Assembly: GCF_020991085.1 (NCBI RefSeq)
Contig: NZ_CP087719.1
Span: 2,996,001-3,060,000, forward strand
Source of the DNA: Roseomonas sp. OT10
GTDB taxonomy: Bacteria; Pseudomonadota; Alphaproteobacteria; Acetobacterales; Acetobacteraceae
Direction: 5' to 3'
Length of the DNA: 64,000 nt
The translations under genes were made by a program, and so were the position numbers. The notes under the pieces were generated by a model that was given only the letters and a program-made list of their open reading frames with translations, was not told the DNA's origin and did not search any database. Positions 1-64,000 of this stretch are shown piece after piece (the first letter of the stretch is position 1; each line of letters opens with the position of its first letter).

Positions 1-106
1 CGGCGCCGGGCTGGCCGGCGGTCTGCGCCTCCGCCATCCGGGCGCCGGCCGGCACGGCGGCGAGCGCGATCGGGGAAGCCAGCAATGACCTGCGGCGAAG
101 CGACAT
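1..106 (-). CDS. Exported protein, N-terminal fragment (probable solute-binding protein)
   Basis: Only the first 35 codons lie in the window; the gene runs off the left edge. The start is an ATG with a GGAGGATCGGTTC ribosome-binding stretch upstream. The protein opens with MSLRRRSLLASPIALAAVPA, a basic n-region with consecutive arginines followed by a hydrophobic stretch and a likely cleavage near AEA-Q, so it is exported (Tat or Sec). In this genome type such leaders are typical of Bug/TctC periplasmic binding proteins, but the mature part is missing and the family cannot be assigned. The neighbouring wHTH regulator and the inverted repeat at 194-216 suggest local control. Confidence 0.6.
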   Translation of the reverse strand, partial: MSLRRRSLLASPIALAAVPAGARMAEAQTAGQPGA

Positions 107-193
107 GAACCGATCCTCCCGTGCCGGCTTCAGCCGGCTTCGTTGTCGGGAGGCTAGGAGAGTCACGGCGCCGGCGTCAACCAATTTCGCGAT

Positions 194-216
194 ATAAACC
201 CATCAATCGGGTTTAT
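194..216. promoter_or_regulatory. Perfect 8-bp inverted repeat, candidate operator
   Basis: ATAAACCC at 194-201 and GGGTTTAT at 209-216 are perfect inverted arms around a 7-nt AT-rich spacer. The site sits directly after the TAA of the wHTH regulator and about 90-110 bp upstream of the exported-protein start at 106. It is clearly AT-richer than its surroundings. It could be the regulator's operator or, less likely since no T-tract follows, a terminator. Confidence 0.5.
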
Positions 217-1155
217 TTACGCCAGCCGCAGGCGCATCACGATGTCCTGGTCGTGGTTGCCGAACTGGCGGCCGAAGATGTTGATGCCGCCCGGATGCGC
301 CGCCGTCTCCTCGATGCCGATGCGCAGGCGGATGGAGTGGTGGGCGTCGAGGTCGAGGTCGCGCAGCGTCACCCCCGAGAGGCGCAGCCCGTCGAAGAAG
401 GTGCCCTGGTCCGTCACCTGCCAGGTCGTCAGCCGTCCGTACTGGGAGCCCTCCAGCTTCCACCAGCGCGGCGTATGCGTGCCACGCTTGTCGCCGTAGT
501 CGGCGGGCGAGGTCCAGGTGCCCAGCTTCACCCCGTTGACCCAGAGGGTGATGTCGGAGGGCCAGTCCAGGCTGGTCCCCGGCACTTCGCTCGACAGCTC
601 CAGGCTGAACTCCACCGCCCGCACCGCGGCGCCGATCAGCTTGGCGTTGTTGGGGAACTTGTACTCGACGAAGCCGCGCGAGAACCAGATCAGCGCCGCC
701 TCCACCCGGGCCGGGTCGAGGAAGAAGTCCGGCACGTCCAGCAGCCCGATCACCCCGCGCGGCGAGCACAGCCCGCAGGGCGCCCGCACGTCGCAGGAGG
801 TGTAGAGGCCGAGCGGCATCGCGACCTCCACCAGATCGCGCCGCTGCTCGAAGGCCGGGCCGTCCAGGCGGATGACGATGTCGTCGAAACGGACCCGGCA
901 GATCTTCTGCTGCCCCTTGGTGGCCTTCACCACCTCCGTCTCGATCAGCCCCGTCTCCTCCAGCACCAGCACGTTCGCCGCCACGGTGGATTGCGGCAGC
1001 GACAGCCGCTCGCCGATCTGGTTCACGTTCAGCGGCCCCTGCTGGCGCAGCAGGCGCAGGATCTGCAGCCGGACGGGCGAGGCCAGGCCCTTCACCGCCT
1101 CCGGGTTCGCCTCCGGGATCACGGTGAGGAAGGTGCGGGCCGCCGGGCTGGTCAT
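217..1155 (-). CDS. ArsR-like winged-helix transcriptional regulator with a large C-terminal domain
   Basis: A 312-residue protein. Residues ~20-80 form an ArsR-type winged helix: SPVRLQILRLLRQQGPLNV, then a recognition helix near LSLPQSTVAANVLVLEETGL. The C-terminal ~220 residues are not the usual small ArsR dimer helix. They contain three cysteines at 121, 127 and 130 (CDVRAPCGLC) and end in a beta-rich region with HSIRLRIGIE. ArsR proteins normally have ~100 residues, so this is the long, ligand-domain type found beside transport and catabolic genes. The next gene downstream on the same strand encodes an exported protein, and an inverted repeat lies between them, so local regulation is a fair inference. 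The ligand is unknown; the cysteines could bind metal or be structural. Confidence 0.75.
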   Translation of the reverse strand: MTSPAARTFLTVIPEANPEAVKGLASPVRLQILRLLRQQGPLNVNQIGERLSLPQSTVAANVLVLEETGLIETEVVKATKGQQKICRVRFDDIVIRLDGPAFEQRRDLVEVAMPLGLYTSCDVRAPCGLCSPRGVIGLLDVPDFFLDPARVEAALIWFSRGFVEYKFPNNAKLIGAAVRAVEFSLELSSEVPGTSLDWPSDITLWVNGVKLGTWTSPADYGDKRGTHTPRWWKLEGSQYGRLTTWQVTDQGTFFDGLRLSGVTLRDLDLDAHHSIRLRIGIEETAAHPGGINIFGRQFGNHDQDIVMRLRLA

Positions 1156-1241
1156 CCGCCCAGTATGGACCGGCGGCGGCGGGTTTCATACCCGATCTTC
1201 CGGTTCTCTGACCCCTGACCCGACGCCGGGCGTTTCCGCCC

Positions 1242-1826
1242 GTGACGCTCCCGCGCGGGCATGCTGGACTGCCGCCGATGCTCTGGCCGCGCCTTGCCCG
1301 AAACCTGCTCTCCCGGCCCTCGACGGACCCGGCGCCGCCTGTCCCCGCCGACGCGGCGGAGGCGCTGGCCCTGCGGCTTGAGGAGGCAAGCCGCGCCCGG
1401 CTGGGGCGCTCCCTGGCCATACGCGCGGTCGATGCCGGCTCCTGCAACGGCTGCGAGCTGGAGCTGAACGCGCTGTCGGGCGTGGCCTACGACCTGGAGC
1501 GCTTCGGTCTGCGCCTCGTCGCCAGCCCGCGCCATGCCGACCTGCTGCTGGTGACCGGCCCGGTGACGCGCAACATGACCGAGGCGCTGCGCCGCACCCA
1601 TGCGGCCATGCCGGAGCCCGGCTGGGTGGTGGCGGCGGGCGATTGCGCGGCGGGCGGCGGCTGCTTCCGCGGCTCGCCGGCGGTGGAGGCCGGGGTGGCC
1701 GCGGTCCTGCCGGTGGACCTGGTCATCCCCGGCTGCCCGCCAAGCCCGGCACAGCTGCTGGAAGGGCTCCTCGCCCTGCTGGAGGCACAGCGCCCGGCGC
1801 CGGCCCTCAGCTTCATGGCCCGTTAG
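1242..1826 (+). CDS. NuoB/hydrogenase small-subunit-like FeS protein, stand-alone
   Basis: Related to the small subunit of group 4 [NiFe] hydrogenases (HycG/HyfI) and to NuoB. The cluster-ligand pattern is complete in the GTG-start numbering: CNGCELE (Cys68, Cys71), GDCAAGG (Cys135) and PGCPPSP (Cys165), as required for one [4Fe-4S] cluster. In known complexes this subunit passes electrons between a ferredoxin-like subunit and the large subunit. Here no large subunit, membrane arm or maturation gene is next to it; the genes on both sides are unrelated. The start is uncertain: the GTG used here or the in-frame ATG at 1278, neither with a good Shine-Dalgarno sequence. It may be a remnant or may pair with a complex encoded elsewhere. 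Confidence 0.75.
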   Translation: MTLPRGHAGLPPMLWPRLARNLLSRPSTDPAPPVPADAAEALALRLEEASRARLGRSLAIRAVDAGSCNGCELELNALSGVAYDLERFGLRLVASPRHADLLLVTGPVTRNMTEALRRTHAAMPEPGWVVAAGDCAAGGGCFRGSPAVEAGVAAVLPVDLVIPGCPPSPAQLLEGLLALLEAQRPAPALSFMAR

Positions 1827-1896
1827 GGAAAGCACCGCAGGCTTGGGGGGCCGAGGAATGCTCGGCTCCCCCCCCGGACGTAAAAGAGGTCCCTGC

Positions 1897-2109
1897 GTGT
1901 CCCGGCTCCACCCCCCTCCCCGCCCCGCCCTGCCCACCGTCGTCACCGCCGCGCTGCTGAGCAGCGAGCGCACCGAGATGCTGCACCTGCAGACGGCCGA
2001 AGGCGTGCTGCTGCGCCTCTCGGTGACGCGGGATGTGCTGGCGGAGATCGCCGCCCTGGCCACCACCGTCCTGGCGACGCCGCAGGACCACCCCGGCGAC
2101 CGGCACTGA
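1897..2109 (+). CDS. Small hypothetical protein (70 aa)
   Basis: A GTG-started frame preceded by AAAAGAGGT with a 6-nt spacing, a convincing ribosome-binding site in a region otherwise lacking them. The product has a proline-rich start, then a folded-looking part: TVVTAALLSSERTEMLHLQT, a polar strand, and SVTRDVLAEIAALATTVLAT. It follows the NuoB-like gene by 70 nt on the same strand. I recognise no family. Alternating hydrophobic strand and helix suggest a small soluble domain, but the gene could still be a chance frame. Confidence 0.5.
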   Translation: MSRLHPPPRPALPTVVTAALLSSERTEMLHLQTAEGVLLRLSVTRDVLAEIAALATTVLATPQDHPGDRH

Positions 2110-2155
2110 CCGGCGGCCGGCGCCGCGGCTTCCCCCGGCCGCGGCGCCGCCTGCT

Positions 2156-2896
2156 TCAGCGCAGGGTGGCGGGGTCTTCCAGCACGTCGGGTTCCCCGCC
2201 GTCGCCGCTGCCGCCTTCGCCGAGCTGGGCCGCGCGGCGCTGCTGCCAGACGCTGCGCAGCCGGGCGTAGAAGTCCAGGGAGTCGCCACGCAGCGCGTCG
2301 AGCGTCTCGATGTTCTGCTCGCGCAGGTCGATGCCGTCGGCGACACCGCGCCCCACCGTGCCCTCGATCGGCATCAGCCAGTTGACGGGGTTGATCAGGC
2401 CGTCGCCGACCCAGCCCATCGTGTCGCGGGCGTTGGAGGGGCCGAGCAGCGGCAGCATCAGATAGGGGCCGCCCTCCACCCCCCAGGCATGCAGCGTCTG
2501 GCCGAAATCGCCGCTGCGCCGCGCGATGCCCCATTCCGTGGCGACGTCGAACAGCCCGCCCAGCCCCATGATGGAGTTGAAGGCGAAGCGCAGCGTCGTG
2601 TGTCCGGCATCGACGAAGCGGCCCTGCAGCAGGTTGTTCGCCAGGATGCCCGGCTCCTGCAGGTTGGCGATGGCGGAGCGCACCCGCCGGCGCGCGAATT
2701 CCGGCACCAGCTCGCGGTACCCCAGCGCCACCGGGCGGATCACCGCGTCGTCGAGCGCCAGGTTGACGTCGAAGACCTGGCGGTTCAGCGGCTCCAGCGG
2801 ATCGCCGGGCGTCGCGGCCGCCCCCGTGCCGCGGGTCGCGCAGCCGGACGTGGCGAGGACGGCGGCGAGCAGGAACGCAGCGGGGCGGGGCGGCAT
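2156..2896 (-). CDS. mlaA: MlaA (VacJ) family outer-membrane lipoprotein
   Basis: 246 residues from the ATG that yields a lipoprotein leader (MPPRPAAFLLAAVLATSGC, lipidated Cys at the end of the stretch). The mature part has the MlaA signature: DPLEPLNRQVFDVN, then PVALGYRELVPEFARR, NNLLQGRF, STLRFAFNS-like and WGVEGGPYLMLPLLGPS. MlaA sits in the outer membrane and removes mislocalised phospholipid from the outer leaflet, handing it to MlaC and the MlaFEDB ABC transporter. None of those partners is nearby, which is common for this gene. The acidic, Gly-rich C-terminus is not conserved. Longer in-frame starts exist upstream but would bury the lipoprotein signal. Confidence 0.9.
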   Translation of the reverse strand: MPPRPAAFLLAAVLATSGCATRGTGAAATPGDPLEPLNRQVFDVNLALDDAVIRPVALGYRELVPEFARRRVRSAIANLQEPGILANNLLQGRFVDAGHTTLRFAFNSIMGLGGLFDVATEWGIARRSGDFGQTLHAWGVEGGPYLMLPLLGPSNARDTMGWVGDGLINPVNWLMPIEGTVGRGVADGIDLREQNIETLDALRGDSLDFYARLRSVWQQRRAAQLGEGGSGDGGEPDVLEDPATLR

Positions 2897-2982
2897 GGCG
2901 GCAGGATAGGCGATCGCCCCCTTCCCACCTATCGGCCCCCGGCCCCCACGCGCGGCGGCGTGATCCGGGCGCCCCGCACCGG

Positions 2983-3987
2983 TCATGCGGCGCCCGCGAC
3001 GGCCCCCGCCGGCACCGGCCCTCGGCCGTGCGGCGCGTCGAAGTCCAGCAGCGGCCCGGCCGGGACGATGCGGCTGGGATTCACCGTCGGATGGCTCTCG
3101 TAGTAGTGCCGCCGGATATGGCCGAAATCGACCGTCTCCCGCACGCCGGGCCACTGGTACAGCTCGCGCGTATAGGCCCAGAGATGGGGATAGTCCGTCA
3201 GCCGGCGCAGGTTGCACTTGAAGTGGAACTGGTAGACGGGATCGAAGCGGAGCAGCGTGGGGAAGAGCCGCCAGTCCGCCTCGGTGATCCGGTCGCCGCA
3301 GAGGTATCGGCGCATCGCCAGCCGCTGCTCCAGCCAGTCGAGCGTGTCGAAGAGCGGGAAGACCGCCTCCTCATAGGCGTCCTGCGTCGTGGCGAAGCCC
3401 GCCTTGTAGACGCCGTTGTTGACGGTGTCGTAGATCCGGCCGTTCAGCGCCTCGATCTCCGGGCGCAGATCGGGCGGCCGGAAGCTGCCCGGCCGCGCCC
3501 CCACGCCGTCGAAGGCGCTGTCGAACATGCGCAGGATCTCGGAGGATTCGTTGCTGACGATGGTGTCCCGCTGCCGGTCCCACAGCACCGGCACCGTCAC
3601 CCGGCCGGTGTAGCGCGGATCGGCGCGGCGATAGACCTCGTAGAGATAGCGCGCGTTGCCGACCGGATCGGGGACGACGCCCTCGGCCGGCTCGAAGGTC
3701 CAGCCATGGTCCCCCATCAGCCAGTGGGTGACGGAGAGCGACACGATCCCCTCCAGCCCCTTCAGCGCCCGCAGGATGGTGGCGCGGTGCGCCCAGGGGC
3801 AGGCCCGGGCGACATAGAGGTGGTAGCGCCCCGGCTCCGCCGCGAAGCCGCCCTCGCCCGACGGACCCGGGCTGCCATCCGGCGTGACCCAGTGGCGGAA
3901 CGGACTCGCCTGCCGCTGGAACCGCCCGCCGCTGGCCGAGGTGTCGTACCAGCGGTCCTGCCAGACCCCATCCACCAGCAGCCCCAT
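2983..3987 (-). CDS. Glutathionyl-hydroquinone reductase (YqjG/ECM4-type GST)
   Basis: 334 residues, the usual length of xi-class glutathione transferases. The catalytic motif CPWAHR (Cys63) follows GRYHLYVARA. The N-terminal thioredoxin fold continues through VTVPVLWDRQRDTIVSNESS. The helical C-terminal domain includes YEEAVFPLFDTLDWLEQRL, YLCGDRITEADWRLFPTLLR and the family-typical RRHYYESHPTVNPSRIVP. These enzymes reduce glutathionyl-hydroquinones in the cytoplasm with glutathione. The ATG is preceded by AGGAGAGGGCG. The gene shares its strand with the SnoaL-like gene upstream (94 nt apart). Confidence 0.9.
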   Translation of the reverse strand: MGLLVDGVWQDRWYDTSASGGRFQRQASPFRHWVTPDGSPGPSGEGGFAAEPGRYHLYVARACPWAHRATILRALKGLEGIVSLSVTHWLMGDHGWTFEPAEGVVPDPVGNARYLYEVYRRADPRYTGRVTVPVLWDRQRDTIVSNESSEILRMFDSAFDGVGARPGSFRPPDLRPEIEALNGRIYDTVNNGVYKAGFATTQDAYEEAVFPLFDTLDWLEQRLAMRRYLCGDRITEADWRLFPTLLRFDPVYQFHFKCNLRRLTDYPHLWAYTRELYQWPGVRETVDFGHIRRHYYESHPTVNPSRIVPAGPLLDFDAPHGRGPVPAGAVAGAA

Positions 3988-4081
3988 CGCCCTCTCCTCC
4001 TCGCCTCCTGCCGTCAGCGCGCCAGGGGGCCCCGGGATGCCCCCGCGATGCAGGCCGCTGCCCGTGCGGCCACGGGGCGGG

Positions 4082-4564
4082 TCAGCCGCCGATGACGGGC
4101 CGGCGCGTCCCGTCGGGTCCGAAGCTGTCCTGCGGCACGCCGCGCTCCAGCGACATGTGGGAGTGCACGCAGCGCCAGGTGCCGTCCGCCCCGCGCCGCA
4201 GCAGCAGCGTCGCGCGGCCGGGCCGGGCGAAGGGCGTGCCGTCCGGGCCATAGCCCGTGCTGTCCCAGGGCGCGACGACGGTGGCGAGGGCGGCGCCCGG
4301 CTCGGCCATCACGATCACCTCCTCCATCCGGAAGGCGAAGCCCGAGGTCACCGGCCAGACGTTCGACCACTGCCGCGCCACCGCGGCGTCCAGCCCGTGC
4401 TCCAGCCGGCGGTGGGTGCCGAAGATCACCACCGCCGGGTCCCACAGCGCGCGGCCGGCGGCGAAGTCCACCGCCTGTACCGCGGCCGAGAGGGCGGCGA
4501 GCCAGTCATGCGCGGCGGCCGTGGTGGCGGCATCGGCGAGGGGGAGGGCTGCGGAATCCGTCAT
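4082..4564 (-). CDS. SnoaL/NTF2-like protein
   Basis: 160 residues with the cone-shaped NTF2 fold pattern: an N-terminal helix pair ([20 protein letters not shown]), [20 protein letters not shown], then antiparallel strands [40 protein letters not shown] and HMSLERG. This fits the SnoaL_3/DUF4440 group, which includes small ketosteroid-isomerase-like enzymes and many proteins of unknown role. Two starts three codons apart (4573 and 4564) are possible; AGG spacing favours the inner one. The gene is transcribed away from alr across a 153-bp gap. Confidence 0.7.
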
Positions 4565-4717
4565 GCGCCGCATCCTGCCCGCGCGGCCGCGGCGGCGCGA
4601 GGGTGGCGGCCGCGGCACGGCAGGCCCCGAACCCGGCCCCTTCCAGGCGCGCTCCCCCCCAGGCAAGGTCCCCCCGGCAGGGTCCCCGGACAGGACCCCC
4701 TGGCCCAGGAGCCGCGC

Positions 4718-5869
4718 ATGCCCGATGCCACCGCCGCCCCGCCCATCGCCCCCAGGCCGCGCCCGGGGGACCGGGCCGGGGCCGTGCTCACCATCGACCT
4801 GGGGGCGATCCGCGCCAACCACCGGCTGCTGCGGCGCGTCACCGCCCCCGCCGCCTGTGCCGCGGTGGTGAAGGCGGACGCCTATGGGCTGGGCGCCGCG
4901 CCGGTCGCCCGGGCCCTGCTGGCGGAAGGCTGCCGCGACCTCTTCGTGGCGCATCTGGAGGAGGGCATCGCCCTGCGCGCGGCGCTCGGCCGGGCGCCGC
5001 GCATCCTGGTGCTGCACGGGCCGCTGCCGGGGACGGAGGCGGAGTGCGCCGCGCACGGGCTGGTGCCGGTGCTGAACGACCCCTGCGAGATCGCCGCCTG
5101 GGCCGCGCTGTGCCGCGCCCGGGGCGAGCGCCTGCCCGCCTGGGTGCAGGTGGACAGCGGCATGGCGCGGCTGGGACTCGCCCCGGCCGAGGTCGCGGCG
5201 CTCGCGGAGGACGAGGCGCTGGACACCTTCGCCCTGGCCGGGGTGATGAGCCACCTCGCCTGCGCCGACGAGCCGGAGCACCCGGCCAATGCCGCCCAGC
5301 TCGCGGTCTTCGAGGCGCTGCGCCGGCGGCTGCCCCCTGCCCCGGCCAGCCTCGCCGCCTCCTCGGGCGTGTTCCTGGGGCCCGCCTACCGCTTCGACCT
5401 GGTGCGCCCGGGCGCCGCGCATTACGGCATCAACCCCACCCCCGGCCGGCCCAACCCGATGCGCCCCGTGGTGCGGCTCCAGGCCCGGGTGGTGCAGACG
5501 CGCGAGGTGCCGGCCGGCACCCCCGTCGGCTACGGCCATACCGCCACCACCACGGCGCCGACGCGGCTCGCCACCATCGTCGCCGGCTATGCCGACGGGG
5601 TGCACCGCGCCGCCAGCGGCCGCGGCGCCGCCTGGTTCGGCGGCGTGCGGCTGCCCTTCCTCGGGCGGGTGTCGATGGACAGCATCATCCTCGACGTCAC
5701 CGCCCTGCCCCCCGGCACGCTGCGCCCCGGCACGCTGGTCGACCTGCTCGACCCGGAGCACGGGGTGGACGAGGCGGCGCTGGCGGAGGGCACCATCGGC
5801 TACGAGGTGCTGACCAGCCTCGGCGCACGCTACCATCGCGAATACCTCGACGGCGGAGACATGGCATGA
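4718..5869 (+). CDS. alr: Alanine racemase
   Basis: 383 residues. The PLP lysine is Lys52 in [11 protein letters not shown] and the second catalytic base is the tyrosine of GYGHTATTT near residue 271, followed by AGYADGVHR and [13 protein letters not shown]. The barrel runs through SGMARLGL and VMSHLACAD. It interconverts L- and D-alanine. AGGAG stands 7 nt before the ATG. Its stop overlaps the start of the D-amino acid dehydrogenase (ATGA), so the two are translationally coupled and the enzyme is probably the catabolic racemase, feeding D-alanine to DadA. It could also serve cell-wall synthesis if it is the only copy. Confidence 0.93.
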
Positions 5870-7140
5870 AGGTCCTCATCCTCGGCGGCGGGGTGATCGG
5901 CGTCACCTCCGCCTGGTACCTGTCCCGGGCGGGGCACGAGGTCACGGTGGTCGAACGCCAGCCGGGCGCGGGGCTGGAGACCAGCTTCGCCAATGCGGGC
6001 CAGGTCTCCTTCGGCTACTCCGCCCCCTGGGCCGGGCCGGGCGTGCCGATCAAGGCGATCAAGTGGCTGCTGATGCGCCACCGCCCCTTCGTGATCTGGC
6101 CGCGCCCCGACGCCGCGCTGGCGCACTGGCTGGTGCAGATGCTCGCGAACTGCACGGAGGAGGCCTACCACGTCAACAAGGGCCGCATGGTCCGCGTCGC
6201 CGAGTATTCCCGCACCGCGCTGGCCGAGCTGCGCGCCGAGACGGGGATCGAGTACGACCACCGCGAGCGCGGCACGCTCCAGCTCTTCCGCACGCAGAAG
6301 CAGCTGGACCATGTCGGCGAGGACACCTCCGTGCTGGACGAGTACGGCGTGCCCTACGAGATCCTCGACCCCTCGGGCTGCATCGCCGCCGAACCGGCGC
6401 TCGCCCTGGTGCAGGAGAAGATCGTGGGCGGGCTGCGCCTGCCGGGCGACGAGACGGGGGATGCGCACCTCTTCACCCAGCGCCTCGCGGCGCTCTGCGC
6501 GGATCGCGGCGTGACCTTCCGCTACGGCGTGAATGTCCGCTCGCTCGCCACCGAGGCGGGGCGCGTCGCCGCCGTCGAGACGGATGCCGGGACGATGACG
6601 GCCGATGCCTACGTGGTCGCGCTGGGCAGCTACTCGCCCGCATTGGTGAAGCCGTTGGACATCGACCTGCCGGTCTATCCGGTGAAGGGCTATTCCATCA
6701 CCATCCCGATCACCGATCCCGACATGGCGCCCGTCTCCACCGTGATGGACGAGACCTACAAGGTCGGCATCACCCGGCTGGGCGAGCGCATCCGCGTCGG
6801 CGGCACGGCGGAGCTCGCCGGCTACAGCAAGACCCTGCGCGGGCCGCGCCGCGCGACGCTGGAGCATTCGGTGGGCGACCTGTTCCCGCGCGGCGGCGAC
6901 CTGTCGAAGGCGATGTTCTGGACGGGGCTGCGGCCGATGACGCCGGACGGCACGCCGGTGATCGGGGCGACGGCCTGGCCGAACCTGTGGCTGAACACGG
7001 GGCACGGAACGCTGGGCTGGACCATGTCCTGCGGATCGGGGCGGCTGCTGGCCGACCTGGTCTCGGGCCGGGCGCCGGAGATCAAGGCGGACGACCTGGC
7101 GCTGTCGCGCTACGACGAGGGGCGCCAGGCGGCGGCGTGA
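5866..7140 (+). CDS. dadA: D-amino acid dehydrogenase small subunit
   Basis: 424 residues, full length for DadA. It opens with the FAD dinucleotide fold [20 protein letters not shown] and ends in [17 protein letters not shown] and [19 protein letters not shown], both characteristic of the family. The enzyme oxidises D-amino acids, mainly D-alanine, to 2-oxo acids and passes electrons to the respiratory chain at the inner membrane. The ATGA overlap with alr gives a two-gene L-alanine catabolic unit: racemisation, then oxidative deamination to pyruvate. No Lrp-type regulator is adjacent. Confidence 0.93.
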
Positions 7141-7240
7141 CGCCCGCCCGCGCGGGTGGCGCGGGCGGGGCGGGGTGCTATGACCCCTGCCCTCCCGGGC
7201 GGCCCGCCAGCCAGGCCCCCCCACCCGCCCCGCGAGACGC

Positions 7241-8935
7241 ATGACGGCCCAGACCCTGCCCGAGTTCGGCACCCTCACCCCGGCCGAGGAGCGGCTCGTC
7301 GCCGACCTCGACAGCGGCGCCTATCACCAGTGCGGCGACGGCCGGCTGCCGGCGGCGGGGGACGAGACCCGGACCATCCGCGCTACGTTCCTGCGCCTGC
7401 TGCTGCTGGGCGCGCCCGGACTGCCGCGCCTGCACGAGAAGGGGCTGCGGCTGCGCGGCGCCTGGGTGGCGGGGGCGCTCGACCTGGAAGGCTGTGCCGT
7501 GGCGCGCAGCATCGCCCTGGCCGATTGCCGCTTCGAGGCCGCGCTGGTGCTGCGCTCCGCCGCCATCGACAACCTGGTGCTCGACGGCTCCGTCCTGCCG
7601 GGGCTGCTGGCGCGCGGGCTGGTGGCCCGGGGCGGGGTCTACCTCCGCGCCACCCGGATCGACGGCGCCATCGACATCCTGGGCGCGCGGCTCGACGGGG
7701 AGTTCGTGCTGGACGGCTCCACCGTCGCGCAGCCCGGCGCCCTGGCCTTCAACGGCGCCTATGTCTCCACCCGGGGCGACCTGACGCTGCGCGGCACGCA
7801 GTTCCAGGGCGGGGTGAAGGTGTCGGGCGCGAAGCTCGGCGGCGACCTGGCCCTGACCGGCGCCGTCATCGAGCATGCCGGCGAGACCGCCCTCTCGGCC
7901 GACGGCATCCGGATCGGCGGCGACGCGGTGCTCCGCTCCGCCCGCATCCTGGGCGAGGCGAGCTTCATCGGCGCGCGGGTCAGCGGCGACGTGCAGCTGG
8001 AGGGCGGCACCTTTGAGGCCCCCGGGGCGATCGCCCTGACCCTGAACCGCGCCGTGGTGGAGGGGGCGCTGTTCCTGCGGCACGGCGCCCAGGTGAAGGG
8101 GGCGCTGAGCCTGAACGGCACCCAGCTCGGCATCGTCATGGACGAGCCGGCGAGCTGGCCGGCGCCGGGCGACCTGCTGATGAACCGCTTCCGCTACGGC
8201 GGCTTCATCGGCGGGCCGGTGGATGCGCGCAGCCGGCTCGACTGGCTCTCCCGCCAGTCGCCCTCCCGCTGGGGCGAGGATTTCTGGCCGCAGCCCTACG
8301 AGCAGCTCAGCGCCGTGCTGAGCCAGATGGGGCACCAGGAGGAAGCGCGGACCGTCCTGTTCGAGAAGGAGCGGCTGCAACGCCGCGCCCGCCGCGCCCG
8401 CGCGCGCTGGCCCAGCACCCGCGCGGGGCTGGCGGTCCAGGACACGCTGCTCTGGCTCACCGTCGGCTACGGGCTGCAACCCCTGCTGGCCTTCGTATGG
8501 CTGGTGCTGTTCTGGCTGACGGGGGTGGGGCTGCTGGCCACGATCCAGTCGCAGGGGCAGATGCGGCCCAACGTCGCCGTCACCCTGCGCTCGCCGGAAT
8601 GGGTGCTGTGCGGCACGCCGCCGGAGCGGAGCCTGTGGCTCCCCTCGCTCGACCAGCAGCGCGCGGGGCTGGCGCGGCCGGGGCAGCGGCAGATCGACTG
8701 CTTCCTGGCGCAGCCGGAGGCGCAGTCCTACCCGAAGTTCAACAAGTGGATGTACTCGCTGGAGGCGCTGATCCCGGGCCTGGAGGCGGGGCAGCGCAAC
8801 TACTGGTCCCCCGATACCCGCCACGGCCTGGGCCATGCCGGGAAGATCTTCGAGTACATCCAGATGATCGCCGGCTTCGGCCTGGGCCTGCTGGCCTTCG
8901 CCGGCTTCTCGGGGCTGGTGAAGTCGTCGCAGTAG
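7241..8935 (+). CDS. Membrane-anchored beta-solenoid-like repeat protein, unknown function
   Basis: 564 residues, family not recognised. Residues ~60-310 are a run of ~20-residue repeats of the type LRGAWVAGALDLEGC / LRGTQFQGGVKVSGAKLGGD, with regular Gly and Leu/Val positions suggesting a stacked beta-solenoid related to pentapeptide or bactofilin-like folds. Residues ~310-400 are charged and helical (YEQLSAVLSQMGHQEEART). A strong hydrophobic segment (TVGYGLQPLLAFVWLVLFWL) lies near 404-436 and a second (MIAGFGLGLLAFAGFSGLV) at the C-terminus. Between them is a ~95-residue loop with two Cys (WVLCGTPP, QIDCFLA), which could form a disulfide if periplasmic. It stands alone and converges on the SH3b lipoprotein gene. 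Confidence 0.7.
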   Translation: MTAQTLPEFGTLTPAEERLVADLDSGAYHQCGDGRLPAAGDETRTIRATFLRLLLLGAPGLPRLHEKGLRLRGAWVAGALDLEGCAVARSIALADCRFEAALVLRSAAIDNLVLDGSVLPGLLARGLVARGGVYLRATRIDGAIDILGARLDGEFVLDGSTVAQPGALAFNGAYVSTRGDLTLRGTQFQGGVKVSGAKLGGDLALTGAVIEHAGETALSADGIRIGGDAVLRSARILGEASFIGARVSGDVQLEGGTFEAPGAIALTLNRAVVEGALFLRHGAQVKGALSLNGTQLGIVMDEPASWPAPGDLLMNRFRYGGFIGGPVDARSRLDWLSRQSPSRWGEDFWPQPYEQLSAVLSQMGHQEEARTVLFEKERLQRRARRARARWPSTRAGLAVQDTLLWLTVGYGLQPLLAFVWLVLFWLTGVGLLATIQSQGQMRPNVAVTLRSPEWVLCGTPPERSLWLPSLDQQRAGLARPGQRQIDCFLAQPEAQSYPKFNKWMYSLEALIPGLEAGQRNYWSPDTRHGLGHAGKIFEYIQMIAGFGLGLLAFAGFSGLVKSSQ

Positions 8936-8981
8936 CGGCGGAGCGAGGGCGCCCCTTTCCTTCCGACGGCGCGGGGCGCCA

Positions 8982-9003
8982 GGGTCAGGCGGCCGCCTGA
9001 CCC
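8982..9003. terminator. 22-bp perfect palindrome between convergent genes
   Basis: GGGTCAGGCGG at 8982-8992 is followed at once by its exact reverse complement. It lies 46 bp after the stop of the repeat protein and ends 4 bp before the stop of the convergent lipoprotein gene, so it probably ends transcription from both sides. There is no T-tract, as usual in this genome. Confidence 0.5.
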
Positions 9004-9007
9004 CGCC

Positions 9008-9793
9008 TCAGCGATCCAGCATGGAGCCGTGGACCCAGCCGGCGGGCGCGCCACCTTCGCCCACCTGGTACCAGCCGCCCGGCGCCTCGGCGAAGACGCG
9101 CAACGCGGCGCCGCGGGGCAGCACCCGCAGGACCTCGCCGCCCCCGCTCGGATGCGCGCGTAGATTGCCGTTCTGCCGCATCGTGACCGTGCCCGACGCC
9201 GGCGTGCCCCGCTCCGCCGCCTGGGGCGTCGCCGGGGGGGCAGTCGAAGGGGCGGCGGGCGTGGGGGCGGCAGGCGATGCCGCCGCGGCACCGGCCGCCG
9301 GCGCGGCGGCGGGCTGCCCGGCATAGGGCAGGTTGCCGGGCACGGGCGGCAGCGGTGCCGGGACGACGCGGTTCCCGCTCTGGCGCGGGCCGCCGTCCTC
9401 GCCGCACCGCGAGGTCATCTCGACATAGACCCGGGTCGCCTCGATCGCGCTCATGGAGACGAACTGATCGACCGACGGGGCGTCGCCGCCCCCGCCGCCC
9501 TTGGAGGCGTCAGGAAAGGAGACGACGCTGACGAAGGGCAGGAAGGGGCGGTCCGCCCCGCCGGGATTGACCTGGCCACAGACGGCGTAGGTGCCGGCGA
9601 TGGCCTGGCGGTAGACCTGCACGCCCCGGAGCTGGCTGCCATCGACCCGGAGCGAGGACTGCAGCCGCGCCTCCGCGAGCTGCCGGGCCCGCGCCACGCG
9701 ATTCCCGTCCGGCGTCTCCGCCTCCTCCTTCTTCTCCTTGCAGGCCGCGAGCAGGCAAAGCCCCGCCAGCGCGGCGATCCGGTACGCCTTCAT
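9008..9793 (-). CDS. SH3b-domain lipoprotein
   Basis: 261 residues. The N-terminus MKAYRIAALAGLCLLAAC is a lipoprotein signal with the lipobox LAAC, followed by a highly charged KEKKEEAE linker. Residues ~30-135 form a mixed domain with paired cysteines (VCGQVN, SRCGED). Residues ~140-185 are a low-complexity Ala/Pro linker, and the last ~65 form a bacterial SH3 domain: NGNLRAHPSGGGEVLRVLP, FAEAPGGWYQVGEGG, GWVHGSMLD. SH3b domains bind peptidoglycan or other wall ligands, so a periplasm-facing envelope role is likely. The ribosome-binding site is GGAGAGG. The exact function is unknown. Confidence 0.75.
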   Translation of the reverse strand: MKAYRIAALAGLCLLAACKEKKEEAETPDGNRVARARQLAEARLQSSLRVDGSQLRGVQVYRQAIAGTYAVCGQVNPGGADRPFLPFVSVVSFPDASKGGGGGDAPSVDQFVSMSAIEATRVYVEMTSRCGEDGGPRQSGNRVVPAPLPPVPGNLPYAGQPAAAPAAGAAAASPAAPTPAAPSTAPPATPQAAERGTPASGTVTMRQNGNLRAHPSGGGEVLRVLPRGAALRVFAEAPGGWYQVGEGGAPAGWVHGSMLDR

Positions 9794-10067
9794 CCTCTCC
9801 TCGCGATACGCCCCCGGCGCCGTGGCGTCACTTCACGGTGAGGTCACCGTGCCGCGCCATGGGAAGCACGGCGCGCGGCGTGCCGGCCCCCGCCGCCCCC
9901 TCCCGCAACGGCGGGCCGGGCAGATCGCTGCATGGCAGCAGCGCTTCGCCACGGGCAGGCCGCACAACGGAACGGTCCCGCGGATGGGGCCGGGGCAGCC
10001 CCGGCGGGTGCCGCGGACGCCGGGCCTGGCCGATGCGCCGCCTGACCTTCGCCCCGGCCGCCGCAGC

Positions 10068-11336
10068 CTAGGCCCGGCCGCGCCGCTCCTCCGCCTTCGC
10101 CATCTCCACCAAATCCATCCGCCGCAGCCTCGGCATGGCGAGGAAGGTGACCGCGACGATGGCGAGGGTGACGAACCCGCCGCTCCACACCGCCGCTTGG
10201 GCGCCGAGCAGGCTCGCCGCCAGCCCGCTCTCGAAGGCGCCCAGCTCGTTGGACGAGCCGACGAAGACGGAGCGCACCGCGGCGATCCGGCCGCGCATCG
10301 CCTCGGGCGAGGCAAGACGGAGGATGGCCCGGCGGATCACCACGCTGGTGCCGTCGCACAGACCGGCGACGAAGAGCGCGGCCAGCGACAGCGGCAGCGA
10401 GGTCGAGACGCCGAAGACGATGATGCTGACCCCGAAGCCGGCGATGACGGCGTGCAATGCCACCCCGGCCCGGTGCTGCGGCAGGAAGCGCGCCGCGCCG
10501 AGCGCCGCCAGCAGCGCGCCCAGCCCGCTGGCGGCCCGCAGCAGCCCCAGCCCCTCCGCCCCCACGCCCAGCACGTCCGTGGCGAAGACCGGCAGCAGCG
10601 CCGTGGCGCCGCCGAAGAAGACGGCGAACATGTCGAGCGCCATGGACCCGCCGAGATAGGGGTTGCCCAGCACGTAGCGCACGCCCTCCGCGATCCGCCG
10701 CCACACGGTCGTCGTCCCCGCCTCCGGGACGGCATGGAGGGGCGGCCGCTCCGGCACGCCCAGCCAGACGGTGAGGCAGGAGGCGGCGAGGAGCACGGCG
10801 ATGGCGCCATAGGTCTCCGCCCCGCCCAGCCAGGACCAGGCGAAGCCACCCGCCACCGGCCCGGCCACGTCCGCCAGCCGGCCGCTGGTGGCGAGCAGCC
10901 CCAGACCGCGGATCAGCTGCGCCACCGGCACCACCTGCGCCTCCAGCCCCGAGGCGGCGGGGCCCTGGAAGGCGCGCGCGACCCCGGCCAGGAAGGCGGC
11001 CAGGAAGAGCAACGGCAGCAGCCCCGCCGGCGCCGCGGCGGACAGCAGGGCGATCCCGGCCGCCAGCACGGTCAGCGCCACCTGCGCGGCGATGACGATG
11101 CGCCGGCGGCTGAGCCGGTCCGCGACGTGGCCGCCGTAGAGCACCAGGGTGACGCCCGGGATCGCCTCCACCAGCCCGAGCCAGCCCAGGTCGAGCGGGT
11201 CGTGCGTCAGCTCGTACACCTGGAAGCCCAGCAGCACGGTCATGGCCGCCGCCGCGAAGCGCTCCAGCACGTTGGCCAGCAGGAAGGCGAGGAAGGGGCG
11301 CTGCCGCAAGACGGGCACCGGGCCAGGACTGCTCAT
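10068..11336 (-). CDS. MFS transporter (MFS_3/EntS-like)
   Basis: 422 residues with about twelve hydrophobic segments. The N-terminus RQRPFLAFLLANVLERFAAA and the loop GGHVADRLSRRRIVIAAQ (cytoplasmic MFS motif A between TM2 and TM3) place it in the MFS_3 group, which contains enterobactin exporter EntS and macrolide-efflux-like proteins. A second motif-like loop, RAILRLASPEAMRGRIAAVR, lies between TM8 and TM9-10. It probably exports a small molecule across the inner membrane; the substrate cannot be read. It diverges from the dehydrogenase at 11691 across a 354-bp gap. Confidence 0.85.
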   Translation of the reverse strand: MSSPGPVPVLRQRPFLAFLLANVLERFAAAAMTVLLGFQVYELTHDPLDLGWLGLVEAIPGVTLVLYGGHVADRLSRRRIVIAAQVALTVLAAGIALLSAAAPAGLLPLLFLAAFLAGVARAFQGPAASGLEAQVVPVAQLIRGLGLLATSGRLADVAGPVAGGFAWSWLGGAETYGAIAVLLAASCLTVWLGVPERPPLHAVPEAGTTTVWRRIAEGVRYVLGNPYLGGSMALDMFAVFFGGATALLPVFATDVLGVGAEGLGLLRAASGLGALLAALGAARFLPQHRAGVALHAVIAGFGVSIIVFGVSTSLPLSLAALFVAGLCDGTSVVIRRAILRLASPEAMRGRIAAVRSVFVGSSNELGAFESGLAASLLGAQAAVWSGGFVTLAIVAVTFLAMPRLRRMDLVEMAKAEERRGRA

Positions 11337-11690
11337 GCCATCGGGCCGGGCGGCGCCTCCGATCGCGCGGGGGACGCCGCGCGGGCCCGGCCAGCCGGGA
11401 TGGGAGCCGTCGCCGCGTGGCATGTTCGGGGCTTCCGACGGTTCTGGCCAGGGGGCAGGCCGCGCGGGGCGACATCGCCCGGCAGCGCGGCGGCGCCCCC
11501 TCCGACACGTCGCCGCGCGTCCGCGGCAGGCAGGGGCGGGACCCCGGGCGGCCCACCGGAGACATGGCGGATGGATCAGGCCGGGGAGATCGCCGGCAGG
11601 TTCCTGGCACCGGCCCGCCGGCCGCCCTACCCTGCGCCGCGCCATCGGCGGGATAGCGATGGCCGGTCCAACATCCGGGAGCCTGTCCAC
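11337..11690. other. Divergent intergenic region, 354 bp
   Basis: Lies between the starts of the MFS transporter and the hydroxyacid dehydrogenase, so it should hold both promoters. I see no AT-rich box, inverted repeat of more than 7 bp, small gene with a ribosome-binding site, or copy of the dispersed repeat. Only the dehydrogenase's weak GGGAG site near 11677 is evident. Confidence 0.4.
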
Positions 11691-12653
11691 ATGATCCGCT
11701 GCGTCGTGCTCGACGACTACCAGGATGCGGCACGCCGCATGGCCGACTGGTCCGCCCTCGCGGACCAGGTGTCGCTGGAGGTGCTGCGCGACCACCTCGA
11801 CCCGGATGCCATGGCCGAGGCGTTGCAGGGCGCCGCGGTGGTGGTGGCGATGCGCGAGCGCAGCCGCTTCGACGCCGCCACCCTGGCGCGCCTGCCCGCG
11901 CTGCGCCTGCTGGTGACGACGGGCATGCGCAACGCCGCCATCGACCTCGCCGCCGCCGGGGCGCAGGGCGTGGTGGTCTGCGGCACGGGCAGCGCCGGCG
12001 CCCCCACGCCGGAGCTGGCCTGGGGGCTGCTGATGGCCCTCGCCCGCTCGATCCCGCGCGAGGACGCGAACTTCCACGCGGGCGGCACGCCCTGGCAGTC
12101 GAGCCTCGGCATCGATCTGGCGGGCAAGACCCTTGGCATCGTGGGTCTCGGCAAGGTCGGGCAGCGGATGGCGCGCTACGCCGCCGCCTTCGAGATGCGC
12201 GTCCTCGCCTGGAGCCGCAACCTGACCGACGCGCATGCCGCGGCGCATGGGGCGGAGCGGGCGGCCTCGCTGGACGAGCTGCTGCGGCGCGCCGACATGG
12301 TGACGCTGCACATGGTGCTGGGGCCGGAGACGCACGGGCTGATCGGGGCGCGCGAGCTGGGGCTGATGCAGCCCACGGCGCTGCTGGTGAACACCTCGCG
12401 CGGGCCGCTGGTGGACTGGCGCGCCCTGGCCGAGGCGCTGCGCTCCGGCCGCATCGCCGGCGCCGCGCTGGACGTGTTCGACGAGGAGCCGCTGCCGCCC
12501 GGCCACCCGCTGCGCGGCCTGCCCAACCTCGTCGCCACGCCGCATCTCGGCTATGTCAGCGAGGCCAACTACCGCCGCTTCTTCGCCGATGCGGTGGAGG
12601 ACATCGCCGCCTGGCTGCAGGGCGCCCCGCTGCGCGTCCTCTCCCCGGGCTGA
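11691..12653 (+). CDS. D-2-hydroxyacid dehydrogenase family protein
   Basis: 320 residues. The NAD-binding fold is GIVGLGKVGQRMARYAAAF. The catalytic set is complete: Arg in NTSRGPLVD, Glu in DVFDEEPLPP and His in ATPHLGYVS. These enzymes reduce 2-oxo acids to D-2-hydroxy acids (or the reverse) in the cytosol with NAD(P)H. Substrate range is broad (glyoxylate, hydroxypyruvate, phosphoglycerate), and the gene is not in an operon that would narrow it. The ATG follows GGGAGCCTGTCCAC. A 10-bp hairpin after the stop separates it from the convergent UbiB-family gene. Confidence 0.87.
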   Translation: MIRCVVLDDYQDAARRMADWSALADQVSLEVLRDHLDPDAMAEALQGAAVVVAMRERSRFDAATLARLPALRLLVTTGMRNAAIDLAAAGAQGVVVCGTGSAGAPTPELAWGLLMALARSIPREDANFHAGGTPWQSSLGIDLAGKTLGIVGLGKVGQRMARYAAAFEMRVLAWSRNLTDAHAAAHGAERAASLDELLRRADMVTLHMVLGPETHGLIGARELGLMQPTALLVNTSRGPLVDWRALAEALRSGRIAGAALDVFDEEPLPPGHPLRGLPNLVATPHLGYVSEANYRRFFADAVEDIAAWLQGAPLRVLSPG

Positions 12654-12684
12654 TCCGGCCGGCGGGCGCCACCGGCCGGGCGCG

Positions 12685-12716
12685 GGCCTGCGGGAGCCCT
12701 TCCCGGCCCGCAGGCC
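12685..12716. terminator. Bidirectional terminator-like hairpin
   Basis: GGCCTGCGGG at 12685-12694 pairs perfectly with CCCGCAGGCC at 12707-12716 around a 12-nt loop. It fills the 64-bp gap between the convergent dehydrogenase and UbiB-family genes. No T-run follows, so it may act together with Rho or only protect transcript ends. Confidence 0.5.
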
Positions 12717-12717
12717 G

Positions 12718-14247
12718 CTACCCCCAGCGCAGCGCCAGCGCCACCAGCACGGCGCCCGCCAGGACCGAGCCGGCGAGCAGCGCCGCGCCCCAGCGCAGCG
12801 CCGCCGCGAGGCGTTCCAGCGCGGCCGCCCGCGGGTCCGGCCCGTCCGCGCGCTCGTTCAGGCGGCGGGTGGCCGCGCGCAGCAGGCGGGGCAGGTCGTC
12901 GCCGGCGCTGCCCAGGTCGAGCAGCAGGGCGGAGAGGCGGCGGCGGAGGGCGTCGGGATCGGTACGGGCCTGGAGGACCCGGCGCCCGGCCTGCCCGGCG
13001 GCGGCGGCGAGGTCGAAGCCGGGGTCGATCCGGTTGAGCACCCCGTCAATGGTCGCCAGCGCCTTGAAGATGAGCAGCAGGTCGGGCGGCATGGCCAGCC
13101 CCTCCTCCCGCACCAGGGCCATCATGTCCGCCATCACCTGGGTCAGCACCAGCCGGCCGCTGCCGTGGCGGGCGATCAGGCGCTCGGCCGCCGGGGTGAG
13201 GCGGGAGGCCGTGGCGCGGCCGTCGGACCAGATGGCCAGCACCTCGGCCAGCCGCGCCGGATCGCCGGTGGCGAGGGCGGTGACGAAGCCGACCATCTCC
13301 TCCCGCCGCCGGGGCGAGACATGGCCGACCATGCCGAGGTCGAGCAGCCCGATCCGGTCCCCGGGCAGGCAGAGCAGGTTCCCCGGATGCGGGTCGGCGT
13401 GGAACAGCCCGTCCACCAGGACCATGTCCAGCACCACCTCCGCGCCCAGGGCCGCGATGCGCCGCGGGTCGATCCCGGCGGCGCGCAGACGCTCGGCGGA
13501 GGTGGGCGGGGTGCCCGCCAGGTAGTCCTGCACCAGCAGCCGCTCGGAGGAGAGCGACCAGTGGATGCGCGGCACCACCACCCCGTCGCGCCCGCGGAAA
13601 TTGGCGGCCAGGCGGTCGGCGTTGCGGCCCTCCTGGGTGAAGTCCAGCTCCTCCAGCACCGCCTCGGTGAGCTGGCGCAGCAGGGCGCGCGGGTTGTGCC
13701 GCGCGACCCGCTCTCCCGCCTGCTCCGCCGTCGCGGCCAGGGCGGCGAGGAGGCGAAGGTCGGCCTCCATGCGCGGGCGGATGCCGGGGCGGCGGATCTT
13801 CAGCACCACCTCCGTGCCATCCGCCAGCCGGGCGCGGTGCACCTGGGCGATGGAGGCGGCGGCCAGCGGCTCGGTGTCGAAGTGGGCGAAGACCGTCTCG
13901 GGCGCGGCGCCGAGATCCTCCTCCACCTGCGCCCGCAGCGCCTCGAAGGGCAGGCGCGGGGCGCCGCTCTGCAGTTGCTCCAGCTCGGCGATCCAGTCGC
14001 GCGGCAGCAGGTCGGCGCGGGTGCCGAGGATCTGGCCCAGCTTCACGAAGGTCGGCCCCAGCGCCTCCAGCGCCAGGCGGAAGCGATGCGGCAGCCCTGG
14101 CCCCGCCGCCTCCCCCTCCTCGCCCGGCGCCCAGCCGCCCAGGCCCAGGCGGGAGAGCAGCGCGCCGAGGCCGAAGCGGGCGACGACGCCGCCGATCTCG
14201 GCGATGCGCTTGCGGTCGCGCGCGGCGACGAGGGCCATGTCGAGCAT
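12718..14247 (-). CDS. ABC1/UbiB-family atypical kinase
   Basis: 509 residues. The family hallmarks are present: the KxGQ motif in GPTFVKLGQILGTRADLLP, the Ala-rich loop EPLAAASIAQVHRARLADG, the ATP lysine in VVLKIRRPG, ELDFTQEGRNADR, and the metal/catalytic region LFHADPHPGNLL with DLGMVGHVS. Two hydrophobic helices close the protein (WGAALLAGSVLAGAVLVALAL), anchoring it in the membrane. Bacterial members (UbiB, YloN-like) support ubiquinone synthesis or lipid homeostasis. No ubi genes are adjacent, so I do not name it UbiB outright. Confidence 0.88.
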   Translation of the reverse strand: MLDMALVAARDRKRIAEIGGVVARFGLGALLSRLGLGGWAPGEEGEAAGPGLPHRFRLALEALGPTFVKLGQILGTRADLLPRDWIAELEQLQSGAPRLPFEALRAQVEEDLGAAPETVFAHFDTEPLAAASIAQVHRARLADGTEVVLKIRRPGIRPRMEADLRLLAALAATAEQAGERVARHNPRALLRQLTEAVLEELDFTQEGRNADRLAANFRGRDGVVVPRIHWSLSSERLLVQDYLAGTPPTSAERLRAAGIDPRRIAALGAEVVLDMVLVDGLFHADPHPGNLLCLPGDRIGLLDLGMVGHVSPRRREEMVGFVTALATGDPARLAEVLAIWSDGRATASRLTPAAERLIARHGSGRLVLTQVMADMMALVREEGLAMPPDLLLIFKALATIDGVLNRIDPGFDLAAAAGQAGRRVLQARTDPDALRRRLSALLLDLGSAGDDLPRLLRAATRRLNERADGPDPRAAALERLAAALRWGAALLAGSVLAGAVLVALALRWG

Positions 14248-14624
14248 GTCCGGGAGTTAGGGCGGCCGGGCGGGCGTGTCGAACCCACGCCCCGGCTGCG
14301 GCCGGCGGACGGCCGGATTGGCCGGCATGCCGGGAGCGGGGGAGGACGCTCTTCTCCCCCGGGCCCCTCCCCCGCCGGGCCATGCCCCAACGGGTCCGTG
14401 GTGCACGCCGTCCCGTGTCGGTGCGCCGCTCACCGTCGCCGTCGAGGAAGCTGCCGTCCGCCGCTCCCGGCGAGGATATGCGAGGGCCTCGGTCCCGCGG
14501 CGAGGCCGGGCGCGGAGAGGCGGAGGGCGGCGACGCCCCGCAAGCCCCGCCACCGCTTCGCCTTCCGCACCGGCTGGGCCAGGATGGCCGGCATGATGAC
14601 CCCGACCGGCGCGCGGCCCACCGC
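14248..14624. other. Intergenic region, 377 bp
   Basis: Lies between the divergent UbiB-family and SDR genes. It contains an imperfect G/C hairpin (GGGGGAG around 14338 with CTCCCCC around 14354) and nothing else I can assign. No small gene with a plausible start is evident, and no copy of the ~410-bp dispersed element. Confidence 0.35.
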
Positions 14625-15416
14625 ATGACCGACCCGCCTGCCTGGCCCGTCGTGGCGCTGACGGGTGCCTCCTCCGGCTTCGGCGCCGCCCTGGCCGAGG
14701 CGCTGGCGGCGCCCGGCCGCACGCTGCACCTGGCCGGGCGGGATGCGGCGCGGCTGGCGCATACCGCCGCGCTGTGCCGGGCGGCCGGGGCGGCGGTGCG
14801 GGAGGCGCGGTTCGACGTGCGCGACGCCGCCGCCTGCGCTGCCTGGGTGGAGGCGGCGGGACGGATCGACCTGCTGATCGCCAATGCCGGCATCTCCGCC
14901 GGGACCGGCGGGGCGGTGGAACCGGCGGAGCAGGCGCGCACGATCTTCGAGGTGAACCTGACCGGCGCACTGAACACGGCGCTGCCCGCCCTGGCGCGGA
15001 TGCGGGAGCAGGGGCCAGGGGAGGATGGGGTGCGCGGGCGGATCGCGGTGGTGGCGTCGGTCGCCAGCTTCATCGCCGCACCGGGGGCACCAGCCTACTG
15101 CGCCTCCAAGGCGGCGCTGCAACGCTGGGCGGAGGCGACGGACGCCACCGCACGGCGCGCGGGGGTGCGGCTGCACGCCCTCTGCCCCGGCTACATCCGC
15201 ACGCCGATGACGGCGGCGAACGACTTCCCGATGCCCTTCCTGATGACGCCGGAAACCGCCGCGCGCCGGGCGCTGGCCGGAATCGCAAGGGGGCAGGCGC
15301 GGATCGCCTACCCCCTGCCGCTCTACTGGATGGCGCGGCTGGGCGGGATGGTCCCGCCCCGCTGGCTCAGCCGGCTGCCGGCGAAGGCGACGGGCGGGCC
15401 CCCGCGGGAGGCGTAG
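14625..15416 (+). CDS. SDR family oxidoreductase
   Basis: 263 residues, classical short-chain dehydrogenase. The cofactor motif is TGASSGFGAALAEAL, with NAG in LLIANAGISAG. The active site is Ser in VASVASFIAAPG and Tyr/Lys in AYCASKAAL. Arg in HLAGRDAARL suggests NADP preference. The C-terminus (IAYPLPLYWMARLGGMVPP) is hydrophobic, as in sterol- or lipid-type SDRs such as DltE/YqjQ relatives. The coding end runs 50 bp into the end of the convergent TerC gene. Substrate unknown. Confidence 0.82.
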   Translation: MTDPPAWPVVALTGASSGFGAALAEALAAPGRTLHLAGRDAARLAHTAALCRAAGAAVREARFDVRDAAACAAWVEAAGRIDLLIANAGISAGTGGAVEPAEQARTIFEVNLTGALNTALPALARMREQGPGEDGVRGRIAVVASVASFIAAPGAPAYCASKAALQRWAEATDATARRAGVRLHALCPGYIRTPMTAANDFPMPFLMTPETAARRALAGIARGQARIAYPLPLYWMARLGGMVPPRWLSRLPAKATGGPPREA

Positions 15417-16209
15417 GGCCGCCCACCAGCGCCGGGTCGTGCCCGGGCACGGGACCCGTCGCCAGCGTGCTGGTGGTGGGGTCCGTCGTGCGGTGGCCCT
15501 GGATCTTGCCCTGGCTGCGGCGGGCCCAGACGTTGAGCCCCTCCACCACCGCGGCGAAGGCCATGGCGACGTAGACGAAGGTCTTGGGCACGTCGAAGTG
15601 CATGCCCTCGGCCACCAGCACCATGCCGATCATCACCAGGAAGGCGAGGGCCAGCATCACCACCGTCGGGTTCTTCTCCATGAAGTCGGACAGCGCATCC
15701 ATGGAGAGGAGCATCACCGTCACCGAGACCAGGATCGCCACCGCGATCACCCACATGACGTTGGTCATGCCGATGGCGGCGAGGATGCTGTCCACGCTGA
15801 AGACCATGTCGATCAGGATGATCTGGACCACGGTCATGCCGAAGGTGGCGGCCACCGCCTTGGCGGCATGGGTCTGGGCCTGGGCATCCGGGTCGACGCG
15901 GTGGTGGATCTCCATCACCGCCTTGCCGATCAGGAACAGCCCGCCGGCGAGCAGGATCAGGTCCTTGCCCGAGACGCTCTGGCCGAGCACCTGGAAGAGC
16001 GGCGTGGTGAGGGTCATCAGCCAGCCGACCCCGGCCAGCATGCCCAGGCGCATCACCACCGCCAGGCCCAGCCCGATCAGCCGGGCCTTGCGCCTCTGCT
16101 CCGGTGGCAACCGGTTGGAGAGGATTGCGATGAAGACGAGGTTGTCGATGCCGAGCACCACCTCCATGCCGATAAGGGCGATGAGGGCAACGAGAACTTC
16201 AGCGTCCAT
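15367..16209 (-). CDS. TerC family integral membrane protein
   Basis: 280 residues with at least seven hydrophobic segments. The TerC signature is clear: GMEVVLGIDNLVFIAILSNR near the start and IDMVFSVDSILAAIGMTN in the second half, each with the conserved Asp/Asn residues thought to bind metal. Related proteins (YkoY, Alx, MeeF) export manganese to protect or metallate secreted proteins; others give tellurite resistance. The ATG at 16209 is chosen over a longer in-frame start because the TM segment begins right after MDAEVLVALIALI. The last 17 codons overlap the SDR gene on the opposite strand. The inverted repeat at 16264-16296 lies in its upstream region. Confidence 0.88.
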   Translation of the reverse strand: MDAEVLVALIALIGMEVVLGIDNLVFIAILSNRLPPEQRRKARLIGLGLAVVMRLGMLAGVGWLMTLTTPLFQVLGQSVSGKDLILLAGGLFLIGKAVMEIHHRVDPDAQAQTHAAKAVAATFGMTVVQIILIDMVFSVDSILAAIGMTNVMWVIAVAILVSVTVMLLSMDALSDFMEKNPTVVMLALAFLVMIGMVLVAEGMHFDVPKTFVYVAMAFAAVVEGLNVWARRSQGKIQGHRTTDPTTSTLATGPVPGHDPALVGGPTPPAGARPSPSPAAG

Positions 16210-16263
16210 CGAGGGGCGGCATTCCGGGCTGTTGTGGACCCCGCATATCGCCCGCACGATGAA

Positions 16264-16296
16264 AAGATGAAAGGATAATTACAGAAATTTCATCTT
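16264..16296. promoter_or_regulatory. 9-bp inverted repeat in AT-rich TerC upstream region
   Basis: AAGATGAAA at 16264-16272 and TTTCATCTT at 16288-16296 are perfect inverted arms around a 15-nt AT-rich spacer. The repeat lies 55-87 bp upstream of the TerC start, in the most AT-rich stretch of the window (about 16255-16330). It could be an operator for a metal-responsive regulator or an RNA hairpin in the leader. It does not match Fur or Mur boxes or the yybP-ykoY riboswitch. Confidence 0.5.
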
Positions 16297-16543
16297 CCGT
16301 CCGACCTGCTGCTTAAGTCATTGTTTTTAAATGCGCCAGGATGGTGCCATTCCCGGTCCAACGCAACATGGCCGATGGCAAGACTACCGGGAGCCTGCCC
16401 CTGGTCCCGCAGGTGGAGCTTCGCCGGGCAGGGCTTCGGCGGCCGGGCCATCCCGCCCCCGCGCCGGGGCGGCCGATCCGGTCCGCTCGCCCGGGATCGC
16501 GGGCGGACGGGCCGGAGGCCGTCCTCCCCTGCCCGGCCGGAGG
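16297..16543. other. Non-coding region upstream of TerC
   Basis: The TerC-proximal part (to about 16330) is AT-rich and probably holds the promoter. The remainder up to the SDR stop at 16544 is GC-rich, with no gene, repeat copy or strong hairpin that I can support. Confidence 0.35.
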
Positions 16544-17293
16544 TCAGTAGGTCGCGCGGCCGCCGGACACGTCGAACACGCCGCCCGTGCTGAAAGAGCA
16601 TTCCTCGCTCGCCAGCCAGCAGACCAGGGCGGTCACCTCGTCGATCGTGCCGAAGCGGCCGATGGGGATCTTGGACAGCATGAAGTCGATGTGCTGCTGC
16701 GTCATCTGGTCGAAGATCGCCGTGCGCACCGCGGCGGGGGTGACGCAGTTCACCCGGATGCCGCCCTTCGCCAGTTCCTTGCCCAACGACTTGGTCAACC
16801 CGATCACCGCGGCCTTCGAGGCGCTGTAGGCGGAGGCGTTGGGGTTGCCCTCCTTGCCGGCGATCGAGGCGATGTTGACGATGCGGCCGTAGTCGTTGCG
16901 CTCCATCGCCGGGATCGCCGCGCGGTCGCAGTAGAACAGCCCGTTCAGGTTCACGTCGATGACGCGCTTCCACGCCTCGACCGGATAGTCGCGCACCGTG
17001 GTGTTGGGGCCGGTGATGCCGGCGCTGGCGACGAGGATGTCCAGCCGGTCGCCCAGCGCCTCCAGGCTCGATGCCATCGCGCGGTCCACCTGGGCGGCGT
17101 CGGCGATGTCCAGCGCCGCCACATGCGCCACGTCGCCCTCCGCCTTCGCCGCCTCCAGCGCCCCGGCGTCGAGGTCCCAGAGGGCAACCCGCGCGCCCTC
17201 CGCCGCCAGCCGCTTCGCCACGGCACGGCCGATCCCCGCCGCGCCGCCGGTGACGACGGCCGTGCGGCCCCGGAAGCGTTCCTGCCAGATCAT
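16544..17293 (-). CDS. SDR family oxidoreductase (FabG-like)
   Basis: 249 residues. It has TGGAAGIGRAVAKRL for cofactor binding, Asp in VALWDLDAG (NAD preference), LVASAGITGPN, the catalytic Ser in NIASIAGKEG, and Tyr/Lys in AYSASKAAVIGLTKSL. It ends FSTGGVFDVSGGRATY, the usual FabG-type tail. It is the last gene of the Bug/AtuA/DUF4387 operon, so it probably oxidises a hydroxyacyl or hydroxyacid intermediate of that pathway. It closely resembles the last SDR of the 58541-63686 cluster (same GPN/GPI, SLAGKEG and SGGRA segments), suggesting related chemistry in the two operons. Confidence 0.85.
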   Translation of the reverse strand: MIWQERFRGRTAVVTGGAAGIGRAVAKRLAAEGARVALWDLDAGALEAAKAEGDVAHVAALDIADAAQVDRAMASSLEALGDRLDILVASAGITGPNTTVRDYPVEAWKRVIDVNLNGLFYCDRAAIPAMERNDYGRIVNIASIAGKEGNPNASAYSASKAAVIGLTKSLGKELAKGGIRVNCVTPAAVRTAIFDQMTQQHIDFMLSKIPIGRFGTIDEVTALVCWLASEECSFSTGGVFDVSGGRATY

Positions 17294-17365
17294 CTTGCCA
17301 TTCCCTCCCGCCCCGCCCCCGGGGCGCGGCGGGAGGCTGGCGGGGGCGGTGCCGGATGGCAAGCC

Positions 17366-17683
17366 TCAGGCGATCTCGATCCCCGCCAGCGGCCCGTGCT
17401 GCTGCGCGCCGTAGACGTCGCGGTCGAAGGCGGAGCCGCTGCCGCGCTGGCCGGAGCGCCGCGGCAGCGTCACCTTGATCGCGCGCACCCGGTCGAAGGG
17501 GATGACCGCGACGTGCTGCGTCTCCACGCCGTAAAGCTCGGCGATGCGGCCGGGAGCGAGCGCGCCGGATTCCAGCACGCGGCGATAGGTCGCCTCCTCC
17601 TCGAACATCAGGTCGATGGTGATCTGGAAGGGGCCGGCATTCTTGCTGCGGAGAACGGCGGCGAGGTCCTGCAACCGGGCCAT
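17366..17683 (-). CDS. DUF4387 family protein
   Basis: 105 residues. It begins with the family's typical LRSKNAGPFQITIDLMFEEE, continues with IAELYGVETQHVAVIPFDRV and ALKVTLPRR-like IKVTLPRRSG, and ends in DVYGAQQHGPL. DUF4387 proteins are nearly always encoded next to AtuA-type (DUF1446) proteins; here the two are only 3 nt apart, so they are probably subunits or partners. The biochemical role of the small protein is not established. Confidence 0.87.
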   Translation of the reverse strand: MARLQDLAAVLRSKNAGPFQITIDLMFEEEATYRRVLESGALAPGRIAELYGVETQHVAVIPFDRVRAIKVTLPRRSGQRGSGSAFDRDVYGAQQHGPLAGIEIA

Positions 17684-17686
17684 GGG

Positions 17687-19057
17687 TCAGATACGCTCCA
17701 TCTCGATCGGGAACAGCGCATGCTGATCCTCGACCTCCATCAGGTGATAGACGCTGAACTCGTAGACCTCGCCGGCGCTGACGTCGGAGGGCGAGAAGGG
17801 GAAGGCCAGGTTGCCGCCCGTCGTCTTCCTCCCCGGGAAGGGGCAGTGCAGGAAGGAGGACCGTGCCAGCGACAGGACGTAATCCGCCAGCTCCTGGCTG
17901 CGCGCCACCACCTCGATCAGGACACCGACCTCGTGCGGCGGCCTGCGCTCCGGCTCCAGCGGGCCGAGCACGGCATCGCGGCCGTAGTAGCGGAAGCCCA
18001 GCGCGAACTGGTCGTCACCGACATCGCTGCGCAGGTTGCGCCGCACGGCGCCGCGCACAGTCTCCTCGATGACGGGGAGGCTGCCGATCACCGCGCCGTC
18101 GCGGATGCCCGCGATGGTGAAGGCGCGATAGCCCGCGAGCCGCGCGCCCTCCAGCTTGATCTGCAGCTTCGGCGTGGGGATGAAGCGGGAGCCGCTGACG
18201 CGCACGGTCTGCCGGTCCACCTGCTCGAACACCGCCTCGCGCAGGTCGACGCGGCCCTCCGGCTCGTAGAGCACCAGCGGGTCGCCCTGCTCGTACATGG
18301 TGTGGGCGGCGACGGAATCCGGCGTGCAGATGCGGTGCTCCGCCAGGGGGCGGACCAGGAAGTGGTCGCTGCGGATGATGCCGAGCAGGCTGTCGTTGGC
18401 GGCCAGCGGCAGGCCGCATTGCGCGCCGCATTCCATGATCTTGGCCATGTGCAGGGCCAGGCCGGGATCGTAGCCCTCGGCGATCGGCAGGGCGGCGTAG
18501 ATCGCCGTGTCGCAGGAGCGGCCGGTGAGGACGACGTCGGCGCCCTGGGCCAGCGCCTCGGCGAAGGGCTCGGTGCCCATCTGCCCGACGATGCGGCTGC
18601 TCTCCATCACCGCCTGCTCGGTCAGCGCCGGCGCGTCGGGCATGGGCGTGACCTTCCCGGCGCGCAGCGCGTCGCGCACCCGCGTGGGCTCGATCTCGGA
18701 GCGGATGGTGGCGAGGCGGAAGTTCAGCCCGTTCTCCCGCGCGATGCCCACCAGCATCTCGCGCACGAATTCCAGGTTCGGGTTGCCGCCGCCCATCCCG
18801 GCAGAGCCGATCATCAGCGGCACGCCGGCCGCGCGGGCACGGGTCAGGGCGAAGCCCAGGTCGCGGCGCACCTGTTCCCGCTTCACCAGCGAGGTGCCGC
18901 TGCCGAGGTAGAAGGGGCCCGGGTCGGTCGAGCCGGCATCGCCGCCCACCAGATGCGGCGCCTGGGCGATGCCCGCCTCCAGGCTGCTGAACTCGTAGCC
19001 GTAGCCGAGGCAGCCGTTGATCGAGACCAGCCTCAGTTCTCTTGCGCTTGCGCTCAT
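17687..19057 (-). CDS. Acyclic terpene utilization AtuA family protein (DUF1446)
   Basis: 456 residues. Characteristic segments are GYGYEFSSLEAGIAQAPHLV, GDAGSTDPGPFYLGSGTS, LMIGSAGMGGGNPNLEFV, DVVLTGRSCDTAIYAALPIA and MECGAQCGLP. AtuA was named for growth of Pseudomonas on citronellol and geranyl derivatives, but this shorter form paired with DUF4387 is widespread in operons with Bug binding proteins and hydroxyacid enzymes. Its reaction is not known. Conserved Cys and Gly-rich loops suggest an enzyme rather than a structural protein. It is the second gene after the Bug protein, 17 nt downstream. Confidence 0.85.
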   Translation of the reverse strand: MSASARELRLVSINGCLGYGYEFSSLEAGIAQAPHLVGGDAGSTDPGPFYLGSGTSLVKREQVRRDLGFALTRARAAGVPLMIGSAGMGGGNPNLEFVREMLVGIARENGLNFRLATIRSEIEPTRVRDALRAGKVTPMPDAPALTEQAVMESSRIVGQMGTEPFAEALAQGADVVLTGRSCDTAIYAALPIAEGYDPGLALHMAKIMECGAQCGLPLAANDSLLGIIRSDHFLVRPLAEHRICTPDSVAAHTMYEQGDPLVLYEPEGRVDLREAVFEQVDRQTVRVSGSRFIPTPKLQIKLEGARLAGYRAFTIAGIRDGAVIGSLPVIEETVRGAVRRNLRSDVGDDQFALGFRYYGRDAVLGPLEPERRPPHEVGVLIEVVARSQELADYVLSLARSSFLHCPFPGRKTTGGNLAFPFSPSDVSAGEVYEFSVYHLMEVEDQHALFPIEMERI

Positions 19058-19074
19058 GGTTCGTGTGTCTTCCC

Positions 19075-20058
19075 TCAGGATTCGATCCGGACGCCGGTCT
19101 GCCGCACCACCTCGGCCCAGAAGCGGCTGGCATCACGGATCAGGACGGAGAAGGCCGCGGGCGGCATGGCCAGCACCTCGAACTCCAGCGGCTGCAGCCG
19201 CGCGCGCATCTCCGGGCTCTGGAGCGCGTCGAGGACCGCCCTGGTCAGCCCCTCGGTCACCCTCGCGGGCGTGCCGGCCGGGGCCATCAGCCCATACCAG
19301 GCCTCCACCACCAGCCCGTCGAGCCCGCTCTCCACCAGCGTCGGCACCTCCGGGAGCGCGGCGAGGCGCTGCGGCGAGGTGACCGCGAGGGCGCGCAGGC
19401 CGCCGCTGCGGATCAGCGGCAGCACGGCCGCCATGGTGTCGCAGGAGAACAGGATCTGCCCGCCCATCAGGTCCGCCTGCACCTGGCCGCTGCCACGATA
19501 GGGCACGTGCATGGCCTGCCCGCCCATGCGCTGGACCATGATCTCGGAGGCGAGGTGGGTGATGGTGCCGACACCCGAGGAGCCGTAGGTCGCGCCCCCC
19601 GCCTTCAGGCGCCGCGTCAGGGCGGCGAAGTCGGCCGGCGCCTCCGCATTGTTGGCGGTGACCACGGCATAGTACGTGCGCGCCAGGCCGGCGATCGGGA
19701 CGAAGTCCTGCTCCACCTTGTACTGCACGCGCGGATTCAGCAGCGGGTTCACCACCAAGGTGCTGTTGGTGCCCAGCGTCAGGGTCTGTCCGTCCGGCGT
19801 CGCCCGCGCCCCCTGCTCGGTGCCAGTGATACCGCCGGCGCCGCCGCGGTTCTCCACCACGACGGGCTGCGGAATGCGTCCCGTGAGCTCGGTGGCCAGC
19901 ATGCGCGCGATCGCGTCGCTGCCCGTGCCGCTGGTGAAGGGGACGATCAGGCGGATCGGCCCGCCCTGGGCCCGTGCCCCGGACGCGCCGGCGAGGGCAA
20001 GGCCCGCCGCCGCGGCCAGGGCCTGGCGTCGGGACAAGGCAGAAGCAGCAGTCTTCAT
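19075..20058 (-). CDS. Bug/TctC-family periplasmic substrate-binding protein
   Basis: 327 residues. An n-region with RRQAL and a hydrophobic Ala-rich core end at AGASGARAQ-GG, a typical export signal. The mature protein has the Bug pattern: IRLIVPFTSGTGSDAIARML, VVVENRGGAGGITGTE, TLGTNSTLVVNPLL, YGSSGVGTITHLASE and MHVPYRGSGQVQADLMGGQI. Bug proteins bind carboxylates for TctAB permeases or act as sensors. No TctA or TctB is encoded in the window. It is the first gene of the AtuA operon, with a good GGAGAG site, and the candidate GntR operator lies 21-43 bp upstream. Confidence 0.9.
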   Translation of the reverse strand: MKTAASALSRRQALAAAAGLALAGASGARAQGGPIRLIVPFTSGTGSDAIARMLATELTGRIPQPVVVENRGGAGGITGTEQGARATPDGQTLTLGTNSTLVVNPLLNPRVQYKVEQDFVPIAGLARTYYAVVTANNAEAPADFAALTRRLKAGGATYGSSGVGTITHLASEIMVQRMGGQAMHVPYRGSGQVQADLMGGQILFSCDTMAAVLPLIRSGGLRALAVTSPQRLAALPEVPTLVESGLDGLVVEAWYGLMAPAGTPARVTEGLTRAVLDALQSPEMRARLQPLEFEVLAMPPAAFSVLIRDASRFWAEVVRQTGVRIES

Positions 20059-20078
20059 GGCGCTCTCCAGGACGTTCT

Positions 20079-20103
20079 ATTTGTCCGATTGTATGGACAA
20101 TTG
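20079..20103. promoter_or_regulatory. Candidate GntR (UTRA-type) operator
   Basis: ATTGT at 20088-20092 and ACAAT at 20097-20101 form a perfect inverted repeat with a 4-nt spacer, matching the TTGT-N4-ACAA layout of HutC/GntR-type sites. It is nested in a wider repeat, TTGTCC (20081-20086) and GGACAA (20095-20100). The site is just upstream of the Bug gene, and a UTRA-type GntR regulator is encoded next door. Confidence 0.6.
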
Positions 20104-20190
20104 AGCGACCTTCTAAAGCAGCACCGACCCGGGTGGAAGCACCAAAAGCAAACACCGGGCGGTCCACGACCCCGCCCTCTCATGCCGACA
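20104..20190. other. Spacer between operator and repeat copy A
   Basis: Eighty-seven bases upstream of the operator. It probably holds part of the Bug-operon promoter. No gene or repeat seen. Confidence 0.3.
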
Positions 20191-20599
20191 GCGGGATGAC
20201 CTGACCGATCGTGCTGTGGTGTTCGGGCGTCGGACCGGGAGGGGACGCCGTCCCCTCCCAGACCCTCCCCTGCCGGGGCCACAAGCGGGCCCCGGTCCCC
20301 GCTGGGAGTTGGTTCTGTGCGGTGGGCGTCAGCCTGCGGGCTGAACCCTGGCGGAGCGCGGACAGGCGGGACTCTGAAAAGATTCACGAGGCGTCAGCCA
20401 GTGCAGTGGCCGTACCCGCCGAGGAGCGTGGCTCCTCGGCGCCTCGACCCCGTATCAGGCTGTCCCGCGGTAGCACTCCCCGGGTCCAGGGCCCGCAGGG
20501 TCCTGGCGGAGTGGGGGTATCGGGGGCGAGGCAGCGCCTTGCCCCCGGGGAACGGACGCACCCCGCGCCGGCACGGACCGGCGCATCGCACCGTCCGTA
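20191..20599 (-). repeat. Dispersed ~410-bp hairpin-rich element, copy A
   Basis: Runs as a single block very similar to copies at 29593-30000 and 38800-39208. The strand given is that of the gene whose stop it follows (the GntR regulator, stop at 20600-20602). Perfect or near-perfect hairpins are seen at 20418-20440 (GCCGAGGAGC, loop GTG) and 20522-20546 (11-bp stem with one G-T pair). Others are formed by CCGGGGCC-acaagcg-GGCCCCGG and by the palindrome in GGAGGGGACGCCGTCCCCTC. Open frames through it are by-products of base composition. Confidence 0.85.
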
Positions 20600-21403
20600 T
20601 CAGCCCGCCTCTGGCGGCGCGGCCTCCCCGCCCCGGCGCAGGCGGAACACGGCGCTGTGGATGAAACGGCCGGCCGGGTAGAGGCCGTCCGCCACCTGCA
20701 GCACCTCGTCCCGCTCGTCGCGGAAGCGGCGGATCATCCGCAGGGCCGCCTCGCCGGGTTCGGCACCCAGGAGTGCCGCCGGCTCGGCCTCCAGCCGGAC
20801 CGGCGTGATCTCCTGGGCGATCTCCACCACGCGCAGCCCGTGCGCCTGCTCGATCATCACGAAGATCGGGTCCGGCGATTCCGCGATCCGGGGCAGGATG
20901 TCCGCTGCCTCGGGCAGGATGTAGGTGGTCAGAACGGCGACCGGCCGCTCGTCCTGCGGCAGGACGCGCAACAGGCGCAGGCGCAGCCAGGCCTTGCCGG
21001 GCCTGCAGCCCAGGAAGCCGGCCAGCGCCGCATCCGCCACCACCTCCTGATGCTCCACCAGGCGCAGCCGTGTCGCGCGCGAGACCTGCAGCAGGTCCTC
21101 GACCGAGGAGGCCCCATGCACGAAGCGGGAGGGCTCGGGCTGGCGGGCGCGGACCCAGGTGCCGATGCCGGGATGGGCCGAAACCACCCCGAACTCCTTC
21201 AGCTCGCGCAGCGCCTGCCGCACCGTATGGCGGCTGACGCCGAAGCGGTCGCACAGCACCGCCTCGGTGGGAAGCTGTTCGCCCACGGCGTAGCGGCCGG
21301 CGCCGATCTCGGCCATCAGCGTCCGGGCCAGGCGGGAGTAGCGGGGGGAGGGCCGGCCGCTCTGCGGGCCGAGCGGCCCGGCGAGCGGCGCGTCGTTGGA
21401 GAT
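20600..21403 (-). CDS. GntR family regulator with UTRA domain
   Basis: About 267 residues. The GntR winged helix spans LPTEAVLCDRFGVSRHTVRQ, preceded by RYSRLARTLMAEIGAG and followed by LKEFGVVSAHPGIGTWV. The C-terminal UTRA domain includes EHQEVVADAALAGFLG, PVAVLTTYILPEAADILP, GLRVVEIAQEITPVR and LQVADGLYPAGRFIH. It is probably the repressor of the adjacent Bug/AtuA operon. Its start is odd: no ATG, GTG or TTG lies between 21404 and the HTH. I place it at an ATC preceded by AAGGAGGCCTGAG at the end of the response-regulator gene. The alternative is the ATG at 21544, overlapping that gene by 140 bp; an internal ATG (MAEIGAG) would cut into the HTH. Confidence 0.75.
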   Translation of the reverse strand: MSNDAPLAGPLGPQSGRPSPRYSRLARTLMAEIGAGRYAVGEQLPTEAVLCDRFGVSRHTVRQALRELKEFGVVSAHPGIGTWVRARQPEPSRFVHGASSVEDLLQVSRATRLRLVEHQEVVADAALAGFLGCRPGKAWLRLRLLRVLPQDERPVAVLTTYILPEAADILPRIAESPDPIFVMIEQAHGLRVVEIAQEITPVRLEAEPAALLGAEPGEAALRMIRRFRDERDEVLQVADGLYPAGRFIHSAVFRLRRGGEAAPPEAG

Positions 21404-21404
21404 C

Positions 21405-22106
21405 TCAGGCCTCCTTGTAGCGGTAGCCGATGCCGTAGAGCGTCTCGATGTGGGAGAAGTCGTCGTCCACCGCCCGGAACTTCTTGCGCACGCGCTTGAC
21501 GTGGCTGTCGATGGTGCGGTCGTCCACGTAGATGTTCTCGCCATAGGCGGCGTCGATCAGCTGGTCGCGGTTCTTCACCATGCCCGGCCGCACCGCCAGC
21601 GCCTTGACCAGCAGGAACTCCGTCACCGTCAGCTGCACCGGCTTCCCCTTCCAGGTGCAGGTGTGCTTGGTCTCGTCCAGCACCAGGTCGCCGCGGGCGA
21701 TCACGCCGCCGGCGGGCGCCCCGGAGCCCTCGGCGCGGCTCGTCTCGTTGCGGCGCAGCAGGGCGCGGATGCGCTCGAGCAGCAGGCGCTGGCTGAAGGG
21801 CTTGGTGATGTAGTCGTCCGCGCCGAGGCGCAGGCCCATCAGCTCGTCCAGCTCGTCATCCTTGCTGGTCAGGAAGATCACCGGCAGGGCGGTGCGCTGG
21901 CGCAGCCGCTGCAGCAGCTCCATCCCGTCCATCCGGGGCATCTTGATGTCCAGCACCGCAAGGTCCGCCGGCCGGGCCAGCAGCCCTTGCAGGGCGCTCT
22001 CCCCGTCCGTGTAGGTGCGGACCTGGTAGCCCTCCTGCTCCAGGGTCATCGAGACGGAGGTCAGGATGTTGCGGTCGTCATCCACGAGGGCGATGGTCTG
22101 GGCCAT
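21405..22106 (-). CDS. chvI: ChvI/OmpR-type response regulator
   Basis: 233 residues. The receiver domain has the acidic pair VDDD at 8-11, phosphoacceptor Asp53 in [11 protein letters not shown], Thr in IFLTSKDD and Lys in DDYITKPFS. The OmpR-type winged helix follows, with [38 protein letters not shown] and [13 protein letters not shown]. The sequence is of the ChvI type, which with the kinase ChvG controls acid, envelope and exopolysaccharide responses in alphaproteobacteria. Unusually, neither ChvG nor the usual HprK/PTS genes are next to it. A PPOX-family gene is divergent across 57 bp. Confidence 0.85.
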
Positions 22107-22163
22107 GGTCAGGGGGTGTCCGGGCGCTTCTCTGCGTCTGCCCCCGCATATAGGGATGGAATT

Positions 22164-22661
22164 GTGGCGCAACCGGGGAACGCGACGGAGGAGCCGGCCG
22201 GGACCGCCCGGCGGCTGATGCGGGAGGCGGCGTCGGCCGTCCTGTCCACCATGGCGGAAGGCGGGCAGCCCTTCGCCTCGCTGGTCACCCCGGCGGTGGC
22301 GCCGGATGGGGCGGTGCTGCTCTGGCTCTCCTCCCTCGCCGTCCACACCCGGCATCTGCAACGGGAGCCGCGCTGCGCCCTGCTGTTCCAGGGGACGGCG
22401 GAGGGGGAGAATCCGCAGACCGCCCCGCGCGTGACCGTCACCGGCCTCGCGGCGCCGGTCGAGGACGCGGCGTTGAAGGCCCTCTGGCTGGAACGCCACC
22501 CCTATGCCGCCCCCTATGCGGATTTCGGGGATTTCCGCCTCTGGCGCATGGACCCGGGCGGCGGGCTGCTGGTGGCGGGCTTCGCCCGGGCGCACCGCCT
22601 CCGCGCCGCTGATTTCCGGCCCCGGGACGCGGCGGCCGGCCCGGAGGAGGAGAGCGCATGA
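22164..22661 (+). CDS. Pyridoxamine 5'-phosphate oxidase-family (HugZ-like) protein
   Basis: 165 residues from a GTG with AGGGA upstream. The split-barrel flavin/heme-binding fold is visible in [60 protein letters not shown] and [20 protein letters not shown]. HugZ proteins degrade heme; others in this superfamily bind FMN or F420. The heme-contact C-terminal extension of full HugZ is short here, so a general flavin-binding role is equally possible. Its stop overlaps the next start (ATGA), so it is coupled to the DUF3237 gene. Confidence 0.78.
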
Positions 22662-23116
22662 GCCAGGAACCCGGATTCGAGTTCATCGGCCTGGTGGAAG
22701 CCTCGGTCGGCCCGCCCCTGCGCGTGGGGAGCGGTGCGATGGGGGAGCGCCGGATCGTCCCGATCCTGGGCGGCCGCGTCGCCGGCCCGCGGCTGGAGGG
22801 CGAGATCCTCCCCGGCGGCGCCGATTTCCAGCTGATCCGCCCGGACGGGGTCACCGAGATCGAGGCGCGCTACACCGTCCGGCTGACGGACGGCGCCCTG
22901 GTCTACGTGGTCAACCGCGGCCTGCGCGACGCCGCCCCCGAGGACATGGCCCGGCTGCTCCGCGGCGAGCCGGTCCCGCCCGAGCGGGTCTATTTCCGCA
23001 CCACGCCGGTCTTCGAGACCCCCTCCCCCGCCCATGCCTGGATGCAGCGCCGCCTGTTCCTCGGCCATGGCGAGCGCCGGCCGGATTCGGTCCACATCCG
23101 CCTCTACGCCGTGTGA
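22658..23116 (+). CDS. DUF3237 family protein
   Basis: 152 residues with the family's beta-barrel pattern: [70 protein letters not shown] and [23 protein letters not shown]3237 (lipocalin-like barrel) members are found beside aromatic and carboxylate catabolic genes, but no reaction is proven. It is translationally coupled to the PPOX-like gene before it, which makes the pair a functional unit of unknown purpose. Confidence 0.82.
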
Positions 23117-23160
23117 CCCGGCGGGCGGCGCGGAGGGCACGCCGCACGATGTGTCCCGCC

Positions 23161-23200
23161 ACGACGCTTCCGGACGCTTCCCGGCGCTTCCGGGCGCTTC
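23161..23200. repeat. Four tandem 10-bp repeats upstream of the peptide ABC operon
   Basis: Four consecutive 10-nt units ending CGCTTC (ACGACGCTTC, CGGACGCTTC, CCGGCGCTTC, CGGGCGCTTC) lie 35-74 bp before the DUF1028 start. The spacing equals one DNA helical turn, so a multimeric regulator could bind along one face. Confidence 0.6.
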
Positions 23201-23234
23201 ACAGATGGCACGGCGCGTGCCTGCATGCGGGGCC

Positions 23235-23948
23235 ATGACCTGGAGCATCCTCGCCCGCGACCCCGACACCGGGGAACTCGGCGCCGCCGTCGCCACCCGC
23301 TTCTTCGCCGTGGGCGCGCTCTGCCTCCGGGTCGAGGGCGGGCTCGGCGCCGCAGCCACCCAGGCGCTGGTCAACCCGCTCCTCGCCCCCGCCGCCCTGG
23401 CCCGGCTGCGCGGCGGCGACGCGCCCGAGGCAGCCCTGGCCGCGACGCTTGCCGCCGATGCGGGGGCCGCGGTGCGCCAGCTGCACCTGCTGGATGCAGC
23501 GGGCCGGGCGGCCTGCCACACCGGGGCGGGATGCGTCGGCTGGGCCGGGCAGGCGGCGGGCCGGGACGTCTCGGTGGCGGGCAACATGCTCGCGGGCCAG
23601 GCGGTCGTGACGGCGACGCGCGACGCCTTCCTGGACGGCGCCGGCCGCCCCATGGCCGAACGGCTGATCGCGGCGCTGGAGGCGGGACAGGCGGCCGGCG
23701 GCGACAAGCGCGGCCGGCAGTCCGCCGCCCTGGTCACCGCCGGGCCGGAGGATGCCTTCCCCGCCCTGGACCTGCGGGTGGACGACCACCCGGATCCGCT
23801 GGCGGAGCTGCGCCGGCTGCACGCCGTCGCCCGCCAGCGCTTCGTGCACTACCGCCGCTTCCTGGCGGGGCGCGACCATCCCGGCGTCTTCGACCGGGCG
23901 GTGCTGGACCGGCTGATCGCGCAATCCATGGCGGACCCCGCCCCGTGA
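23235..23948 (+). CDS. DUF1028 family Ntn-hydrolase-like protein
   Basis: 237 residues. It begins MTWSILARDPDTGELGAAVA and continues with LCLRVEGGLGAAATQALVNP, GRAACHTGAGCVGWAGQAAG, VSVAGNMLAGQAVV and RGRQSAALVTAG, which define DUF1028. The family has an Ntn-hydrolase fold and is thought to contain peptidases or amidases. It is the first gene of a peptide-type ABC transporter operon and overlaps the next gene (GTGA), so it may trim an imported peptide or amide. No catalytic residue has been proven. Confidence 0.85.
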   Translation: MTWSILARDPDTGELGAAVATRFFAVGALCLRVEGGLGAAATQALVNPLLAPAALARLRGGDAPEAALAATLAADAGAAVRQLHLLDAAGRAACHTGAGCVGWAGQAAGRDVSVAGNMLAGQAVVTATRDAFLDGAGRPMAERLIAALEAGQAAGGDKRGRQSAALVTAGPEDAFPALDLRVDDHPDPLAELRRLHAVARQRFVHYRRFLAGRDHPGVFDRAVLDRLIAQSMADPAP

Positions 23949-24949
23949 GCCATTCCCCCGACCCCGGACCCTGGGCCCTGGAGCTGGACGGGGTCTCGGT
24001 CGCCTTCGCCACCGATCGCGGTCCGCTGCGCGCGGTGGACGGCGTCTCCCTCGCCGTCGCCCCCGGCCGCACCCTGGCCGTGGTCGGCGAGAGCGGCTGC
24101 GGCAAGTCCGCCACCGCCCTGGCGGTGATGGGGCTGCTGGCCCCCGGCGCCACGGTCGGCGGCCATATCCGCCTGGCCGGGCAGGAGATCGCCACCCTGC
24201 CCGAGGCGGAGCGCCGCGCCCTGCGCGGCGGCCGCATGGCGATGATCTTCCAGGAGCCGATGACCTCGCTGAACCCCGCCTTCACCGCCGGGGAGCAGAT
24301 CGCCGAGGCGCTGCGCCTGCACGAGAAGCTGTCCCATGCCGCCGCCTTCGACGCGGCGGTCGCCATGCTGGAGCGCGTCCGCATCCCCGACGCCGCCCGC
24401 CGCGCCCGCCAGTACCCGCACCAGCTCTCCGGCGGCATGCGGCAGCGCGTGATGATCGCCATGGCGCTGGCCTGCCGCCCGCGCGTGCTGATCGCGGACG
24501 AACCGACCACCGCCCTGGACGTGACGGTGCAGGCGGGGGTCCTCGCCCTCCTCGACGGGCTGCGCCGCGACACCGGCACCGCGGTCATCCTGGTCACGCA
24601 CGACCTGGGCGTCGTCGCCGACCATGCCGACGACGTCGTCGTGATGTATGCCGGCCGCGTCGCGGAATCCGGCCCCGCCAGCCGCGTGCTCTCCCACCCC
24701 GAGCACCCCTACACCATCGGCCTGCTCGGCGCGGCACCCCGGCTGGACACCCCCCGCGGCACCCGCCTCGCCTCCATCGACGGCACCGTCCCCGACCTGA
24801 TGCACCCGCCCCCCGGCTGCCGCTTCGCCCCGCGCTGCCCCTTCGCGGTCGCCGCCTGCAACGACGCCCAGCCGCCGCTGGTCGAGGTGGGGCCGGGGCA
24901 TCGCGCGGCCTGCATCCGGGCGCCGCTCGACGCGGCGCTGGCGGCATGA
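23945..24949 (+). CDS. Oligopeptide/dipeptide ABC transporter ATP-binding protein (DppD/OppD type)
   Basis: 334 residues from a GTG that overlaps the previous stop. Walker A is GESGCGKSATALAV, the Q-loop FQEPMTSLNP, the signature LSGGMRQRVMIAMALA, Walker B VLIADEPTTALDVT and the switch His in VTHDLGVVADH. The C-terminal oligopeptide domain has RFAPRCPFAVAACNDAQPP, the Cys-containing stretch known to bind FeS in some peptide transporters. It energises uptake together with the next ATPase and the two permeases. Confidence 0.92.
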   Translation: MSHSPDPGPWALELDGVSVAFATDRGPLRAVDGVSLAVAPGRTLAVVGESGCGKSATALAVMGLLAPGATVGGHIRLAGQEIATLPEAERRALRGGRMAMIFQEPMTSLNPAFTAGEQIAEALRLHEKLSHAAAFDAAVAMLERVRIPDAARRARQYPHQLSGGMRQRVMIAMALACRPRVLIADEPTTALDVTVQAGVLALLDGLRRDTGTAVILVTHDLGVVADHADDVVVMYAGRVAESGPASRVLSHPEHPYTIGLLGAAPRLDTPRGTRLASIDGTVPDLMHPPPGCRFAPRCPFAVAACNDAQPPLVEVGPGHRAACIRAPLDAALAA

Positions 24950-24986
24950 GGCCTTGCACCTTCCTCCGGGCGGCGGGGAGCGCCGC

Positions 24987-26054
24987 ATGACCCCGCTGCT
25001 GGAACTCGACGGGCTGGTGAAGCACTTCCCCGTCCGGGACTCGCTGGGACGCCGGCGCGGCGCGGTGCATGCGGTGGACGGCGTGTCGCTGCGCGTGGCG
25101 CCGGGCGAGGTGCTGGCGGTGGTGGGGGAGAGCGGCTGCGGCAAGTCCACGCTCGCGCGGCTGGCCCTGCGGCTGATCGAGCCGGATGCGGGCTCGGTGC
25201 GCTTCGAGGGCCGGGAGCTGCGCGACCTCTCCCCGGCGGCGCTGCGGGCCTGGCGGCGCGACGCGCAGATGATCTTCCAGGACCCCTATGCCAGCCTCGA
25301 TCCCCGCATGACGGTGGGCGCGGCAGTGGCGGAGCCGCTGCGCCTGCACGGCATCGTCCCGCGGGCCCGGGAGGCGGAGCGGGTGGCCATGCTGCTCGCC
25401 CGGGTGGGGCTGCGGCCGGAGCAGGCGCAGAGATGGCCGCACGAATTCTCCGGCGGGCAGCGGCAGCGCATCGCCATCGCCCGCGCCCTGGCCAGCGGGC
25501 CGCGGCTGGTGGTGGGGGACGAGCCGGTCAGCGCGCTGGACGTCTCCGTGCAGGCGCAGGTGATCAACCTGCTGCAATCGCTGATCCGCGAGCTGCGGCT
25601 GGCCTTCATCCTGATCTCGCACGACCTCGCCGTGGTGCGGCACGTCGCCGACCGGGTGGCGGTGATGTACCTCGGCCAGATCGTCGAGGAGGGGCCGGCC
25701 GAGGCGGTCTTCGCCGATCCGCGCCATCCCTATACCCGGGCGCTGCTGGCCTCCGTGCCCGGCGAGGGCGGGGCCGCGCCGCTGGAGGGCGACGTGCCCA
25801 GCCCGATCGCGCCCCCCGCCGCCTGCCGCTTCCACACCCGCTGCCCGCTGGCGCAGCCGGTCTGCCGCACGGCCGACCCGGCGCTGGCGCCGGCAGGGGG
25901 CGACGCCGCGCACCGCTCCGCCTGCCATTTCCGCGACAGCCTGCCGCCGCTGGAACGCCGCCGGCATGACGCCGCCGGCGAACGGCTCCGCCGGCTGCAG
26001 CGCTTCTTCATCCCTGCCAACCTCGACACGCCGTCACCGGGAGACGCCGCATGA
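24987..26054 (+). CDS. Oligopeptide/dipeptide ABC transporter ATP-binding protein (DppF/OppF type)
   Basis: 355 residues; the start with GGGAG upstream is preferred to one 11 codons earlier. Walker A is GESGCGKSTLARLALRL, the Q-loop FQDPYASLDPRMTV, the signature FSGGQRQRIAIARALA, Walker B VVGDEPVSALDVSV and the switch LISHDLAVVRH. The C-terminal Cys region CRFHTRCPLAQPVCRT is present. An extra ~35-residue basic tail (LERRRHDAAGERLRRLQRF) follows. The stop overlaps the start of the binding protein (ATGA). Confidence 0.92.
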   Translation: MTPLLELDGLVKHFPVRDSLGRRRGAVHAVDGVSLRVAPGEVLAVVGESGCGKSTLARLALRLIEPDAGSVRFEGRELRDLSPAALRAWRRDAQMIFQDPYASLDPRMTVGAAVAEPLRLHGIVPRAREAERVAMLLARVGLRPEQAQRWPHEFSGGQRQRIAIARALASGPRLVVGDEPVSALDVSVQAQVINLLQSLIRELRLAFILISHDLAVVRHVADRVAVMYLGQIVEEGPAEAVFADPRHPYTRALLASVPGEGGAAPLEGDVPSPIAPPAACRFHTRCPLAQPVCRTADPALAPAGGDAAHRSACHFRDSLPPLERRRHDAAGERLRRLQRFFIPANLDTPSPGDAA

Positions 26055-27577
26055 ACAAGACGCTGGCCGCCGCCTGCCTCGCCGTCCTGGCCACGAGCGC
26101 CGTCCCTCTCGGACTCGCCGCCCCGGCCCAGGCGCAGAACCTGCGCATCGGGCTGCGCGAGGATCCGGACATCATGGACCCGACCCTGGCCCGCACCTTC
26201 GTCGGGCGCATCGTCTTCGCCTCGCTCTGCGACAAGCTGTTCGACATCAACGACAAGCTGGAGATCGTGCCCCAGCTCGCCACCGGCTTCCGGTGGGAGG
26301 ACCCCAGGACGCTGCTCATCACCCTGCGCGACGGCGTGCGCTTCCATGACGGGGAAAGGATGGATGCGGAGGCGGTGCGCTACTCGCTGAACCGCCACCT
26401 GACGCTGCAGGGCTCCTTCCGCCGAGGCGAGATCAACGCGATGGACGGCGTGGAGGTGGTGGACCCGCTGACGGTGCGCGTGCGGCTCAAGGTGGCCTTC
26501 GCGCCCTTCGTCTCGCAGCTCACGGACCGCGCCGGCATGATCGTCTCGCCCAAGGCGGCGGAGGCGGCCGGGCGCGACTTCGGCAACCGCCCCGTCTGCG
26601 CCGGCCCCTTCCGCTTCGTCGAGCGCGTGGCGCAGGACCGCATCGTGGTGGAGCGCTTCCCCGACTATTGGGATGCCGGGCGTATCCACGTCCAGCGCAT
26701 CACCTACCAGCCCATCCCGGACGGCACGGTGCGGCTGGCCAACCTCCAGGCGGGCTCGCTCGACCTGATCGAGGTGACCACGGCGACGGACGTGCCCATC
26801 ATCCAGAAGGACCGGCGCCTGCGCCTCAGCCAGACGGACGAGCTGGGCTACCAGTCCATCACCTACAACGTCGGCAACGGCCCGCGGTCGCAGAACCCCT
26901 TCGGCCGCGATGCCCGCGTGCGCGCCGCCTTCGAGCTGGCGATCGACCGCGACGCGCTGAACCAGGTGGTCTACGAGGGGCAGCAGACCGTCACCGCGCA
27001 GCCGGTGCCGCCCTCCTCCCCCTATCACGTCCCCGGCTTCCGACCGGAGCCGCGCGACGTGAACCGCGCGAAGCAGCTGCTGCGGGAGGCCGGGGTGCAG
27101 ACGCCGGTGGTGGTGGAGATGACCGCGCCGAACAGCCCGGAGATCCGCCAGATGGCGGAGGTGATCCAGTCCATGGTGGCCGAGGCGGGGTTCGAGCTGC
27201 GCATCAACGCCATGGAGTTCGCCTCCTCCCTCCAGGCGGCGGCGCGCGGGGACTTCCAGACCTACATCCTCGCCTGGTCGGGGCGGGTCGATCCCGACGG
27301 CAACACCTGGACCTTCATCCACTCCCAGGGTCCGCAGAACGACGGCCGGTACGCCAGCCCGGAGGTGGACCGGCTGCTGGACGAGGCCCGGGCCGAGACG
27401 GAGGTGGAGAAGCGCCGCGCGCTCTACGCCCGCGTCTGGGACGTCGCGATCCGCCAGGACCGGTCGCGCATGTACCTGTGGCACCGCAAGAACTTCGTGG
27501 CGCATGTGGCGCGGCTGACCGGCTACCATCCCGTGCCGGACGGGTTGATCCGCGTGCAGGACCTGCGCTTCCAGTAG
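26051..27577 (+). CDS. Peptide ABC transporter substrate-binding protein (SBP_bac_5)
   Basis: 508 residues. A cleavable signal ends at APAQA-QNLRIG. The mature protein shows the family 5 layout: LREDPDIMDPTLARTFVGRI, PQLATGFRWEDPRTLLITLR, DGVRFHDGERMDAEAVRYSL, the hinge regions, and the C-terminal SHRKNFVAH-type WHRKNFVAHVARLTGY. It captures peptides or related ligands in the periplasm. It is third in the operon, between the ATPases and the permeases. Confidence 0.92.
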   Translation: MNKTLAAACLAVLATSAVPLGLAAPAQAQNLRIGLREDPDIMDPTLARTFVGRIVFASLCDKLFDINDKLEIVPQLATGFRWEDPRTLLITLRDGVRFHDGERMDAEAVRYSLNRHLTLQGSFRRGEINAMDGVEVVDPLTVRVRLKVAFAPFVSQLTDRAGMIVSPKAAEAAGRDFGNRPVCAGPFRFVERVAQDRIVVERFPDYWDAGRIHVQRITYQPIPDGTVRLANLQAGSLDLIEVTTATDVPIIQKDRRLRLSQTDELGYQSITYNVGNGPRSQNPFGRDARVRAAFELAIDRDALNQVVYEGQQTVTAQPVPPSSPYHVPGFRPEPRDVNRAKQLLREAGVQTPVVVEMTAPNSPEIRQMAEVIQSMVAEAGFELRINAMEFASSLQAAARGDFQTYILAWSGRVDPDGNTWTFIHSQGPQNDGRYASPEVDRLLDEARAETEVEKRRALYARVWDVAIRQDRSRMYLWHRKNFVAHVARLTGYHPVPDGLIRVQDLRFQ

Positions 27578-27584
27578 CCGTCCG

Positions 27585-28528
<944 letters not shown>

Positions 28529-28532
<4 letters not shown>

Positions 28533-29413
28533 GCGCGGCGACGACCGCCGCCGCGGTGCCCGCGCGGGGCGAGGGCCCCTGGCGCCGGGCGCTGCGGCGC
28601 TTCCTGCGCCGCCGCCTTGCCGTGCTGGGGCTGGTCGTGGTGCTGGCCTTCGTGGCCGCCGCGATCCTGGCGCCCTGGATCGCGCCCTTCGATCCCGCCG
28701 CCACCTCCTGGTCGCGCATCCGCAAGCCGCCCTCGGACCTCCACTGGTTCGGCACGGACGAGAACGGGCGCGACGTGCTCTCGCGCGTGCTCTGGGGCGG
28801 GCGCGCCTCGCTGATGGCGGGCTTCGTCTCCGTGGCCGCGGCGCTGCTGGCCGGCGTGCCGCTGGGGCTGCTGGCCGGGCTGACGGGCGGCTGGGTGGAT
28901 GCCGCCATCTCGCGGCTGGCGGATGCCATGCTGTCCGTGCCCTTCCTGATCCTGGCCATCGCGCTCGCCGCCTTCCTGGGCCCGGCGCTGGAGAACGCGA
29001 TGCTGGCCATCGCCATCTCCGCCACGCCGATCTTCGTGCGCCTCGCCCGCGGCATGGCGCTGGAAGCCAGGGCGACGGAATGGGCCGAGGCCGCGCGGGC
29101 CCTGGGCAACCCGCCCTGGCGCACCGCGCTGGTGCACGTCCTGCCCAACATCGTCCCGCCCCTGCTGGTCCAGGGGACGCTGGCGGTGGCAGAGGCGATC
29201 ATCGCCGAGGCGTCGCTGAGCTTCCTCGGCCTCGGGCAGCAACCGCCCGCGCCCTCCTGGGGCTCGATGCTGAACGCGGCGCAGCGCTTCCTGGGGCAGG
29301 CCCCCTGGATGGCGATCTATCCCGGACTGGCCATCTTCCTGGTGGTGCTCGCCTTCAACCTGCTCGGCGACGGGCTGCGCGATGCGCTGGACCCGCGGTC
29401 CGGCGGACGCTGA
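28529..29413 (+). CDS. Peptide ABC transporter permease (DppC type)
   Basis: 294 residues. It has the extended N-terminal region with RFLRRRLAVLGLVVVLAFVA, then HWFGTDENGRDVLSRVLWGG, the typical DppC periplasmic motif, and the EAA loop EWAEAARALGNPPWRTALVH. It ends SFLGLGQQPPAPSWGSML and FNLLGDGLRDALDPR. It is the final gene of the operon, coupled to the preceding permease by an ATGA overlap. Repeat copy B begins 180 bp later. Confidence 0.92.
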
Positions 29414-29592
29414 GGCCCATCCCAGGCGCCGCCCGGAGGCCGGCGGCAGACCCGAGGGCCGGATCACGCCGGGCGCCGGAGCCCGTCAGGGAAAGGCCCG
29501 GGGCGGGGACGCCGTCCCCTACCTGTCCCGCGCCCGAATGCCCGTGACCGGGCGCCGGATCGCACAACCCCGCCGCCCGCGTCACACCGGCG
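29414..29592. other. Intergenic stretch with a repeat fragment
   Basis: Follows the ABC operon. It includes GGGGACGCCGTCCCC around 29507-29521, the central palindrome of the ~410-bp element, but not the rest of it. No gene is supported here. Confidence 0.45.
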
Positions 29593-30000
29593 GCGGGATG
29601 AGATGACCTGTCGTGCTGTCGTGTTCGGGCGGGGGACCGGGAGGGGACGCCGTCCCCTCCCAGACCCTCCCCTGCCGGGGCCACAAGCGGGCCCCGGGCC
29701 CCGCTGGGAGTTGGCTCGGGGCGGTGGGTGTCAGCCTCCGGGCTGAACCTTGACGGAGCGCGGACAGGCGGGACTCTGGAAAAGAGTTGTAGGCGTTAGC
29801 GAGTGCTGCGGCCGGTCCCGCCGAGGAGCCATGCTCCTCGGCGCCTCGACCCCGTCTCAAGCTGTCCCGCGGCAGCGCGGATCGGGTCCAGGGCCCGCAG
29901 GGTCCTGGCGGAGTGGGGGTACGGGGGCGAGGCAGAGCCTTGCCCCCGGGCCACGGGCGCCCCCCGCGCCGGCACGGATCAGCGCATCACGCCCACCGTA
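29593..30000 (-). repeat. Dispersed ~410-bp hairpin-rich element, copy B
   Basis: Matches copy A along its whole length. Its end CACCGTA touches the TCA (complement of TGA) of the propeller-like gene at 30001. The main stem-loop at 29820-29842 has the same 10-bp arms as copy A with loop CAT instead of GTG. The palindrome in GGAGGGGACGCCGTCCCCTC and the CCGGGGCC/GGCCCCGG hairpin are conserved. The strand given is that of the gene it follows. Confidence 0.85.
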
Positions 30001-30891
30001 TCAAAGTCCGACGAGGCGTTGCGCCACCACCTCTCGCTTGCTGCGGATGATCTGCCACAGCACGTCCGGGGCGGAGGTGTCCCAGGCGATGGCCTGCCCT
30101 TCTGCCTCGATCGGCAAGGTCATCACCCGTTCCAGCACGGAGCCCATGCGCGGCAGGCGCAAGGCATACACCTCCTTGTGGTCGTGCCCCGTGCACCACA
30201 GGAAGCCGCCCGGCCCCCAGGAGGCGCCGGAGATGGACATGGGCGTCGCGCGTTGCAGCACGTCCGCCGGGAAGGTCCAGCCGCCGGTCTGGCGCATGTC
30301 GCGGTCGTGCCGGGTCAGTTGGGTCCACCAGGTGTTGCCATAGGGGCGCTGGTTGCGGCCGAAGACCAGCGAGTAGTTCGCCCAGACCGCCCACCAGGCG
30401 CCGTCATGCCATTCGAAGCTGGTCAGGCTGCCCGGCATGATGCCGAAGGAATGGCTGCCGGTGTGGCGCAGCGTCGCCGCATCGAAGCGCTCCACCGAGG
30501 AGAGCATCGGCTCCTCGGAATAGTTCGAGTGCGCGGCGATCACCTCCCCCTCGTGCAGGGAGAGGCTGTTCATGTGGATGATCGGCCCCTCGCGCGGGCT
30601 CTCGAAGCGGGCCAGCTCGGCGTTGCTGCGCCGGTCGTGCTTGATGATCAGCCGGTTGTCGACGGCGTAGACGGCGTCGGCATCGGCACAGACCCCCTGC
30701 CGCGCCGCGGGGGTGGTGAAGCGGGCGATGGTCTCGAAGCGGCGCTCCGGGGCCTGGGCTGGGGCCGGAGCCGGGGCCGCCTGGGCCGCGGCGCGCCGGG
30801 CGAGGCCGGTGGCAGCCAGGCCGCCGAGCAGGGGAGCGGCGAGCAGGGTGCGGCGCCCCGTGCCCGAGGCGGGCGGCGGATGCTGGGACAT
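30001..30891 (-). CDS. Exported protein of unknown function (propeller-like)
   Basis: 296 residues. GRRTLLAAPLLGGLAATGLA is a probable twin-arginine signal, followed by an Ala/Pro-rich spacer. The mature part has repeated Trp- and Tyr-rich strands such as FEWHDGAWWAVWANYSLVFG, GASWGPGGFLWCTGHDHKEV and AIAWDTSAPDVLWQIIRSK, resembling blades of a beta-propeller. The family is not recognised. GGAGG precedes the ATG. Its stop directly abuts repeat copy B. It may function with the GFA gene upstream on the same strand, but nothing links them firmly. Confidence 0.65.
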   Translation of the reverse strand: MSQHPPPASGTGRRTLLAAPLLGGLAATGLARRAAAQAAPAPAPAQAPERRFETIARFTTPAARQGVCADADAVYAVDNRLIIKHDRRSNAELARFESPREGPIIHMNSLSLHEGEVIAAHSNYSEEPMLSSVERFDAATLRHTGSHSFGIMPGSLTSFEWHDGAWWAVWANYSLVFGRNQRPYGNTWWTQLTRHDRDMRQTGGWTFPADVLQRATPMSISGASWGPGGFLWCTGHDHKEVYALRLPRMGSVLERVMTLPIEAEGQAIAWDTSAPDVLWQIIRSKREVVAQRLVGL

Positions 30892-30967
30892 GGGCGTTCC
30901 TCCAGGATTCGTTCCGCGGAGGATGGCAGCCGGCCGGCCCGACCGTCGAGGGACGGACGCGGCCCGC

Positions 30968-31366
30968 CTATCCGCCGAGGCGTCGGTCCCGGTACGCCGG
31001 CAGCCCGTCGTCGGTGGCGACCCAGCTTAGCCTGGTCGCGACGTGCGTGTGGTCGCGCGGCGGCACGGCCTCCGGATCGTCCAGAGAGGCGGTGGTGACG
31101 TCGATCTCATCCGGGGTCTGCGCCGCGGCGAAGGTCAGCGACGTGCCGCAGCGCCGGCAGAAGCAGCGCGTCGCACCGGGGCTGGAGGCGTAGCGCGCCG
31201 GTTCCCCCGCCACCCAGCGGAAGCCCTCCCGGGGCACGCTGAACCAGGCCACCATCGGCGCCCCGGCCGCGCGCCGGCACATGCCGCAGTGGCAGATGGT
31301 CGGGTGGAAGGGCGCGCCCTCCGCCTCGTACCGCACCTGCCCGCACAGGCAGCCACCCTGGAGCAT
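30968..31366 (-). CDS. GFA family (glutathione-dependent formaldehyde-activating enzyme-like) zinc protein
   Basis: 132 residues. The zinc-binding pattern is complete: GGCLCGQVRYEAEG, ICHCGMCRRAAGAP, and GATRCFCRRCGTSLTFA. These small proteins have the Gfa/Mss4-like fold; most members do not act on formaldehyde and their substrates are unknown. A second ATG two codons upstream (31372) would place the ribosome-binding GGAG too close, so the inner start is chosen. Confidence 0.83.
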   Translation of the reverse strand: MLQGGCLCGQVRYEAEGAPFHPTICHCGMCRRAAGAPMVAWFSVPREGFRWVAGEPARYASSPGATRCFCRRCGTSLTFAAAQTPDEIDVTTASLDDPEAVPPRDHTHVATRLSWVATDDGLPAYRDRRLGG

Positions 31367-31485
31367 CGGCATCTCTCCGCCCGGACCGCCGGGCCACCTC
31401 CCCGCGCGGCGGCACCGTCCCATGGGCGGCGATCCGATGCCAGGGCGGGCAGGGCGACGACCGCGCCGTCCTTCGCCGGGCGGCG

Positions 31486-32487
31486 TCAGATCACGGTGAA
31501 GCCATGCGCGAAGGGATCGCGATCGTCCACGAAGATGGTATTGTACCCCGTCATCCGCGCCCAGCCGCCGACGGAGGGGATGATCGCCTCGCGCCCGCCG
31601 ACGGTCGTCGCGGCCTCGACGCGGCCATGGAAGAGCGAGCCGATGATGCTCTCGTGGACGAAGTCCTCGCCCACCGCGAGCTGTCCCAGCGCCGCGCGCT
31701 GCGCCATGCGGGCGGAGGTGCCGGTGCCGCAGGGGGAGCGGTCGATCGCCTTCTCGCCATAGAACACGGCGTTGCGGGCATCGGCGCCCTCGCGGGTCGG
31801 CGCGCCAGTCCAGAGGATGTGGCTCAGCCCGCGGATCTCCGGCTCCAGCGGGTGGACGAACTCGTATCGCTCGTTCAGCGCGCGGCGCAGCAGCGGGCTC
31901 ATCCGCACCAGCTCGCCCGCGGAGAAATCGGCCATGTCGCGGAAGCGCTCCTGCGGTTCCACGATGGCGTAGAAGTTGCCGCCATAGGCGACGTCCACCA
32001 CCACCTCGCCGAGGCCGGGGATCTCCGCCGCCAGCCCGCGCCCGTGCAGGAAGGAGGGGACGTTGGTGATCCGCACCTCCTCCACATGCGCGCCCTCCTG
32101 CCGGTATTCCGCCACCACCACCCCGGCCGGGGCGTCGAGGCGCAGCACGCCCGGCGTACGCGGCGTCACCAGCCCCTGCTCGATCGCCATCGTCACCGTG
32201 CCGATGGTGCCGTGGCCGCACATGGGCAGGCAGCCGGAGGTCTCGATGAACAGGATGCCCGCGTCGCAATCGGGCCGCGTCGGCGGGTAGAGGATGGAGC
32301 CGGACATCATGTCGTGGCCGCGCGGCTCGAACATCAGCGCGGTGCGGATCCAGTCGAACTCGGCCAGGAAATGCGCGCGCTTCTCGATCATGGTCGCGCC
32401 CTCCAGCCGCGGCCCGCCGCCGGCGACCAGGCGCACCGGATTGCCGCAGGTATGGCCGTCCACGCAGAAGAATGTGTGCTTCGCCAT
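31486..32487 (-). CDS. 4-hydroxyproline 2-epimerase (proline racemase family)
   Basis: 333 residues. The two catalytic cysteines are Cys90 in GCLPMCGHGTIG and Cys253 in SPCGTGTSAR. The pairing of both cysteines marks a true racemase/epimerase, not a 3-hydroxyproline dehydratase, which has Thr at the second site. The family converts trans-4-hydroxy-L-proline to cis-4-hydroxy-D-proline. The next gene on the strand upstream is an FAD amine dehydrogenase 12 nt away, which fits the following oxidation step. Confidence 0.88.
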   Translation of the reverse strand: MAKHTFFCVDGHTCGNPVRLVAGGGPRLEGATMIEKRAHFLAEFDWIRTALMFEPRGHDMMSGSILYPPTRPDCDAGILFIETSGCLPMCGHGTIGTVTMAIEQGLVTPRTPGVLRLDAPAGVVVAEYRQEGAHVEEVRITNVPSFLHGRGLAAEIPGLGEVVVDVAYGGNFYAIVEPQERFRDMADFSAGELVRMSPLLRRALNERYEFVHPLEPEIRGLSHILWTGAPTREGADARNAVFYGEKAIDRSPCGTGTSARMAQRAALGQLAVGEDFVHESIIGSLFHGRVEAATTVGGREAIIPSVGGWARMTGYNTIFVDDRDPFAHGFTVI

Positions 32488-32499
32488 GGCTGTTCCGGT

Positions 32500-33753
32500 T
32501 CAGAAGCGGTCGGGACGGAAGGGCTCCAGCGGCAGGCTGGGCGGGGCGCCGCCGATCAGCTCGGCGACCAGCCGTCCGGTGCCCGCGCTCTGGGTCAGGC
32601 CGAGATGGCCATGGCCGAAGGCATAGACCACGCGCGGCGTGGCGCGGGAAGGGCCGATCACCGGCAGGCTGTCGGGCAGCGAGGGGCGGAACCCCATCCA
32701 CCGCGTCCCGCCCTCCGTCCGCAGCCCCGGGAGGAAAGCCGCCGCCTTGCGCAGCATGGCATCCGAGCGGGCGAAGTTCGGCGGCCGCTTCAGCCCGCCC
32801 AGCTCCACCGCACCGCCGATGCGGATGCCCGTGGCGAGCGGCGTCGCCACGAAGCCGTGCCCGCCGAAGGTGAGCTGCCGGCGCAGGTCGAAGGCACCGG
32901 GCGGCAGGGTGGTGTTGTAGCCGCGCTCCGTCTCCAGCGGGATGCGATCGCCCAGGGCGGCGGCCAGCGGGCGAGACCAGGCGCCGCCCGCGACCACCGC
33001 CCGCGCCGCCCGCAGGGTCCCGCCGCCCGCCAGTTCCAGCCGCACCCCCTCCCCCTCCGGGGCCAGGCGTCGCACCTCGGCGCGGGTCAGCGCGACGCCC
33101 TGTGCCAGCAGGTGGTCGGCCAGGGAGCGGGCGAAGAGGTAGGGATCGTCCACCGTCTGCCAGTCGGGCGTGAAGCTGCCCACCACGAAGCGCGGCGACA
33201 GGCCCGGCTGCGACGCGGCCAGCTCCGCGCCGCGCAGATGCGCGAAGCGGATGCCCTCGGCCTCGCGCGCCGCCCAGCCGGGCAGGGAGGCGCGCCACTC
33301 CGCCTCGGACTCGAACAGCTCCAGGTTGCCGTCGTCGCGGACCCGTCCCCCCAGGCCGGCCCCGGCCACCATCTCCCGCATCGCCTCCGCGGCGACCCGC
33401 ATCAGCCCCGCCTGGGCCAGCGCGGCCGCGGCGTAGCGGTCGGGCCGGCTGGCGCGCCAGAAGCGCCACAGCCAGGGCGCGATGGCCGGCGCATGGGCCG
33501 GCGGCACGGAGAGCGGGCCGAGCGGGTCCAGCAGCCAGCGCGGCGCCTTGCGCATGATTCCGGGCGAGGCGAGCGGCAGGATGTCGGTGAAGGCGAAGGC
33601 GCCGGCATTGCCGCGGCTGGCGCCCTCGGCGATGCCGCCCCGCTCGATCAGCCGGACCCGGTGGCCGGCGGCGTGGAGGTGGTAGGCGACGGCCAGGCCG
33701 ACGATGCCGGCGCCGATCACGGCGACCTCCCCCGGGCCCTCGCTCACCGCCAT
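32500..33753 (-). CDS. FAD-dependent oxidoreductase, probable D-hydroxyproline dehydrogenase
   Basis: 417 residues, DadA-like. The FAD fold is EVAVIGAGIVGLAVAYHLHA, then ASRGNAGAFAFTDILPLASP. The C-terminal substrate/FAD region is WMGFRPSLPDSLPVIGPSRA with AFGHGHLGLTQSAGTGRLVA. In operon with a hydroxyproline epimerase the likely substrate is cis-4-hydroxy-D-proline, oxidised to the pyrroline carboxylate. The ATG with GAGGGG is chosen; a start 13 codons upstream is possible. The later steps (deaminase, ketoglutarate-semialdehyde dehydrogenase) are not in the window. Confidence 0.85.
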   Translation of the reverse strand: MAVSEGPGEVAVIGAGIVGLAVAYHLHAAGHRVRLIERGGIAEGASRGNAGAFAFTDILPLASPGIMRKAPRWLLDPLGPLSVPPAHAPAIAPWLWRFWRASRPDRYAAAALAQAGLMRVAAEAMREMVAGAGLGGRVRDDGNLELFESEAEWRASLPGWAAREAEGIRFAHLRGAELAASQPGLSPRFVVGSFTPDWQTVDDPYLFARSLADHLLAQGVALTRAEVRRLAPEGEGVRLELAGGGTLRAARAVVAGGAWSRPLAAALGDRIPLETERGYNTTLPPGAFDLRRQLTFGGHGFVATPLATGIRIGGAVELGGLKRPPNFARSDAMLRKAAAFLPGLRTEGGTRWMGFRPSLPDSLPVIGPSRATPRVVYAFGHGHLGLTQSAGTGRLVAELIGGAPPSLPLEPFRPDRF

Positions 33754-33984
33754 CCCCTCGGCAGCGCACCCCTGCCCCGACGCGCCATCCATCGCATGCC
33801 GCCGCCCGGTCCCTGGGTTCCCCCCTCATCATGTGGGCCCTGCGCCCGGCGCGCCAGACGCCGCCCCGACCTGGACGGCCGGCCCGCCCCGTACAAGCCC
33901 TTGTGACACCCGCGCCCGGGCGGCCCCGGCTCGTTCCCTTCCCCTGCCCCCGGGAGCAAGGTTGCGGACGGATGAGGGGTTGGC

Positions 33985-34971
33985 ATGGCGATTCTGCGGA
34001 AAGTCCTGCTGGCGGTGGCTGCCGTCGGGGTCCTGGCAGGTGGAGGCTACGCAGCCTGGCGCCACTTCGGCCGCGAGCCTGCCCTGCCCTCCTACATCGT
34101 CGCGACCAACGGCCGCATCGAGGCGGAGCAGTTCGACATCGCCAGCAAGATCGCCGGGCGCGTCGTGGAGGTGGCGGTCGAGGAAGGCCAGATGGTCGCG
34201 GCCGGGGCGGTGGTGGCCCGGCTGGACGATTCGACCCTCCAGGCCCAGCTCCGCGCCGCCGAGGCCCAGGTGGCCGAGGCGCAGCAGGCCATCGCCTCGG
34301 CCGAGGCGGAGCGGCTGCGCGCCGCCAGCACCCGGCAGCTCGCCCAGACGGAGCTGGCGCGTACCCAGGAGCTGGCCCGGCGGGGCTTCGCCCCCACCGA
34401 GCAGCTCGACCAGCGCCGCTCCACCCTGGAGGTCGCGGAGGCCACGGTCGCCACCGCCGAGGCCGGGCGCCGCCGCGCCGAGGCGACCCTCGCCGCCGCC
34501 CAGGCCAACGCCGCCCAGGTCCGCACCCTGCTGGACGACACGGTGCTGGCCGCGCCGCGCGCCGGGCGCGTGCTGTACCGGCTGGTCCGCAGCGGCGAGG
34601 TGGTGGCCGCGGGCGGCCGCATCGCCACGCTGATCGACCCGACCGACGTGTCGATGGTCGTCTTCCTCCCCGCCGCCCAGGCCGGGCAGCTCGCTTACGG
34701 GGCGGAGGCGCGGCTCGTGCTCGATCCCATCCCGCAATACGTGCTGCCGGCGACCGTCAGCTTCGTCGCGCCCGAGGCGCAGTTCACCCCGCGCCAGGTG
34801 GAGACGGCGCAGGAGCGCGGCAACCTGATGTTCCGCGTCAAGCTGCGCCTGCCGGAATCGCTGCTCCAGGCGCATGTCGAGCAGGTGAAGGGTGGCGTGC
34901 GCGGCCTGGGCTACGTCCGGCTGGACACCGCGCAGCCCTGGCCGGAGCAGCTTCAGGTCCGCCTGCCGTGA
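33985..34971 (+). CDS. HlyD/YhiI-type membrane fusion protein
   Basis: 328 residues. An N-terminal membrane anchor (VLLAVAAVGVLAGGGYAAW) precedes a biotinyl-lipoyl-like domain (NGRIEAEQFDIASKIAGRVV, EGQMVAAGAVVARLD), a long alpha-helical hairpin of Ala/Glu/Arg heptads (~75-180), and the beta-barrel part with VLAAPRAGRVLYRLVRSGEV and MFRVKLRLPE. It connects an inner-membrane ABC exporter to the envelope. Its stop overlaps the RbbA-type ATPase start (GTGA), matching the yhiI-rbbA-yhhJ order. Confidence 0.9.
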   Translation: MAILRKVLLAVAAVGVLAGGGYAAWRHFGREPALPSYIVATNGRIEAEQFDIASKIAGRVVEVAVEEGQMVAAGAVVARLDDSTLQAQLRAAEAQVAEAQQAIASAEAERLRAASTRQLAQTELARTQELARRGFAPTEQLDQRRSTLEVAEATVATAEAGRRRAEATLAAAQANAAQVRTLLDDTVLAAPRAGRVLYRLVRSGEVVAAGGRIATLIDPTDVSMVVFLPAAQAGQLAYGAEARLVLDPIPQYVLPATVSFVAPEAQFTPRQVETAQERGNLMFRVKLRLPESLLQAHVEQVKGGVRGLGYVRLDTAQPWPEQLQVRLP

Positions 34972-37688
34972 CCGCGGCGCCCGCCGCCACGTTGCACGAT
35001 GTCCGGCACCACTATGGGCGCGTCGCCGCGCTGGACGGGGTGAGCCTCGACATCCCCGCCGGGGTGATGGCGGGTCTGGTGGGTCCCGACGGGGTGGGCA
35101 AGTCCACCCTGCTGGGCCTGCTCGCCGGGGTGCGCCGGCCGCAGGAGGGGGAGATCACGGCGCTCGGCGGCGACCTGCGCGATCCGCAGGTGCTGGTCCG
35201 GGCGCGGCAGCGCATCGCCTACATGCCCCAGGGGCTGGGGCGGAACCTGTACCAGACGCTGTCGGTGGCGGAGAACATCGACTACTTCGCCCGGCTCTTC
35301 GGCCAGGGTGCCGCGGAACGGAAGCAGCGCGCGGCGGAGCTGACGCGCGCCACCGGCCTCTCCCGCTTCCTGGACCGGCCGGCCGGCAAGCTCTCGGGCG
35401 GCATGAAGCAGAAGCTCTCCCTCTGCTGCGCGCTGGTGCGCGACCCCGACCTGCTGATCCTGGACGAGCCCACCACCGGCGTCGATCCGCTCTCCCGCCG
35501 GCAGTTCTGGACCCTGATCGACCGGCTGCGCGAGCGGCGCCCGCAGATGAACGTGCTGGTCGCCACCGCCTACATGGACGAGGCGCAGCGCTTCGACTGG
35601 CTGGCGGCGATGGATGCGGGGAAGGTCATCGCCACCGGCAGCCCGGCGGAGATCCTAGCGCGCACCAGCACCGACAGCCTGGAGGCGGCCTTCATCGCCC
35701 TGATGCCGGAGGAGCGGCGCCGCGGCTACCAGCCCGTGGTCATCACCCCGCCGACCCCGCATCCCGGCGAGGCGCCGGTGATCGAGGCGAAGGGCCTGAC
35801 CAAGCGCTTCGGCGACTTCGTGGCGGTGGACCACGTGAACCTCCGCATCGGCCGGGGCGAGATCTTCGGCTTCCTGGGCTCCAACGGCTCGGGCAAGAGC
35901 ACGACGATGCGCATGCTGACCGGGCTGCTGCCGGCCAGCGAGGGCGAGGCGCGCATCCTGGGCCAGCGCCCCGGCGCAGGCGGCGACGCGCGGCGGCAGG
36001 TCGGCTACATGTCCCAGTCCTTCTCGCTCTATGGCGAGCTGACGGTGCGGCAGAACCTCCAGCTGCATGCCGACCTGTTCCACCTGCCGTCCGACCGCGC
36101 CGCCGCGCGCATCGCCGCGGTGCTGCACGATTTCGACCTGGAGGGCGTCGCCGACGCCGCACCGGAATCCCTGCCGCTGGGCGTGCGGCAGCGGCTCCAG
36201 CTCGCGGCGGCCATGGTGCACGAGCCAGCGCTGCTGATCCTGGACGAGCCGACCTCGGGCGTCGATCCGGTGGCGCGCGACCTGTTCTGGCGACACCTGC
36301 TGCGCCTGTCGCGGGAGCAGGGGGTGACGATCTTCATCTCCACCCACTTCATGAACGAGGCGGAGCGCTGCGACCGCATCTCGTTGCAGCATGCCGGCCG
36401 CATCCTGGCCATGGGCCCGCCGGCCGAGCTGGTGGCGCAGCGCCACGCCGCCTCGCTGGAGGAGGCCTTCATCGGCTGGCTGGAGGAGGCCGCCGGGTCG
36501 CAGGACGGGGGGGACGCCCCGCTGCCGGAGCTGCCGTCCGGCGCGCGGCCGGCCGGGTCCTGGGTCTTCGACCCGCGCCGCCTGCTGGCCTGCGCCTGGC
36601 GGGAATCGCTGGAGCTGCTGCGCGACCCGATCCGCCTCGCCTTCGCGCTGCTGGGGCCGCTGCTGCTGACGCTCGCCTTCGGCTTCGGCATCTCCTTCGA
36701 TGTCGAGAACCTGCCCTATGCGGTGCTGGACGGCGACCGCACGCCGGAGAGCCGCGGGCTGCTGGAGAGCTTCGCCGGCTCCCGGTACTTCTCGGAGCGG
36801 CCGCCGCTCGCCGATGCGGCGGAGGCCGAGGCGCGCCTGCAGGCGGCCCGGATCGCCCTGGCGGTGGAGATTCCGCCGGGCTTCGGCCACGACCTGCGCC
36901 GCGGCGACCGGCCGGAGGTCGCGGTGGCCGTCGACGGCGCCATGCCCTTCCGCGCGGAGACGGCGCGCAGCTACGTGCTGGGCCTGGCGCAGACCTGGCT
37001 GCGCGACCAGCAGGCGCTCTCGCCCCTGCCGTACAGCCCCGCGCTGCTGACCCTCGAATCCCGCTTCCGCTACAATCAGGCCTTCCGCAGCGCCGTCGCC
37101 ATCGTGCCCGGCGTGATCATGCTGATGCTGATGCTGGTCCCCGCCATGCTCTCCGCCGTCGGCGTGGTGCGGGAGAAGGAGAGCGGCGCCATCGCCAACT
37201 TCCGCGCCACCCCCGTCACGGCGCCGGAATTCCTGATCGGCAAGCAGATCCCCTACATCGCCATCGCCCTGACCAGCTTCGTCACGCTGCTGCTGGTCGC
37301 CTGGCTGGTCTTCGACGTGCCCGTGCTGGGCTCCGGCGCCGCGCTGGCGGCGGGGGCGGTGCTCTACGTGCTGGCCTCCACCGGCTTCGGCCTGCTGGTC
37401 TCCGCCTTCGTCTCCAGCCAGGTGGCGGCGATCTTCGCCGCGGCCATCCTCTCCATCGTCCCGGCCGTGAACTTCTCCGGCCTGCTGGTGCCCACGGCCT
37501 CCCTCGCCGGCCCGGCGCGCGGCATCGGCCTCGCCTTCCCCGCGAGCTGGTTCCAGCAGATCTCGATCGGGGCGATGAGCAAGGGGCTGCGCTTCGCCGA
37601 GCTGTGGCACAACCACCTGATGCTGGCGGGCTTCGCCCTGCTGTTCATCGGCGCCGCCGCGCTGCTGCTGCGCAAGCAGGAGGCCTGA
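34968..37688 (+). CDS. rbbA: RbbA-type ABC transporter: two ATPase domains fused to a permease
   Basis: 906 residues. ATPase 1 has Walker A GPDGVGKSTLLGL (39-51), signature LSGGMKQKLSLCCALV and Walker B LLILDEPTTGVDPLS. ATPase 2 has GSNGSGKSTTMRM, a degenerate signature LPLGVRQRLQLAAAMV and LLILDEPTSGVDPVA. The last ~370 residues are an ABC-2 permease with a periplasmic domain and segments such as AIVPGVIMLMLMLVPAMLSA. E. coli RbbA is reported to associate with ribosomes, but this architecture is that of an exporter in the YhiI/YhhJ system. The GTG start is coupled to the fusion protein. Confidence 0.9.
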   Translation: MTAAPAATLHDVRHHYGRVAALDGVSLDIPAGVMAGLVGPDGVGKSTLLGLLAGVRRPQEGEITALGGDLRDPQVLVRARQRIAYMPQGLGRNLYQTLSVAENIDYFARLFGQGAAERKQRAAELTRATGLSRFLDRPAGKLSGGMKQKLSLCCALVRDPDLLILDEPTTGVDPLSRRQFWTLIDRLRERRPQMNVLVATAYMDEAQRFDWLAAMDAGKVIATGSPAEILARTSTDSLEAAFIALMPEERRRGYQPVVITPPTPHPGEAPVIEAKGLTKRFGDFVAVDHVNLRIGRGEIFGFLGSNGSGKSTTMRMLTGLLPASEGEARILGQRPGAGGDARRQVGYMSQSFSLYGELTVRQNLQLHADLFHLPSDRAAARIAAVLHDFDLEGVADAAPESLPLGVRQRLQLAAAMVHEPALLILDEPTSGVDPVARDLFWRHLLRLSREQGVTIFISTHFMNEAERCDRISLQHAGRILAMGPPAELVAQRHAASLEEAFIGWLEEAAGSQDGGDAPLPELPSGARPAGSWVFDPRRLLACAWRESLELLRDPIRLAFALLGPLLLTLAFGFGISFDVENLPYAVLDGDRTPESRGLLESFAGSRYFSERPPLADAAEAEARLQAARIALAVEIPPGFGHDLRRGDRPEVAVAVDGAMPFRAETARSYVLGLAQTWLRDQQALSPLPYSPALLTLESRFRYNQAFRSAVAIVPGVIMLMLMLVPAMLSAVGVVREKESGAIANFRATPVTAPEFLIGKQIPYIAIALTSFVTLLLVAWLVFDVPVLGSGAALAAGAVLYVLASTGFGLLVSAFVSSQVAAIFAAAILSIVPAVNFSGLLVPTASLAGPARGIGLAFPASWFQQISIGAMSKGLRFAELWHNHLMLAGFALLFIGAAALLLRKQEA

Positions 37689-37692
37689 CGCC

Positions 37693-38799
37693 TTGGGCCG
37701 CCTGTCCAACATCCTCTGGCTGGGGCTGAAGGAGCTGCGGGTGCTGCGCGCCGACCCGGTGCTGCTGGTGCTGCTGGCCTACACCTTCACCGTCGCCGTC
37801 TATACCGTCGCCACGGGGATGAAGACGGAGGTCCGCAACGCCGCCGTGGCGGTGGTGGACGAGGACCGCTCCGACCTCTCGCGCAGCCTCGCCGCCGCGC
37901 TGCTGCCGCCGCAGTTCCGGCCGGCCGTGCCCATTGCCGCGCCCGAGGTCGGGTCGGCTTTGGATGCCGGGCGCTTCACCTTCGTGCTGCAGATCCCGCC
38001 GCGCTTCGAATCGGACCTGCTGTCCGGCCATCCGGCGACGCTGGGGCTGGAGGTGGACGCCACGGCCATGTCCCAGGCGGGCAACGGCGCCTCCTATATC
38101 GGGCAGATCGTCCAGGCGGAGGTGGCGCAGCGCCTGGGCAGTCCGGCGGAGCCGCTGGACCTGGTGATCCGCACCCGCTTCAACCCGAACAGCCAGTCGG
38201 AATGGTTCACCTCCGTCATGCAGGTGGTGAACAGCACGCTGATCCTCTCCATCATCCTGCCCGGCGCCGCCCTGCTGCGCGAGCGCGAGCACGGCACGCT
38301 GGAGCACCTCCTGGCCATGCCGGTCGGGCCGCTGGAGATCCTGCTGGCCAAGATCGGCGCCAATGCGCTGGTCATCGTCGGCGCCGCCGTGCTGTCGCTG
38401 CTCTTCGTGGTGCGCGGGCTGCTGGGGGTGCCGGTCGCCGGCTCCATCCCCCTCTTCGTGCTGTGCACCGTGCTGTTCCAGGTCTCCGTCGCGGCGCTGG
38501 GCATCCTGCTGGCGACGATGACCAGCACCACGGGACAGTTCGGCCTGCTCGCCCTGCCGGCCATCATCCTGATGATGCTGCTCTCCGGCAGCATGACGCC
38601 GCTGGAAAGCATGCCCGACTGGCTGCAATACGCGGTGCAGGCGCTGCCCACGACCCAGTTCGTCGCCATCGCCCAGGCCATCCTCTACCGCGGCGCCGGG
38701 CTGGAGGTGGTGGCACCGCGTATGGCCGCCCTCGCGGCGTTGGGCCTCGGCTTCCTGAGCGTCACCTTCCTGCGCCTGCGTGCGACCCTGGCGGGATGA
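37693..38799 (+). CDS. ABC-2 type permease (YhhJ-like)
   Basis: 368 residues from a TTG preceded by AGGAGG, which decides the start. It has an N-terminal TM (VLLVLLAYTFTVAVYTVATG), a ~150-residue periplasmic domain including FTFVLQIPPRFESDLLSG, and five C-terminal TM segments with the ABC-2 loop PGAALLREREHGTLEHLLAM. It is the partner permease of the RbbA-type protein 4 nt upstream. Repeat copy C begins at the base after its TGA. Confidence 0.9.
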   Translation: MGRLSNILWLGLKELRVLRADPVLLVLLAYTFTVAVYTVATGMKTEVRNAAVAVVDEDRSDLSRSLAAALLPPQFRPAVPIAAPEVGSALDAGRFTFVLQIPPRFESDLLSGHPATLGLEVDATAMSQAGNGASYIGQIVQAEVAQRLGSPAEPLDLVIRTRFNPNSQSEWFTSVMQVVNSTLILSIILPGAALLREREHGTLEHLLAMPVGPLEILLAKIGANALVIVGAAVLSLLFVVRGLLGVPVAGSIPLFVLCTVLFQVSVAALGILLATMTSTTGQFGLLALPAIILMMLLSGSMTPLESMPDWLQYAVQALPTTQFVAIAQAILYRGAGLEVVAPRMAALAALGLGFLSVTFLRLRATLAG

Positions 38800-39208
38800 T
38801 CGCGGACGGTGCGATGCCCTGATCCATGCCGGCACGGGCTGCGCCCGTGGCCCGGGGGCAAGGCGCTGCCTCGCCCCCGTACCCCCACTCCGCCAGGACC
38901 CTGCGGGCCCTGGACCCGATCAGCGCTGCCGCGGGACAGCCTGCGACGGGGTCGAGGCGCCGAGGAGCCATGCTCCTCGGCAGGCACGGCCGCAGCATTC
39001 GCTGATGCCTATGAAGCTTTTTCAGGGGTCCGCCTGTCCGCGCTCCGTCAGGGTTCAGCCCGGAGGCTGACGGCAGCAGCCAGCGCCAGACTCCCAGCGG
39101 GACCGGGGCCCGCTTGTGGCCCCGGCAGGGGAGGGTCTGGGAGGGGACGGCGTCCCCTCCCAGTGCCGCCGCCCGACCACGACGGCACGACGGGTCAGGT
39201 CATCCGGT
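38800..39208 (+). repeat. Dispersed ~410-bp hairpin-rich element, copy C
   Basis: Inverted relative to copies A and B in the window, but in the same orientation relative to the gene it follows (the YhhJ-like permease). Stem-loop at 38959-38981 has arms GCCGAGGAGC/GCTCCTCGGC. Other hairpins include CACGGGC-tgc-GCCCGTG near its start, CCGGGGCC-cgcttgt-GGCCCCGG, and a palindrome within GGAGGGGACGGCGTCCCCTC. It fills the gap to the convergent aldo/keto reductase. Confidence 0.85.
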
Positions 39209-39216
39209 CGCCCGGA

Positions 39217-40047
39217 TCAGGCAACCTTGTCCCAGTCCGGCGCGAAATCCGGGTTCACCATGCGTCCGTTCTTGGGCAGGGCGGCGATGGCGGCGCGATC
39301 CTCGTCGTCCAGGCGCAGCTTCAGCGCATCGAGGTTGGACTGCTGGTTGGCCCGGCCGCTGGCCTTGGGCACGGCTGCCACCCCGTCCTGCTCCAGCAGC
39401 CAGGCCAGCGCGACCTGCGACGGAGCCGCGCCGTGCTTGCGCGCGATCGCCTGCATCGCCGGCAGGTCGGCCACGGTGTTGCGCGCGATGGGGCTGTAGG
39501 CGGTCAGCGCGATCTTGCGCGGCTGCATGTAGCCCAGCAGCGCCGCCTGGCTCAGCAGCACATGGTACTCGACCTGGTTGCAGGCGACGGGGACGCCGAG
39601 TTCCTCGACCACCTGCCGCAGCAGCGCGAGCGGGAAGTTGGCGACGCCGATCGCCCGCGCCTTGCCCTCCTCCTTCAGACGCACCAGCGCCTCCATCGTG
39701 CGCGGCAGGTCCCAGTCCTTGGCCGGCCAGTGGATCAGGAAGAGGTCCACGTACTCCGTGCGCAGCGCCCGCAGGCTGTTCTCCATGGAGCGGCGCATGG
39801 CCTCCGGGGCGAGGCTGTCCCACCAGACCTTGGTGGTGACGTGGATCTCGCCGCGCGGCACGGGGGCGCCGGCCAGCGCCTCGCCGATCGCCGCCTCGTT
39901 CTCGTAGCGCGCCGCGGTGTCGACGTGGCGGTAGCCGAGTTCCAGCCCCTGCCGCACCGCCCGCGTGCACTCCTCGCCCAGCATCGGCCAGGTGCCGAGT
40001 CCCAGCTTGGGCATATGCAGGCCGTGTTCCGTGATCGTCGGTGTCAT
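39217..40047 (-). CDS. Aldo/keto reductase (AKR5-like)
   Basis: 276 residues. It has LGLGTWPMLGEECTRAVRQG, the catalytic Asp/Tyr in HVDTAARYENEAAIGEAL, Lys in VTTKVWWDSL, His in LIHWPAKDWD, and the NADP site in AVPKASGRANQQSNLDAL. This is the 2,5-diketo-gluconate reductase/YafB-YqhE type, which reduces aldehydes and ketones in the cytosol with NADPH. It is not in an obvious operon, so the substrate is open. Confidence 0.87.
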   Translation of the reverse strand: MTPTITEHGLHMPKLGLGTWPMLGEECTRAVRQGLELGYRHVDTAARYENEAAIGEALAGAPVPRGEIHVTTKVWWDSLAPEAMRRSMENSLRALRTEYVDLFLIHWPAKDWDLPRTMEALVRLKEEGKARAIGVANFPLALLRQVVEELGVPVACNQVEYHVLLSQAALLGYMQPRKIALTAYSPIARNTVADLPAMQAIARKHGAAPSQVALAWLLEQDGVAAVPKASGRANQQSNLDALKLRLDDEDRAAIAALPKNGRMVNPDFAPDWDKVA

Positions 40048-40104
40048 GCGGTGGCCGCCTTCCGGTCGATGGGGGGCGGCACCGTTCCGCAGGATGCCGC
40101 CCCG

Positions 40105-40136
40105 GTCAATGATGGCGGGTCAATGATGGCGGGTCA
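40105..40136. repeat. 14-bp perfect tandem duplication at the hemJ stop
   Basis: GTCAATGATGGCGG occurs twice in direct succession (40105-40118, 40119-40132), followed by GTCA, whose last three bases are the complement of the hemJ stop. Read in the hemJ direction, the stop codon and the 11 bases after it are repeated once more downstream. Confidence 0.7.
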
Positions 40137-40580
40137 GAACGGCTTCACGATCACCATGATCACGATGACGATCATCAGCACCGTCGGAACCTCGTTGACG
40201 ATGCGCCAGTAGCGCGCCGTGTGGTCGCGGCGGTCGGCCGCGAAGCCCTTGCGCGCCACGGCGAGGTGGCCGTGCAGCGCGCTCATCAGCACGAAGCCGG
40301 TCATCTTCAGGTGCCACCAGCCGGCGGACCAGTCCACCACGCCGGGGATGGAGACCAGCAGCAGGCCGAGGAGCCAGGCCGCCCCCATCGCGGGATTGAT
40401 GATGGCCCGCAGCAGGCGGCGCTCCATCACCTTGAAGGTCTCGCTCTGCGGCGAGCCGGGCGGCACGTCGCTGTGGTATACGTAGAGGCGCGGCAGGTAG
40501 AACATGCCGGCCATCCAGGCGATCACCGCGATCAGGTGCAGCGCCTTGATCCAGGGGTACCAGGCGGCCAGCGCGCTCAT
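40134..40580 (-). CDS. hemJ: HemJ-type protoporphyrinogen IX oxidase
   Basis: 148 residues with four membrane segments: YPWIKALHLIAVIAWMAGMF near the start (conserved His), LLRAIINPAMGAAWLLGLLL, WWHLKMTGFVLMSALHGHL (conserved Lys and His) and PTVLMIVIVIMVIV. The spacing fits HemJ, the heme-binding membrane enzyme that oxidises protoporphyrinogen IX in many alphaproteobacteria. It overlaps the HAD hydrolase (ATGA), which in turn overlaps ferrochelatase, so all three are translated together. Confidence 0.9.
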   Translation of the reverse strand: MSALAAWYPWIKALHLIAVIAWMAGMFYLPRLYVYHSDVPPGSPQSETFKVMERRLLRAIINPAMGAAWLLGLLLVSIPGVVDWSAGWWHLKMTGFVLMSALHGHLAVARKGFAADRRDHTARYWRIVNEVPTVLMIVIVIMVIVKPF

Positions 40581-41275
40581 CGGCCCGCCTCCGCCAGCAG
40601 CCCCAGCCGGGCCGGCAGCTCCTCCAGCCGCCCGACCGTCTCGCGGGCGCCCGCGGCCAGCAGCGCCTCCGGGGCGCCGTGCCCGGCGAAGGCCAGCACG
40701 CGGCAGCCCGCCGCGGCGCCGGCGCGCACGCCGACGACGCTGTCCTCGATCACCGCGCAATCCTCCGGCCGGGCGCCGCAGGCGGCGGCCGCGGCGCGGT
40801 AGATGTCGGGCCAGGGCTTGGGCCGCTCCACGTCCTGGAAGGAGAAGACGCGCCCCTCGAAGGCCCAGGCGAAGCCCAGCTTCTCCAGCTTCACCCGCAG
40901 CTCCTCGCGCGAGGAGTTGGAGGCGAGCGCCAGCGGCAGGCCCGCCTGCCGCAGCCGGCGCAACAGCGCCTCGGCCCCCGGCATGGGGGGCACCTCGCGG
41001 GCCATGGTCTGCGTGACGCGGCGGGTGAAGTCGTCGAGCCAGCCAGGCGGCAGGGGGCCGGTGCGGGCTTCGATCAGGGGCACCATGTCGGGCAGGGACA
41101 GGCCCAGGAAGGTCCTGCCGGACTGCGCCGGGGTCAGCGCCCAGCCGCGTTCCGTCATCTCGGCCGAGATCAGCCGGTCCACGATGCCCTCGCTGTCCGC
41201 CAGCACGCCGTCGCAGTCGAACAGCACCGCCGCCGGACGGGAGGGCGCCGGGCGGGGATGGTGCGGCGCGCTCAT
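40577..41275 (-). CDS. HAD-superfamily hydrolase (phosphoglycolate phosphatase/CbbY-like)
   Basis: 232 residues. HAD motif I is LFDCDGVLADSEG, motif II Ser in LALASNSSREELR, motif III Lys in VERPKPWPDIY, and motif IV CAVIEDSVVGVRAG, with a helical C1 cap between motifs I and II. It should be a Mg-dependent phosphatase or mutase acting on a small sugar or glycolate phosphate. It sits between hemH and hemJ with 4-nt overlaps on both sides, so it is made together with the two heme enzymes although no heme step requires it. Confidence 0.87.
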   Translation of the reverse strand: MSAPHHPRPAPSRPAAVLFDCDGVLADSEGIVDRLISAEMTERGWALTPAQSGRTFLGLSLPDMVPLIEARTGPLPPGWLDDFTRRVTQTMAREVPPMPGAEALLRRLRQAGLPLALASNSSREELRVKLEKLGFAWAFEGRVFSFQDVERPKPWPDIYRAAAAACGARPEDCAVIEDSVVGVRAGAAAGCRVLAFAGHGAPEALLAAGARETVGRLEELPARLGLLAEAGR

Positions 41276-42477
41276 GCCGGGGCCTCCGCCGGGGCGCGCC
41301 GCGCGACCGTGGCGCGCCCATGCGGGCAGTCGCCATGGCGCTTCGGGCATTGCCGCCCGCCGGCCCAGGAGCACAGCCTCTCCCCCGCCCCGTCCGCCCG
41401 TCGCAGGGTGGCGGCGCCACGCCCCGCCGCCGCGCGGGCATGGCGCACCAGCCCGGCGAGAGAGGCGATGAAGCCGGGGTCGGAATTCTGCGCGGGAACG
41501 CGGAAATAGCCGGGGATGCCCAGCCTGTGCGCCACCTCGCGGTACTCCACGTCCAGTTCCACCAGCGTCTCCGAATGCTCCGACACGAAGGCGATGGGGC
41601 AGACCAGCACGGCCACCCCGTCGCGCGCCGCGGCCTCCAGCTCCTCCTCGATCGAGGGGGAGATCCACTTCTGCGGCGTGGCGCGGGACTGGTAGCAGGT
41701 GCGGGCGTCCAGCCCCTCGATCCCCAGCTTCTCCACCACGGCCGCGACGCTGCGCTCCACCTGCCACTGGTAGGGGTCGCCGTGGGCAACGATGCTCTCC
41801 GGCAGCCCGTGCGCCGAGAACAGCACCCGCAGCCCCGTCCCCTCCGGCGTGGCGGCCCGCGCCTCCTCCCAGCTCCGCCGCACGATCGCGGCGGTGGCGG
41901 CGGCGTAGCCCTCGTCCGAGTGCCAGCAGCACAGCGCCGCCGCCGGCACGTCCAGCCCGGCCGCCTTCGCCGCCGCGTGCCAGTCGTCCAGGCTGCTGCC
42001 CGTGGTCGTGGTGCTGAACTGCGGGTAGAGCGGCAGCAGCACCACCTCGTCCGGCTTCCATTCCGCGACCTCGCGCGCCGTCTGCGCCGCGAAGGGGTGC
42101 CAGTAGCGCATGGCGACGAAGCAGCGCGCCTCCGCCTCGCCGGCCAGGGCGGCCTCCAGCGCCTGGCCCTGCTCCTGCGTCAGCTCCAGCAGGGGCGAGC
42201 GGCCGCCCAGGATCGCGTAGTTCTCGCTGGCCGGCTTCAGCCGCCGCCAGGCGATCAGCCGCCCCAGCAGGGGCCGCAGCACGCCGGGGACACGCAGGAT
42301 GGCGGGGTCGGTGAAGAGGTTCACCAGGAAGGGCCGGATCGCCGCGGGCGAATCCGGCCCGCCCAGGTTCATCAGGACGATCGCGACGCGGGGCCTGGCG
42401 GCGGAACCGGCGGGACCGGGCCCGGCCGGGGCGGTCCGGGCGGGGGGAGAGACGGCGGTCGGGGCTGTGGCAGTCAT
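41272..42477 (-). CDS. hemH: Ferrochelatase with a C-terminal cysteine tail
   Basis: 401 residues. Family motifs: IVLMNLGGPDSPAAIRPFL, AMRYWHPFAAQTA, LPLYPQFSTTTTGSS, the catalytic His in LLFSAHGLPESIVAHGDPY, CYQSRATPQKWISPS and IAFVSEHSETLVELDVEY (catalytic Glu). It inserts Fe2+ into protoporphyrin IX. After residue ~360 comes an extension with Cys369, Cys377 and Cys384 (CSWAGGRQCPKRHGDC), resembling the [2Fe-2S]-binding tails of some bacterial and animal ferrochelatases. It is first gene of the hemH-HAD-hemJ operon. Confidence 0.92.
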   Translation of the reverse strand: MTATAPTAVSPPARTAPAGPGPAGSAARPRVAIVLMNLGGPDSPAAIRPFLVNLFTDPAILRVPGVLRPLLGRLIAWRRLKPASENYAILGGRSPLLELTQEQGQALEAALAGEAEARCFVAMRYWHPFAAQTAREVAEWKPDEVVLLPLYPQFSTTTTGSSLDDWHAAAKAAGLDVPAAALCCWHSDEGYAAATAAIVRRSWEEARAATPEGTGLRVLFSAHGLPESIVAHGDPYQWQVERSVAAVVEKLGIEGLDARTCYQSRATPQKWISPSIEEELEAAARDGVAVLVCPIAFVSEHSETLVELDVEYREVAHRLGIPGYFRVPAQNSDPGFIASLAGLVRHARAAAGRGAATLRRADGAGERLCSWAGGRQCPKRHGDCPHGRATVARRAPAEAPA

Positions 42478-42680
42478 GGATGGGCGGGAGATGACACGCG
42501 CCGCGCTCCGGTCAAGGCGATCCGACGCCAAACCCGCGCGAGGGCGCCCCGCGCCAGGCGGCCGGCGGCGCCGCATGGCCGACCCGCGACGGGTTGCCCC
42601 CGACCCCGCCGGACCCTAGGTGGTGGCCAACCGCCCCGCCCGCCGGGGCCACCCCTCGCACGGGATACAGAATCCTTCCG

Positions 42681-43259
42681 ATGAGCGACGACGCCCGTAC
42701 CCACACCCCGCCGGGGGCCGAGCCCGCGACCGGCGCGAACGACGATACCCCCGCCCCCTCCCCCGAGGCCGTGGCCGGCCCGGAGCGGATCGCCGCGCTT
42801 GAGGCGGAGGTCGCCGCGCTGAACGAGAAGTGGCTGCGCGCGGAGGCCGAGGCGCAGAACGCCCGCAACCGGCACCGCAAGGAGCTGGAGGACGCGCGCA
42901 ACTACGCCGTGCAGAAGTTCGCGACCGACGTGGCCGAGGCCGCCGACAACCTGCGCCGCGGGCTGGAAAGCCTGCCCCCCGCCGCCGAGGGCGAGCCGGA
43001 GCTGCTGGCCAAGCTGCGCGGCGGCTTCGAGGGGGTGGAGCGCGCCTTCCTCGGAATCCTGGAGCGCAACGGCGTGAAGCGGGTCGATGCCGCCGGCCAG
43101 CCCTTCGACCCCGCGCTGCACCAGGCGATGGCGGAGCAGCCCGCCCCGCCGGGCGTGGCGCCGGGCACGGTGATCCAGGCCTGGACCCCCGCCTGGACCC
43201 TGAACGGCCGGCTGCTGAAGCCCGCCATGGTGGTCGTCGCGGGCCAGCCGGCCGGCTGA
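42681..43259 (+). CDS. grpE: GrpE nucleotide exchange factor
   Basis: 192 residues. A disordered acidic start precedes the long coiled coil (AALEAEVAALNEKWLRAEAE, ARNRHRKELEDARNYAVQKF). The beta-wing domain at the C-terminus has PFDPALHQAMAEQPAPPGVA and LNGRLLKPAMVVVA. It releases ADP from DnaK. No dnaK, dnaJ or hrcA lies next to it. The ribosome-binding site is weak and I could not identify a sigma-32 promoter. Confidence 0.93.
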   Translation: MSDDARTHTPPGAEPATGANDDTPAPSPEAVAGPERIAALEAEVAALNEKWLRAEAEAQNARNRHRKELEDARNYAVQKFATDVAEAADNLRRGLESLPPAAEGEPELLAKLRGGFEGVERAFLGILERNGVKRVDAAGQPFDPALHQAMAEQPAPPGVAPGTVIQAWTPAWTLNGRLLKPAMVVVAGQPAG

Positions 43260-43270
43260 TCCCTGCAGGC

Positions 43271-43291
43271 CCCGGGGAGAATCCTCGGGGA
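43271..43291. terminator. Terminator-like hairpin after grpE
   Basis: CCCCGGGGA and TCCTCGGGG form a 9-bp stem with one G-T pair and a GAA loop. It starts 12 bp after the grpE stop, in the 89-bp gap before the convergent dehydrogenase gene. Confidence 0.5.
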
Positions 43292-43348
43292 CCCTCTGGG
43301 CGCCCCCCCGGGCAGCCCCGGGAGGAGCCCGCCACAGGCCGCGACGGC

Positions 43349-44359
43349 TCAGCCCGGCGCGGCGTCGGGTCGCGCGATGCCGAACCGCTCCAGGCGGTGG
43401 GCACGGTCGGCATTCACCGCCCCCTCGGGCAGGCGCCCGGCCGCCAGCGCCTCCACCTGCCGCACCGTGTCGAAGGCCTGGTGCCGCACCGCCTCCGGCG
43501 TCAGCCCCCCGATATGCGGGGTGGCGATGACGTCCGGCCGCCCGGCCAGCCGGGGCGAGGGCATCTGGTCCGGCGCCCGGCCGACATCCATCGCCGCCCC
43601 GGCCAGGTGGCCACGGTCCAGCGCCGCCTCCAGCGCCGCCTCGTCCACCAGATTCCCGCGCGAGAGGTTGAGCAGGCAGCTCCCCCGCGGCATGGCGGCG
43701 AAGGCCGCCGCGTCCAGCAGGCCCTCCGTCTCGGGCGTCGCCGGGGCCAGGCAGCACAGGAAGCGCGAGCGCGCGAGCAGATCCGGCAGGGCGAGCTGCT
43801 CCATCCCCGGCCCCGCCTGCCGGTGCGGATCGGACACCAGCACCCGCATGCCCAGCGCCTGGGCCAACGCCGCCAGCCGCTGGCCGATCACGCCATAGCC
43901 GATGATCCCGAGCGTCGCGCCCGAGAGCTGCTGCCCCATCCGGGCCGCCGGGGGCTGGCCCCCGCGGTAGCCGCAGACGGAGTGGCTGATGCCCCGGGCC
44001 AGGTCCACCAGGAAGCCGACCGCCAGCTCCGCGACCGAATCCGCGAAGCCCGGCGTGGCGCGGCAGACCAGCACGCCATGCCGGCCTGCGGCCTCGAGGT
44101 CGATGTTGCGGATATCCACCGCCACGCGCAGGAAGGCCACCAGATCCGGCAGGGCGGCGAAGACCGCCGGGTCGCCCGCCGCCTGCCGGTCGGCGACGAT
44201 GACCTGGCAGCCAGCCGCCAGCGTCGCCAGCCGGGCGGCATCCGGCGGGTGGCTGTCCGTGTTGAGGCGGAGCTCGCCCTGCCGGCGCAGCGCCGCCAGC
44301 GCCTCCTCGCCGTAGTAGTTGTCCCGGTCCCGGGGGGTGTGGGTCAGCAGGATGCGCAT
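43349..44359 (-). CDS. D-2-hydroxyacid dehydrogenase-like protein with altered catalytic region
   Basis: 336 residues from the ATG preceded by AAGGAGG with 8-nt spacing (a GTG three codons upstream overlaps that site). NAD fold GIIGYGVIGQRLAALAQALG, catalytic Arg in LNLSRGNLVDEAAL, and His in ATPHIGGLTPEA. Where family members have DVFxxEP with the catalytic Glu, this protein reads AMDVGRAPDQMPSP, with no Glu. It may represent a subfamily with a different base or a non-standard reaction. Convergent with grpE. Confidence 0.82.
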   Translation of the reverse strand: MRILLTHTPRDRDNYYGEEALAALRRQGELRLNTDSHPPDAARLATLAAGCQVIVADRQAAGDPAVFAALPDLVAFLRVAVDIRNIDLEAAGRHGVLVCRATPGFADSVAELAVGFLVDLARGISHSVCGYRGGQPPAARMGQQLSGATLGIIGYGVIGQRLAALAQALGMRVLVSDPHRQAGPGMEQLALPDLLARSRFLCCLAPATPETEGLLDAAAFAAMPRGSCLLNLSRGNLVDEAALEAALDRGHLAGAAMDVGRAPDQMPSPRLAGRPDVIATPHIGGLTPEAVRHQAFDTVRQVEALAAGRLPEGAVNADRAHRLERFGIARPDAAPG

Positions 44360-44457
44360 GGCGGCCACCTCCTTACCATGCGCGGCCGGGGCAGGCTTGA
44401 GTCGGGACGCCGGCCCTGCTGGAAGCGGGACCGGGACAACCCCGGAAGGAGCCCCGC

Positions 44458-44514
44458 ATGACCGTGCCGGCCCAGGCGCCGCGTCAGTCGCCCGGTCGCT
44501 CTCCGGCGCCGTGA
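44458..44514 (+). CDS. Leader peptide (18 aa) coupled to the following small gene
   Basis: ATG with AAGGAGCCCCGC upstream, the best ribosome-binding site in the area. It encodes MTVPAQAPRQSPGRSPAP, then TGA, which overlaps the GTG of the next gene (GTGA). The peptide is rich in Pro and Arg. It is probably a translated leader that brings ribosomes to the weakly initiated GTG. It could alternatively be chance. Confidence 0.4.
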   Translation: MTVPAQAPRQSPGRSPAP

Positions 44515-44744
44515 TCCCGCTGCTGCATTTCGGCCGCCCGCCCCGGCCCGCGGCGGCGCCCCGGCCACCCTCCGATCCGGGCCGGCTCTACCGCTGGTGC
44601 TGGCGCGCCCGCCTGCCGGAGCGGCATGGGCAGCCTTGCCGGATGCTCGCGCGTGGCACGCTGAACTCGTGCCTGCTCGAATTCGAGGACGGGACGCGCG
44701 TCATCACGAGCCGCAACGCGATCCGGCGGATCGCGCCGGGCTGA
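44511..44744 (+). CDS. Small basic protein (77 aa), conserved-looking, unknown
   Basis: The C-terminal half looks folded: GRLYRWCWRARLPERHGQPC and RMLARGTLNSCLLEFEDGTR then VITSRNAIRRIAPG. The pattern of a small beta barrel (R-W-x-R then N-S-C-L-x-E-F-x-D-G) resembles short SH3/KOW-like or nucleic-acid-binding proteins, but I cannot name a family. The GTG has no ribosome-binding site of its own and overlaps the leader stop, suggesting coupled translation. Confidence 0.6.
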   Translation: MIPLLHFGRPPRPAAAPRPPSDPGRLYRWCWRARLPERHGQPCRMLARGTLNSCLLEFEDGTRVITSRNAIRRIAPG

Positions 44745-44762
44745 AACGGCCCCTGCGGCCCT

Positions 44763-46472
44763 TCAGGCCGGGGAGCCGGCCTCCCCTGCCGGGGCAGGGC
44801 GCCCGGCGCGCTCCGGGCGCGTCCGGCGCCGCAGCCGCGCCGCCAGCATCTCGCGCAGGATGCGGCGCCGGATGCCTTTGTTGCTGCCGGCCGGATCGGA
44901 CCACCACCAGCCGTCCCGCTGCATCGCCCGGGCGGCCGCGACGAAGCGCTCGGCGACGGCGGCGAAATCCGCCTCCGTGTAGTTCAGGCTGAAGATCAGC
45001 CGCCCCGTCCCGACCCAGCTCAGGAACAGCCCCTCGGCGCGCAGGTAGTACTGGAACATCCAGTTGTAGCGGGAGGGCACAGCGTAGCAGATCGTCCAGA
45101 TCGTCGAGAGGTTGGCGACCCGCACGGGCAACCCCTCCTCCGCCAGCCTCCGGTTCAGCCGCGCCGCCCGCCCGTTCCAGCGCTCGTCCAGCCCGTCGTA
45201 GAGGCCCCCTGCCGTCGCCTCCTCCAACTGGCGCAGGAACTCGTTCATCGCGCCCATCACGTAGGGGTGGGCGTTGAAGGTGCCGCGGGCGAAGCAGATC
45301 TGCGCCGGCCGGTCGTCGCGGTAGCGCTGCATCAGCCGGCGCGGCCCGCACAGCACGCCGACCGGCAGGCCCCCGCCCAGGGTCTTGCCATAGGTCACGA
45401 GGTCGGGCTCGACGCCGAAATACTCGCGCGCGCCGCCCGCGGCGAGGCGGAAGCCGACGAAGACCTCGTCGAAGATCAGGACGATGCCGCGCGCGCGGCA
45501 CACCTCGCGGAGCTGCCGCAGCCAGGCGGCATAGGCCGCCCGGTCCACCCCCGCGGCGCGGCCGCCATCGACCAGCGCGCCGTCGGACGGCGCGCCGGCA
45601 TTGGGATGCAGCGCCTGGAGCGGGTTGACGAGGACGCAGGCGATGTCCCGCCGCGTGCGCAGCACGGCCAGCGTGCGCTCCGACATCTCCGACAGGGTGA
45701 AGGTGGCGCGCGCCGGCATCGGATTGCCCACGCCGGGCTGCACCTCGTCCCACCAGCCGTGATAGGCGCCGCAGAAGCGCACGATGCGCCGCCGCCCGGT
45801 GTGGTAACGGGCCAGGCGCACCGCCTGCATCACCGCCTCCGTCCCCGACATGTGGAAGGAGAACTCGTCGAAGCCGGTCAGGGCGCGCAGGCGGCGCAGG
45901 TTGTCCGCCACCACCGGGTGATAGGCGCCGAGCACCGGGCCCAGCTCCGCGACGCGCCCGGCGCCGCGGGCGATGCAGTCCTTGTAGGCATCGTAGCCGA
46001 GCAGGTTGACGCCGTAGGAGCCGGCGAGGTCGTGGAAGACGTTGCCGTCCAGATCCGTCACCGTGACGCCGGAGGCGGCGGCGAGGCAGGCGCCGGAGGG
46101 GAGGTGCCGGCGGACGACACGGCTGTACTGGAACGGCACCCGGTAGATGCTGGTGAAGCGCAGGTCGGCCATGCCGTCCCGGATCTCGTCCGTCAGCGCG
46201 ATCGTCCGGGCGAAGCGTTCGCGGTAGAGCGCCGCGAGACGATGGAAGCCGTCGCGGCGGCGCGCGGCGACCTCCTCCGGCGGGTCGTCCGAACGAAAGA
46301 ACGCTGCCTCGTCGTAGTCGTAGAAAGGGAGGAGCGAGGCGACGCGCGACGCCATGCGCGCATGTCCGGTCAGCGACGGGTGCTTCGCGCGCGACAGCCG
46401 CAGGCGCGCGCGGGCTTTGACGAGCCCGGCGGAAAGTGCGATGGCGCCGGTCGCGAGGAGCAGCGGATTCAT
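44763..46472 (-). CDS. Membrane-anchored class III aminotransferase (glutamate-semialdehyde aminomutase-like)
   Basis: 569 residues, about 130 longer than GSA aminomutase. An N-terminal hydrophobic helix (NPLLLATGAIALSAGLV) and a conserved-looking region with FYDYDEAAFFRSDD and FTSIYRVPFQYSRVV precede the PLP fold. That fold has DLAGSYGVNLLGYDAYKDCI, SGTEAVMQAVRLARYHTGR, FCGAYHGWWDEVQPG, LIFDEVFVGFRLA and the PLP lysine Lys363 in LVTYGKTLGGGLPVG. The enzyme should transaminate an aldehyde, ketone or amine at the membrane. It is divergent from a phosphatidylserine decarboxylase gene only 41 bp away, so a lipid substrate is plausible. Confidence 0.82.
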   Translation of the reverse strand: MNPLLLATGAIALSAGLVKARARLRLSRAKHPSLTGHARMASRVASLLPFYDYDEAAFFRSDDPPEEVAARRRDGFHRLAALYRERFARTIALTDEIRDGMADLRFTSIYRVPFQYSRVVRRHLPSGACLAAASGVTVTDLDGNVFHDLAGSYGVNLLGYDAYKDCIARGAGRVAELGPVLGAYHPVVADNLRRLRALTGFDEFSFHMSGTEAVMQAVRLARYHTGRRRIVRFCGAYHGWWDEVQPGVGNPMPARATFTLSEMSERTLAVLRTRRDIACVLVNPLQALHPNAGAPSDGALVDGGRAAGVDRAAYAAWLRQLREVCRARGIVLIFDEVFVGFRLAAGGAREYFGVEPDLVTYGKTLGGGLPVGVLCGPRRLMQRYRDDRPAQICFARGTFNAHPYVMGAMNEFLRQLEEATAGGLYDGLDERWNGRAARLNRRLAEEGLPVRVANLSTIWTICYAVPSRYNWMFQYYLRAEGLFLSWVGTGRLIFSLNYTEADFAAVAERFVAAARAMQRDGWWWSDPAGSNKGIRRRILREMLAARLRRRTRPERAGRPAPAGEAGSPA

Positions 46473-46513
46473 GGCCGTTCGATCTCCACGCCGATCAGGA
46501 CAGGATACCGCTG

Positions 46514-47386
46514 ATGCTCCGCTCGACGCTGGCGGCGATCGCGCGGCAGGAAGACCTGAACTTCCTGCTCACCAACCGCATCCCCCGCCGCCTCGCGACG
46601 CGCTTCATCGGCTGGTTCAGCAGGATCGAGAATCCCCTCATCCGCGAGGCGTCCCTCGCCACCTGGCGGCTCTTCTCCGACCTCGATCTGTCCGAGGCGA
46701 AGTCGGCGCGGTTCCGCAGCCTGCACGACTGCTTCATCCGCGAGCTGAAGGACGGTGCCCGCCCCGTCGATCCCGACCCGGCCGTGCTGGCCAGCCCCTG
46801 CGACGCGATCGTCGGCGCCTGCGGCCGCGTCGACGATGGTCGCGTGCTTCAGGTGAAGGGCTTCCCCTACACGCTCGACGACCTGCTCGGTGCGGGCGAG
46901 CGGTCGCGCCGCTTCCGCGACGGCACCTATGTGACGCTGCGGCTGACCGCCGCCATGTACCATCGCTTCCACGCGCCGCATGACGGGCGGATCGAGACGG
47001 TGACCTACAAATCCGGCGACACCTGGAACGTCAACCCGATCGCGCTGAAGCGCATCGAGAAGCTGTTCTGCAAGAACGAGCGCGCGCTGATCGACATGAC
47101 GCTGAAGCGGGGCGGCCACCCGCTCCTGCTCGTCCCGGTGGCCGCCATCCTGGTTGCCAGCATCCGGCTGCACGCGCTGGGCACGGGCTTCGACCTGCGC
47201 CGCTCGGCGGGGCGCAGCATCCCCTGCGGCCAGGACGTGCGGAAGGGTCAGGAACTGGGGTGGTTCGAGCACGGATCGACCATCATCCTCTTCGCGCCGG
47301 GCGGCTTACGGCTGTGCGACGCGGTGCGCGAGGGCGCGCGCATCCGCATGGGCGAGCCGCTGCTGCACCTTCCGCCCGCCGCCTGA
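46514..47386 (+). CDS. psd: Phosphatidylserine decarboxylase-family protein
   Basis: 290 residues. Family segments are SLHDCFIRELKDGARPVDPD, SPCDAIVGACGRVDDGRVLQ, VKGFPYTLDDLL, RLTAAMYHRFHAPHDGRIET and VNPIALKRIEKLFCKNERAL. The self-cleavage site is Gly254-Ser255 in WFEHGSTIILF, which makes the pyruvoyl prosthetic group. The normal reaction is phosphatidylserine to phosphatidylethanolamine at the inner membrane. The context (aminotransferase, glycosyltransferase, PmtA-like methyltransferase) suggests membrane-lipid headgroup metabolism. It could be the housekeeping Psd or a second, specialised one. Confidence 0.87.
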   Translation: MLRSTLAAIARQEDLNFLLTNRIPRRLATRFIGWFSRIENPLIREASLATWRLFSDLDLSEAKSARFRSLHDCFIRELKDGARPVDPDPAVLASPCDAIVGACGRVDDGRVLQVKGFPYTLDDLLGAGERSRRFRDGTYVTLRLTAAMYHRFHAPHDGRIETVTYKSGDTWNVNPIALKRIEKLFCKNERALIDMTLKRGGHPLLLVPVAAILVASIRLHALGTGFDLRRSAGRSIPCGQDVRKGQELGWFEHGSTIILFAPGGLRLCDAVREGARIRMGEPLLHLPPAA

Positions 47387-47394
47387 CCGGGCCA

Positions 47395-48513
47395 TCAGCC
47401 CCCCAGGCCCGTGCCCACCAGCGCGTCGCGCAGTTGCGCCGTGCTCGCCTCCCAGGACCAGCGCAGCGCATGGCGGCGGCAGGCGCCGCGATCGGCCTCC
47501 AGCGCGCCGAGGCAAGCGGCGCGCAGGTCCTCGTGCAGCAGGCCGACCCGTTCCCCTGCCCCGCCCAGCACGTCCAGCGGGCCGGTGACGGGATAGGCGG
47601 CGACCGGCGTGCCGCTGGCCAGCGCCTCCAGCAGCACCAGGCCGAAGGTGTCGGTGCGCGAAGGGAAGACGAAGACGTCCGCGCCGGCATAGGAGGCCGC
47701 GAGGCTGCCGCCCTGCCGCTGGCCGACGAAGACGGCCCCCGGGAAGCGCGCCGCCAGCGCGGCACGCTGCGGCCCGTCGCCGACGACCACCTTGCTGCCG
47801 GGCAGGTCGAGCGAGAGGAAGGCTTCCAGGTTCTTCTCCACCGCGACGCGGCCGACGGAGAGGAAGACCGGGCGCGGCAGCCCCTCCCAGGGATCGCGCG
47901 GCTCCGGGCGGAAGCGCTCCAGATCCACGCCGCGCGTCCAGCGGCGCAGCCCATGGAAGCCCTGTGCCTCCAGTTCGCGCTGCAAGGACGGCGTCGCCAC
48001 CAGCGTCGCCACCGCAGGCGCGTGGAAACGGCGCAGCATCGCCCAGGACCAGGCCAGCGGCACCCGGGCGCGCGCCCACAGGTAGTCCGGGAACTTCGTG
48101 TGGAAGGAGGTGGTGAAGGGCCAGCCACGCTCCAGGCACAGCCGCCGCGCCGCCCATCCCAGCGGCCCCTCGGTGGCGATATGGACGGCCTGCGGCGCGA
48201 TGCCGTCGAGCATCCGCGCCAGGCGGCGTCGCGGCGCCACGGCCAGGCGTATCCCCGGGTAGCCCGGCAATGGCAGCGTGCGGAACCGGTCGGGACCGAT
48301 GACCTCCACGGCGTCGCCGCGGCGGCGCAGGTGGCCCGCCACGGTGGAGAGGGTGCGCACCACGCCGTTAACCTGCGGCGTCCAGGCGTCGGTGACGATC
48401 ACGATGCGCGCCCCTGCCGACAGCCCGGCCGAGCTTGCGCCGCCATCGCGCGTCAGGGCCGCGATCCCGCCATCGGGCGCCATCACGGCGACGCGCCTCC
48501 GCCGCCACGCCAT
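47395..48513 (-). CDS. GT4 glycosyltransferase, lipid mannosyl/glucosyltransferase-like
   Basis: 372 residues, GT-B fold. The N-terminal domain has IVTDAWTPQVNGVVRTLSTV, HIATEGPLGWAARRLCLERG and TSFHTKFPDYLWARARVP, the pattern of MgtA/PimB-like transferases. The C-terminal domain has LSVGRVAVEKNLEAFL, VVVGDGPQRAAL, and the EX7E region SRTDTFGLVLLEALASGTPV. Such enzymes transfer mannose, glucose or glucuronate to diacylglycerol or phosphoinositol lipids. It converges on psd with an 8-bp gap. A later start (ATG at 48483) is possible because the fold begins near residue 35. Confidence 0.83.
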   Translation of the reverse strand: MAWRRRRVAVMAPDGGIAALTRDGGASSAGLSAGARIVIVTDAWTPQVNGVVRTLSTVAGHLRRRGDAVEVIGPDRFRTLPLPGYPGIRLAVAPRRRLARMLDGIAPQAVHIATEGPLGWAARRLCLERGWPFTTSFHTKFPDYLWARARVPLAWSWAMLRRFHAPAVATLVATPSLQRELEAQGFHGLRRWTRGVDLERFRPEPRDPWEGLPRPVFLSVGRVAVEKNLEAFLSLDLPGSKVVVGDGPQRAALAARFPGAVFVGQRQGGSLAASYAGADVFVFPSRTDTFGLVLLEALASGTPVAAYPVTGPLDVLGGAGERVGLLHEDLRAACLGALEADRGACRRHALRWSWEASTAQLRDALVGTGLGG

Positions 48514-48865
48514 GCCCAGCCATGATGCCGGACGGGCTTCGCCGGCGGTGTCGCCGGAGGTCGCGGCAGGGCTGCGGCGACCTTCAACGGAGTGGGCCGG
48601 TCACGGTGGGAAACGCCCTCGAAGTCGTGGCGCGGTGATGCCCGCACGCTTCGGTCCACGCACGTGAAGTTCCGATGACATCAGGGTTTTCGGCGATCCG
48701 CTCGCTGGATTCGGGCATCGCCCCGGCTATGGTGGCAGCATGGTGACGGTTCGGATGCCGTCCTGGGGAAGCCGGGCCTGGGCGTCCGCCGGCGGCGCGT
48801 GCCGCGGCCGCTCCGTTCCCCCGGCCCGACGTCGCTTCGCACAAGGCAGGTCAGAGACAGGCTGC
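48514..48865. other. Divergent intergenic region, 352 bp
   Basis: Lies between the glycosyltransferase and methyltransferase starts and should contain both promoters. Nothing else is evident: no repeat copy, RNA gene or convincing small gene. Composition is slightly lower in GC around 48670-48740. Confidence 0.35.
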
Positions 48866-49576
48866 ATGACGACAGAGCTGAAGACACGGCAGGTCGCCGA
48901 CGCCTATGACCGCTGGGCCGTGGTCTACGATCTCGTGTTCGGCCCCGTCTTCCGTGCCGGACGCGGGGCCGCCATCGCCGCCGCGAACGCGATCGGCGGG
49001 CGGGTGCTGGAGGTCGGCGTCGGCACCGGCCTGTCATTGGCGGGGTACGACCGGCGCCTCGACATCGTCGGCATCGACATCTCCGCCTCGATGCTGGAGA
49101 AGGCGCGCCAGCGCCGCGAACGGCTCGGGCTGGCCCATGTCGGGCGCCTCGCGGTCATGGATGCGGAGCGGCTGGACTTCCCGGACGATTCCTTCGACGT
49201 CGTCGTCGCGCAGTACGTCGTCACCGCCGTGCCGAATCCGGAGCGGGCGCTGGACGAGTTCGTCCGCGTGCTGCGGCCGGGCGGCGAGATCGTCATCACC
49301 ACGCGGATCGGCGCGGAGACGGGTCTCCGCAGCGTGATCGAGAAGCGGCTGATGCCGCTGACCACCCAGCTCGGCTGGCGCACCGACTTCCCCTGGGAAC
49401 GCTACGGCCGCTGGCTGGCGGCCAACCCCGCGCTGCGGCTGGCCGAGCGCCGGCCGCTGCCGCCGCTCGGCCACTTCTCGCTGCTGCGTGTCGCGAAGCC
49501 GGCGGCCGCGGCGGCCATGCCCGCGCCGCGGTCCGGGGCGGCGCAAGCCAGGTATCCCGCCGTGGCACGCGGCTGA
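48866..49576 (+). CDS. PmtA-like phospholipid N-methyltransferase (class I SAM methyltransferase)
   Basis: 236 residues. It begins RQVADAYDRWAVVYDLVFGP, typical of the Sinorhizobium/Rhodobacter PmtA group. SAM motif I is VLEVGVGTGLSLAGY, followed by GIDISASMLEKARQR, AVMDAERLDFPDDSFDVVVA and LRPGGEIVITTRIG. PmtA converts phosphatidylethanolamine to phosphatidylcholine by successive N-methylations at the membrane surface. The nearby phosphatidylserine decarboxylase would supply the substrate. An AGACAGGCTGC stretch precedes the ATG. Confidence 0.82.
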   Translation: MTTELKTRQVADAYDRWAVVYDLVFGPVFRAGRGAAIAAANAIGGRVLEVGVGTGLSLAGYDRRLDIVGIDISASMLEKARQRRERLGLAHVGRLAVMDAERLDFPDDSFDVVVAQYVVTAVPNPERALDEFVRVLRPGGEIVITTRIGAETGLRSVIEKRLMPLTTQLGWRTDFPWERYGRWLAANPALRLAERRPLPPLGHFSLLRVAKPAAAAAMPAPRSGAAQARYPAVARG

Positions 49577-49656
49577 CCTCCCCACCTCCCTTCCGGACCC
49601 GGCGGCCGGGGCCCTTCCCCCTCGCCGCCCCGACGCCTGCTGGAGAACGACCGGTG

Positions 49657-50271
49657 ATGAACGGCTTCCTCGAACACCTCCGCCTGCAACGCTGGGACGA
49701 CCATCGCTACTACCACCACAGCCACGTCAACCAGGCACTGCACCTCGTCAGCGCGATCAGCTTCCTCTGTGCCTATGCGCTGCTGTTCAAGGATCCGGCG
49801 ATGGCCGCCCTCGTCGGCTGGCTGGTGTCGATGACCAGCCGCCAGATCGGGCACCTGTTCTTCGAGCCGCGCGGCTACGACGTCGTGAACCAGGCGACGG
49901 ACGAGTACAAGGAGGAGATCAAGGTCGGCTACAACATCCAGCGGAAGATCGTGCTGCTGACGATCTGGGCGCTCTCCCCGCTCGTCTTCGTCGCCAGCCC
50001 CACCCTGTTCGGCCTCATCGAGCCGCATGAGAGCTGGGGCGAGCTGGTCCGGCACGTCGGCTATCTCTGGCTGGCGCTGGCGGCGGGCGGGCTGCTGTTC
50101 CGCACGGTGCAGCTCTTCTTCGTCCGCGATATCCAGACCGGCCTCGTCTGGGCGACGAAGATCCTCACGGACCCCTTCCACGACATCAAGCTGTATCACC
50201 GCGCTCCGGCCTGCCTGCTCCGGGGCAAGCTGATCGACCACGCCCTGGTCGAGGAAGGGCGCCACGATTGA
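49657..50271 (+). CDS. Mpo1/DUF962-like integral membrane protein
   Basis: 204 residues with four or five hydrophobic segments. The His-rich N-terminal motif HRYYHHSHVNQALHLVSAIS and SRQIGHLFFEPRGYD resemble the histidines that bind iron in Mpo1 (YGL010w), a dioxygenase that shortens 2-hydroxy fatty acids by one carbon. The C-terminal half (VRDIQTGLVWATKILTDPFH, KLYHRAPACLLRGKLIDHAL) is not part of the canonical domain. It lies 80 bp after the methyltransferase on the same strand. A GTG one codon upstream (49654) is an equal start choice. Enzyme assignment is tentative. Confidence 0.6.
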   Translation: MNGFLEHLRLQRWDDHRYYHHSHVNQALHLVSAISFLCAYALLFKDPAMAALVGWLVSMTSRQIGHLFFEPRGYDVVNQATDEYKEEIKVGYNIQRKIVLLTIWALSPLVFVASPTLFGLIEPHESWGELVRHVGYLWLALAAGGLLFRTVQLFFVRDIQTGLVWATKILTDPFHDIKLYHRAPACLLRGKLIDHALVEEGRHD

Positions 50272-50318
50272 CGCGGGCCGGCACGGCGGCGCTTCGCCAC
50301 CGTGCCGGAACCGCCGGA

Positions 50319-51203
50319 TCAACCCGCCTGCCGCGCCGCCTCGGCCTTCGCGATGGCCGCGTCGAGGTTCAGGATGCGGCGCGCATTGGCGCGGAACAGC
50401 TTCTCGACGATGGGCGGCTTGAAGCCCTGCATCTCCCACTCGTCCAGCGTCTGCCCCGGCGACCAGCCGGGATAGTCGGAGCCGAACATCACCTTGTCCT
50501 GCAACCGCCGCTGCATGTCGTGCTTGAGCGGCGCGGGGATGTATTTCGGTCCCCAGCCGGAGACGTCGATGGAGACGTTGCCCTTGTGCAGCGCCACCGC
50601 GATCAGCTCCTCCGTCCAGGGCCAGCCGGGATGGGCGGCGACGATGTTGAGGCGCGGGAAGTCGGCGGCGATGGCGTCGATGTGCAGCGGCCGCCCGTGC
50701 TCCAGCTTGAAGCCCAGCCCCCCCGGCTCGCCCGAGCCGATCGCGGTGGTGCCGCAATGGATCAGCGCCGGCGCGCCGAGGTCCTGCAACAGGTCCCAGA
50801 TCGGGTAGAAATGCCTGCCCGACGGCGCGAAGCCCTGCACCGGCGGCTGGTACTTCACGCCCATCAGCTTCAAGTCGCGGATGGCGTGCTCGATCTCCTC
50901 CAGCCCCGAGCGGCCGCGCCAGGGATCGACCACCGCCCAGCCCGGCAGGAACACGTCCGGCCAGGCGGCGCAGAGCGCGGCGAGCTGGTCGTTGCCGTAG
51001 ACCGCGCCCCCCGCCCCCGCCATCGCGTCCCAGGCGATGGGGATGGCCAGCGTGTCGTCGCGCCGGAAATCCTCGGCGATCACCTCGTCGGGCCGCGCGT
51101 CGAATCGGTCGCCGAACATGCGCTGCGCCGCCGGCACGAAGGGCGCGCTGGCCGCCACGTAGTCGGCGTTCATCGGATGCACGTGGACGTCGATGGCGCG
51201 CAT
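50319..51203 (-). CDS. Amidohydrolase family protein (Amidohydro_2)
   Basis: 294 residues. Metal ligands are evident: DVHVHP (His7, His9), LIHCGTTAIG, NIVAAHPGWPWTEELI and the Asp of VMFGSDYPGWSP. The layout matches the ACMSD/gamma-resorcylate-decarboxylase-like group of TIM-barrel hydrolases and decarboxylases, which need zinc or manganese. The start is chosen at MRAIDVHVHP with GGAGA upstream. A CobW-type metallochaperone gene precedes it by 19 nt, which suggests dedicated metal delivery. Confidence 0.83.
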   Translation of the reverse strand: MRAIDVHVHPMNADYVAASAPFVPAAQRMFGDRFDARPDEVIAEDFRRDDTLAIPIAWDAMAGAGGAVYGNDQLAALCAAWPDVFLPGWAVVDPWRGRSGLEEIEHAIRDLKLMGVKYQPPVQGFAPSGRHFYPIWDLLQDLGAPALIHCGTTAIGSGEPGGLGFKLEHGRPLHIDAIAADFPRLNIVAAHPGWPWTEELIAVALHKGNVSIDVSGWGPKYIPAPLKHDMQRRLQDKVMFGSDYPGWSPGQTLDEWEMQGFKPPIVEKLFRANARRILNLDAAIAKAEAARQAG

Positions 51204-51222
51204 CGGGCGCTCTCCCTTTCCT

Positions 51223-52254
51223 TCAGGCCGCGTCGCGCGCGGCGAACAGCGCATCCCACCCCGCGCGCAGCGGCGCGTGCGGCAGGTCGCGGGTGATCAG
51301 CACCAGGCGGGTGCGCGTGTCGCCGCCCGGCCATCGCTCCAGCGCCACCGGCGGGTGCAGCACGTGCTGCACGCCCTGCACCACCACCGGCCCCGGCTGC
51401 CCGGGCACGCCGACCAGCCCCTTCACCCGCAGCAGCCGCTCGCCGGCCTCGATCCGCACGCGGCGCAGCCAGGCGTCGAAGGCGCCCCAGTCCGGCGCCC
51501 GTTCCGACACCAGCGACAGCGCCGCCGTCTCCGCGCCATGCACCGCCTCCGCCCGCAGGCGCGAGGCCGGCAGCGCCGCCAGCCATTCCGCGACCGGCGC
51601 CGGCCCGTCCCGCCCCAGGAAGCGCGCCGGGAAGATCGCCGCCGGATCGGCCTCGCCCTGCCGCACCTCGGCCACCGGGGCCAGCGGGTTCAGCCGCGCC
51701 AGCACCGCCCGCAGCGCCGCCGCCTCCGGCGCGGCGAGGTCCGTCTTGGTCAGCAGCAGCCGGTCCGCCAGCGCCACCTGCGCCCGCGCCTCCGGATGCT
51801 CCGCGAGCTGCCCCTGGCCGAAGACCGCGTCCACCGTCGCCACCACCGCCTCCAGCCGCAGCACGCGCGACAGCAGCGGGTTGCGCAGCATCGCCTGGAG
51901 GATCGGCGCCGGATCGGCCAGCCCCGAGGGCTCCACGATCAGCCGCTCGAAGCGCGGCAACGCCCCCGCCTCGCGCCGGGTAAAAAGGCGCATCACCCCC
52001 GCCTCCCAGTCGCCGGAGAGGTTGCAGCACAGGCAGCCATTGGCCAGCACCACGCTGCGGTCGCCCTCCTCGCCGATCAGGTGCTGGTCGATCGGCACCG
52101 CGCCGAACTCGTTGATCGCCACCGCCGTGCCCGCCATCTCCGGGCGCCGCAGCAGCGCGTTCACCAGCGTCGTCTTGCCGCTGCCCAGGAAGCCGCCCAA
52201 CAACGCCACGGGCAGCCGCGCGGCATCCTGCGCCTCGGGGGTGAAGCGGGTCAT
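51223..52254 (-). CDS. CobW/COG0523 family GTP-binding metallochaperone
   Basis: 343 residues. Walker A is GGFLGSGKTTLVNALL (20-35), the metal-binding CxCC motif is GCLCCN (Cys74, Cys76, Cys77), and the base-recognition segment is LLLTKTDLAAPEA. The C-terminal CobW_C domain is present (RIEAGERLLRVKGLVGVPGQ, VVQGVQHVLHPP). COG0523 proteins deliver zinc or another metal to client enzymes at the expense of GTP. The co-transcribed amidohydrolase is the obvious candidate client. Confidence 0.88.
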   Translation of the reverse strand: MTRFTPEAQDAARLPVALLGGFLGSGKTTLVNALLRRPEMAGTAVAINEFGAVPIDQHLIGEEGDRSVVLANGCLCCNLSGDWEAGVMRLFTRREAGALPRFERLIVEPSGLADPAPILQAMLRNPLLSRVLRLEAVVATVDAVFGQGQLAEHPEARAQVALADRLLLTKTDLAAPEAAALRAVLARLNPLAPVAEVRQGEADPAAIFPARFLGRDGPAPVAEWLAALPASRLRAEAVHGAETAALSLVSERAPDWGAFDAWLRRVRIEAGERLLRVKGLVGVPGQPGPVVVQGVQHVLHPPVALERWPGGDTRTRLVLITRDLPHAPLRAGWDALFAARDAA

Positions 52255-52262
52255 GCGTCGTG

Positions 52263-52531
52263 CCGCCCCCCGGGGTGAGGCGCTGCCTCCCCCCGATACC
52301 CCCCTCCGCCGGGGGCGAGCCGGCCCCCGGACCCCGGCGGGAGTCCGCCATCGGCCAGGGGTGGCGACAGCAGGTTTTCAGGGCCGCGAGCGAGGCGGCC
52401 GCCGTCGCCGGGGAGCCATGCTCCCCGGCGCGACCACGCCCCGTGAATGCGGGTCCAGGGGCTCTGCTCCTGGCGGATGAGAGGTATCGGGGAGAAGGCA
52501 GAGCCTTCTCCCCGGGCACCGGCGCAACGCC
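52263..52531 (-). repeat. Diverged copy D of the hairpin-rich element
   Basis: Shares order and structure, but not close sequence, with copies A-C: the stem-loop at 52407-52429 (GCCGGGGAGC/GCTCCCCGGC, loop CAT), then the stem-loop at 52489-52513 (11-bp perfect, loop AGA), then the stop of the SDR gene at 52532. The left part (about 52266-52313) resembles an inverted fragment of the same element. It follows the SDR gene exactly as A-C follow theirs. Confidence 0.7.
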
Positions 52532-53290
52532 TCACTGCGGCGCCATGCGCAGCGCGCCATCCAGCCGGATGGTCTCGCCGTTCAGCACGCGGTTGCGCGC
52601 GATGGCGACCACCAGCTCCGCGAACTCCTCCGGCCGGCCGAGGCGCTTGGGGAAGAGCGGCTGCTGGCCCAGGGATTCGCGCACCTCGGCCGGCAGCCCG
52701 GCCATCAGCGGCGTGTCGAACAGGCCGGGGGCGATGGTGTTCACGCGGATGCCGAAGCGCGCCAGCTCGCGCGCGGCCGGCAGCGTCATGGCGACGATCC
52801 CGCCCTTGCTGGCGGCATAGGCCGTCTGGCCGATCTGCCCGTCATAGGCGGCGACGGAGGCGGTGCAGACCACCAGGCCACGCTCGCCCTGCTCATCGGG
52901 CGGCGTCTCCGCCATGCGCGCGGCGGCGAGGCGCAGCAGGTTGAAGGTGCCGCCCAGGTTCACCGCGACGACCCGGTTGAACGGGTCCAGCGGATGCGGC
53001 CCGTCGCGCCCGACCACGCGGCGGGCGGGGCCGACCCCGGCGCAGGCCACGGCGAGGCGCAGCGGGCCCAGCCCGGCGGCGGCGTCCACGGCGGCCTGCA
53101 TCGCGTCCTCATCCGTCACGTCGCCCGCGATGGCGACGCCGCCGAGGCGTGCGGCCACGGCCTCGGCCGCCTCGGCGTTGCGGTCCAGCACGGCCACCCG
53201 CGCCCCGGCGGCGGCCAGGGCCTCGGCGGTGGCGGCGCCCAGGCCGGAGCCGCCCCCGGTGACCAGCACGGCGATGCCCTGGAGGTCCAT
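52532..53290 (-). CDS. SDR family oxidoreductase (3-hydroxyacyl-CoA dehydrogenase-like)
   Basis: 252 residues. It has VTGGGSGLGAATAEALAAAG, Asp in VAVLDRNAEA (NAD), VACAGVGPARRVVGRDGPHP, catalytic Ser in VCTASVAAYDGQIGQ, Tyr/Lys in AYAASKGGIVAMT, and IAPGLFDTPLMAGLP. The sequence resembles HSD17B10-type 3-hydroxyacyl-CoA dehydrogenases. In operon after an acyl-CoA dehydrogenase, ligase and crotonase, it would oxidise the hydroxyacyl-CoA step of side-chain degradation. Repeat copy D starts at its stop. Confidence 0.86.
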   Translation of the reverse strand: MDLQGIAVLVTGGGSGLGAATAEALAAAGARVAVLDRNAEAAEAVAARLGGVAIAGDVTDEDAMQAAVDAAAGLGPLRLAVACAGVGPARRVVGRDGPHPLDPFNRVVAVNLGGTFNLLRLAAARMAETPPDEQGERGLVVCTASVAAYDGQIGQTAYAASKGGIVAMTLPAARELARFGIRVNTIAPGLFDTPLMAGLPAEVRESLGQQPLFPKRLGRPEEFAELVVAIARNRVLNGETIRLDGALRMAPQ

Positions 53291-53311
53291 GCGCGTCTCT
53301 CCCGTTTCGTT

Positions 53312-54931
53312 TCAGTCAGGGGCGAAAGCGGCGTCGAAGGCCGCATCCAGGTCGCCGCGCAGGCAGCGGGCGGCGAGCAGCGCGGCGCGCTCCTCCGCCT
53401 CGGCGGCGTGGAAGGCGGCGAGGGCGGCGTAGCGTCCCGCCAGCGGCCCGGCCGTCTCCGCGGCCCGGCGCAGCAGCCCGTCGGCGGCGGCGAGGCCCAG
53501 CAGGCGCAGGAAGGGCACGGCGGCGGCCTCCCGCGTACGGGCCGGCGCGTCGGCCAGGGCGGCGACGGTGCCGCGCAGCCGGGCGGCCAGCGGCGCGGCG
53601 GGGGCGAGGCGATCCAGCACCTCGCCCAGCACGGCGCCGCCATCGCCCAGCACCCGGCGCAGCAGCAGATCCAGCCCCTGGATCGCCGTGGTGCCCTCGT
53701 AGAGCGAGAAGACCCGGGCGTCGCGCAGCATCCGTTCGGCCGGCCATTCGCGGACATAGCCGGCGCCGCCGAGGACCTGGATGGCCGCATCGGCATTGGC
53801 GAAGCCCGCCTCGGCCCCCAGCGCCTTGGCGACGGGCAGCAGCAGCGCGGCGCGCGCGGCGGCGGAGGGGTCGCCGGCATCGCCCGCATCGACCCAGGCG
53901 GCGGCCTGGAGCGCGATCAGCCGCACCGCCTCGGCGCGGGCCTGCGCGGCCAGCAGCAGGCGGCGCACCTCGGCATGTCGCATGATCGGGACCGGCGGCG
54001 CGTCGGGCGGGCCGCCCTGGGCGCGGTCGCGGGCATAGGAGAGCGCCAGCGACGCGGCGGCCTGGGCCACCGCCGCGCCCTGCACCGCCACGCCCAGGCG
54101 CATGCCCACGATCATCGCGAACAGCGTCGGCAGGCCACGCCCGGCCGGTCCGACGGGGATTCCCACCGCGTCCTCGAACCCCAGGGTGCAGGTGGGCGAG
54201 CCGTGCAGGCCCAGCTTCTCCTCCAGCCGCAGCGCCGCCACCCCGTTGCGCGCGCCGTCGTCCAGCGTGTCGGGGACGAGGAACAGCGACAGGCCGCGCG
54301 TCCCGGCGGGCGCGCCGCGCGGGCGGGCCAGGACGAAATGGCCGATCCGCTCCGACAGGTCGTGGTCGCCGAAGGAGATCCAGCACTTCTCGCCGGTCAG
54401 GCGCCAGGTGCCGTCCGCCCCCTCCTCCGCGCGCAGGCGGATGCGGCCGACATCGGAGCCCGCCTGCGGCTCGGAGATGCAGATGCTCGCGGTCCAGGAC
54501 CCGTCGGCGAGGCGCGGCAGCCACGCCCCCGCGAGCGCCCCGCCCTGCTGCACCAGCAGGCGGCTGGCGCAGCGGGCGTTGATCGCCAGCATGCCGAAGG
54601 CCGGATTGGCGGCGTCGAAGACCTCCTGCGCCGCGCTCGCCACCGCCAGAGGCAGCCCGGCGCCGCCGGCCGTCTCGGGCGAGGCCAGCCCGGCCCAGCC
54701 GCCCCCGGCGAAGTCGCGCCAGGTGGCCGCGTGGCCCGTGGCGGTGCGGACGCGGCCGCCCTCCAGCCGGCAGCCCTCGCGGTCGGCGACGGCGGCCAGC
54801 GGCGCCAGCCGGTCGCGGGCGAAGCGCTCCGCCTCCTCCAGCACGGCGGCGGTCGTCTCCGCATCCGGCCGCGCCTCTACCCCGTCCACGACGCGGTCGA
54901 GCAGCAGCGCCAGGGTCGCGGCCTGGCTCAC
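53312..54931 (-). CDS. Acyl-CoA dehydrogenase
   Basis: 539 residues from a GTG overlapping the ligase stop (GTGA). FAD-contact segments are SICISEPQAGSDVGRIRLRA and GEKCWISFGDHDLSERIGHF; FQVLGGAGYVREWPAERMLR-type AIQVLGGAGYVREWPAERML and FSLYEGTTAIQGLDLL form the C-terminal FAD/active-site part. A C-terminal extension of ~120 residues is as in the ACAD9/phenylpropanoyl type. It likely introduces the 2,3 double bond into dihydrocinnamoyl-CoA or a related acyl-CoA. The longer open frame reaching 55960 is only an overlap in another gene. Confidence 0.88.
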   Translation of the reverse strand: MSQAATLALLLDRVVDGVEARPDAETTAAVLEEAERFARDRLAPLAAVADREGCRLEGGRVRTATGHAATWRDFAGGGWAGLASPETAGGAGLPLAVASAAQEVFDAANPAFGMLAINARCASRLLVQQGGALAGAWLPRLADGSWTASICISEPQAGSDVGRIRLRAEEGADGTWRLTGEKCWISFGDHDLSERIGHFVLARPRGAPAGTRGLSLFLVPDTLDDGARNGVAALRLEEKLGLHGSPTCTLGFEDAVGIPVGPAGRGLPTLFAMIVGMRLGVAVQGAAVAQAAASLALSYARDRAQGGPPDAPPVPIMRHAEVRRLLLAAQARAEAVRLIALQAAAWVDAGDAGDPSAAARAALLLPVAKALGAEAGFANADAAIQVLGGAGYVREWPAERMLRDARVFSLYEGTTAIQGLDLLLRRVLGDGGAVLGEVLDRLAPAAPLAARLRGTVAALADAPARTREAAAVPFLRLLGLAAADGLLRRAAETAGPLAGRYAALAAFHAAEAEERAALLAARCLRGDLDAAFDAAFAPD

Positions 54932-56772
54932 GGCCGGATCACCGCCGGGTCGGCGTCGCCGTAGAGCGCGGCCAGCACCTCCGGCCGGTGGCGCAGGATG
55001 GCGCGCGCGTTCAGCGAGCCCTTGTCGGTGATCTCGCCCTTCGCCAGGGAGGGCGGCTCCACCAGGAACAGCGCCCGGCCGATGCGGCGCGAGGAGGGCT
55101 CCCCCTCGTTCATCGCGTGCAGCGCCCGGCCCACCTCGCGCCCCAGCGCGGCGGCGGTGTCGGGGTCGCGCAGTTCCGCACGGTGGTGCTCGTGCGGCAC
55201 GAGGAGGAGGCCGATCTCCTCGCGGTTCTCGCCCACCACCAGCAGGTCGCGCACCGCCCCGGCCAGGGCGGCCAGCGCCCGGATCTTCACCGCCCCCGCA
55301 TTCACCCGCGTGCCGGTGGAGAGCTTGAAGTCCTCCGTCAGCCTTCCGTCGAACAGGAAGCCCTGCTCCGGATGCGCGGGATCGACCCAGCGCAGCGCGT
55401 CGCCCGTGCGGAACCACCCGTCCTCGTCGAAGGCCGCCGCCGTCGCCTCCGGCTCGCGCCAGTAGCCCGGGGTGATGTTGGGGCCGCGCACCCGTGCCTC
55501 CAGCTTGTCGCCCTCCGGGACCAGGCGCAGCTCCACCCCCGGCAGCGGCGTGCCGATGCAGCCCACCGCGGCACCGGCGGCATGCGCCATGAGGATGGCC
55601 GGCGCCGTCTCGGTCAGTCCCCAGGAGGAGACCATGTGCACCCCGCCCTGCGCCCCGTGCGTCGCCGCCAGCGCCTCCAGCCGGCGCCAGAGCGGCGGCG
55701 GCAGGGCGGCGCCGGCATAGAACATCAGCCGCAGCCGCGCGAAGAAGGAGCGCGCGAGCGCCGCGTCCGCCTCCAGCCGGGGGATCAGCAGCTCGTAGCC
55801 CTTGGGCACGTTGAAGCTGATGGTGGGAGAGACCTCGCGCAGGTTCTCCAGTGTCCGCTCGAACTCGCCCGGGATCGGGCGGCCGTCGTCGATCCACAGC
55901 GTGCCGCCGTGGCGGATCACCATGTTCAGGTTCTTGCTGTTGCCGAAGACGTGGTTCCACGGCAGCCAGTCCAGCAGCACCGGCGGCTCCTGGCGCAGGA
56001 AGGTCCAGGCCTCGGCGATCTGCTCCTGGTTCGCCGCCATCATCCGGTGCGTGGCGATCACCCCCTTGGGCATGCCGGTGGAGCCGGAGGTGAAGAGCAG
56101 CTTGGCCGGCGCGTCCGGGTCCACCGCCGCCATGGCGCGCCCGACGGCGCCGTCATCCTCCGGCCCGTCGAGCAGCGCCGCGAAGGGCCGGGCCCGCTCC
56201 ACCCCGGCCGGGTCGGTGGCGTAGACGAGCGCGTCGCGCGCCTCCTCCAGCGCCAGGGCCCGGGCGAAGGGCGCCGCGCTGTCCACATGGATCAGGCCGG
56301 GCGTCAGCTTCGCCAGCACGTGGCGCAGCTTGCCCATCTCCGGATCGGCCAGGCTGTAGGGTGGCGAGACCGCGGCATAGGGGATGCCCACGGACTGCGC
56401 CGCGAGGCCGAGCAGGGCATGCTCGATCGCGTTCCCGGACAGCACCGCGACCGGCCGGTCCGGCCCCAGCCCCAGCCCCAGCCGGAGCAGGGCGCCCGCG
56501 ATCCGCCGCACCGTCGCCGCGGCCTCGGCATAGGAGACGCCGCGCCAGCCGCCCGCCGGGTCGCGCCGGCGCAGGAAGGGGCGGTCGGGCGCCTGCTCCG
56601 CCCAGCGGAAGAGGTGGCGCGTGATCAGCGGCTCGTGGGGCGGGAGCGGGCGCGGCGAGCGCACGACCCAGTCGCCGCCGGGACGCGGCTCCACCACCAC
56701 CTGCGGCTCCGAGAAGGTCCGCACGGGTTCGCCGGCAGCAGGAATCCAGGCCGGCTCCACGGTCTCCGACAT
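54928..56772 (-). CDS. Feruloyl-CoA synthetase-like acyl-CoA ligase
   Basis: 614 residues. AMP-binding P-loop is LLFTSGSTGMPKGVIATHRM. FCS-specific stretches are LLDWLPWNHVFGNSKNLNMV, NLREVSPTISFNVPKGYELL and MFYAGAALPPPLW. The A5 region reads VSSWGLTETAPAILM and the catalytic Lys lies in PSLAKGEITDKGSLNARAIL. The enzyme activates a hydroxycinnamic-type acid with ATP and CoA. GGAGGAGAAGAGGA precedes the ATG. It is between crotonase and acyl-CoA dehydrogenase genes and is presumably controlled by the MarR protein at 57778. Confidence 0.87.
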   Translation of the reverse strand: MSETVEPAWIPAAGEPVRTFSEPQVVVEPRPGGDWVVRSPRPLPPHEPLITRHLFRWAEQAPDRPFLRRRDPAGGWRGVSYAEAAATVRRIAGALLRLGLGLGPDRPVAVLSGNAIEHALLGLAAQSVGIPYAAVSPPYSLADPEMGKLRHVLAKLTPGLIHVDSAAPFARALALEEARDALVYATDPAGVERARPFAALLDGPEDDGAVGRAMAAVDPDAPAKLLFTSGSTGMPKGVIATHRMMAANQEQIAEAWTFLRQEPPVLLDWLPWNHVFGNSKNLNMVIRHGGTLWIDDGRPIPGEFERTLENLREVSPTISFNVPKGYELLIPRLEADAALARSFFARLRLMFYAGAALPPPLWRRLEALAATHGAQGGVHMVSSWGLTETAPAILMAHAAGAAVGCIGTPLPGVELRLVPEGDKLEARVRGPNITPGYWREPEATAAAFDEDGWFRTGDALRWVDPAHPEQGFLFDGRLTEDFKLSTGTRVNAGAVKIRALAALAGAVRDLLVVGENREEIGLLLVPHEHHRAELRDPDTAAALGREVGRALHAMNEGEPSSRRIGRALFLVEPPSLAKGEITDKGSLNARAILRHRPEVLAALYGDADPAVIRP

Positions 56773-56864
56773 TCCTCTTCTCCTCCTCCCGCGGCCCCCG
56801 GTTCCCTCCGGGGTGCCGCCGATGCCCAAGGCCCGACGACGCGGGCCGTTCCTCACGCCACCCG

Positions 56865-57677
56865 CTAGGCCCCGGGCTCCGCCAGCCGCGCCGCCCGCTT
56901 GGCGACGAAGGCCTCCAAGCGCGCGGCGGCCTCGGGGCCGGTCTGGGCCAGCGCCGCCATCATGCTCTCGACGAAGAGGCCATCCTCCTCGCTCATGTCC
57001 TGGATGCGCGGCAGGGCGTGCAGCACGCCCATCACCGTCAGCGGCGCCATGGTGGCGACCTTCGCCGCCAGCTCCGCCGCCTTCTCCTTCGCCTGGCCCT
57101 CCGGCACGAGGTAGTTCACCAGCCCCGCGCGCTCCGCCGCGGCGGCGTCCAGAACCCGGCCGGTCAGCATCATGTCCGCCATCCGCGAGGCGCCGAGCAG
57201 CCGCGCCACGTTCACCGAGGCGCCGCCGCCGACATAGATGCCGCGCTGCCCCTCGGGCAGGGCGAAGAAGGTGGTGGCATCGGCGACGCGCAGGTGGCAT
57301 GCCGTGGCCAGCTCCAGCCCGCCGCCGACGGTGGCGCCGTGCAGCGCGGCGATCACCGGGATGCGCCCGCGCCGGATCACGGAGAAGACGGCGTGCCAGC
57401 CGCGGGAATGGTGGAACACCTCCTCCGGCGTGCGGGCGCGATGCTCGGACAGGTCGAGCCCGGCGCAGAAGGCCGGCCCCTCCCCGAACACCACCGCGAC
57501 CCGCGCCTCCGCCTGTGCGCGGCGCACCGCCTGCTCCAGCGCCGCGAGCAACGCGTCGTGGATGGCGTTGCGCTTGGCCGGACGGTTCAGCCCGATCCAG
57601 GCCACGTCACCCCGCAGCGCGTAGGTGACGGCTTCGGCGGGCTCGCCTGCCTGCGTGTCCGTGGCCTGCGCCGACAT
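56865..57677 (-). CDS. Crotonase family enoyl-CoA hydratase
   Basis: 270 residues. CoA-binding and oxyanion segments are GLNRPAKRNAIHDALL, GEGPAFCAGLDLSEH and ALHGATVGGGLELATACHLR. Both catalytic glutamates of the hydratase type are kept: GGGLELA and FALPEGQRG. It is the first structural gene of the operon, with a MarR-type site 46-64 bp upstream of its start. It could hydrate and cleave feruloyl- or coumaroyl-CoA, or act as an ordinary hydratase; sequence alone does not decide. Confidence 0.86.
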   Translation of the reverse strand: MSAQATDTQAGEPAEAVTYALRGDVAWIGLNRPAKRNAIHDALLAALEQAVRRAQAEARVAVVFGEGPAFCAGLDLSEHRARTPEEVFHHSRGWHAVFSVIRRGRIPVIAALHGATVGGGLELATACHLRVADATTFFALPEGQRGIYVGGGASVNVARLLGASRMADMMLTGRVLDAAAAERAGLVNYLVPEGQAKEKAAELAAKVATMAPLTVMGVLHALPRIQDMSEEDGLFVESMMAALAQTGPEAAARLEAFVAKRAARLAEPGA

Positions 57678-57722
57678 CCTCTCGCCTCCCCCGCCGCCCG
57701 GGCCGCCGCCGCGGCCCTGTCA

Positions 57723-57741
57723 TATCTTATGCTTTATAACA
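57723..57741. promoter_or_regulatory. MarR-type operator, site 1 (crotonase operon)
   Basis: TATCTTATG-ctt-TATAACA. It is identical at all 16 fixed positions to the site at 58359-58377. The core TTAT-N5-ATAA is an inverted repeat typical of MarR binding. It stands in an AT-rich island between the MarR gene stop and the crotonase start. Confidence 0.7.
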
Positions 57742-57777
57742 ATAAACGGGTGCCCGGCCGGCCGCAAGGACAAAGCG

Positions 57778-58287
57778 TCACGACGCCAGGAATCGGCGCA
57801 GCCCCGCCAGGATCGCTTCGTGCTGCCGCACGGTCAGGCGCTGCGCGAACTCCGCCTCCATCGCCAGCACCGCGCGCGACAGGGTCGCGAAGGCGGCGGC
57901 GCCGGCAGGGCTGAGGCGCAGCATGTTGGCCCGGCGGTTCCGCGCGTCCGCGTGGCGCTGCACCAGCCCGTCGGCCTCCATCGCGGCGATGAGGACCGCG
58001 AAGTTGGACTGCTTGATCTGCAGCGCATTGGCCAGCGCCACCTGGCGCGCGCCGGGATTGGCCGAGAGCAGGGCCAGCACGGCATAGCGCGCGGGCGTCA
58101 GCCCGTGCGGGCTGAAGCGCTGGTGGAACTCGTCGAAGATCCGCTGCTGCGCGATGCGCATCAGGAAGCCGAGATGCGTGTCCAGCGGCGAGAGATCGAC
58201 CTCCGCCGCTTCGGTCGGCCCGCCGGCATCCGGGGCGGGCGCCGCGGCACGGGCCGCGCGGGGAAGGGCTTTCGGTCGGGCTGCCAT
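57778..58287 (-). CDS. MarR family transcriptional regulator (CouR/FerR-like)
   Basis: 169 residues. A ~30-residue Ala/Pro-rich N-terminus is followed by the MarR fold: THLGFLMRIAQQRIFDEFHQ, LTPARYAVLALLSANPGARQ, the recognition helix ALQIKQSNFAVLIAAMEADG, the wing VQRHADARNRRANMLRLSPA, and a dimerisation helix at the end. MarR regulators of hydroxycinnamate operons (CouR, FerR) respond to the CoA thioester. The two matching operators, one before the crotonase operon and one before this gene, fit autoregulation plus control of the pathway and of the divergent Bug operon. Confidence 0.85.
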   Translation of the reverse strand: MAARPKALPRAARAAAPAPDAGGPTEAAEVDLSPLDTHLGFLMRIAQQRIFDEFHQRFSPHGLTPARYAVLALLSANPGARQVALANALQIKQSNFAVLIAAMEADGLVQRHADARNRRANMLRLSPAGAAAFATLSRAVLAMEAEFAQRLTVRQHEAILAGLRRFLAS

Positions 58288-58358
58288 CCGCCTGTGTTAC
58301 CGGAGGCGGTTGCGCCGAGGAAGCCGTCCCCCCGCGACACACGGGATCGTTGACGTGC

Positions 58359-58377
58359 TATCTTATGAGATATAACA
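58359..58377. promoter_or_regulatory. MarR-type operator, site 2 (MarR/Bug divergent region)
   Basis: TATCTTATG-aga-TATAACA, sharing all fixed positions with site 1. The left part also forms a near-palindrome, TATCTTATGAGATA. It is 72 bp upstream of the MarR start and 164 bp upstream of the Bug-protein start on the other side, so it may control both. Confidence 0.7.
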
Positions 58378-58540
58378 TCTTCCACGTCCAGGAAGGCGCG
58401 GAGCCGCTCAGGCACCGCGATACGTACGAGCGAACGATGCCGGAGGCCGCCGCGAACCCGCGGCACCCCGACCGGCGGGCCGAAACCGGCACGACCATGC
58501 GCCGTAGCACCGGCGTGCCCGAAGGGAGGACAGGACGGCG

Positions 58541-59515
58541 ATGCATGCCAGGATCACTCGACGCGCCACATTCGGCCTGGCGGCGGCGGCCGTCACGGCC
58601 GGCGGCGCAGGCGCGCAGACGATCAACCGCGTCGCCCGCATCCTCAACGGCTTTCCGCCCGGCGGCTCCAGCGACACGGTCGCCCGGCTCTATGCCGAGC
58701 ACATGCGCGACGTCTACGCGCCGCAGGTGATCGTGGAAGCGCGCTCGGGCGCGGGTGGGCGGCTGGCGCTGGAAGCCGGCAAGGCCGCCGCCCCGGATGG
58801 CGCGACGCTGATCCAGTCCCCCGCCGGGCAGCTCACCCTCTACCCGCACATCTACCGCCAGCTGAACTACACGCTGGACGACTTCATCCCGGTCAGCCCC
58901 CTGGTGACCTATGCCCAGGTGCTGGCGGTCGGCGCCGACAACCCGTCGCGCGACCTGAAGGAGTTCGCCGACTGGGCCAGGAAGCGCGGCGGCGAGGTTC
59001 CCTTCGGCTCCGCCGGCGCCGGCACCTGGGCGCATTTCATGGGTCTGAGCATCGGCAAGGCGCTCGGCGTGCCGATGGCGCACGTGCCCTATCGCGGCAC
59101 GACGCCGGGCCTGCAGGATCTCCTCGGCGGGCAGATCCCCGCCATCAGCTGCGTGCTCGGCGAGGCGACGGAGCTGTACCGCGCCGGCAAGCTGAAGATC
59201 ATCGGCGTCTCCACCGCGGAGCGCTCCGCCCGTGCGCCCGACGTGCCGACCTATGCCGAGCAGGGCTTCCCGACCCTGACCAGCGAGGAGTGGTTCGGCC
59301 TCTTCCTGCCGGCGCGCACGCCGGCGCCGATCGTGGCCGCGGCGCACCAGGCGGTGCAGGCCGCGGCGGCGAAGCCGGAGCTGCGCGCGGCGATGGAGAA
59401 GCTGGAATACCGCATCCCGACCAGCACGCCGGAGGAGTTCGCCGCCCGCATCCGGCGCGAACGCGACGGCTGGGGCCCGATCGTCGCGGAGTCCGGCTTC
59501 CGGGTGGAGGAGTAG
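58541..59515 (+). CDS. Bug/TctC-family periplasmic substrate-binding protein
   Basis: 324 residues. The signal MHARITRRATFGLAAAAVTA ends at GAQTIN. Bug features: ILNGFPPGGSSDTVARLYAE, VIVEARSGAGGRLALEAGKA, LIQSPAGQLTLYPHIYRQLN, VPFGSAGAGTWAHFMGLSIG and MAHVPYRGTTPGLQDLLGGQ. It should bind a carboxylic acid in the periplasm. GGGAGGA precedes the ATG. No membrane subunits are nearby. It may serve the hydroxycinnamate operon (shared operator region), the downstream FAD/SDR operon, or both. Confidence 0.9.
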   Translation: MHARITRRATFGLAAAAVTAGGAGAQTINRVARILNGFPPGGSSDTVARLYAEHMRDVYAPQVIVEARSGAGGRLALEAGKAAAPDGATLIQSPAGQLTLYPHIYRQLNYTLDDFIPVSPLVTYAQVLAVGADNPSRDLKEFADWARKRGGEVPFGSAGAGTWAHFMGLSIGKALGVPMAHVPYRGTTPGLQDLLGGQIPAISCVLGEATELYRAGKLKIIGVSTAERSARAPDVPTYAEQGFPTLTSEEWFGLFLPARTPAPIVAAAHQAVQAAAAKPELRAAMEKLEYRIPTSTPEEFAARIRRERDGWGPIVAESGFRVEE

Positions 59516-59541
59516 GCCAGGCAGGCCGAGCCGGTCCGGGC

Positions 59542-61263
59542 ATGGCGGAGGCAGAGCCGGCGGCGGAGGCGGTGGACCTGCTGGTCCTCGGCGCCGGCTG
59601 CGCGGGGATGGCGGCGGCGCTGGCCGGCGCGGCGCTGGGCCTGCGCGTCCTGCTGGTGGAGAAGGCGCGCTGGCTCGGCGGCACCACGGCCTACTCCGCC
59701 GGCACCGCCTGGGTGCCCGGCACCGATCACGCACGCCGCGCCGGGGTGGAGGACGACCTTCCCGCCGCGCGCACCTACCTGGACGGGCTGATGGGCACGG
59801 AAGATCCGCATGGCCTGCGCGCCGCCTTCCTCGCCGGCGGGGCGGAGGCGATCCGCTTCCTGGAGGCCCATTCGGAGCTGCGCTTCCTCCTGCCGCCCCT
59901 GGCGCCGGACTACCGGGACGGCCCGGGCGCGGCGGCCGCCGGGCGGGCGCTGGTGGCGGCCGAGTTCGACGGACGGCGCCTGGGTCCCGACCTCGCGCTG
60001 ATCCGCCCGCCCCGGCCCGGCTTCACCATCCTGGGCGGCATGATGGTCGGCAAGCCGGATATCGACGCGCTGCTGCATCCCCTCGCCTCGCGCGCGGCCC
60101 TGCGGCGCGCCCTGTCCATCCTGGCGCGGCATGCGCGCGACCGGCTGGCGCACCCGCGCGGCACGCGGCTGGTGATGGGCCAGGCCCTGGTCGGCCGCCT
60201 GCTGGCCAGCCTGCGCCATCACGGCGTGACGATCCGGCTGGAGACGCAGGCGGAGCGGCTGCTGCTGGCGGATGGCGCCGTGACGGGGGCGGTGCTGCTC
60301 GGCCCGGATGGGCGGCGCCAGGCCGTCCAGGCGGCGCGCGGGGTGGTGCTGGCGACCGGCGGCTTCTCCGGCAGCCCGGACTGGCGCCGGCGCCTGCTCC
60401 GCCCCGCGGCCCAGGTGCCGCGCAGCGTGGCCTGCCCGGACAACACCGGGGACGGCTTCGATCTCGCGGCGGCGGCGGGGGCACGGCCCGATGCCGCGGG
60501 ACAGGGCAGCGGCGCCTTCTGGATGCCGACCTCCGTGCTTCGCACGGGCGGTGGCGAGGTGGCCTTCCCGCACATCATCCTCGACCGCGCCAAGCCCGGG
60601 GTGATCCTGGTGAACGGCCGCGGCGCGCGCTTCGTGAACGAGGGCCTGTCCTACCACGACGTGGTCACCGCCATGCTCGGTCCCCTCGGCGACGGGCCGG
60701 ACCGTCCGGCGTGGCTGGTCTGCGACGACCGCGCCCTGCGCCGCTACGGGCTGGGGCTGATCCATCCGCGCAGCCTGTCCCGCCGGCGCTTCCGGCGCGC
60801 CGGCTACCTGCACTCGGCCGCGACGCCGCAGGCGCTGGCACGGCGGATCGGCGTCGATCCGGAAGGGCTTGCGGCCAGCATCGCCCGGCACGGCGACCTT
60901 GCCGCGCGCGGCGTGGACGAGGATTTCGGCAAGGGCTCGACCCGGCTGAACCGGCAGAACGGCGATCCGCGGCAGCGGCCGAACCCCTGCCTGGGCCCGA
61001 TCGACCACCCTCCCTTCCACGCTGTCGCGGTCTGGCCGGCCGATCTCGCCACGGCGGCCGGGCTGCCGACGGATGCGGAGGCCCGGGTGCTGCGCCCGGA
61101 CGGGAAGCCGGTGCCGGGGCTCTATGCCGCGGGCAACGACATGGCCTCGCTCATGCGCGGCACCTACCCGGGGCCGGGCACCACCATCGGGCCGGCCCTG
61201 GTCTTCGGCTATCGCGCCGCGCGCCATGCCGCCATGGCGGCCGCGGCGGTCACCACAGCATGA
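59542..61263 (+). CDS. FAD-binding dehydrogenase (3-ketosteroid-dehydrogenase/fumarate-reductase-like)
   Basis: 573 residues. The FAD fold is LLVLGAGCAGMAAALAGAAL, with VEKARWLGGTTAYSAGTAWV. The middle has GVVLATGGFSGSPDWRRRL and the C-terminus GLYAAGNDMASLMRGTYPGP followed by GTTIGPALVFGYRAARHA, characteristic of the KstD/flavocytochrome-c-like family. It would introduce or remove a C=C bond next to a carbonyl. It lies 26 nt after the Bug gene and 43 nt before the TIM-barrel gene. Confidence 0.85.
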   Translation: MAEAEPAAEAVDLLVLGAGCAGMAAALAGAALGLRVLLVEKARWLGGTTAYSAGTAWVPGTDHARRAGVEDDLPAARTYLDGLMGTEDPHGLRAAFLAGGAEAIRFLEAHSELRFLLPPLAPDYRDGPGAAAAGRALVAAEFDGRRLGPDLALIRPPRPGFTILGGMMVGKPDIDALLHPLASRAALRRALSILARHARDRLAHPRGTRLVMGQALVGRLLASLRHHGVTIRLETQAERLLLADGAVTGAVLLGPDGRRQAVQAARGVVLATGGFSGSPDWRRRLLRPAAQVPRSVACPDNTGDGFDLAAAAGARPDAAGQGSGAFWMPTSVLRTGGGEVAFPHIILDRAKPGVILVNGRGARFVNEGLSYHDVVTAMLGPLGDGPDRPAWLVCDDRALRRYGLGLIHPRSLSRRRFRRAGYLHSAATPQALARRIGVDPEGLAASIARHGDLAARGVDEDFGKGSTRLNRQNGDPRQRPNPCLGPIDHPPFHAVAVWPADLATAAGLPTDAEARVLRPDGKPVPGLYAAGNDMASLMRGTYPGPGTTIGPALVFGYRAARHAAMAAAAVTTA

Positions 61264-61306
61264 GGGGGCACGACATGCCGCGGCAACATGGCCAGGGGGG
61301 ACGGGC

Positions 61307-62143
61307 ATGACAGGTGACGTTCCCGCGCGGCGCTTCGGCGCCACGACCCTGTTCCTCGGCGGCGAGCTGCCGGGCCGGCTGGAGGCGATCCGGCGCGCGG
61401 GCTTCGGGGCGACGGAGTTCCTCGGCCGCGACCTGTTCGAGAGCCTGCGCGGGGTGGAGTACACGCTGGGCCTGCTCCGCGATTCCGGGCTGCGCGTCTC
61501 GATCTTCCAGCTGCTGCGCGACCTGGAGGGCGCGCCCCGCGGGCAGATCGAGCAGCGCCTCGGGATCGCTGCGCAGATCCTCGACCTCGGCGTGCTGACC
61601 GGGGCCGACACCGTCGCCCTCGCCGCCAACACGGACCCTGCCAGCTCCGGCGACACGGGCATGATCCTTGAGGATCTCGGCCGGCTGGGCGACCTCGCCG
61701 TGGCGCGCGGCATGCGCATCGCCTTCGAATCCCTCTCCTGGGCGACGCACCTCGCCGACTACCGCGAGGGCTGGGAGATCGTCCGGCGGCTGGACCATCC
61801 CGGCGTGGGGCTGATGCTGGATGCGTCGCATATCGGCGCGCTTGGCCTGCCCTTCGACGCGATCCGCGACATCGACCCGGCGAAGGTCTTCCTGGCCGAG
61901 CTGGCGGACCTGCCGCACACCCGCCTCGACATCCCCGAGGTCAGCCGCTCCTACCGGCTCTTCCCCGGCGAGGGCATGCTGCCGCTGGAGGAGTACGTCC
62001 GGGCTCTGGAGGCGATCGGCTATGCGGGTGACTATTCGGTGGAGGTGCTGAGCGACCACTACCGCCTGCTCGACCCTGTGGCCGTGGCGCAGCGTGCCTT
62101 CGATTCCATGGCCGGGCTGTGGCGCCGGGCGATGGGCGGGTGA
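61307..62143 (+). CDS. Sugar phosphate isomerase/epimerase-like TIM-barrel protein
   Basis: 278 residues. Xylose-isomerase-like barrel with a metal site Glu (IAFESLSWATH), Asp and His (GLMLDASHIGALG) and Glu (DYSVEVLSDHY). The same E-D-H-E set is used by 3-dehydroshikimate dehydratases and hydroxypyruvate isomerases. With an FAD dehydrogenase and two SDRs it could dehydrate or isomerise a cyclic or polyol intermediate. Its stop overlaps the next start (GTGA). Confidence 0.8.
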   Translation: MTGDVPARRFGATTLFLGGELPGRLEAIRRAGFGATEFLGRDLFESLRGVEYTLGLLRDSGLRVSIFQLLRDLEGAPRGQIEQRLGIAAQILDLGVLTGADTVALAANTDPASSGDTGMILEDLGRLGDLAVARGMRIAFESLSWATHLADYREGWEIVRRLDHPGVGLMLDASHIGALGLPFDAIRDIDPAKVFLAELADLPHTRLDIPEVSRSYRLFPGEGMLPLEEYVRALEAIGYAGDYSVEVLSDHYRLLDPVAVAQRAFDSMAGLWRRAMGG

Positions 62144-62928
62144 GCGGCGCCGTGGGGCACGGCGGCCGTCCCGCCGCCCTGGTCACGGGCGGCCGGCGCG
62201 GGATCGGCCGGGCCATCGCCTGGGCCCTGGCCGAGCGCGGCTTCGACCTCGTCATCGCCGACCTGGAACAGGATGCGGAGGCGCGGGTGACGCTGCACGG
62301 CCTGGCCGAACGGGGCGCGGACGCCCGCTTCGTCGCCGCGGATATCGCGGAGATCGCCCGACACGACGGCCTGGTCGAGGCCGTCTACGATGCCTTCGGC
62401 CGGCTCGACTGCCTGGTGAACAATGCCGGGCTCGCCACCCTGGCCCTGGGCGACCTGCTGGAGCTGGCGCCGCAGAGCTACGACCGGCTCTTCGCGGTCA
62501 ACACGCGCGGCACCTTCTTCCTGACCCAGGCCGCGGCGCGACGCATGCTGCGGGACACGCCGCCCGGGACGCCGCGCTCGATCACCTTCGTCACCTCCTC
62601 CAACGCCCGGCTGGTGGCGCCGAACCGGGGCGACTACTGCATGTCCAAGGCGGCCGCCGCGATGGCCGCGCAGCTCTTCGCGGCGCGGCTGGGCGAGGCC
62701 GGGATCGCGGTGCACGAGATCCGTCCCGGCCTGATCGACACGGCGATGACGGCAAGGGCCCGCGAACGCTACGACCGGCTGGTCACGGAGGGCGCGACGC
62801 CGATCCGGCGCTGGGGCCAGCCCGAGGATGTCGGCCGCGCCGTGGCCGCCCTGGCCGCCGGCGACATTCCCTTCACCACCGGCGCCGCCTTCGCCATCGA
62901 TGGCGGCATGCACCTGCACCGCGTCTGA
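62140..62928 (+). CDS. SDR family oxidoreductase (FabG-like), first of two
   Basis: 262 residues. It has VTGGRRGIGRAIAWALAERG, Asp in LVIADLEQDAEA (NAD), LVNNAGLATLALGDLLELAP, catalytic Ser in VTSSNARLVAPNRG, and Tyr/Lys in DYCMSKAAAAMAAQL. It ends FTTGAAFAIDGGMHLHRV. The group with FVTSSNA and an unusual Cys in YCMSK often acts on sugar- or polyol-derived substrates. It begins with GTG coupled to the preceding gene and overlaps the next SDR by one base (TGATG). Confidence 0.86.
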   Translation: MSGAVGHGGRPAALVTGGRRGIGRAIAWALAERGFDLVIADLEQDAEARVTLHGLAERGADARFVAADIAEIARHDGLVEAVYDAFGRLDCLVNNAGLATLALGDLLELAPQSYDRLFAVNTRGTFFLTQAAARRMLRDTPPGTPRSITFVTSSNARLVAPNRGDYCMSKAAAAMAAQLFAARLGEAGIAVHEIRPGLIDTAMTARARERYDRLVTEGATPIRRWGQPEDVGRAVAALAAGDIPFTTGAAFAIDGGMHLHRV

Positions 62929-63686
62929 TGGCGGGCGGCACGATGACCCCTCCCCCCGGACCGCTCTCGGGACAGGTGGCGGTGGTGACGGGCGGCGCGC
63001 GCGGCCTGGGCCTCGGCATCGCCCGCCGCCTGGCCCGGGACGGGGCCAGGGTGGCCGTCTGGGACCTCGACCTGGCGCCGCTGGCCGAAGCCGGCTGGCG
63101 TCCGGGCCTGGCCTGCACCGTGGATGTCACCTCCCCGGAAGCGGTGGCCGCCGCCCTGGCGAGGACGGAGGCCGGCCTGGGTCCCATCGGCATCCTGGTG
63201 AACAATGCGGGGATCAGCGGGCCGATCGCCCATGGCTGGGACTACCCGCCGGATGCGTGGGAACGGGTCCTGGCGGTGAACCTCGGCGGGGTGTTCCACG
63301 GGTGCCGCGCCGTCCTGCCCGGAATGCTGGCCCGCGCCAGTGGCCGGATCGTCAACATGGCCTCCCTCGCCGGGAAGGAGGGGACGCCCCGGATCTGCGC
63401 CTATGCCGCGGCGAAGGCAGGGGTGATCGCGCTGACCAAGTCCCTGGCGCGGGAGACGGCGGGGCGCGGCGTCCTGGTCAACTGCGTCGCACCCGCCATG
63501 GCCGAGACCGAGCTGCTGCAGGGCATGACGCCGGACTTCATCGCCGAGGCGCGTGGACGCATCCCCCTCGGCCGGCTGGCGCAGGTGGAGGAGGTGGCGG
63601 CCATGGTGGCGTGGGTGGCCGGGCCCGAATGCAGCTTCACGACCGGCTTCACCTTCGACCTGTCGGGCGGCCGCGCCAGCTTCTGA
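62928..63686 (+). CDS. SDR family oxidoreductase (FabG-like), second of two
   Basis: 252 residues from the ATG overlapping the previous stop; an ATG five codons later is possible. It has VTGGARGLGLGIARRLARDG, Asp in VAVWDLDLAP, LVNNAGISGPIAHGWDYPPD, Ser in NMASLAGKEGTPRI and Tyr/Lys in AYAAAKAGVIALTKSL, and ends FTTGFTFDLSGGRASF. It is close in sequence to the SDR at 16544-17293 in the AtuA operon, so the two operons may share a reaction type. Confidence 0.86.
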   Translation: MAGGTMTPPPGPLSGQVAVVTGGARGLGLGIARRLARDGARVAVWDLDLAPLAEAGWRPGLACTVDVTSPEAVAAALARTEAGLGPIGILVNNAGISGPIAHGWDYPPDAWERVLAVNLGGVFHGCRAVLPGMLARASGRIVNMASLAGKEGTPRICAYAAAKAGVIALTKSLARETAGRGVLVNCVAPAMAETELLQGMTPDFIAEARGRIPLGRLAQVEEVAAMVAWVAGPECSFTTGFTFDLSGGRASF

Positions 63687-63723
63687 CAGGAGGGCGCCAC
63701 ACGGCGCGGGCCCGTCCGGCGCG

Positions 63724-63757
63724 GCCGGGGGCCGCCCCCGCGCGGGGCGCCCCCGGC
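63724..63757. terminator. Large terminator-like hairpin between convergent genes
   Basis: GCCGGGGG (63724-63731) pairs with CCCCCGGC (63750-63757), and inside it CGCCCC pairs with GGGGCG with one bulged base and a 5-nt loop, giving a 14-bp stem. It lies between the last SDR stop and the convergent MetE-like gene. Confidence 0.55.
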
Positions 63758-63768
63758 GTGACCGAGGT

Positions 63769-64000
63769 TCAGCCCGCCAGTTCGCGCCGCACGATGGCCG
63801 CGCCCTCCGCCATGGCGCGCAGCTTGCCGAAGGCGCGGGGGCGCGGGAGGTACTTCATGCCGCAATCCGGCGCCACGACCAGCCGCTCCGCCGGCAGGTG
63901 ACGCAGCCCGGCGCGGATGCGGTCGGCGACCACCTCCGGCGTCTCGACGTCGGGCGTGCCCAGGTCGATCACGCCGAGCATGATGGTCTTGCCGGCCAGG
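63769..64000 (-). CDS. MetE-like (cobalamin-independent methionine synthase family) protein, C-terminal part
   Basis: The gene continues beyond the right edge; the last ~76 codons are visible. KTIMLGVIDLGTPDVETPEV, then ADRIRAGLRHLPAERLVVAP and DCGMKYLPRPRAFGKLRAMA are the end of the MetE/UROD-like barrel. The Cys of PDCGMKY is the zinc ligand and thus the homocysteine- or thiol-activating site. In stand-alone MetE C-terminal-domain proteins (as opposed to full MetE) the methyl donor can differ. Which form this is cannot be read here. Confidence 0.75.
   Translation of the reverse strand, partial: LAGKTIMLGVIDLGTPDVETPEVVADRIRAGLRHLPAERLVVAPDCGMKYLPRPRAFGKLRAMAEGAAIVRRELAG

Follow-up and report, generated by a model that had tools for sequence, protein, structure and literature searches.

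Why should a repeat lie exactly at the stop codons of genes? The question is raised by a window of 64,000 nucleotides, the whole stretch of DNA that was analyzed, from the genome of Roseomonas sp. OT10. A sequence-only reading of this window described three full copies (A, B and C) of a mobile or amplified hairpin element, each starting at the stop codon of a neighboring gene. This interpretation was partly supported, and in our judgment the repeat is very probably a family of non-autonomous, MITE-like DNA transposons that duplicates its TSA target, often a gene's stop codon, mainly at convergent gene ends.

Size, copy number and ends of the repeat family

A search of the 5.7-Mb Roseomonas-type genome with the core of the repeat, allowing up to 2 mismatches, detected 216 matches (113 on the plus strand and 103 on the minus strand), far more than the three copies of the window. 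The reversed control pattern gave 0 matches, and the repeat is therefore real and beyond chance. Alignment of copies A, B and C bore out the presence of three full copies in the window, with a mean column identity of 86% over 518 columns including flanks. The limits first given, of about 410 bp, fell short, as the repeat is ~420 bp long and its true end lies ~11 bases further, away from the gene that had been named as its neighbor. Copies A and B do end in the TGA of a neighboring gene; copy C has the aldo-keto reductase stop, TGA, as one end, but the permease stop, previously taken as the point of contact, overlaps the other end with an offset of one base (Table 1).

Table 1. Copies A to C, their flanking genes and the predicted hairpins, in window coordinates
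Feature	Position	Strand	Remarks
Copy A	20180..20602	+	complete, with both 3-bp duplications
TctC-type receptor gene	19075-20037	-	neighbor of copy A
GntR regulator gene	20600-21316	-	neighbor of copy A
Left duplication of copy A	20180..20182	.	TCA
Right duplication of copy A	20600..20602	-	TCA, GntR gene stop TGA
Copy B	29582..30003	+	complete, with both 3-bp duplications
OppC-type permease gene	28529-29413	+	neighbor of copy B, convergent flanks
296-aa gene	30001-30891	-	neighbor of copy B, convergent flanks
Left duplication of copy B	29582..29584	.	TCA
Left terminal inverted repeat of copy B	29585..29600	+	
H1	29639..29661	+	GGGAGGGGACGCCGTCCCCTCCC
H2	29674..29697	+	GCCGGGGCCACAAGCGGGCCCCGG; read from sequence; block conservation
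H3	29731..29746	+	TCAGCCTCCGGGCTGA
H4	29819..29843	+	CGCCGAGGAGCCATGCTCCTCGGCG; between-species covariation in two stem pairs
H5	29885..29908	+	GGTCCAGGGCCCGCAGGGTCCTGG; core for copy counting
H6	29922..29948	+	CGGGGGCGAGGCAGAGCCTTGCCCCCG
Right terminal inverted repeat of copy B	29985..30000	-	
Right duplication of copy B	30001..30003	-	TCA, 296-aa gene stop TGA
Copy C	38798..39219	-	complete, end trinucleotides mismatched with each other
ABC-2 permease gene	37693-38799	+	neighbor of copy C, convergent flanks
Aldo-keto reductase gene	39217-40014	-	neighbor of copy C, convergent flanks
End trinucleotide of copy C	39217..39219	-	TGA, aldo-keto reductase gene stop
Permease stop	38797..38799	+	TGA, overlaps other end of copy C, offset one base

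Gene positions were obtained with our own codon-usage gene caller, which called no gene within copies A to C; this fits the claim that the repeat has no coding logic, though mechanical ORFs of at least 100 amino acids do run across these copies. Pfam confirmed the GntR/UTRA, ABC-2 permease and aldo-keto reductase assignments of flanking genes, and the 296-amino-acid protein, described earlier as propeller-like, had no match in Pfam or NCBIfam at an E value of 0.001. There were 0 Rfam matches above the gathering score in the window.

The ends were examined in 79 full copies (at least 300 bits) from 796,640 bases of the genome; 3 more at the edges of stretches were dropped, and weaker matches (<300 bits) lie outside this count. 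Terminal inverted repeats of ~16 bp, with the consensus TACSGACGGCGGGATG derived from 116 ends of 58 copies, were recognized at both ends in 58 of the 79 copies, a subset selected by match to this consensus, which the remaining 21 did not match well enough at one or both ends. The end of the element begins with TACSGACGG. Thirty-seven copies had TGA or TCA at both ends, and in 36 of them the trinucleotide was the same (TGA/TGA in 23, TCA/TCA in 13, TGA/TCA in 1), indicating a 3-bp direct duplication. Many copies of ~420 bp without a transposase gene, terminal inverted repeats and a target-site duplication are all features of a MITE.

Some observations count against the transposon reading. Identical end trinucleotides, present in 36 of the 58 copies with both repeats, were absent in 22, and the genome's own plasmids (350,000 of 359,931 bases) held 0 full copies and only two divergent relatives, where the genome-wide density predicts about 13 copies (by arithmetic from the 216 core copies). 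A blastn comparison of the element with plasmid and phage collections, from which near relatives of the genome may be excluded, gave nothing at an E value of 1e-5, and the exact core had no match in viral contigs, a collection that may likewise leave such relatives out. Judged by title, none of the Roseomonas/Acetobacteraceae, convergent-gene or stop-codon MITE publications among the matches listed had this family as its topic.

Placement relative to genes and stop codons

The genes flanking the 79 copies were convergent in 65 cases, co-directional in 14 and divergent in 0. In a 464-kb sample composed of stretches chosen because they hold copies, the element occupied 27 of 66 convergent junctions, 5 of 232 co-directional junctions and 0 of 67 divergent junctions. 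Convergent gaps contained a fraction of 0.16 of the intergenic TSA sites in this sample and 27 of its 32 copies (P = 3e-17).

An exact stop codon was present at one end in 55 of the 79 copies, which, with the 216 core matches, supports the proposal of a mobile, amplified element with stop placement. The claim that the element always faces its gene in the same way was not supported, as 28 copies had the exact stop on their left and 27 on their right. TGA duplications lay at the stop of the left gene in 17 of 23 cases, and TCA duplications lay at the stop of the right gene in 13 of 13. A stop codon forming a built-in end of the element was rejected, since just one of the 37 copies combined TGA with TCA. 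The target site was TSA in the context CTSAG, with a preceding C in 31 of 36 cases and a following G in 24 of 36; in a control set of 510 TGA stops, the corresponding fractions of 0.67 and 0.35 were both below those of the element sites.

Of 27 reconstructed gaps between convergent genes, 18 were shorter than 100 bp. Because such gaps hold so few TSA sites, placement at the stop was barely above the expectation for TSA sites in the gap (23 of 27 versus 19.5 expected; P = 0.047), and any preference for stop codons beyond target choice was weak. These results indicated, beyond what the sequence-only reading had proposed, that stop-codon placement results mostly from a 3-bp target-site duplication together with a strong restriction to convergent gaps.

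Gene ends were also compared among relatives. The dgt gene of this genome and of three relatives ended at the same TGA, with the element there in our genome only, in a comparison in which the downstream sequences of the relatives differ. Truncation of genes by insertion was not seen at dgt or at the copy C permease, the two genes compared; the C terminus of the latter, read from the sequence as FLRLRATLAG, resembles FLRLRRSLAG in Roseomonas sp. KE0001. Among 16 corresponding gene ends from four relatives, 15 matched neither profile, including the dgt end in three relatives and the parE end in four. The remaining end, that of the ABC-2 gene (L217) in relative G003, bore a sister-type hairpin chain, and some junctions may therefore stay occupied over time.

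We propose that a ~420-bp non-coding element, with an interior chain of six GC-rich hairpins, would be mobilized in trans by a DDE transposase, most likely of the IS5 family and of an IS1031-like group. A staggered 3-bp cut at TSA, preferably within CTSAG, would be followed by joining of the ~16-bp terminal inverted repeats to the target, leaving the TGA or TCA that was detected on both flanks. Insertions would survive selection mainly where they damage no reading frame or promoter, namely, in the 3'-3' gaps in which the copies were observed to be concentrated. In short 3'-3' gaps, the gene's own TGA would usually be among the very few TSA sites, and landing on the stop would be the likely outcome. 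As the target trinucleotide is duplicated, the original end of the gene would be preserved, as supported at dgt by the element-free relatives. A parasite whose duplicated target is the commonest stop codon would thereby leave the host gene whole and do it no harm.

Hairpin conservation and alternative explanations

Agreement with the consensus was 93 to 98% in hairpin blocks, 79 to 86% in spacers and 81 to 82% in inverted repeats; the value for H5 is overstated, as the stretches had been picked around exact H5-core matches (the first 100 of those found), with H1, H2, H4 and H6 forming no part of the selection criterion. Hairpins differed pairwise by ~4% and spacers by ~23%. The two trinucleotides of a target duplication, which start out identical, differed by ~20% per site; they provide an internal clock, and measured by it the hairpins change conspicuously slowly. 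Sixteen of 60 predicted pairs stayed paired through two-sided changes between species, 7 of them in H1, H4 and H5, and these covarying pairs mirror few events. As 84% of spacer variants were common to at least 4 copies, pointing to subfamilies or gene conversion, hairpin conservation need not reflect selection on each copy. The slow hairpin change suggests constraint or selection, or else gene conversion, and the hairpins may have a putative role at transcript ends. Hairpins followed by a U-tract, as in intrinsic terminators, were not above chance in positions 20000-39400, with 2 T-run terminator-like sites (one within copy A) versus 2.7 in shuffled sequences.

These patterns could also be explained by a domesticated 3'-end device, in which selection keeps the hairpin chain at the ends of transcription units, whatever its origin, for example, to block RNA polymerase from both sides, to protect mRNA 3' ends or to absorb supercoils between convergent genes. 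Slow hairpin change, the covarying pairs and the presence of the element at 27 of the 66 convergent junctions (stretches chosen for their copies) are consistent with such a device, as are homologous chains in relatives G003 and G012, where 31 matches scoring 80 bits or more, each with both flanks, lay at convergent (14), co-directional (17) and divergent (0) junctions. However, 39 of the 66 convergent junctions lacked the element, T-run terminators were not beyond chance, the plasmids were nearly free of copies despite having 23 convergent junctions, and the dgt and parE ends of relatives were without it. One divergent junction of G012 (L187) also held partial matches of low score (37 and 52 bits), and the shared spacer variants and the few covariation events weaken the case for selection. 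We consider this device possible but doubt that it is the explanation. A composite history, in which a transposon seeded hairpin chains genome-wide at convergent ends that were later recruited as a selected, homogenized transcript-end device with covarying stems, is put forward tentatively and seems to us unlikely.

A structured feature of convergent junctions, in RNA or DNA, that is inherited vertically and only seems to have transposed would accord with the finding of at least a short match in 12 of 14 same-genus relatives (up to 17 candidates scored per genome), with the covarying stems and with the sister-type chain at 1 of the 16 corresponding ends. Counting against the transposon reading, most related elements in G003 and G012 had, by eye, neither a clear inverted repeat nor a duplication. 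An immobile feature is very improbable given the target duplication in 36 of 37 copies, the 15 matchless corresponding ends and the presence of copies beside genes that are rare in the genus. Among 14 relatives, the 296-amino-acid gene beside copy B had 0 matches at an E value of 1e-30, the GntR gene beside copy A had one (42% identity, in G003) and the permease gene beside copy C had a 92% match in G004 and matches of 46 to 53% in two others. We give scarcely any credence to the view that the repeat is a REP/BIME-type family of palindromes mobilized by a RAYT (Y1, TnpA-REP) transposase. Such a family would share the high copy number, the palindromic units and the placement at 3' ends, and GTAG REPs, too, are located between genes that are convergent or unidirectional and may supply a TAG stop (excerpt of PMC3733652), but the terminal inverted repeats and the 3-bp duplication of the element speak against it, and its ~420 bp compare with 20 to 40 bp for REPs in the same excerpt.

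Candidate transposase and comparison with known systems

If the transposon reading is correct, an enzyme would have acted in trans. All 12 copies of a resident 954-bp insertion sequence (IS), assigned to the IS5 family by NCBIfam, were flanked by 3-bp TNA duplications; the target was preceded by C in 10 of the 12 and followed by G in 9. We infer that this IS falls in the IS1031 group. Because this IS5-family element duplicates TNA in every copy, an IS1031-like transposase is our best guess for the mover. The IS1031 group favors TNA and produces a 3-bp repeat, with TGA as the target in one published case (excerpt of PMC12016507), and the element agrees with this pattern in its 36 identical duplications (23 TGA and 13 TCA). 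The ISLrh repeat starts with GAACCTG in that excerpt, and the ends of the resident IS5-type groups start with GAGCCTGATCCG and GAACCCGTTTCA; the inverted repeat of the element differs and, unlike those of both resident groups, does not begin with GAG or GAA. PF01609 transposases seem unlikely partners, since TACSGACGGCGGGATG ends marking an autonomous element were present beside none of the 30 loci scanned of 34 matches. Outside the copies, the repeat motif occurred 10 times in 0.8 Mb; two occurrences were copies cut by the edge of a stretch, and the other eight were weak (14.7 to 17.9 bits) and unconvincing as a partner. Since the copies have diverged from one another and the loci and stretches searched yielded no partner transposase, the family seems to be immobile at present.

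With a hairpin chain at 27 of the 66 convergent junctions in the sample chosen for copies and none at the rest, the family offers a large natural experiment, in which the influence of gene-end structure on termination, on the stability of mRNA and on convergent transcription is measurable within one genome.

Among known systems, the IS1031 group of the IS5 family has in common with the element a 3-bp TNA target, with the same C..G context in the resident IS, and differs in that the element lacks a transposase gene and carries an inverted repeat unlike those of the resident IS5-type elements. The RUP and SPRITE MITEs of Streptococcus pneumoniae are similarly non-coding and enriched between convergent genes, an enrichment interpreted as a sign of parasitic mobile elements (excerpt of PMC3049150). 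RUP, whose targets contain TA, is linked by indirect evidence to IS630-Spn1, whereas our element duplicates TSA and has no known partner; the S. pneumoniae repeats reviewed are <200 bp and mostly A+T-rich (both from an excerpt of PMC2229807), in contrast to ~420 very GC-rich bp with six hairpins. GTAG REPs and BIMEs are also palindromic and located at 3' ends, and REP termini often supply the stop TAG, but an architecture of inverted repeats and duplication does not appear in the excerpted description of these 20- to 40-bp units (PMC3733652). In BOX elements of S. pneumoniae, the stop lies inside the repeat, whereas here the stop is the target and is duplicated at both ends.

Copy number, ends and target duplication of the repeat family

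The three copies of a ~410-bp element described in the sequence-only reading are real and belong to a far larger family. The core of the fifth of its six GC-rich hairpins (H1 to H6) occurred 216 times in the 5,689,429-base genome with up to 2 mismatches (113 forward and 103 reverse), and a reversed control pattern had 0 matches. A blastn search of the genome, as proposed in that reading, recovered 40 places at 87 to 100% identity over 357 to 400 of the 400 query bases, with 40 of 406 first-look candidates being scored and 32 more short matches present among the matches listed.

Anatomy was examined in 60 chromosome stretches (732,640 bases) and the window, which were searched with a profile from 30 copies. 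Matches of at least 300 bits were taken as full copies; 79 were kept, 3 at stretch edges were dropped, and weaker or partial matches were uncounted. Both ends were recognisable by our thresholds in 58 of the 79 and consisted of an inverted repeat of ~16 bases with the consensus TACSGACGGCGGGATG, whose exact form was found 27 times in the genome, always on the chromosome. In 37 copies, TGA or TCA lay just outside each of the inverted repeats, and in 36 of these copies the two trinucleotides were the same, indicating a 3-bp target-site duplication. The target was preceded by C in 31 of the 36 and followed by G in 24, and the same context was less frequent at ordinary TGA stop codons (0.67 and 0.35; n = 510). 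The element was filed as a MITE-like family; an Rfam search of the window had no match. One copy (in the fetched stretch L003) had a direct repeat of ~13 to 15 bases, CACAGGGAGAGGGCG, on both flanks, which exceeds the usual 3-bp duplication.

Coordinates of the element copies, relatives and neighbouring features
Feature	Location	Strand	Remark
Copy A	window 20180-20602	+	
Copy B	window 29582-30003	+	
Copy C	window 38798-39219	-	
Degenerate core-only relative	window 52379-52526	+	38 bits; between minus-strand genes 51223-52254 and 52532-53290
Second H1-like hairpin, GGGCGGGGACGCCGTCCCC	window 29495-29534		~50 bases ahead of copy B; may be a remnant of an earlier insertion
296-aa "propeller-like" protein	window 30001-30891	-	beside copy B
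Copy with long direct repeat	L003, around 1480-1920		
Relatives on small contigs	G000 (own genome), contig C2, 4733-5086 and 8259-8582 (L253)		divergent from chromosomal family
Sister-type chain at ABC-2 gene end	L217 2175-2508 (G003)		
Sister copies starting TGATCCGGGCGGCGGAACGC	L179 near 17790		
	L193 near 11207		
	L194 near 2920, reversed coordinates	-	

Placement relative to genes and stop codons

The genes beside the 79 full copies were convergent in 65 cases, co-directional in 14 (including copy A) and divergent in 0. Occupancy was counted in 464 kb of the sample, where 32 of 36 elements of >200 bits were placed. An element was present at 27 of 66 convergent and 5 of 232 co-directional junctions and at 0 of 67 divergent ones (Fisher p = 5e-18); these levels are upper estimates because the stretches were picked for holding copies, a selection that does not cause the contrast between junction classes. 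Random insertion at intergenic TSA sites would place 16% of copies in convergent gaps, or 20% if the target were CTSAG.

An exact stop codon was present at one end in 55 of the 79 copies (28 left and 27 right). The contact with stop codons claimed from the three window copies was largely explained by the TSA target together with survival in 3'-3' gaps. Within convergent gaps, 23 of 27 insertions were at stop codons, compared with 19.5 expected from the scarce TSA sites (P = 0.047).

Where gene ends could be checked (dgt and the permease at copy C), their sequences suggest that the element found existing stops rather than making them. The dgt gene of this genome ends ...ATC TGA, followed by the element. 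In the relatives G003, G012 and G004 the gene stops at the same codon (...GTC TGA), and the sequence past it differs and has no element match. The permease ends FLRLRATLAG and that of a relative FLRLRRSLAG; its closest matches among those listed, from which nearer records may be missing, were at 92% in Roseomonas mucosa ATCC BAA-692 (225 residues, located at a contig end), 81% in Roseomonas sp. KE0001 and 80% in Roseomonas acroporae, as befits a Roseomonas-type genome. Counterparts of five gene ends yielded 16 corresponding ends from G003, G004, G012 and G013, and 15 of these matched neither element profile. The other, an ABC-2 gene end in G003, was adjoined by a sister-type hairpin chain. An element also lies near its counterpart in this genome, and the two may reflect either shared ancestry or independent insertion. 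The parE end was empty in all four relatives and is not an exact empty site, because the partner gene there differs and our copy lies 95 bases past the parE stop. Most genes flanking the window copies have too few counterparts in the genus to be compared in this way; the protein beside copy B had no Pfam or NCBIfam match and, at E 1e-30, none among 14 genomes of the genus.

Conservation of the hairpin chain

Agreement with the consensus in 58 copies was 98% in H1-H2, 93% in H3, 95% in H4 and 98% in H5-H6, the H5 value being inflated because copies were selected by the exact H5 core, compared with 79 to 86% in spacers and 81 to 82% in the inverted repeats. Between pairs of copies, hairpins differed by 4.3% and spacers by 22.7%. 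Within one copy, the duplicated trinucleotides, identical at the start, differed at 20% of sites (56 copies; misplaced ends may add to this), and hairpins therefore change several-fold slower than this internal clock. Spacer variants were common to at least 4 copies in 84% of cases, indicating subfamilies or gene conversion and calling for caution in reading the slow change of hairpins. T-run terminators were not detected beyond chance in window 20000-39400; a structural role of the chain at gene ends is plausible.

The sister genomes G003 and G012 have a homologous chain (profile length 341), at which inverted repeats and duplications were mostly not clear by eye. Among the 31 matches that scored 80 bits or more and had both flanks, its junctions were convergent in 14, co-directional in 17 and divergent in 0, and weaker partial matches (37 and 52 bits) lay at one divergent junction (L187). 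A minority of sister copies begin with TGATCCGGGCGGCGGAACGC or near variants, like the inverted repeat of our family, and two subfamilies may coexist. When 10 own copies were aligned with 15 sister copies, both sides had changed with pairing kept at 16 of the 60 predicted pairs; H1, H4 and H5 contain 7 of these. At two H4 pairs, all own copies differed from all sister copies with pairing kept; the covarying pairs reflect few evolutionary events.

Candidate mover and comparison with known repeats

A transposase of IS5/IS1031-like type probably moved the element. A resident 954-bp IS encodes an IS5 family transposase by NCBIfam (NF033580), duplicates a 3-bp TNA target at all 12 of its copies (TGA 5, TCA 3, TAA 2 and TTA 2) and shares the C..G target context of the element, and the IS1031 group of IS5 is described as preferring TNA and making a 3-bp repeat, TGA in the published case (PMC12016507). 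Counting against such a mover, the inverted repeats of the element differ from those of resident IS5-type elements, and element-like ends were found at none of the 30 PF01609 loci examined, of 34 matches. As the inverted-repeat comparison failed, the element is not assigned to the IS5 group.

The two smaller contigs, which we read as plasmids, contained only two relatives, both divergent in sequence, in 350,000 of 359,931 bases, with ~13 expected at the genome-wide density; 9 of the 12 copies of the IS were on one of them, the 286-kb contig C2 (L226-L234). Near-identical element copies were absent among 600 sampled pairs (top identity, 91%). This near-absence from IS-rich plasmids and the lack of near-identical copies suggest that transposition ceased before the plasmids arrived or that plasmids are poor targets.

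No description of the family was found among the listed titles and opening lines of abstracts on Roseomonas or Acetobacteraceae repeats and MITEs or on MITEs at stop codons or between convergent genes, and a word search of the main text of a 2024 review of prokaryotic MITEs (PMC10969869) found neither "stop codon" nor "convergent." Among bacterial repeats, passages in PMC3049150 describe RUP and SPRITE as enriched between convergent genes and BOX as supplying a stop codon; GTAG REPs also supply one (passages in PMC3733652). Compared with known repeats, the element is unusual in its length, its chain of GC-rich hairpins, the use of a stop codon as the target that is duplicated, and hairpins that change slowly.
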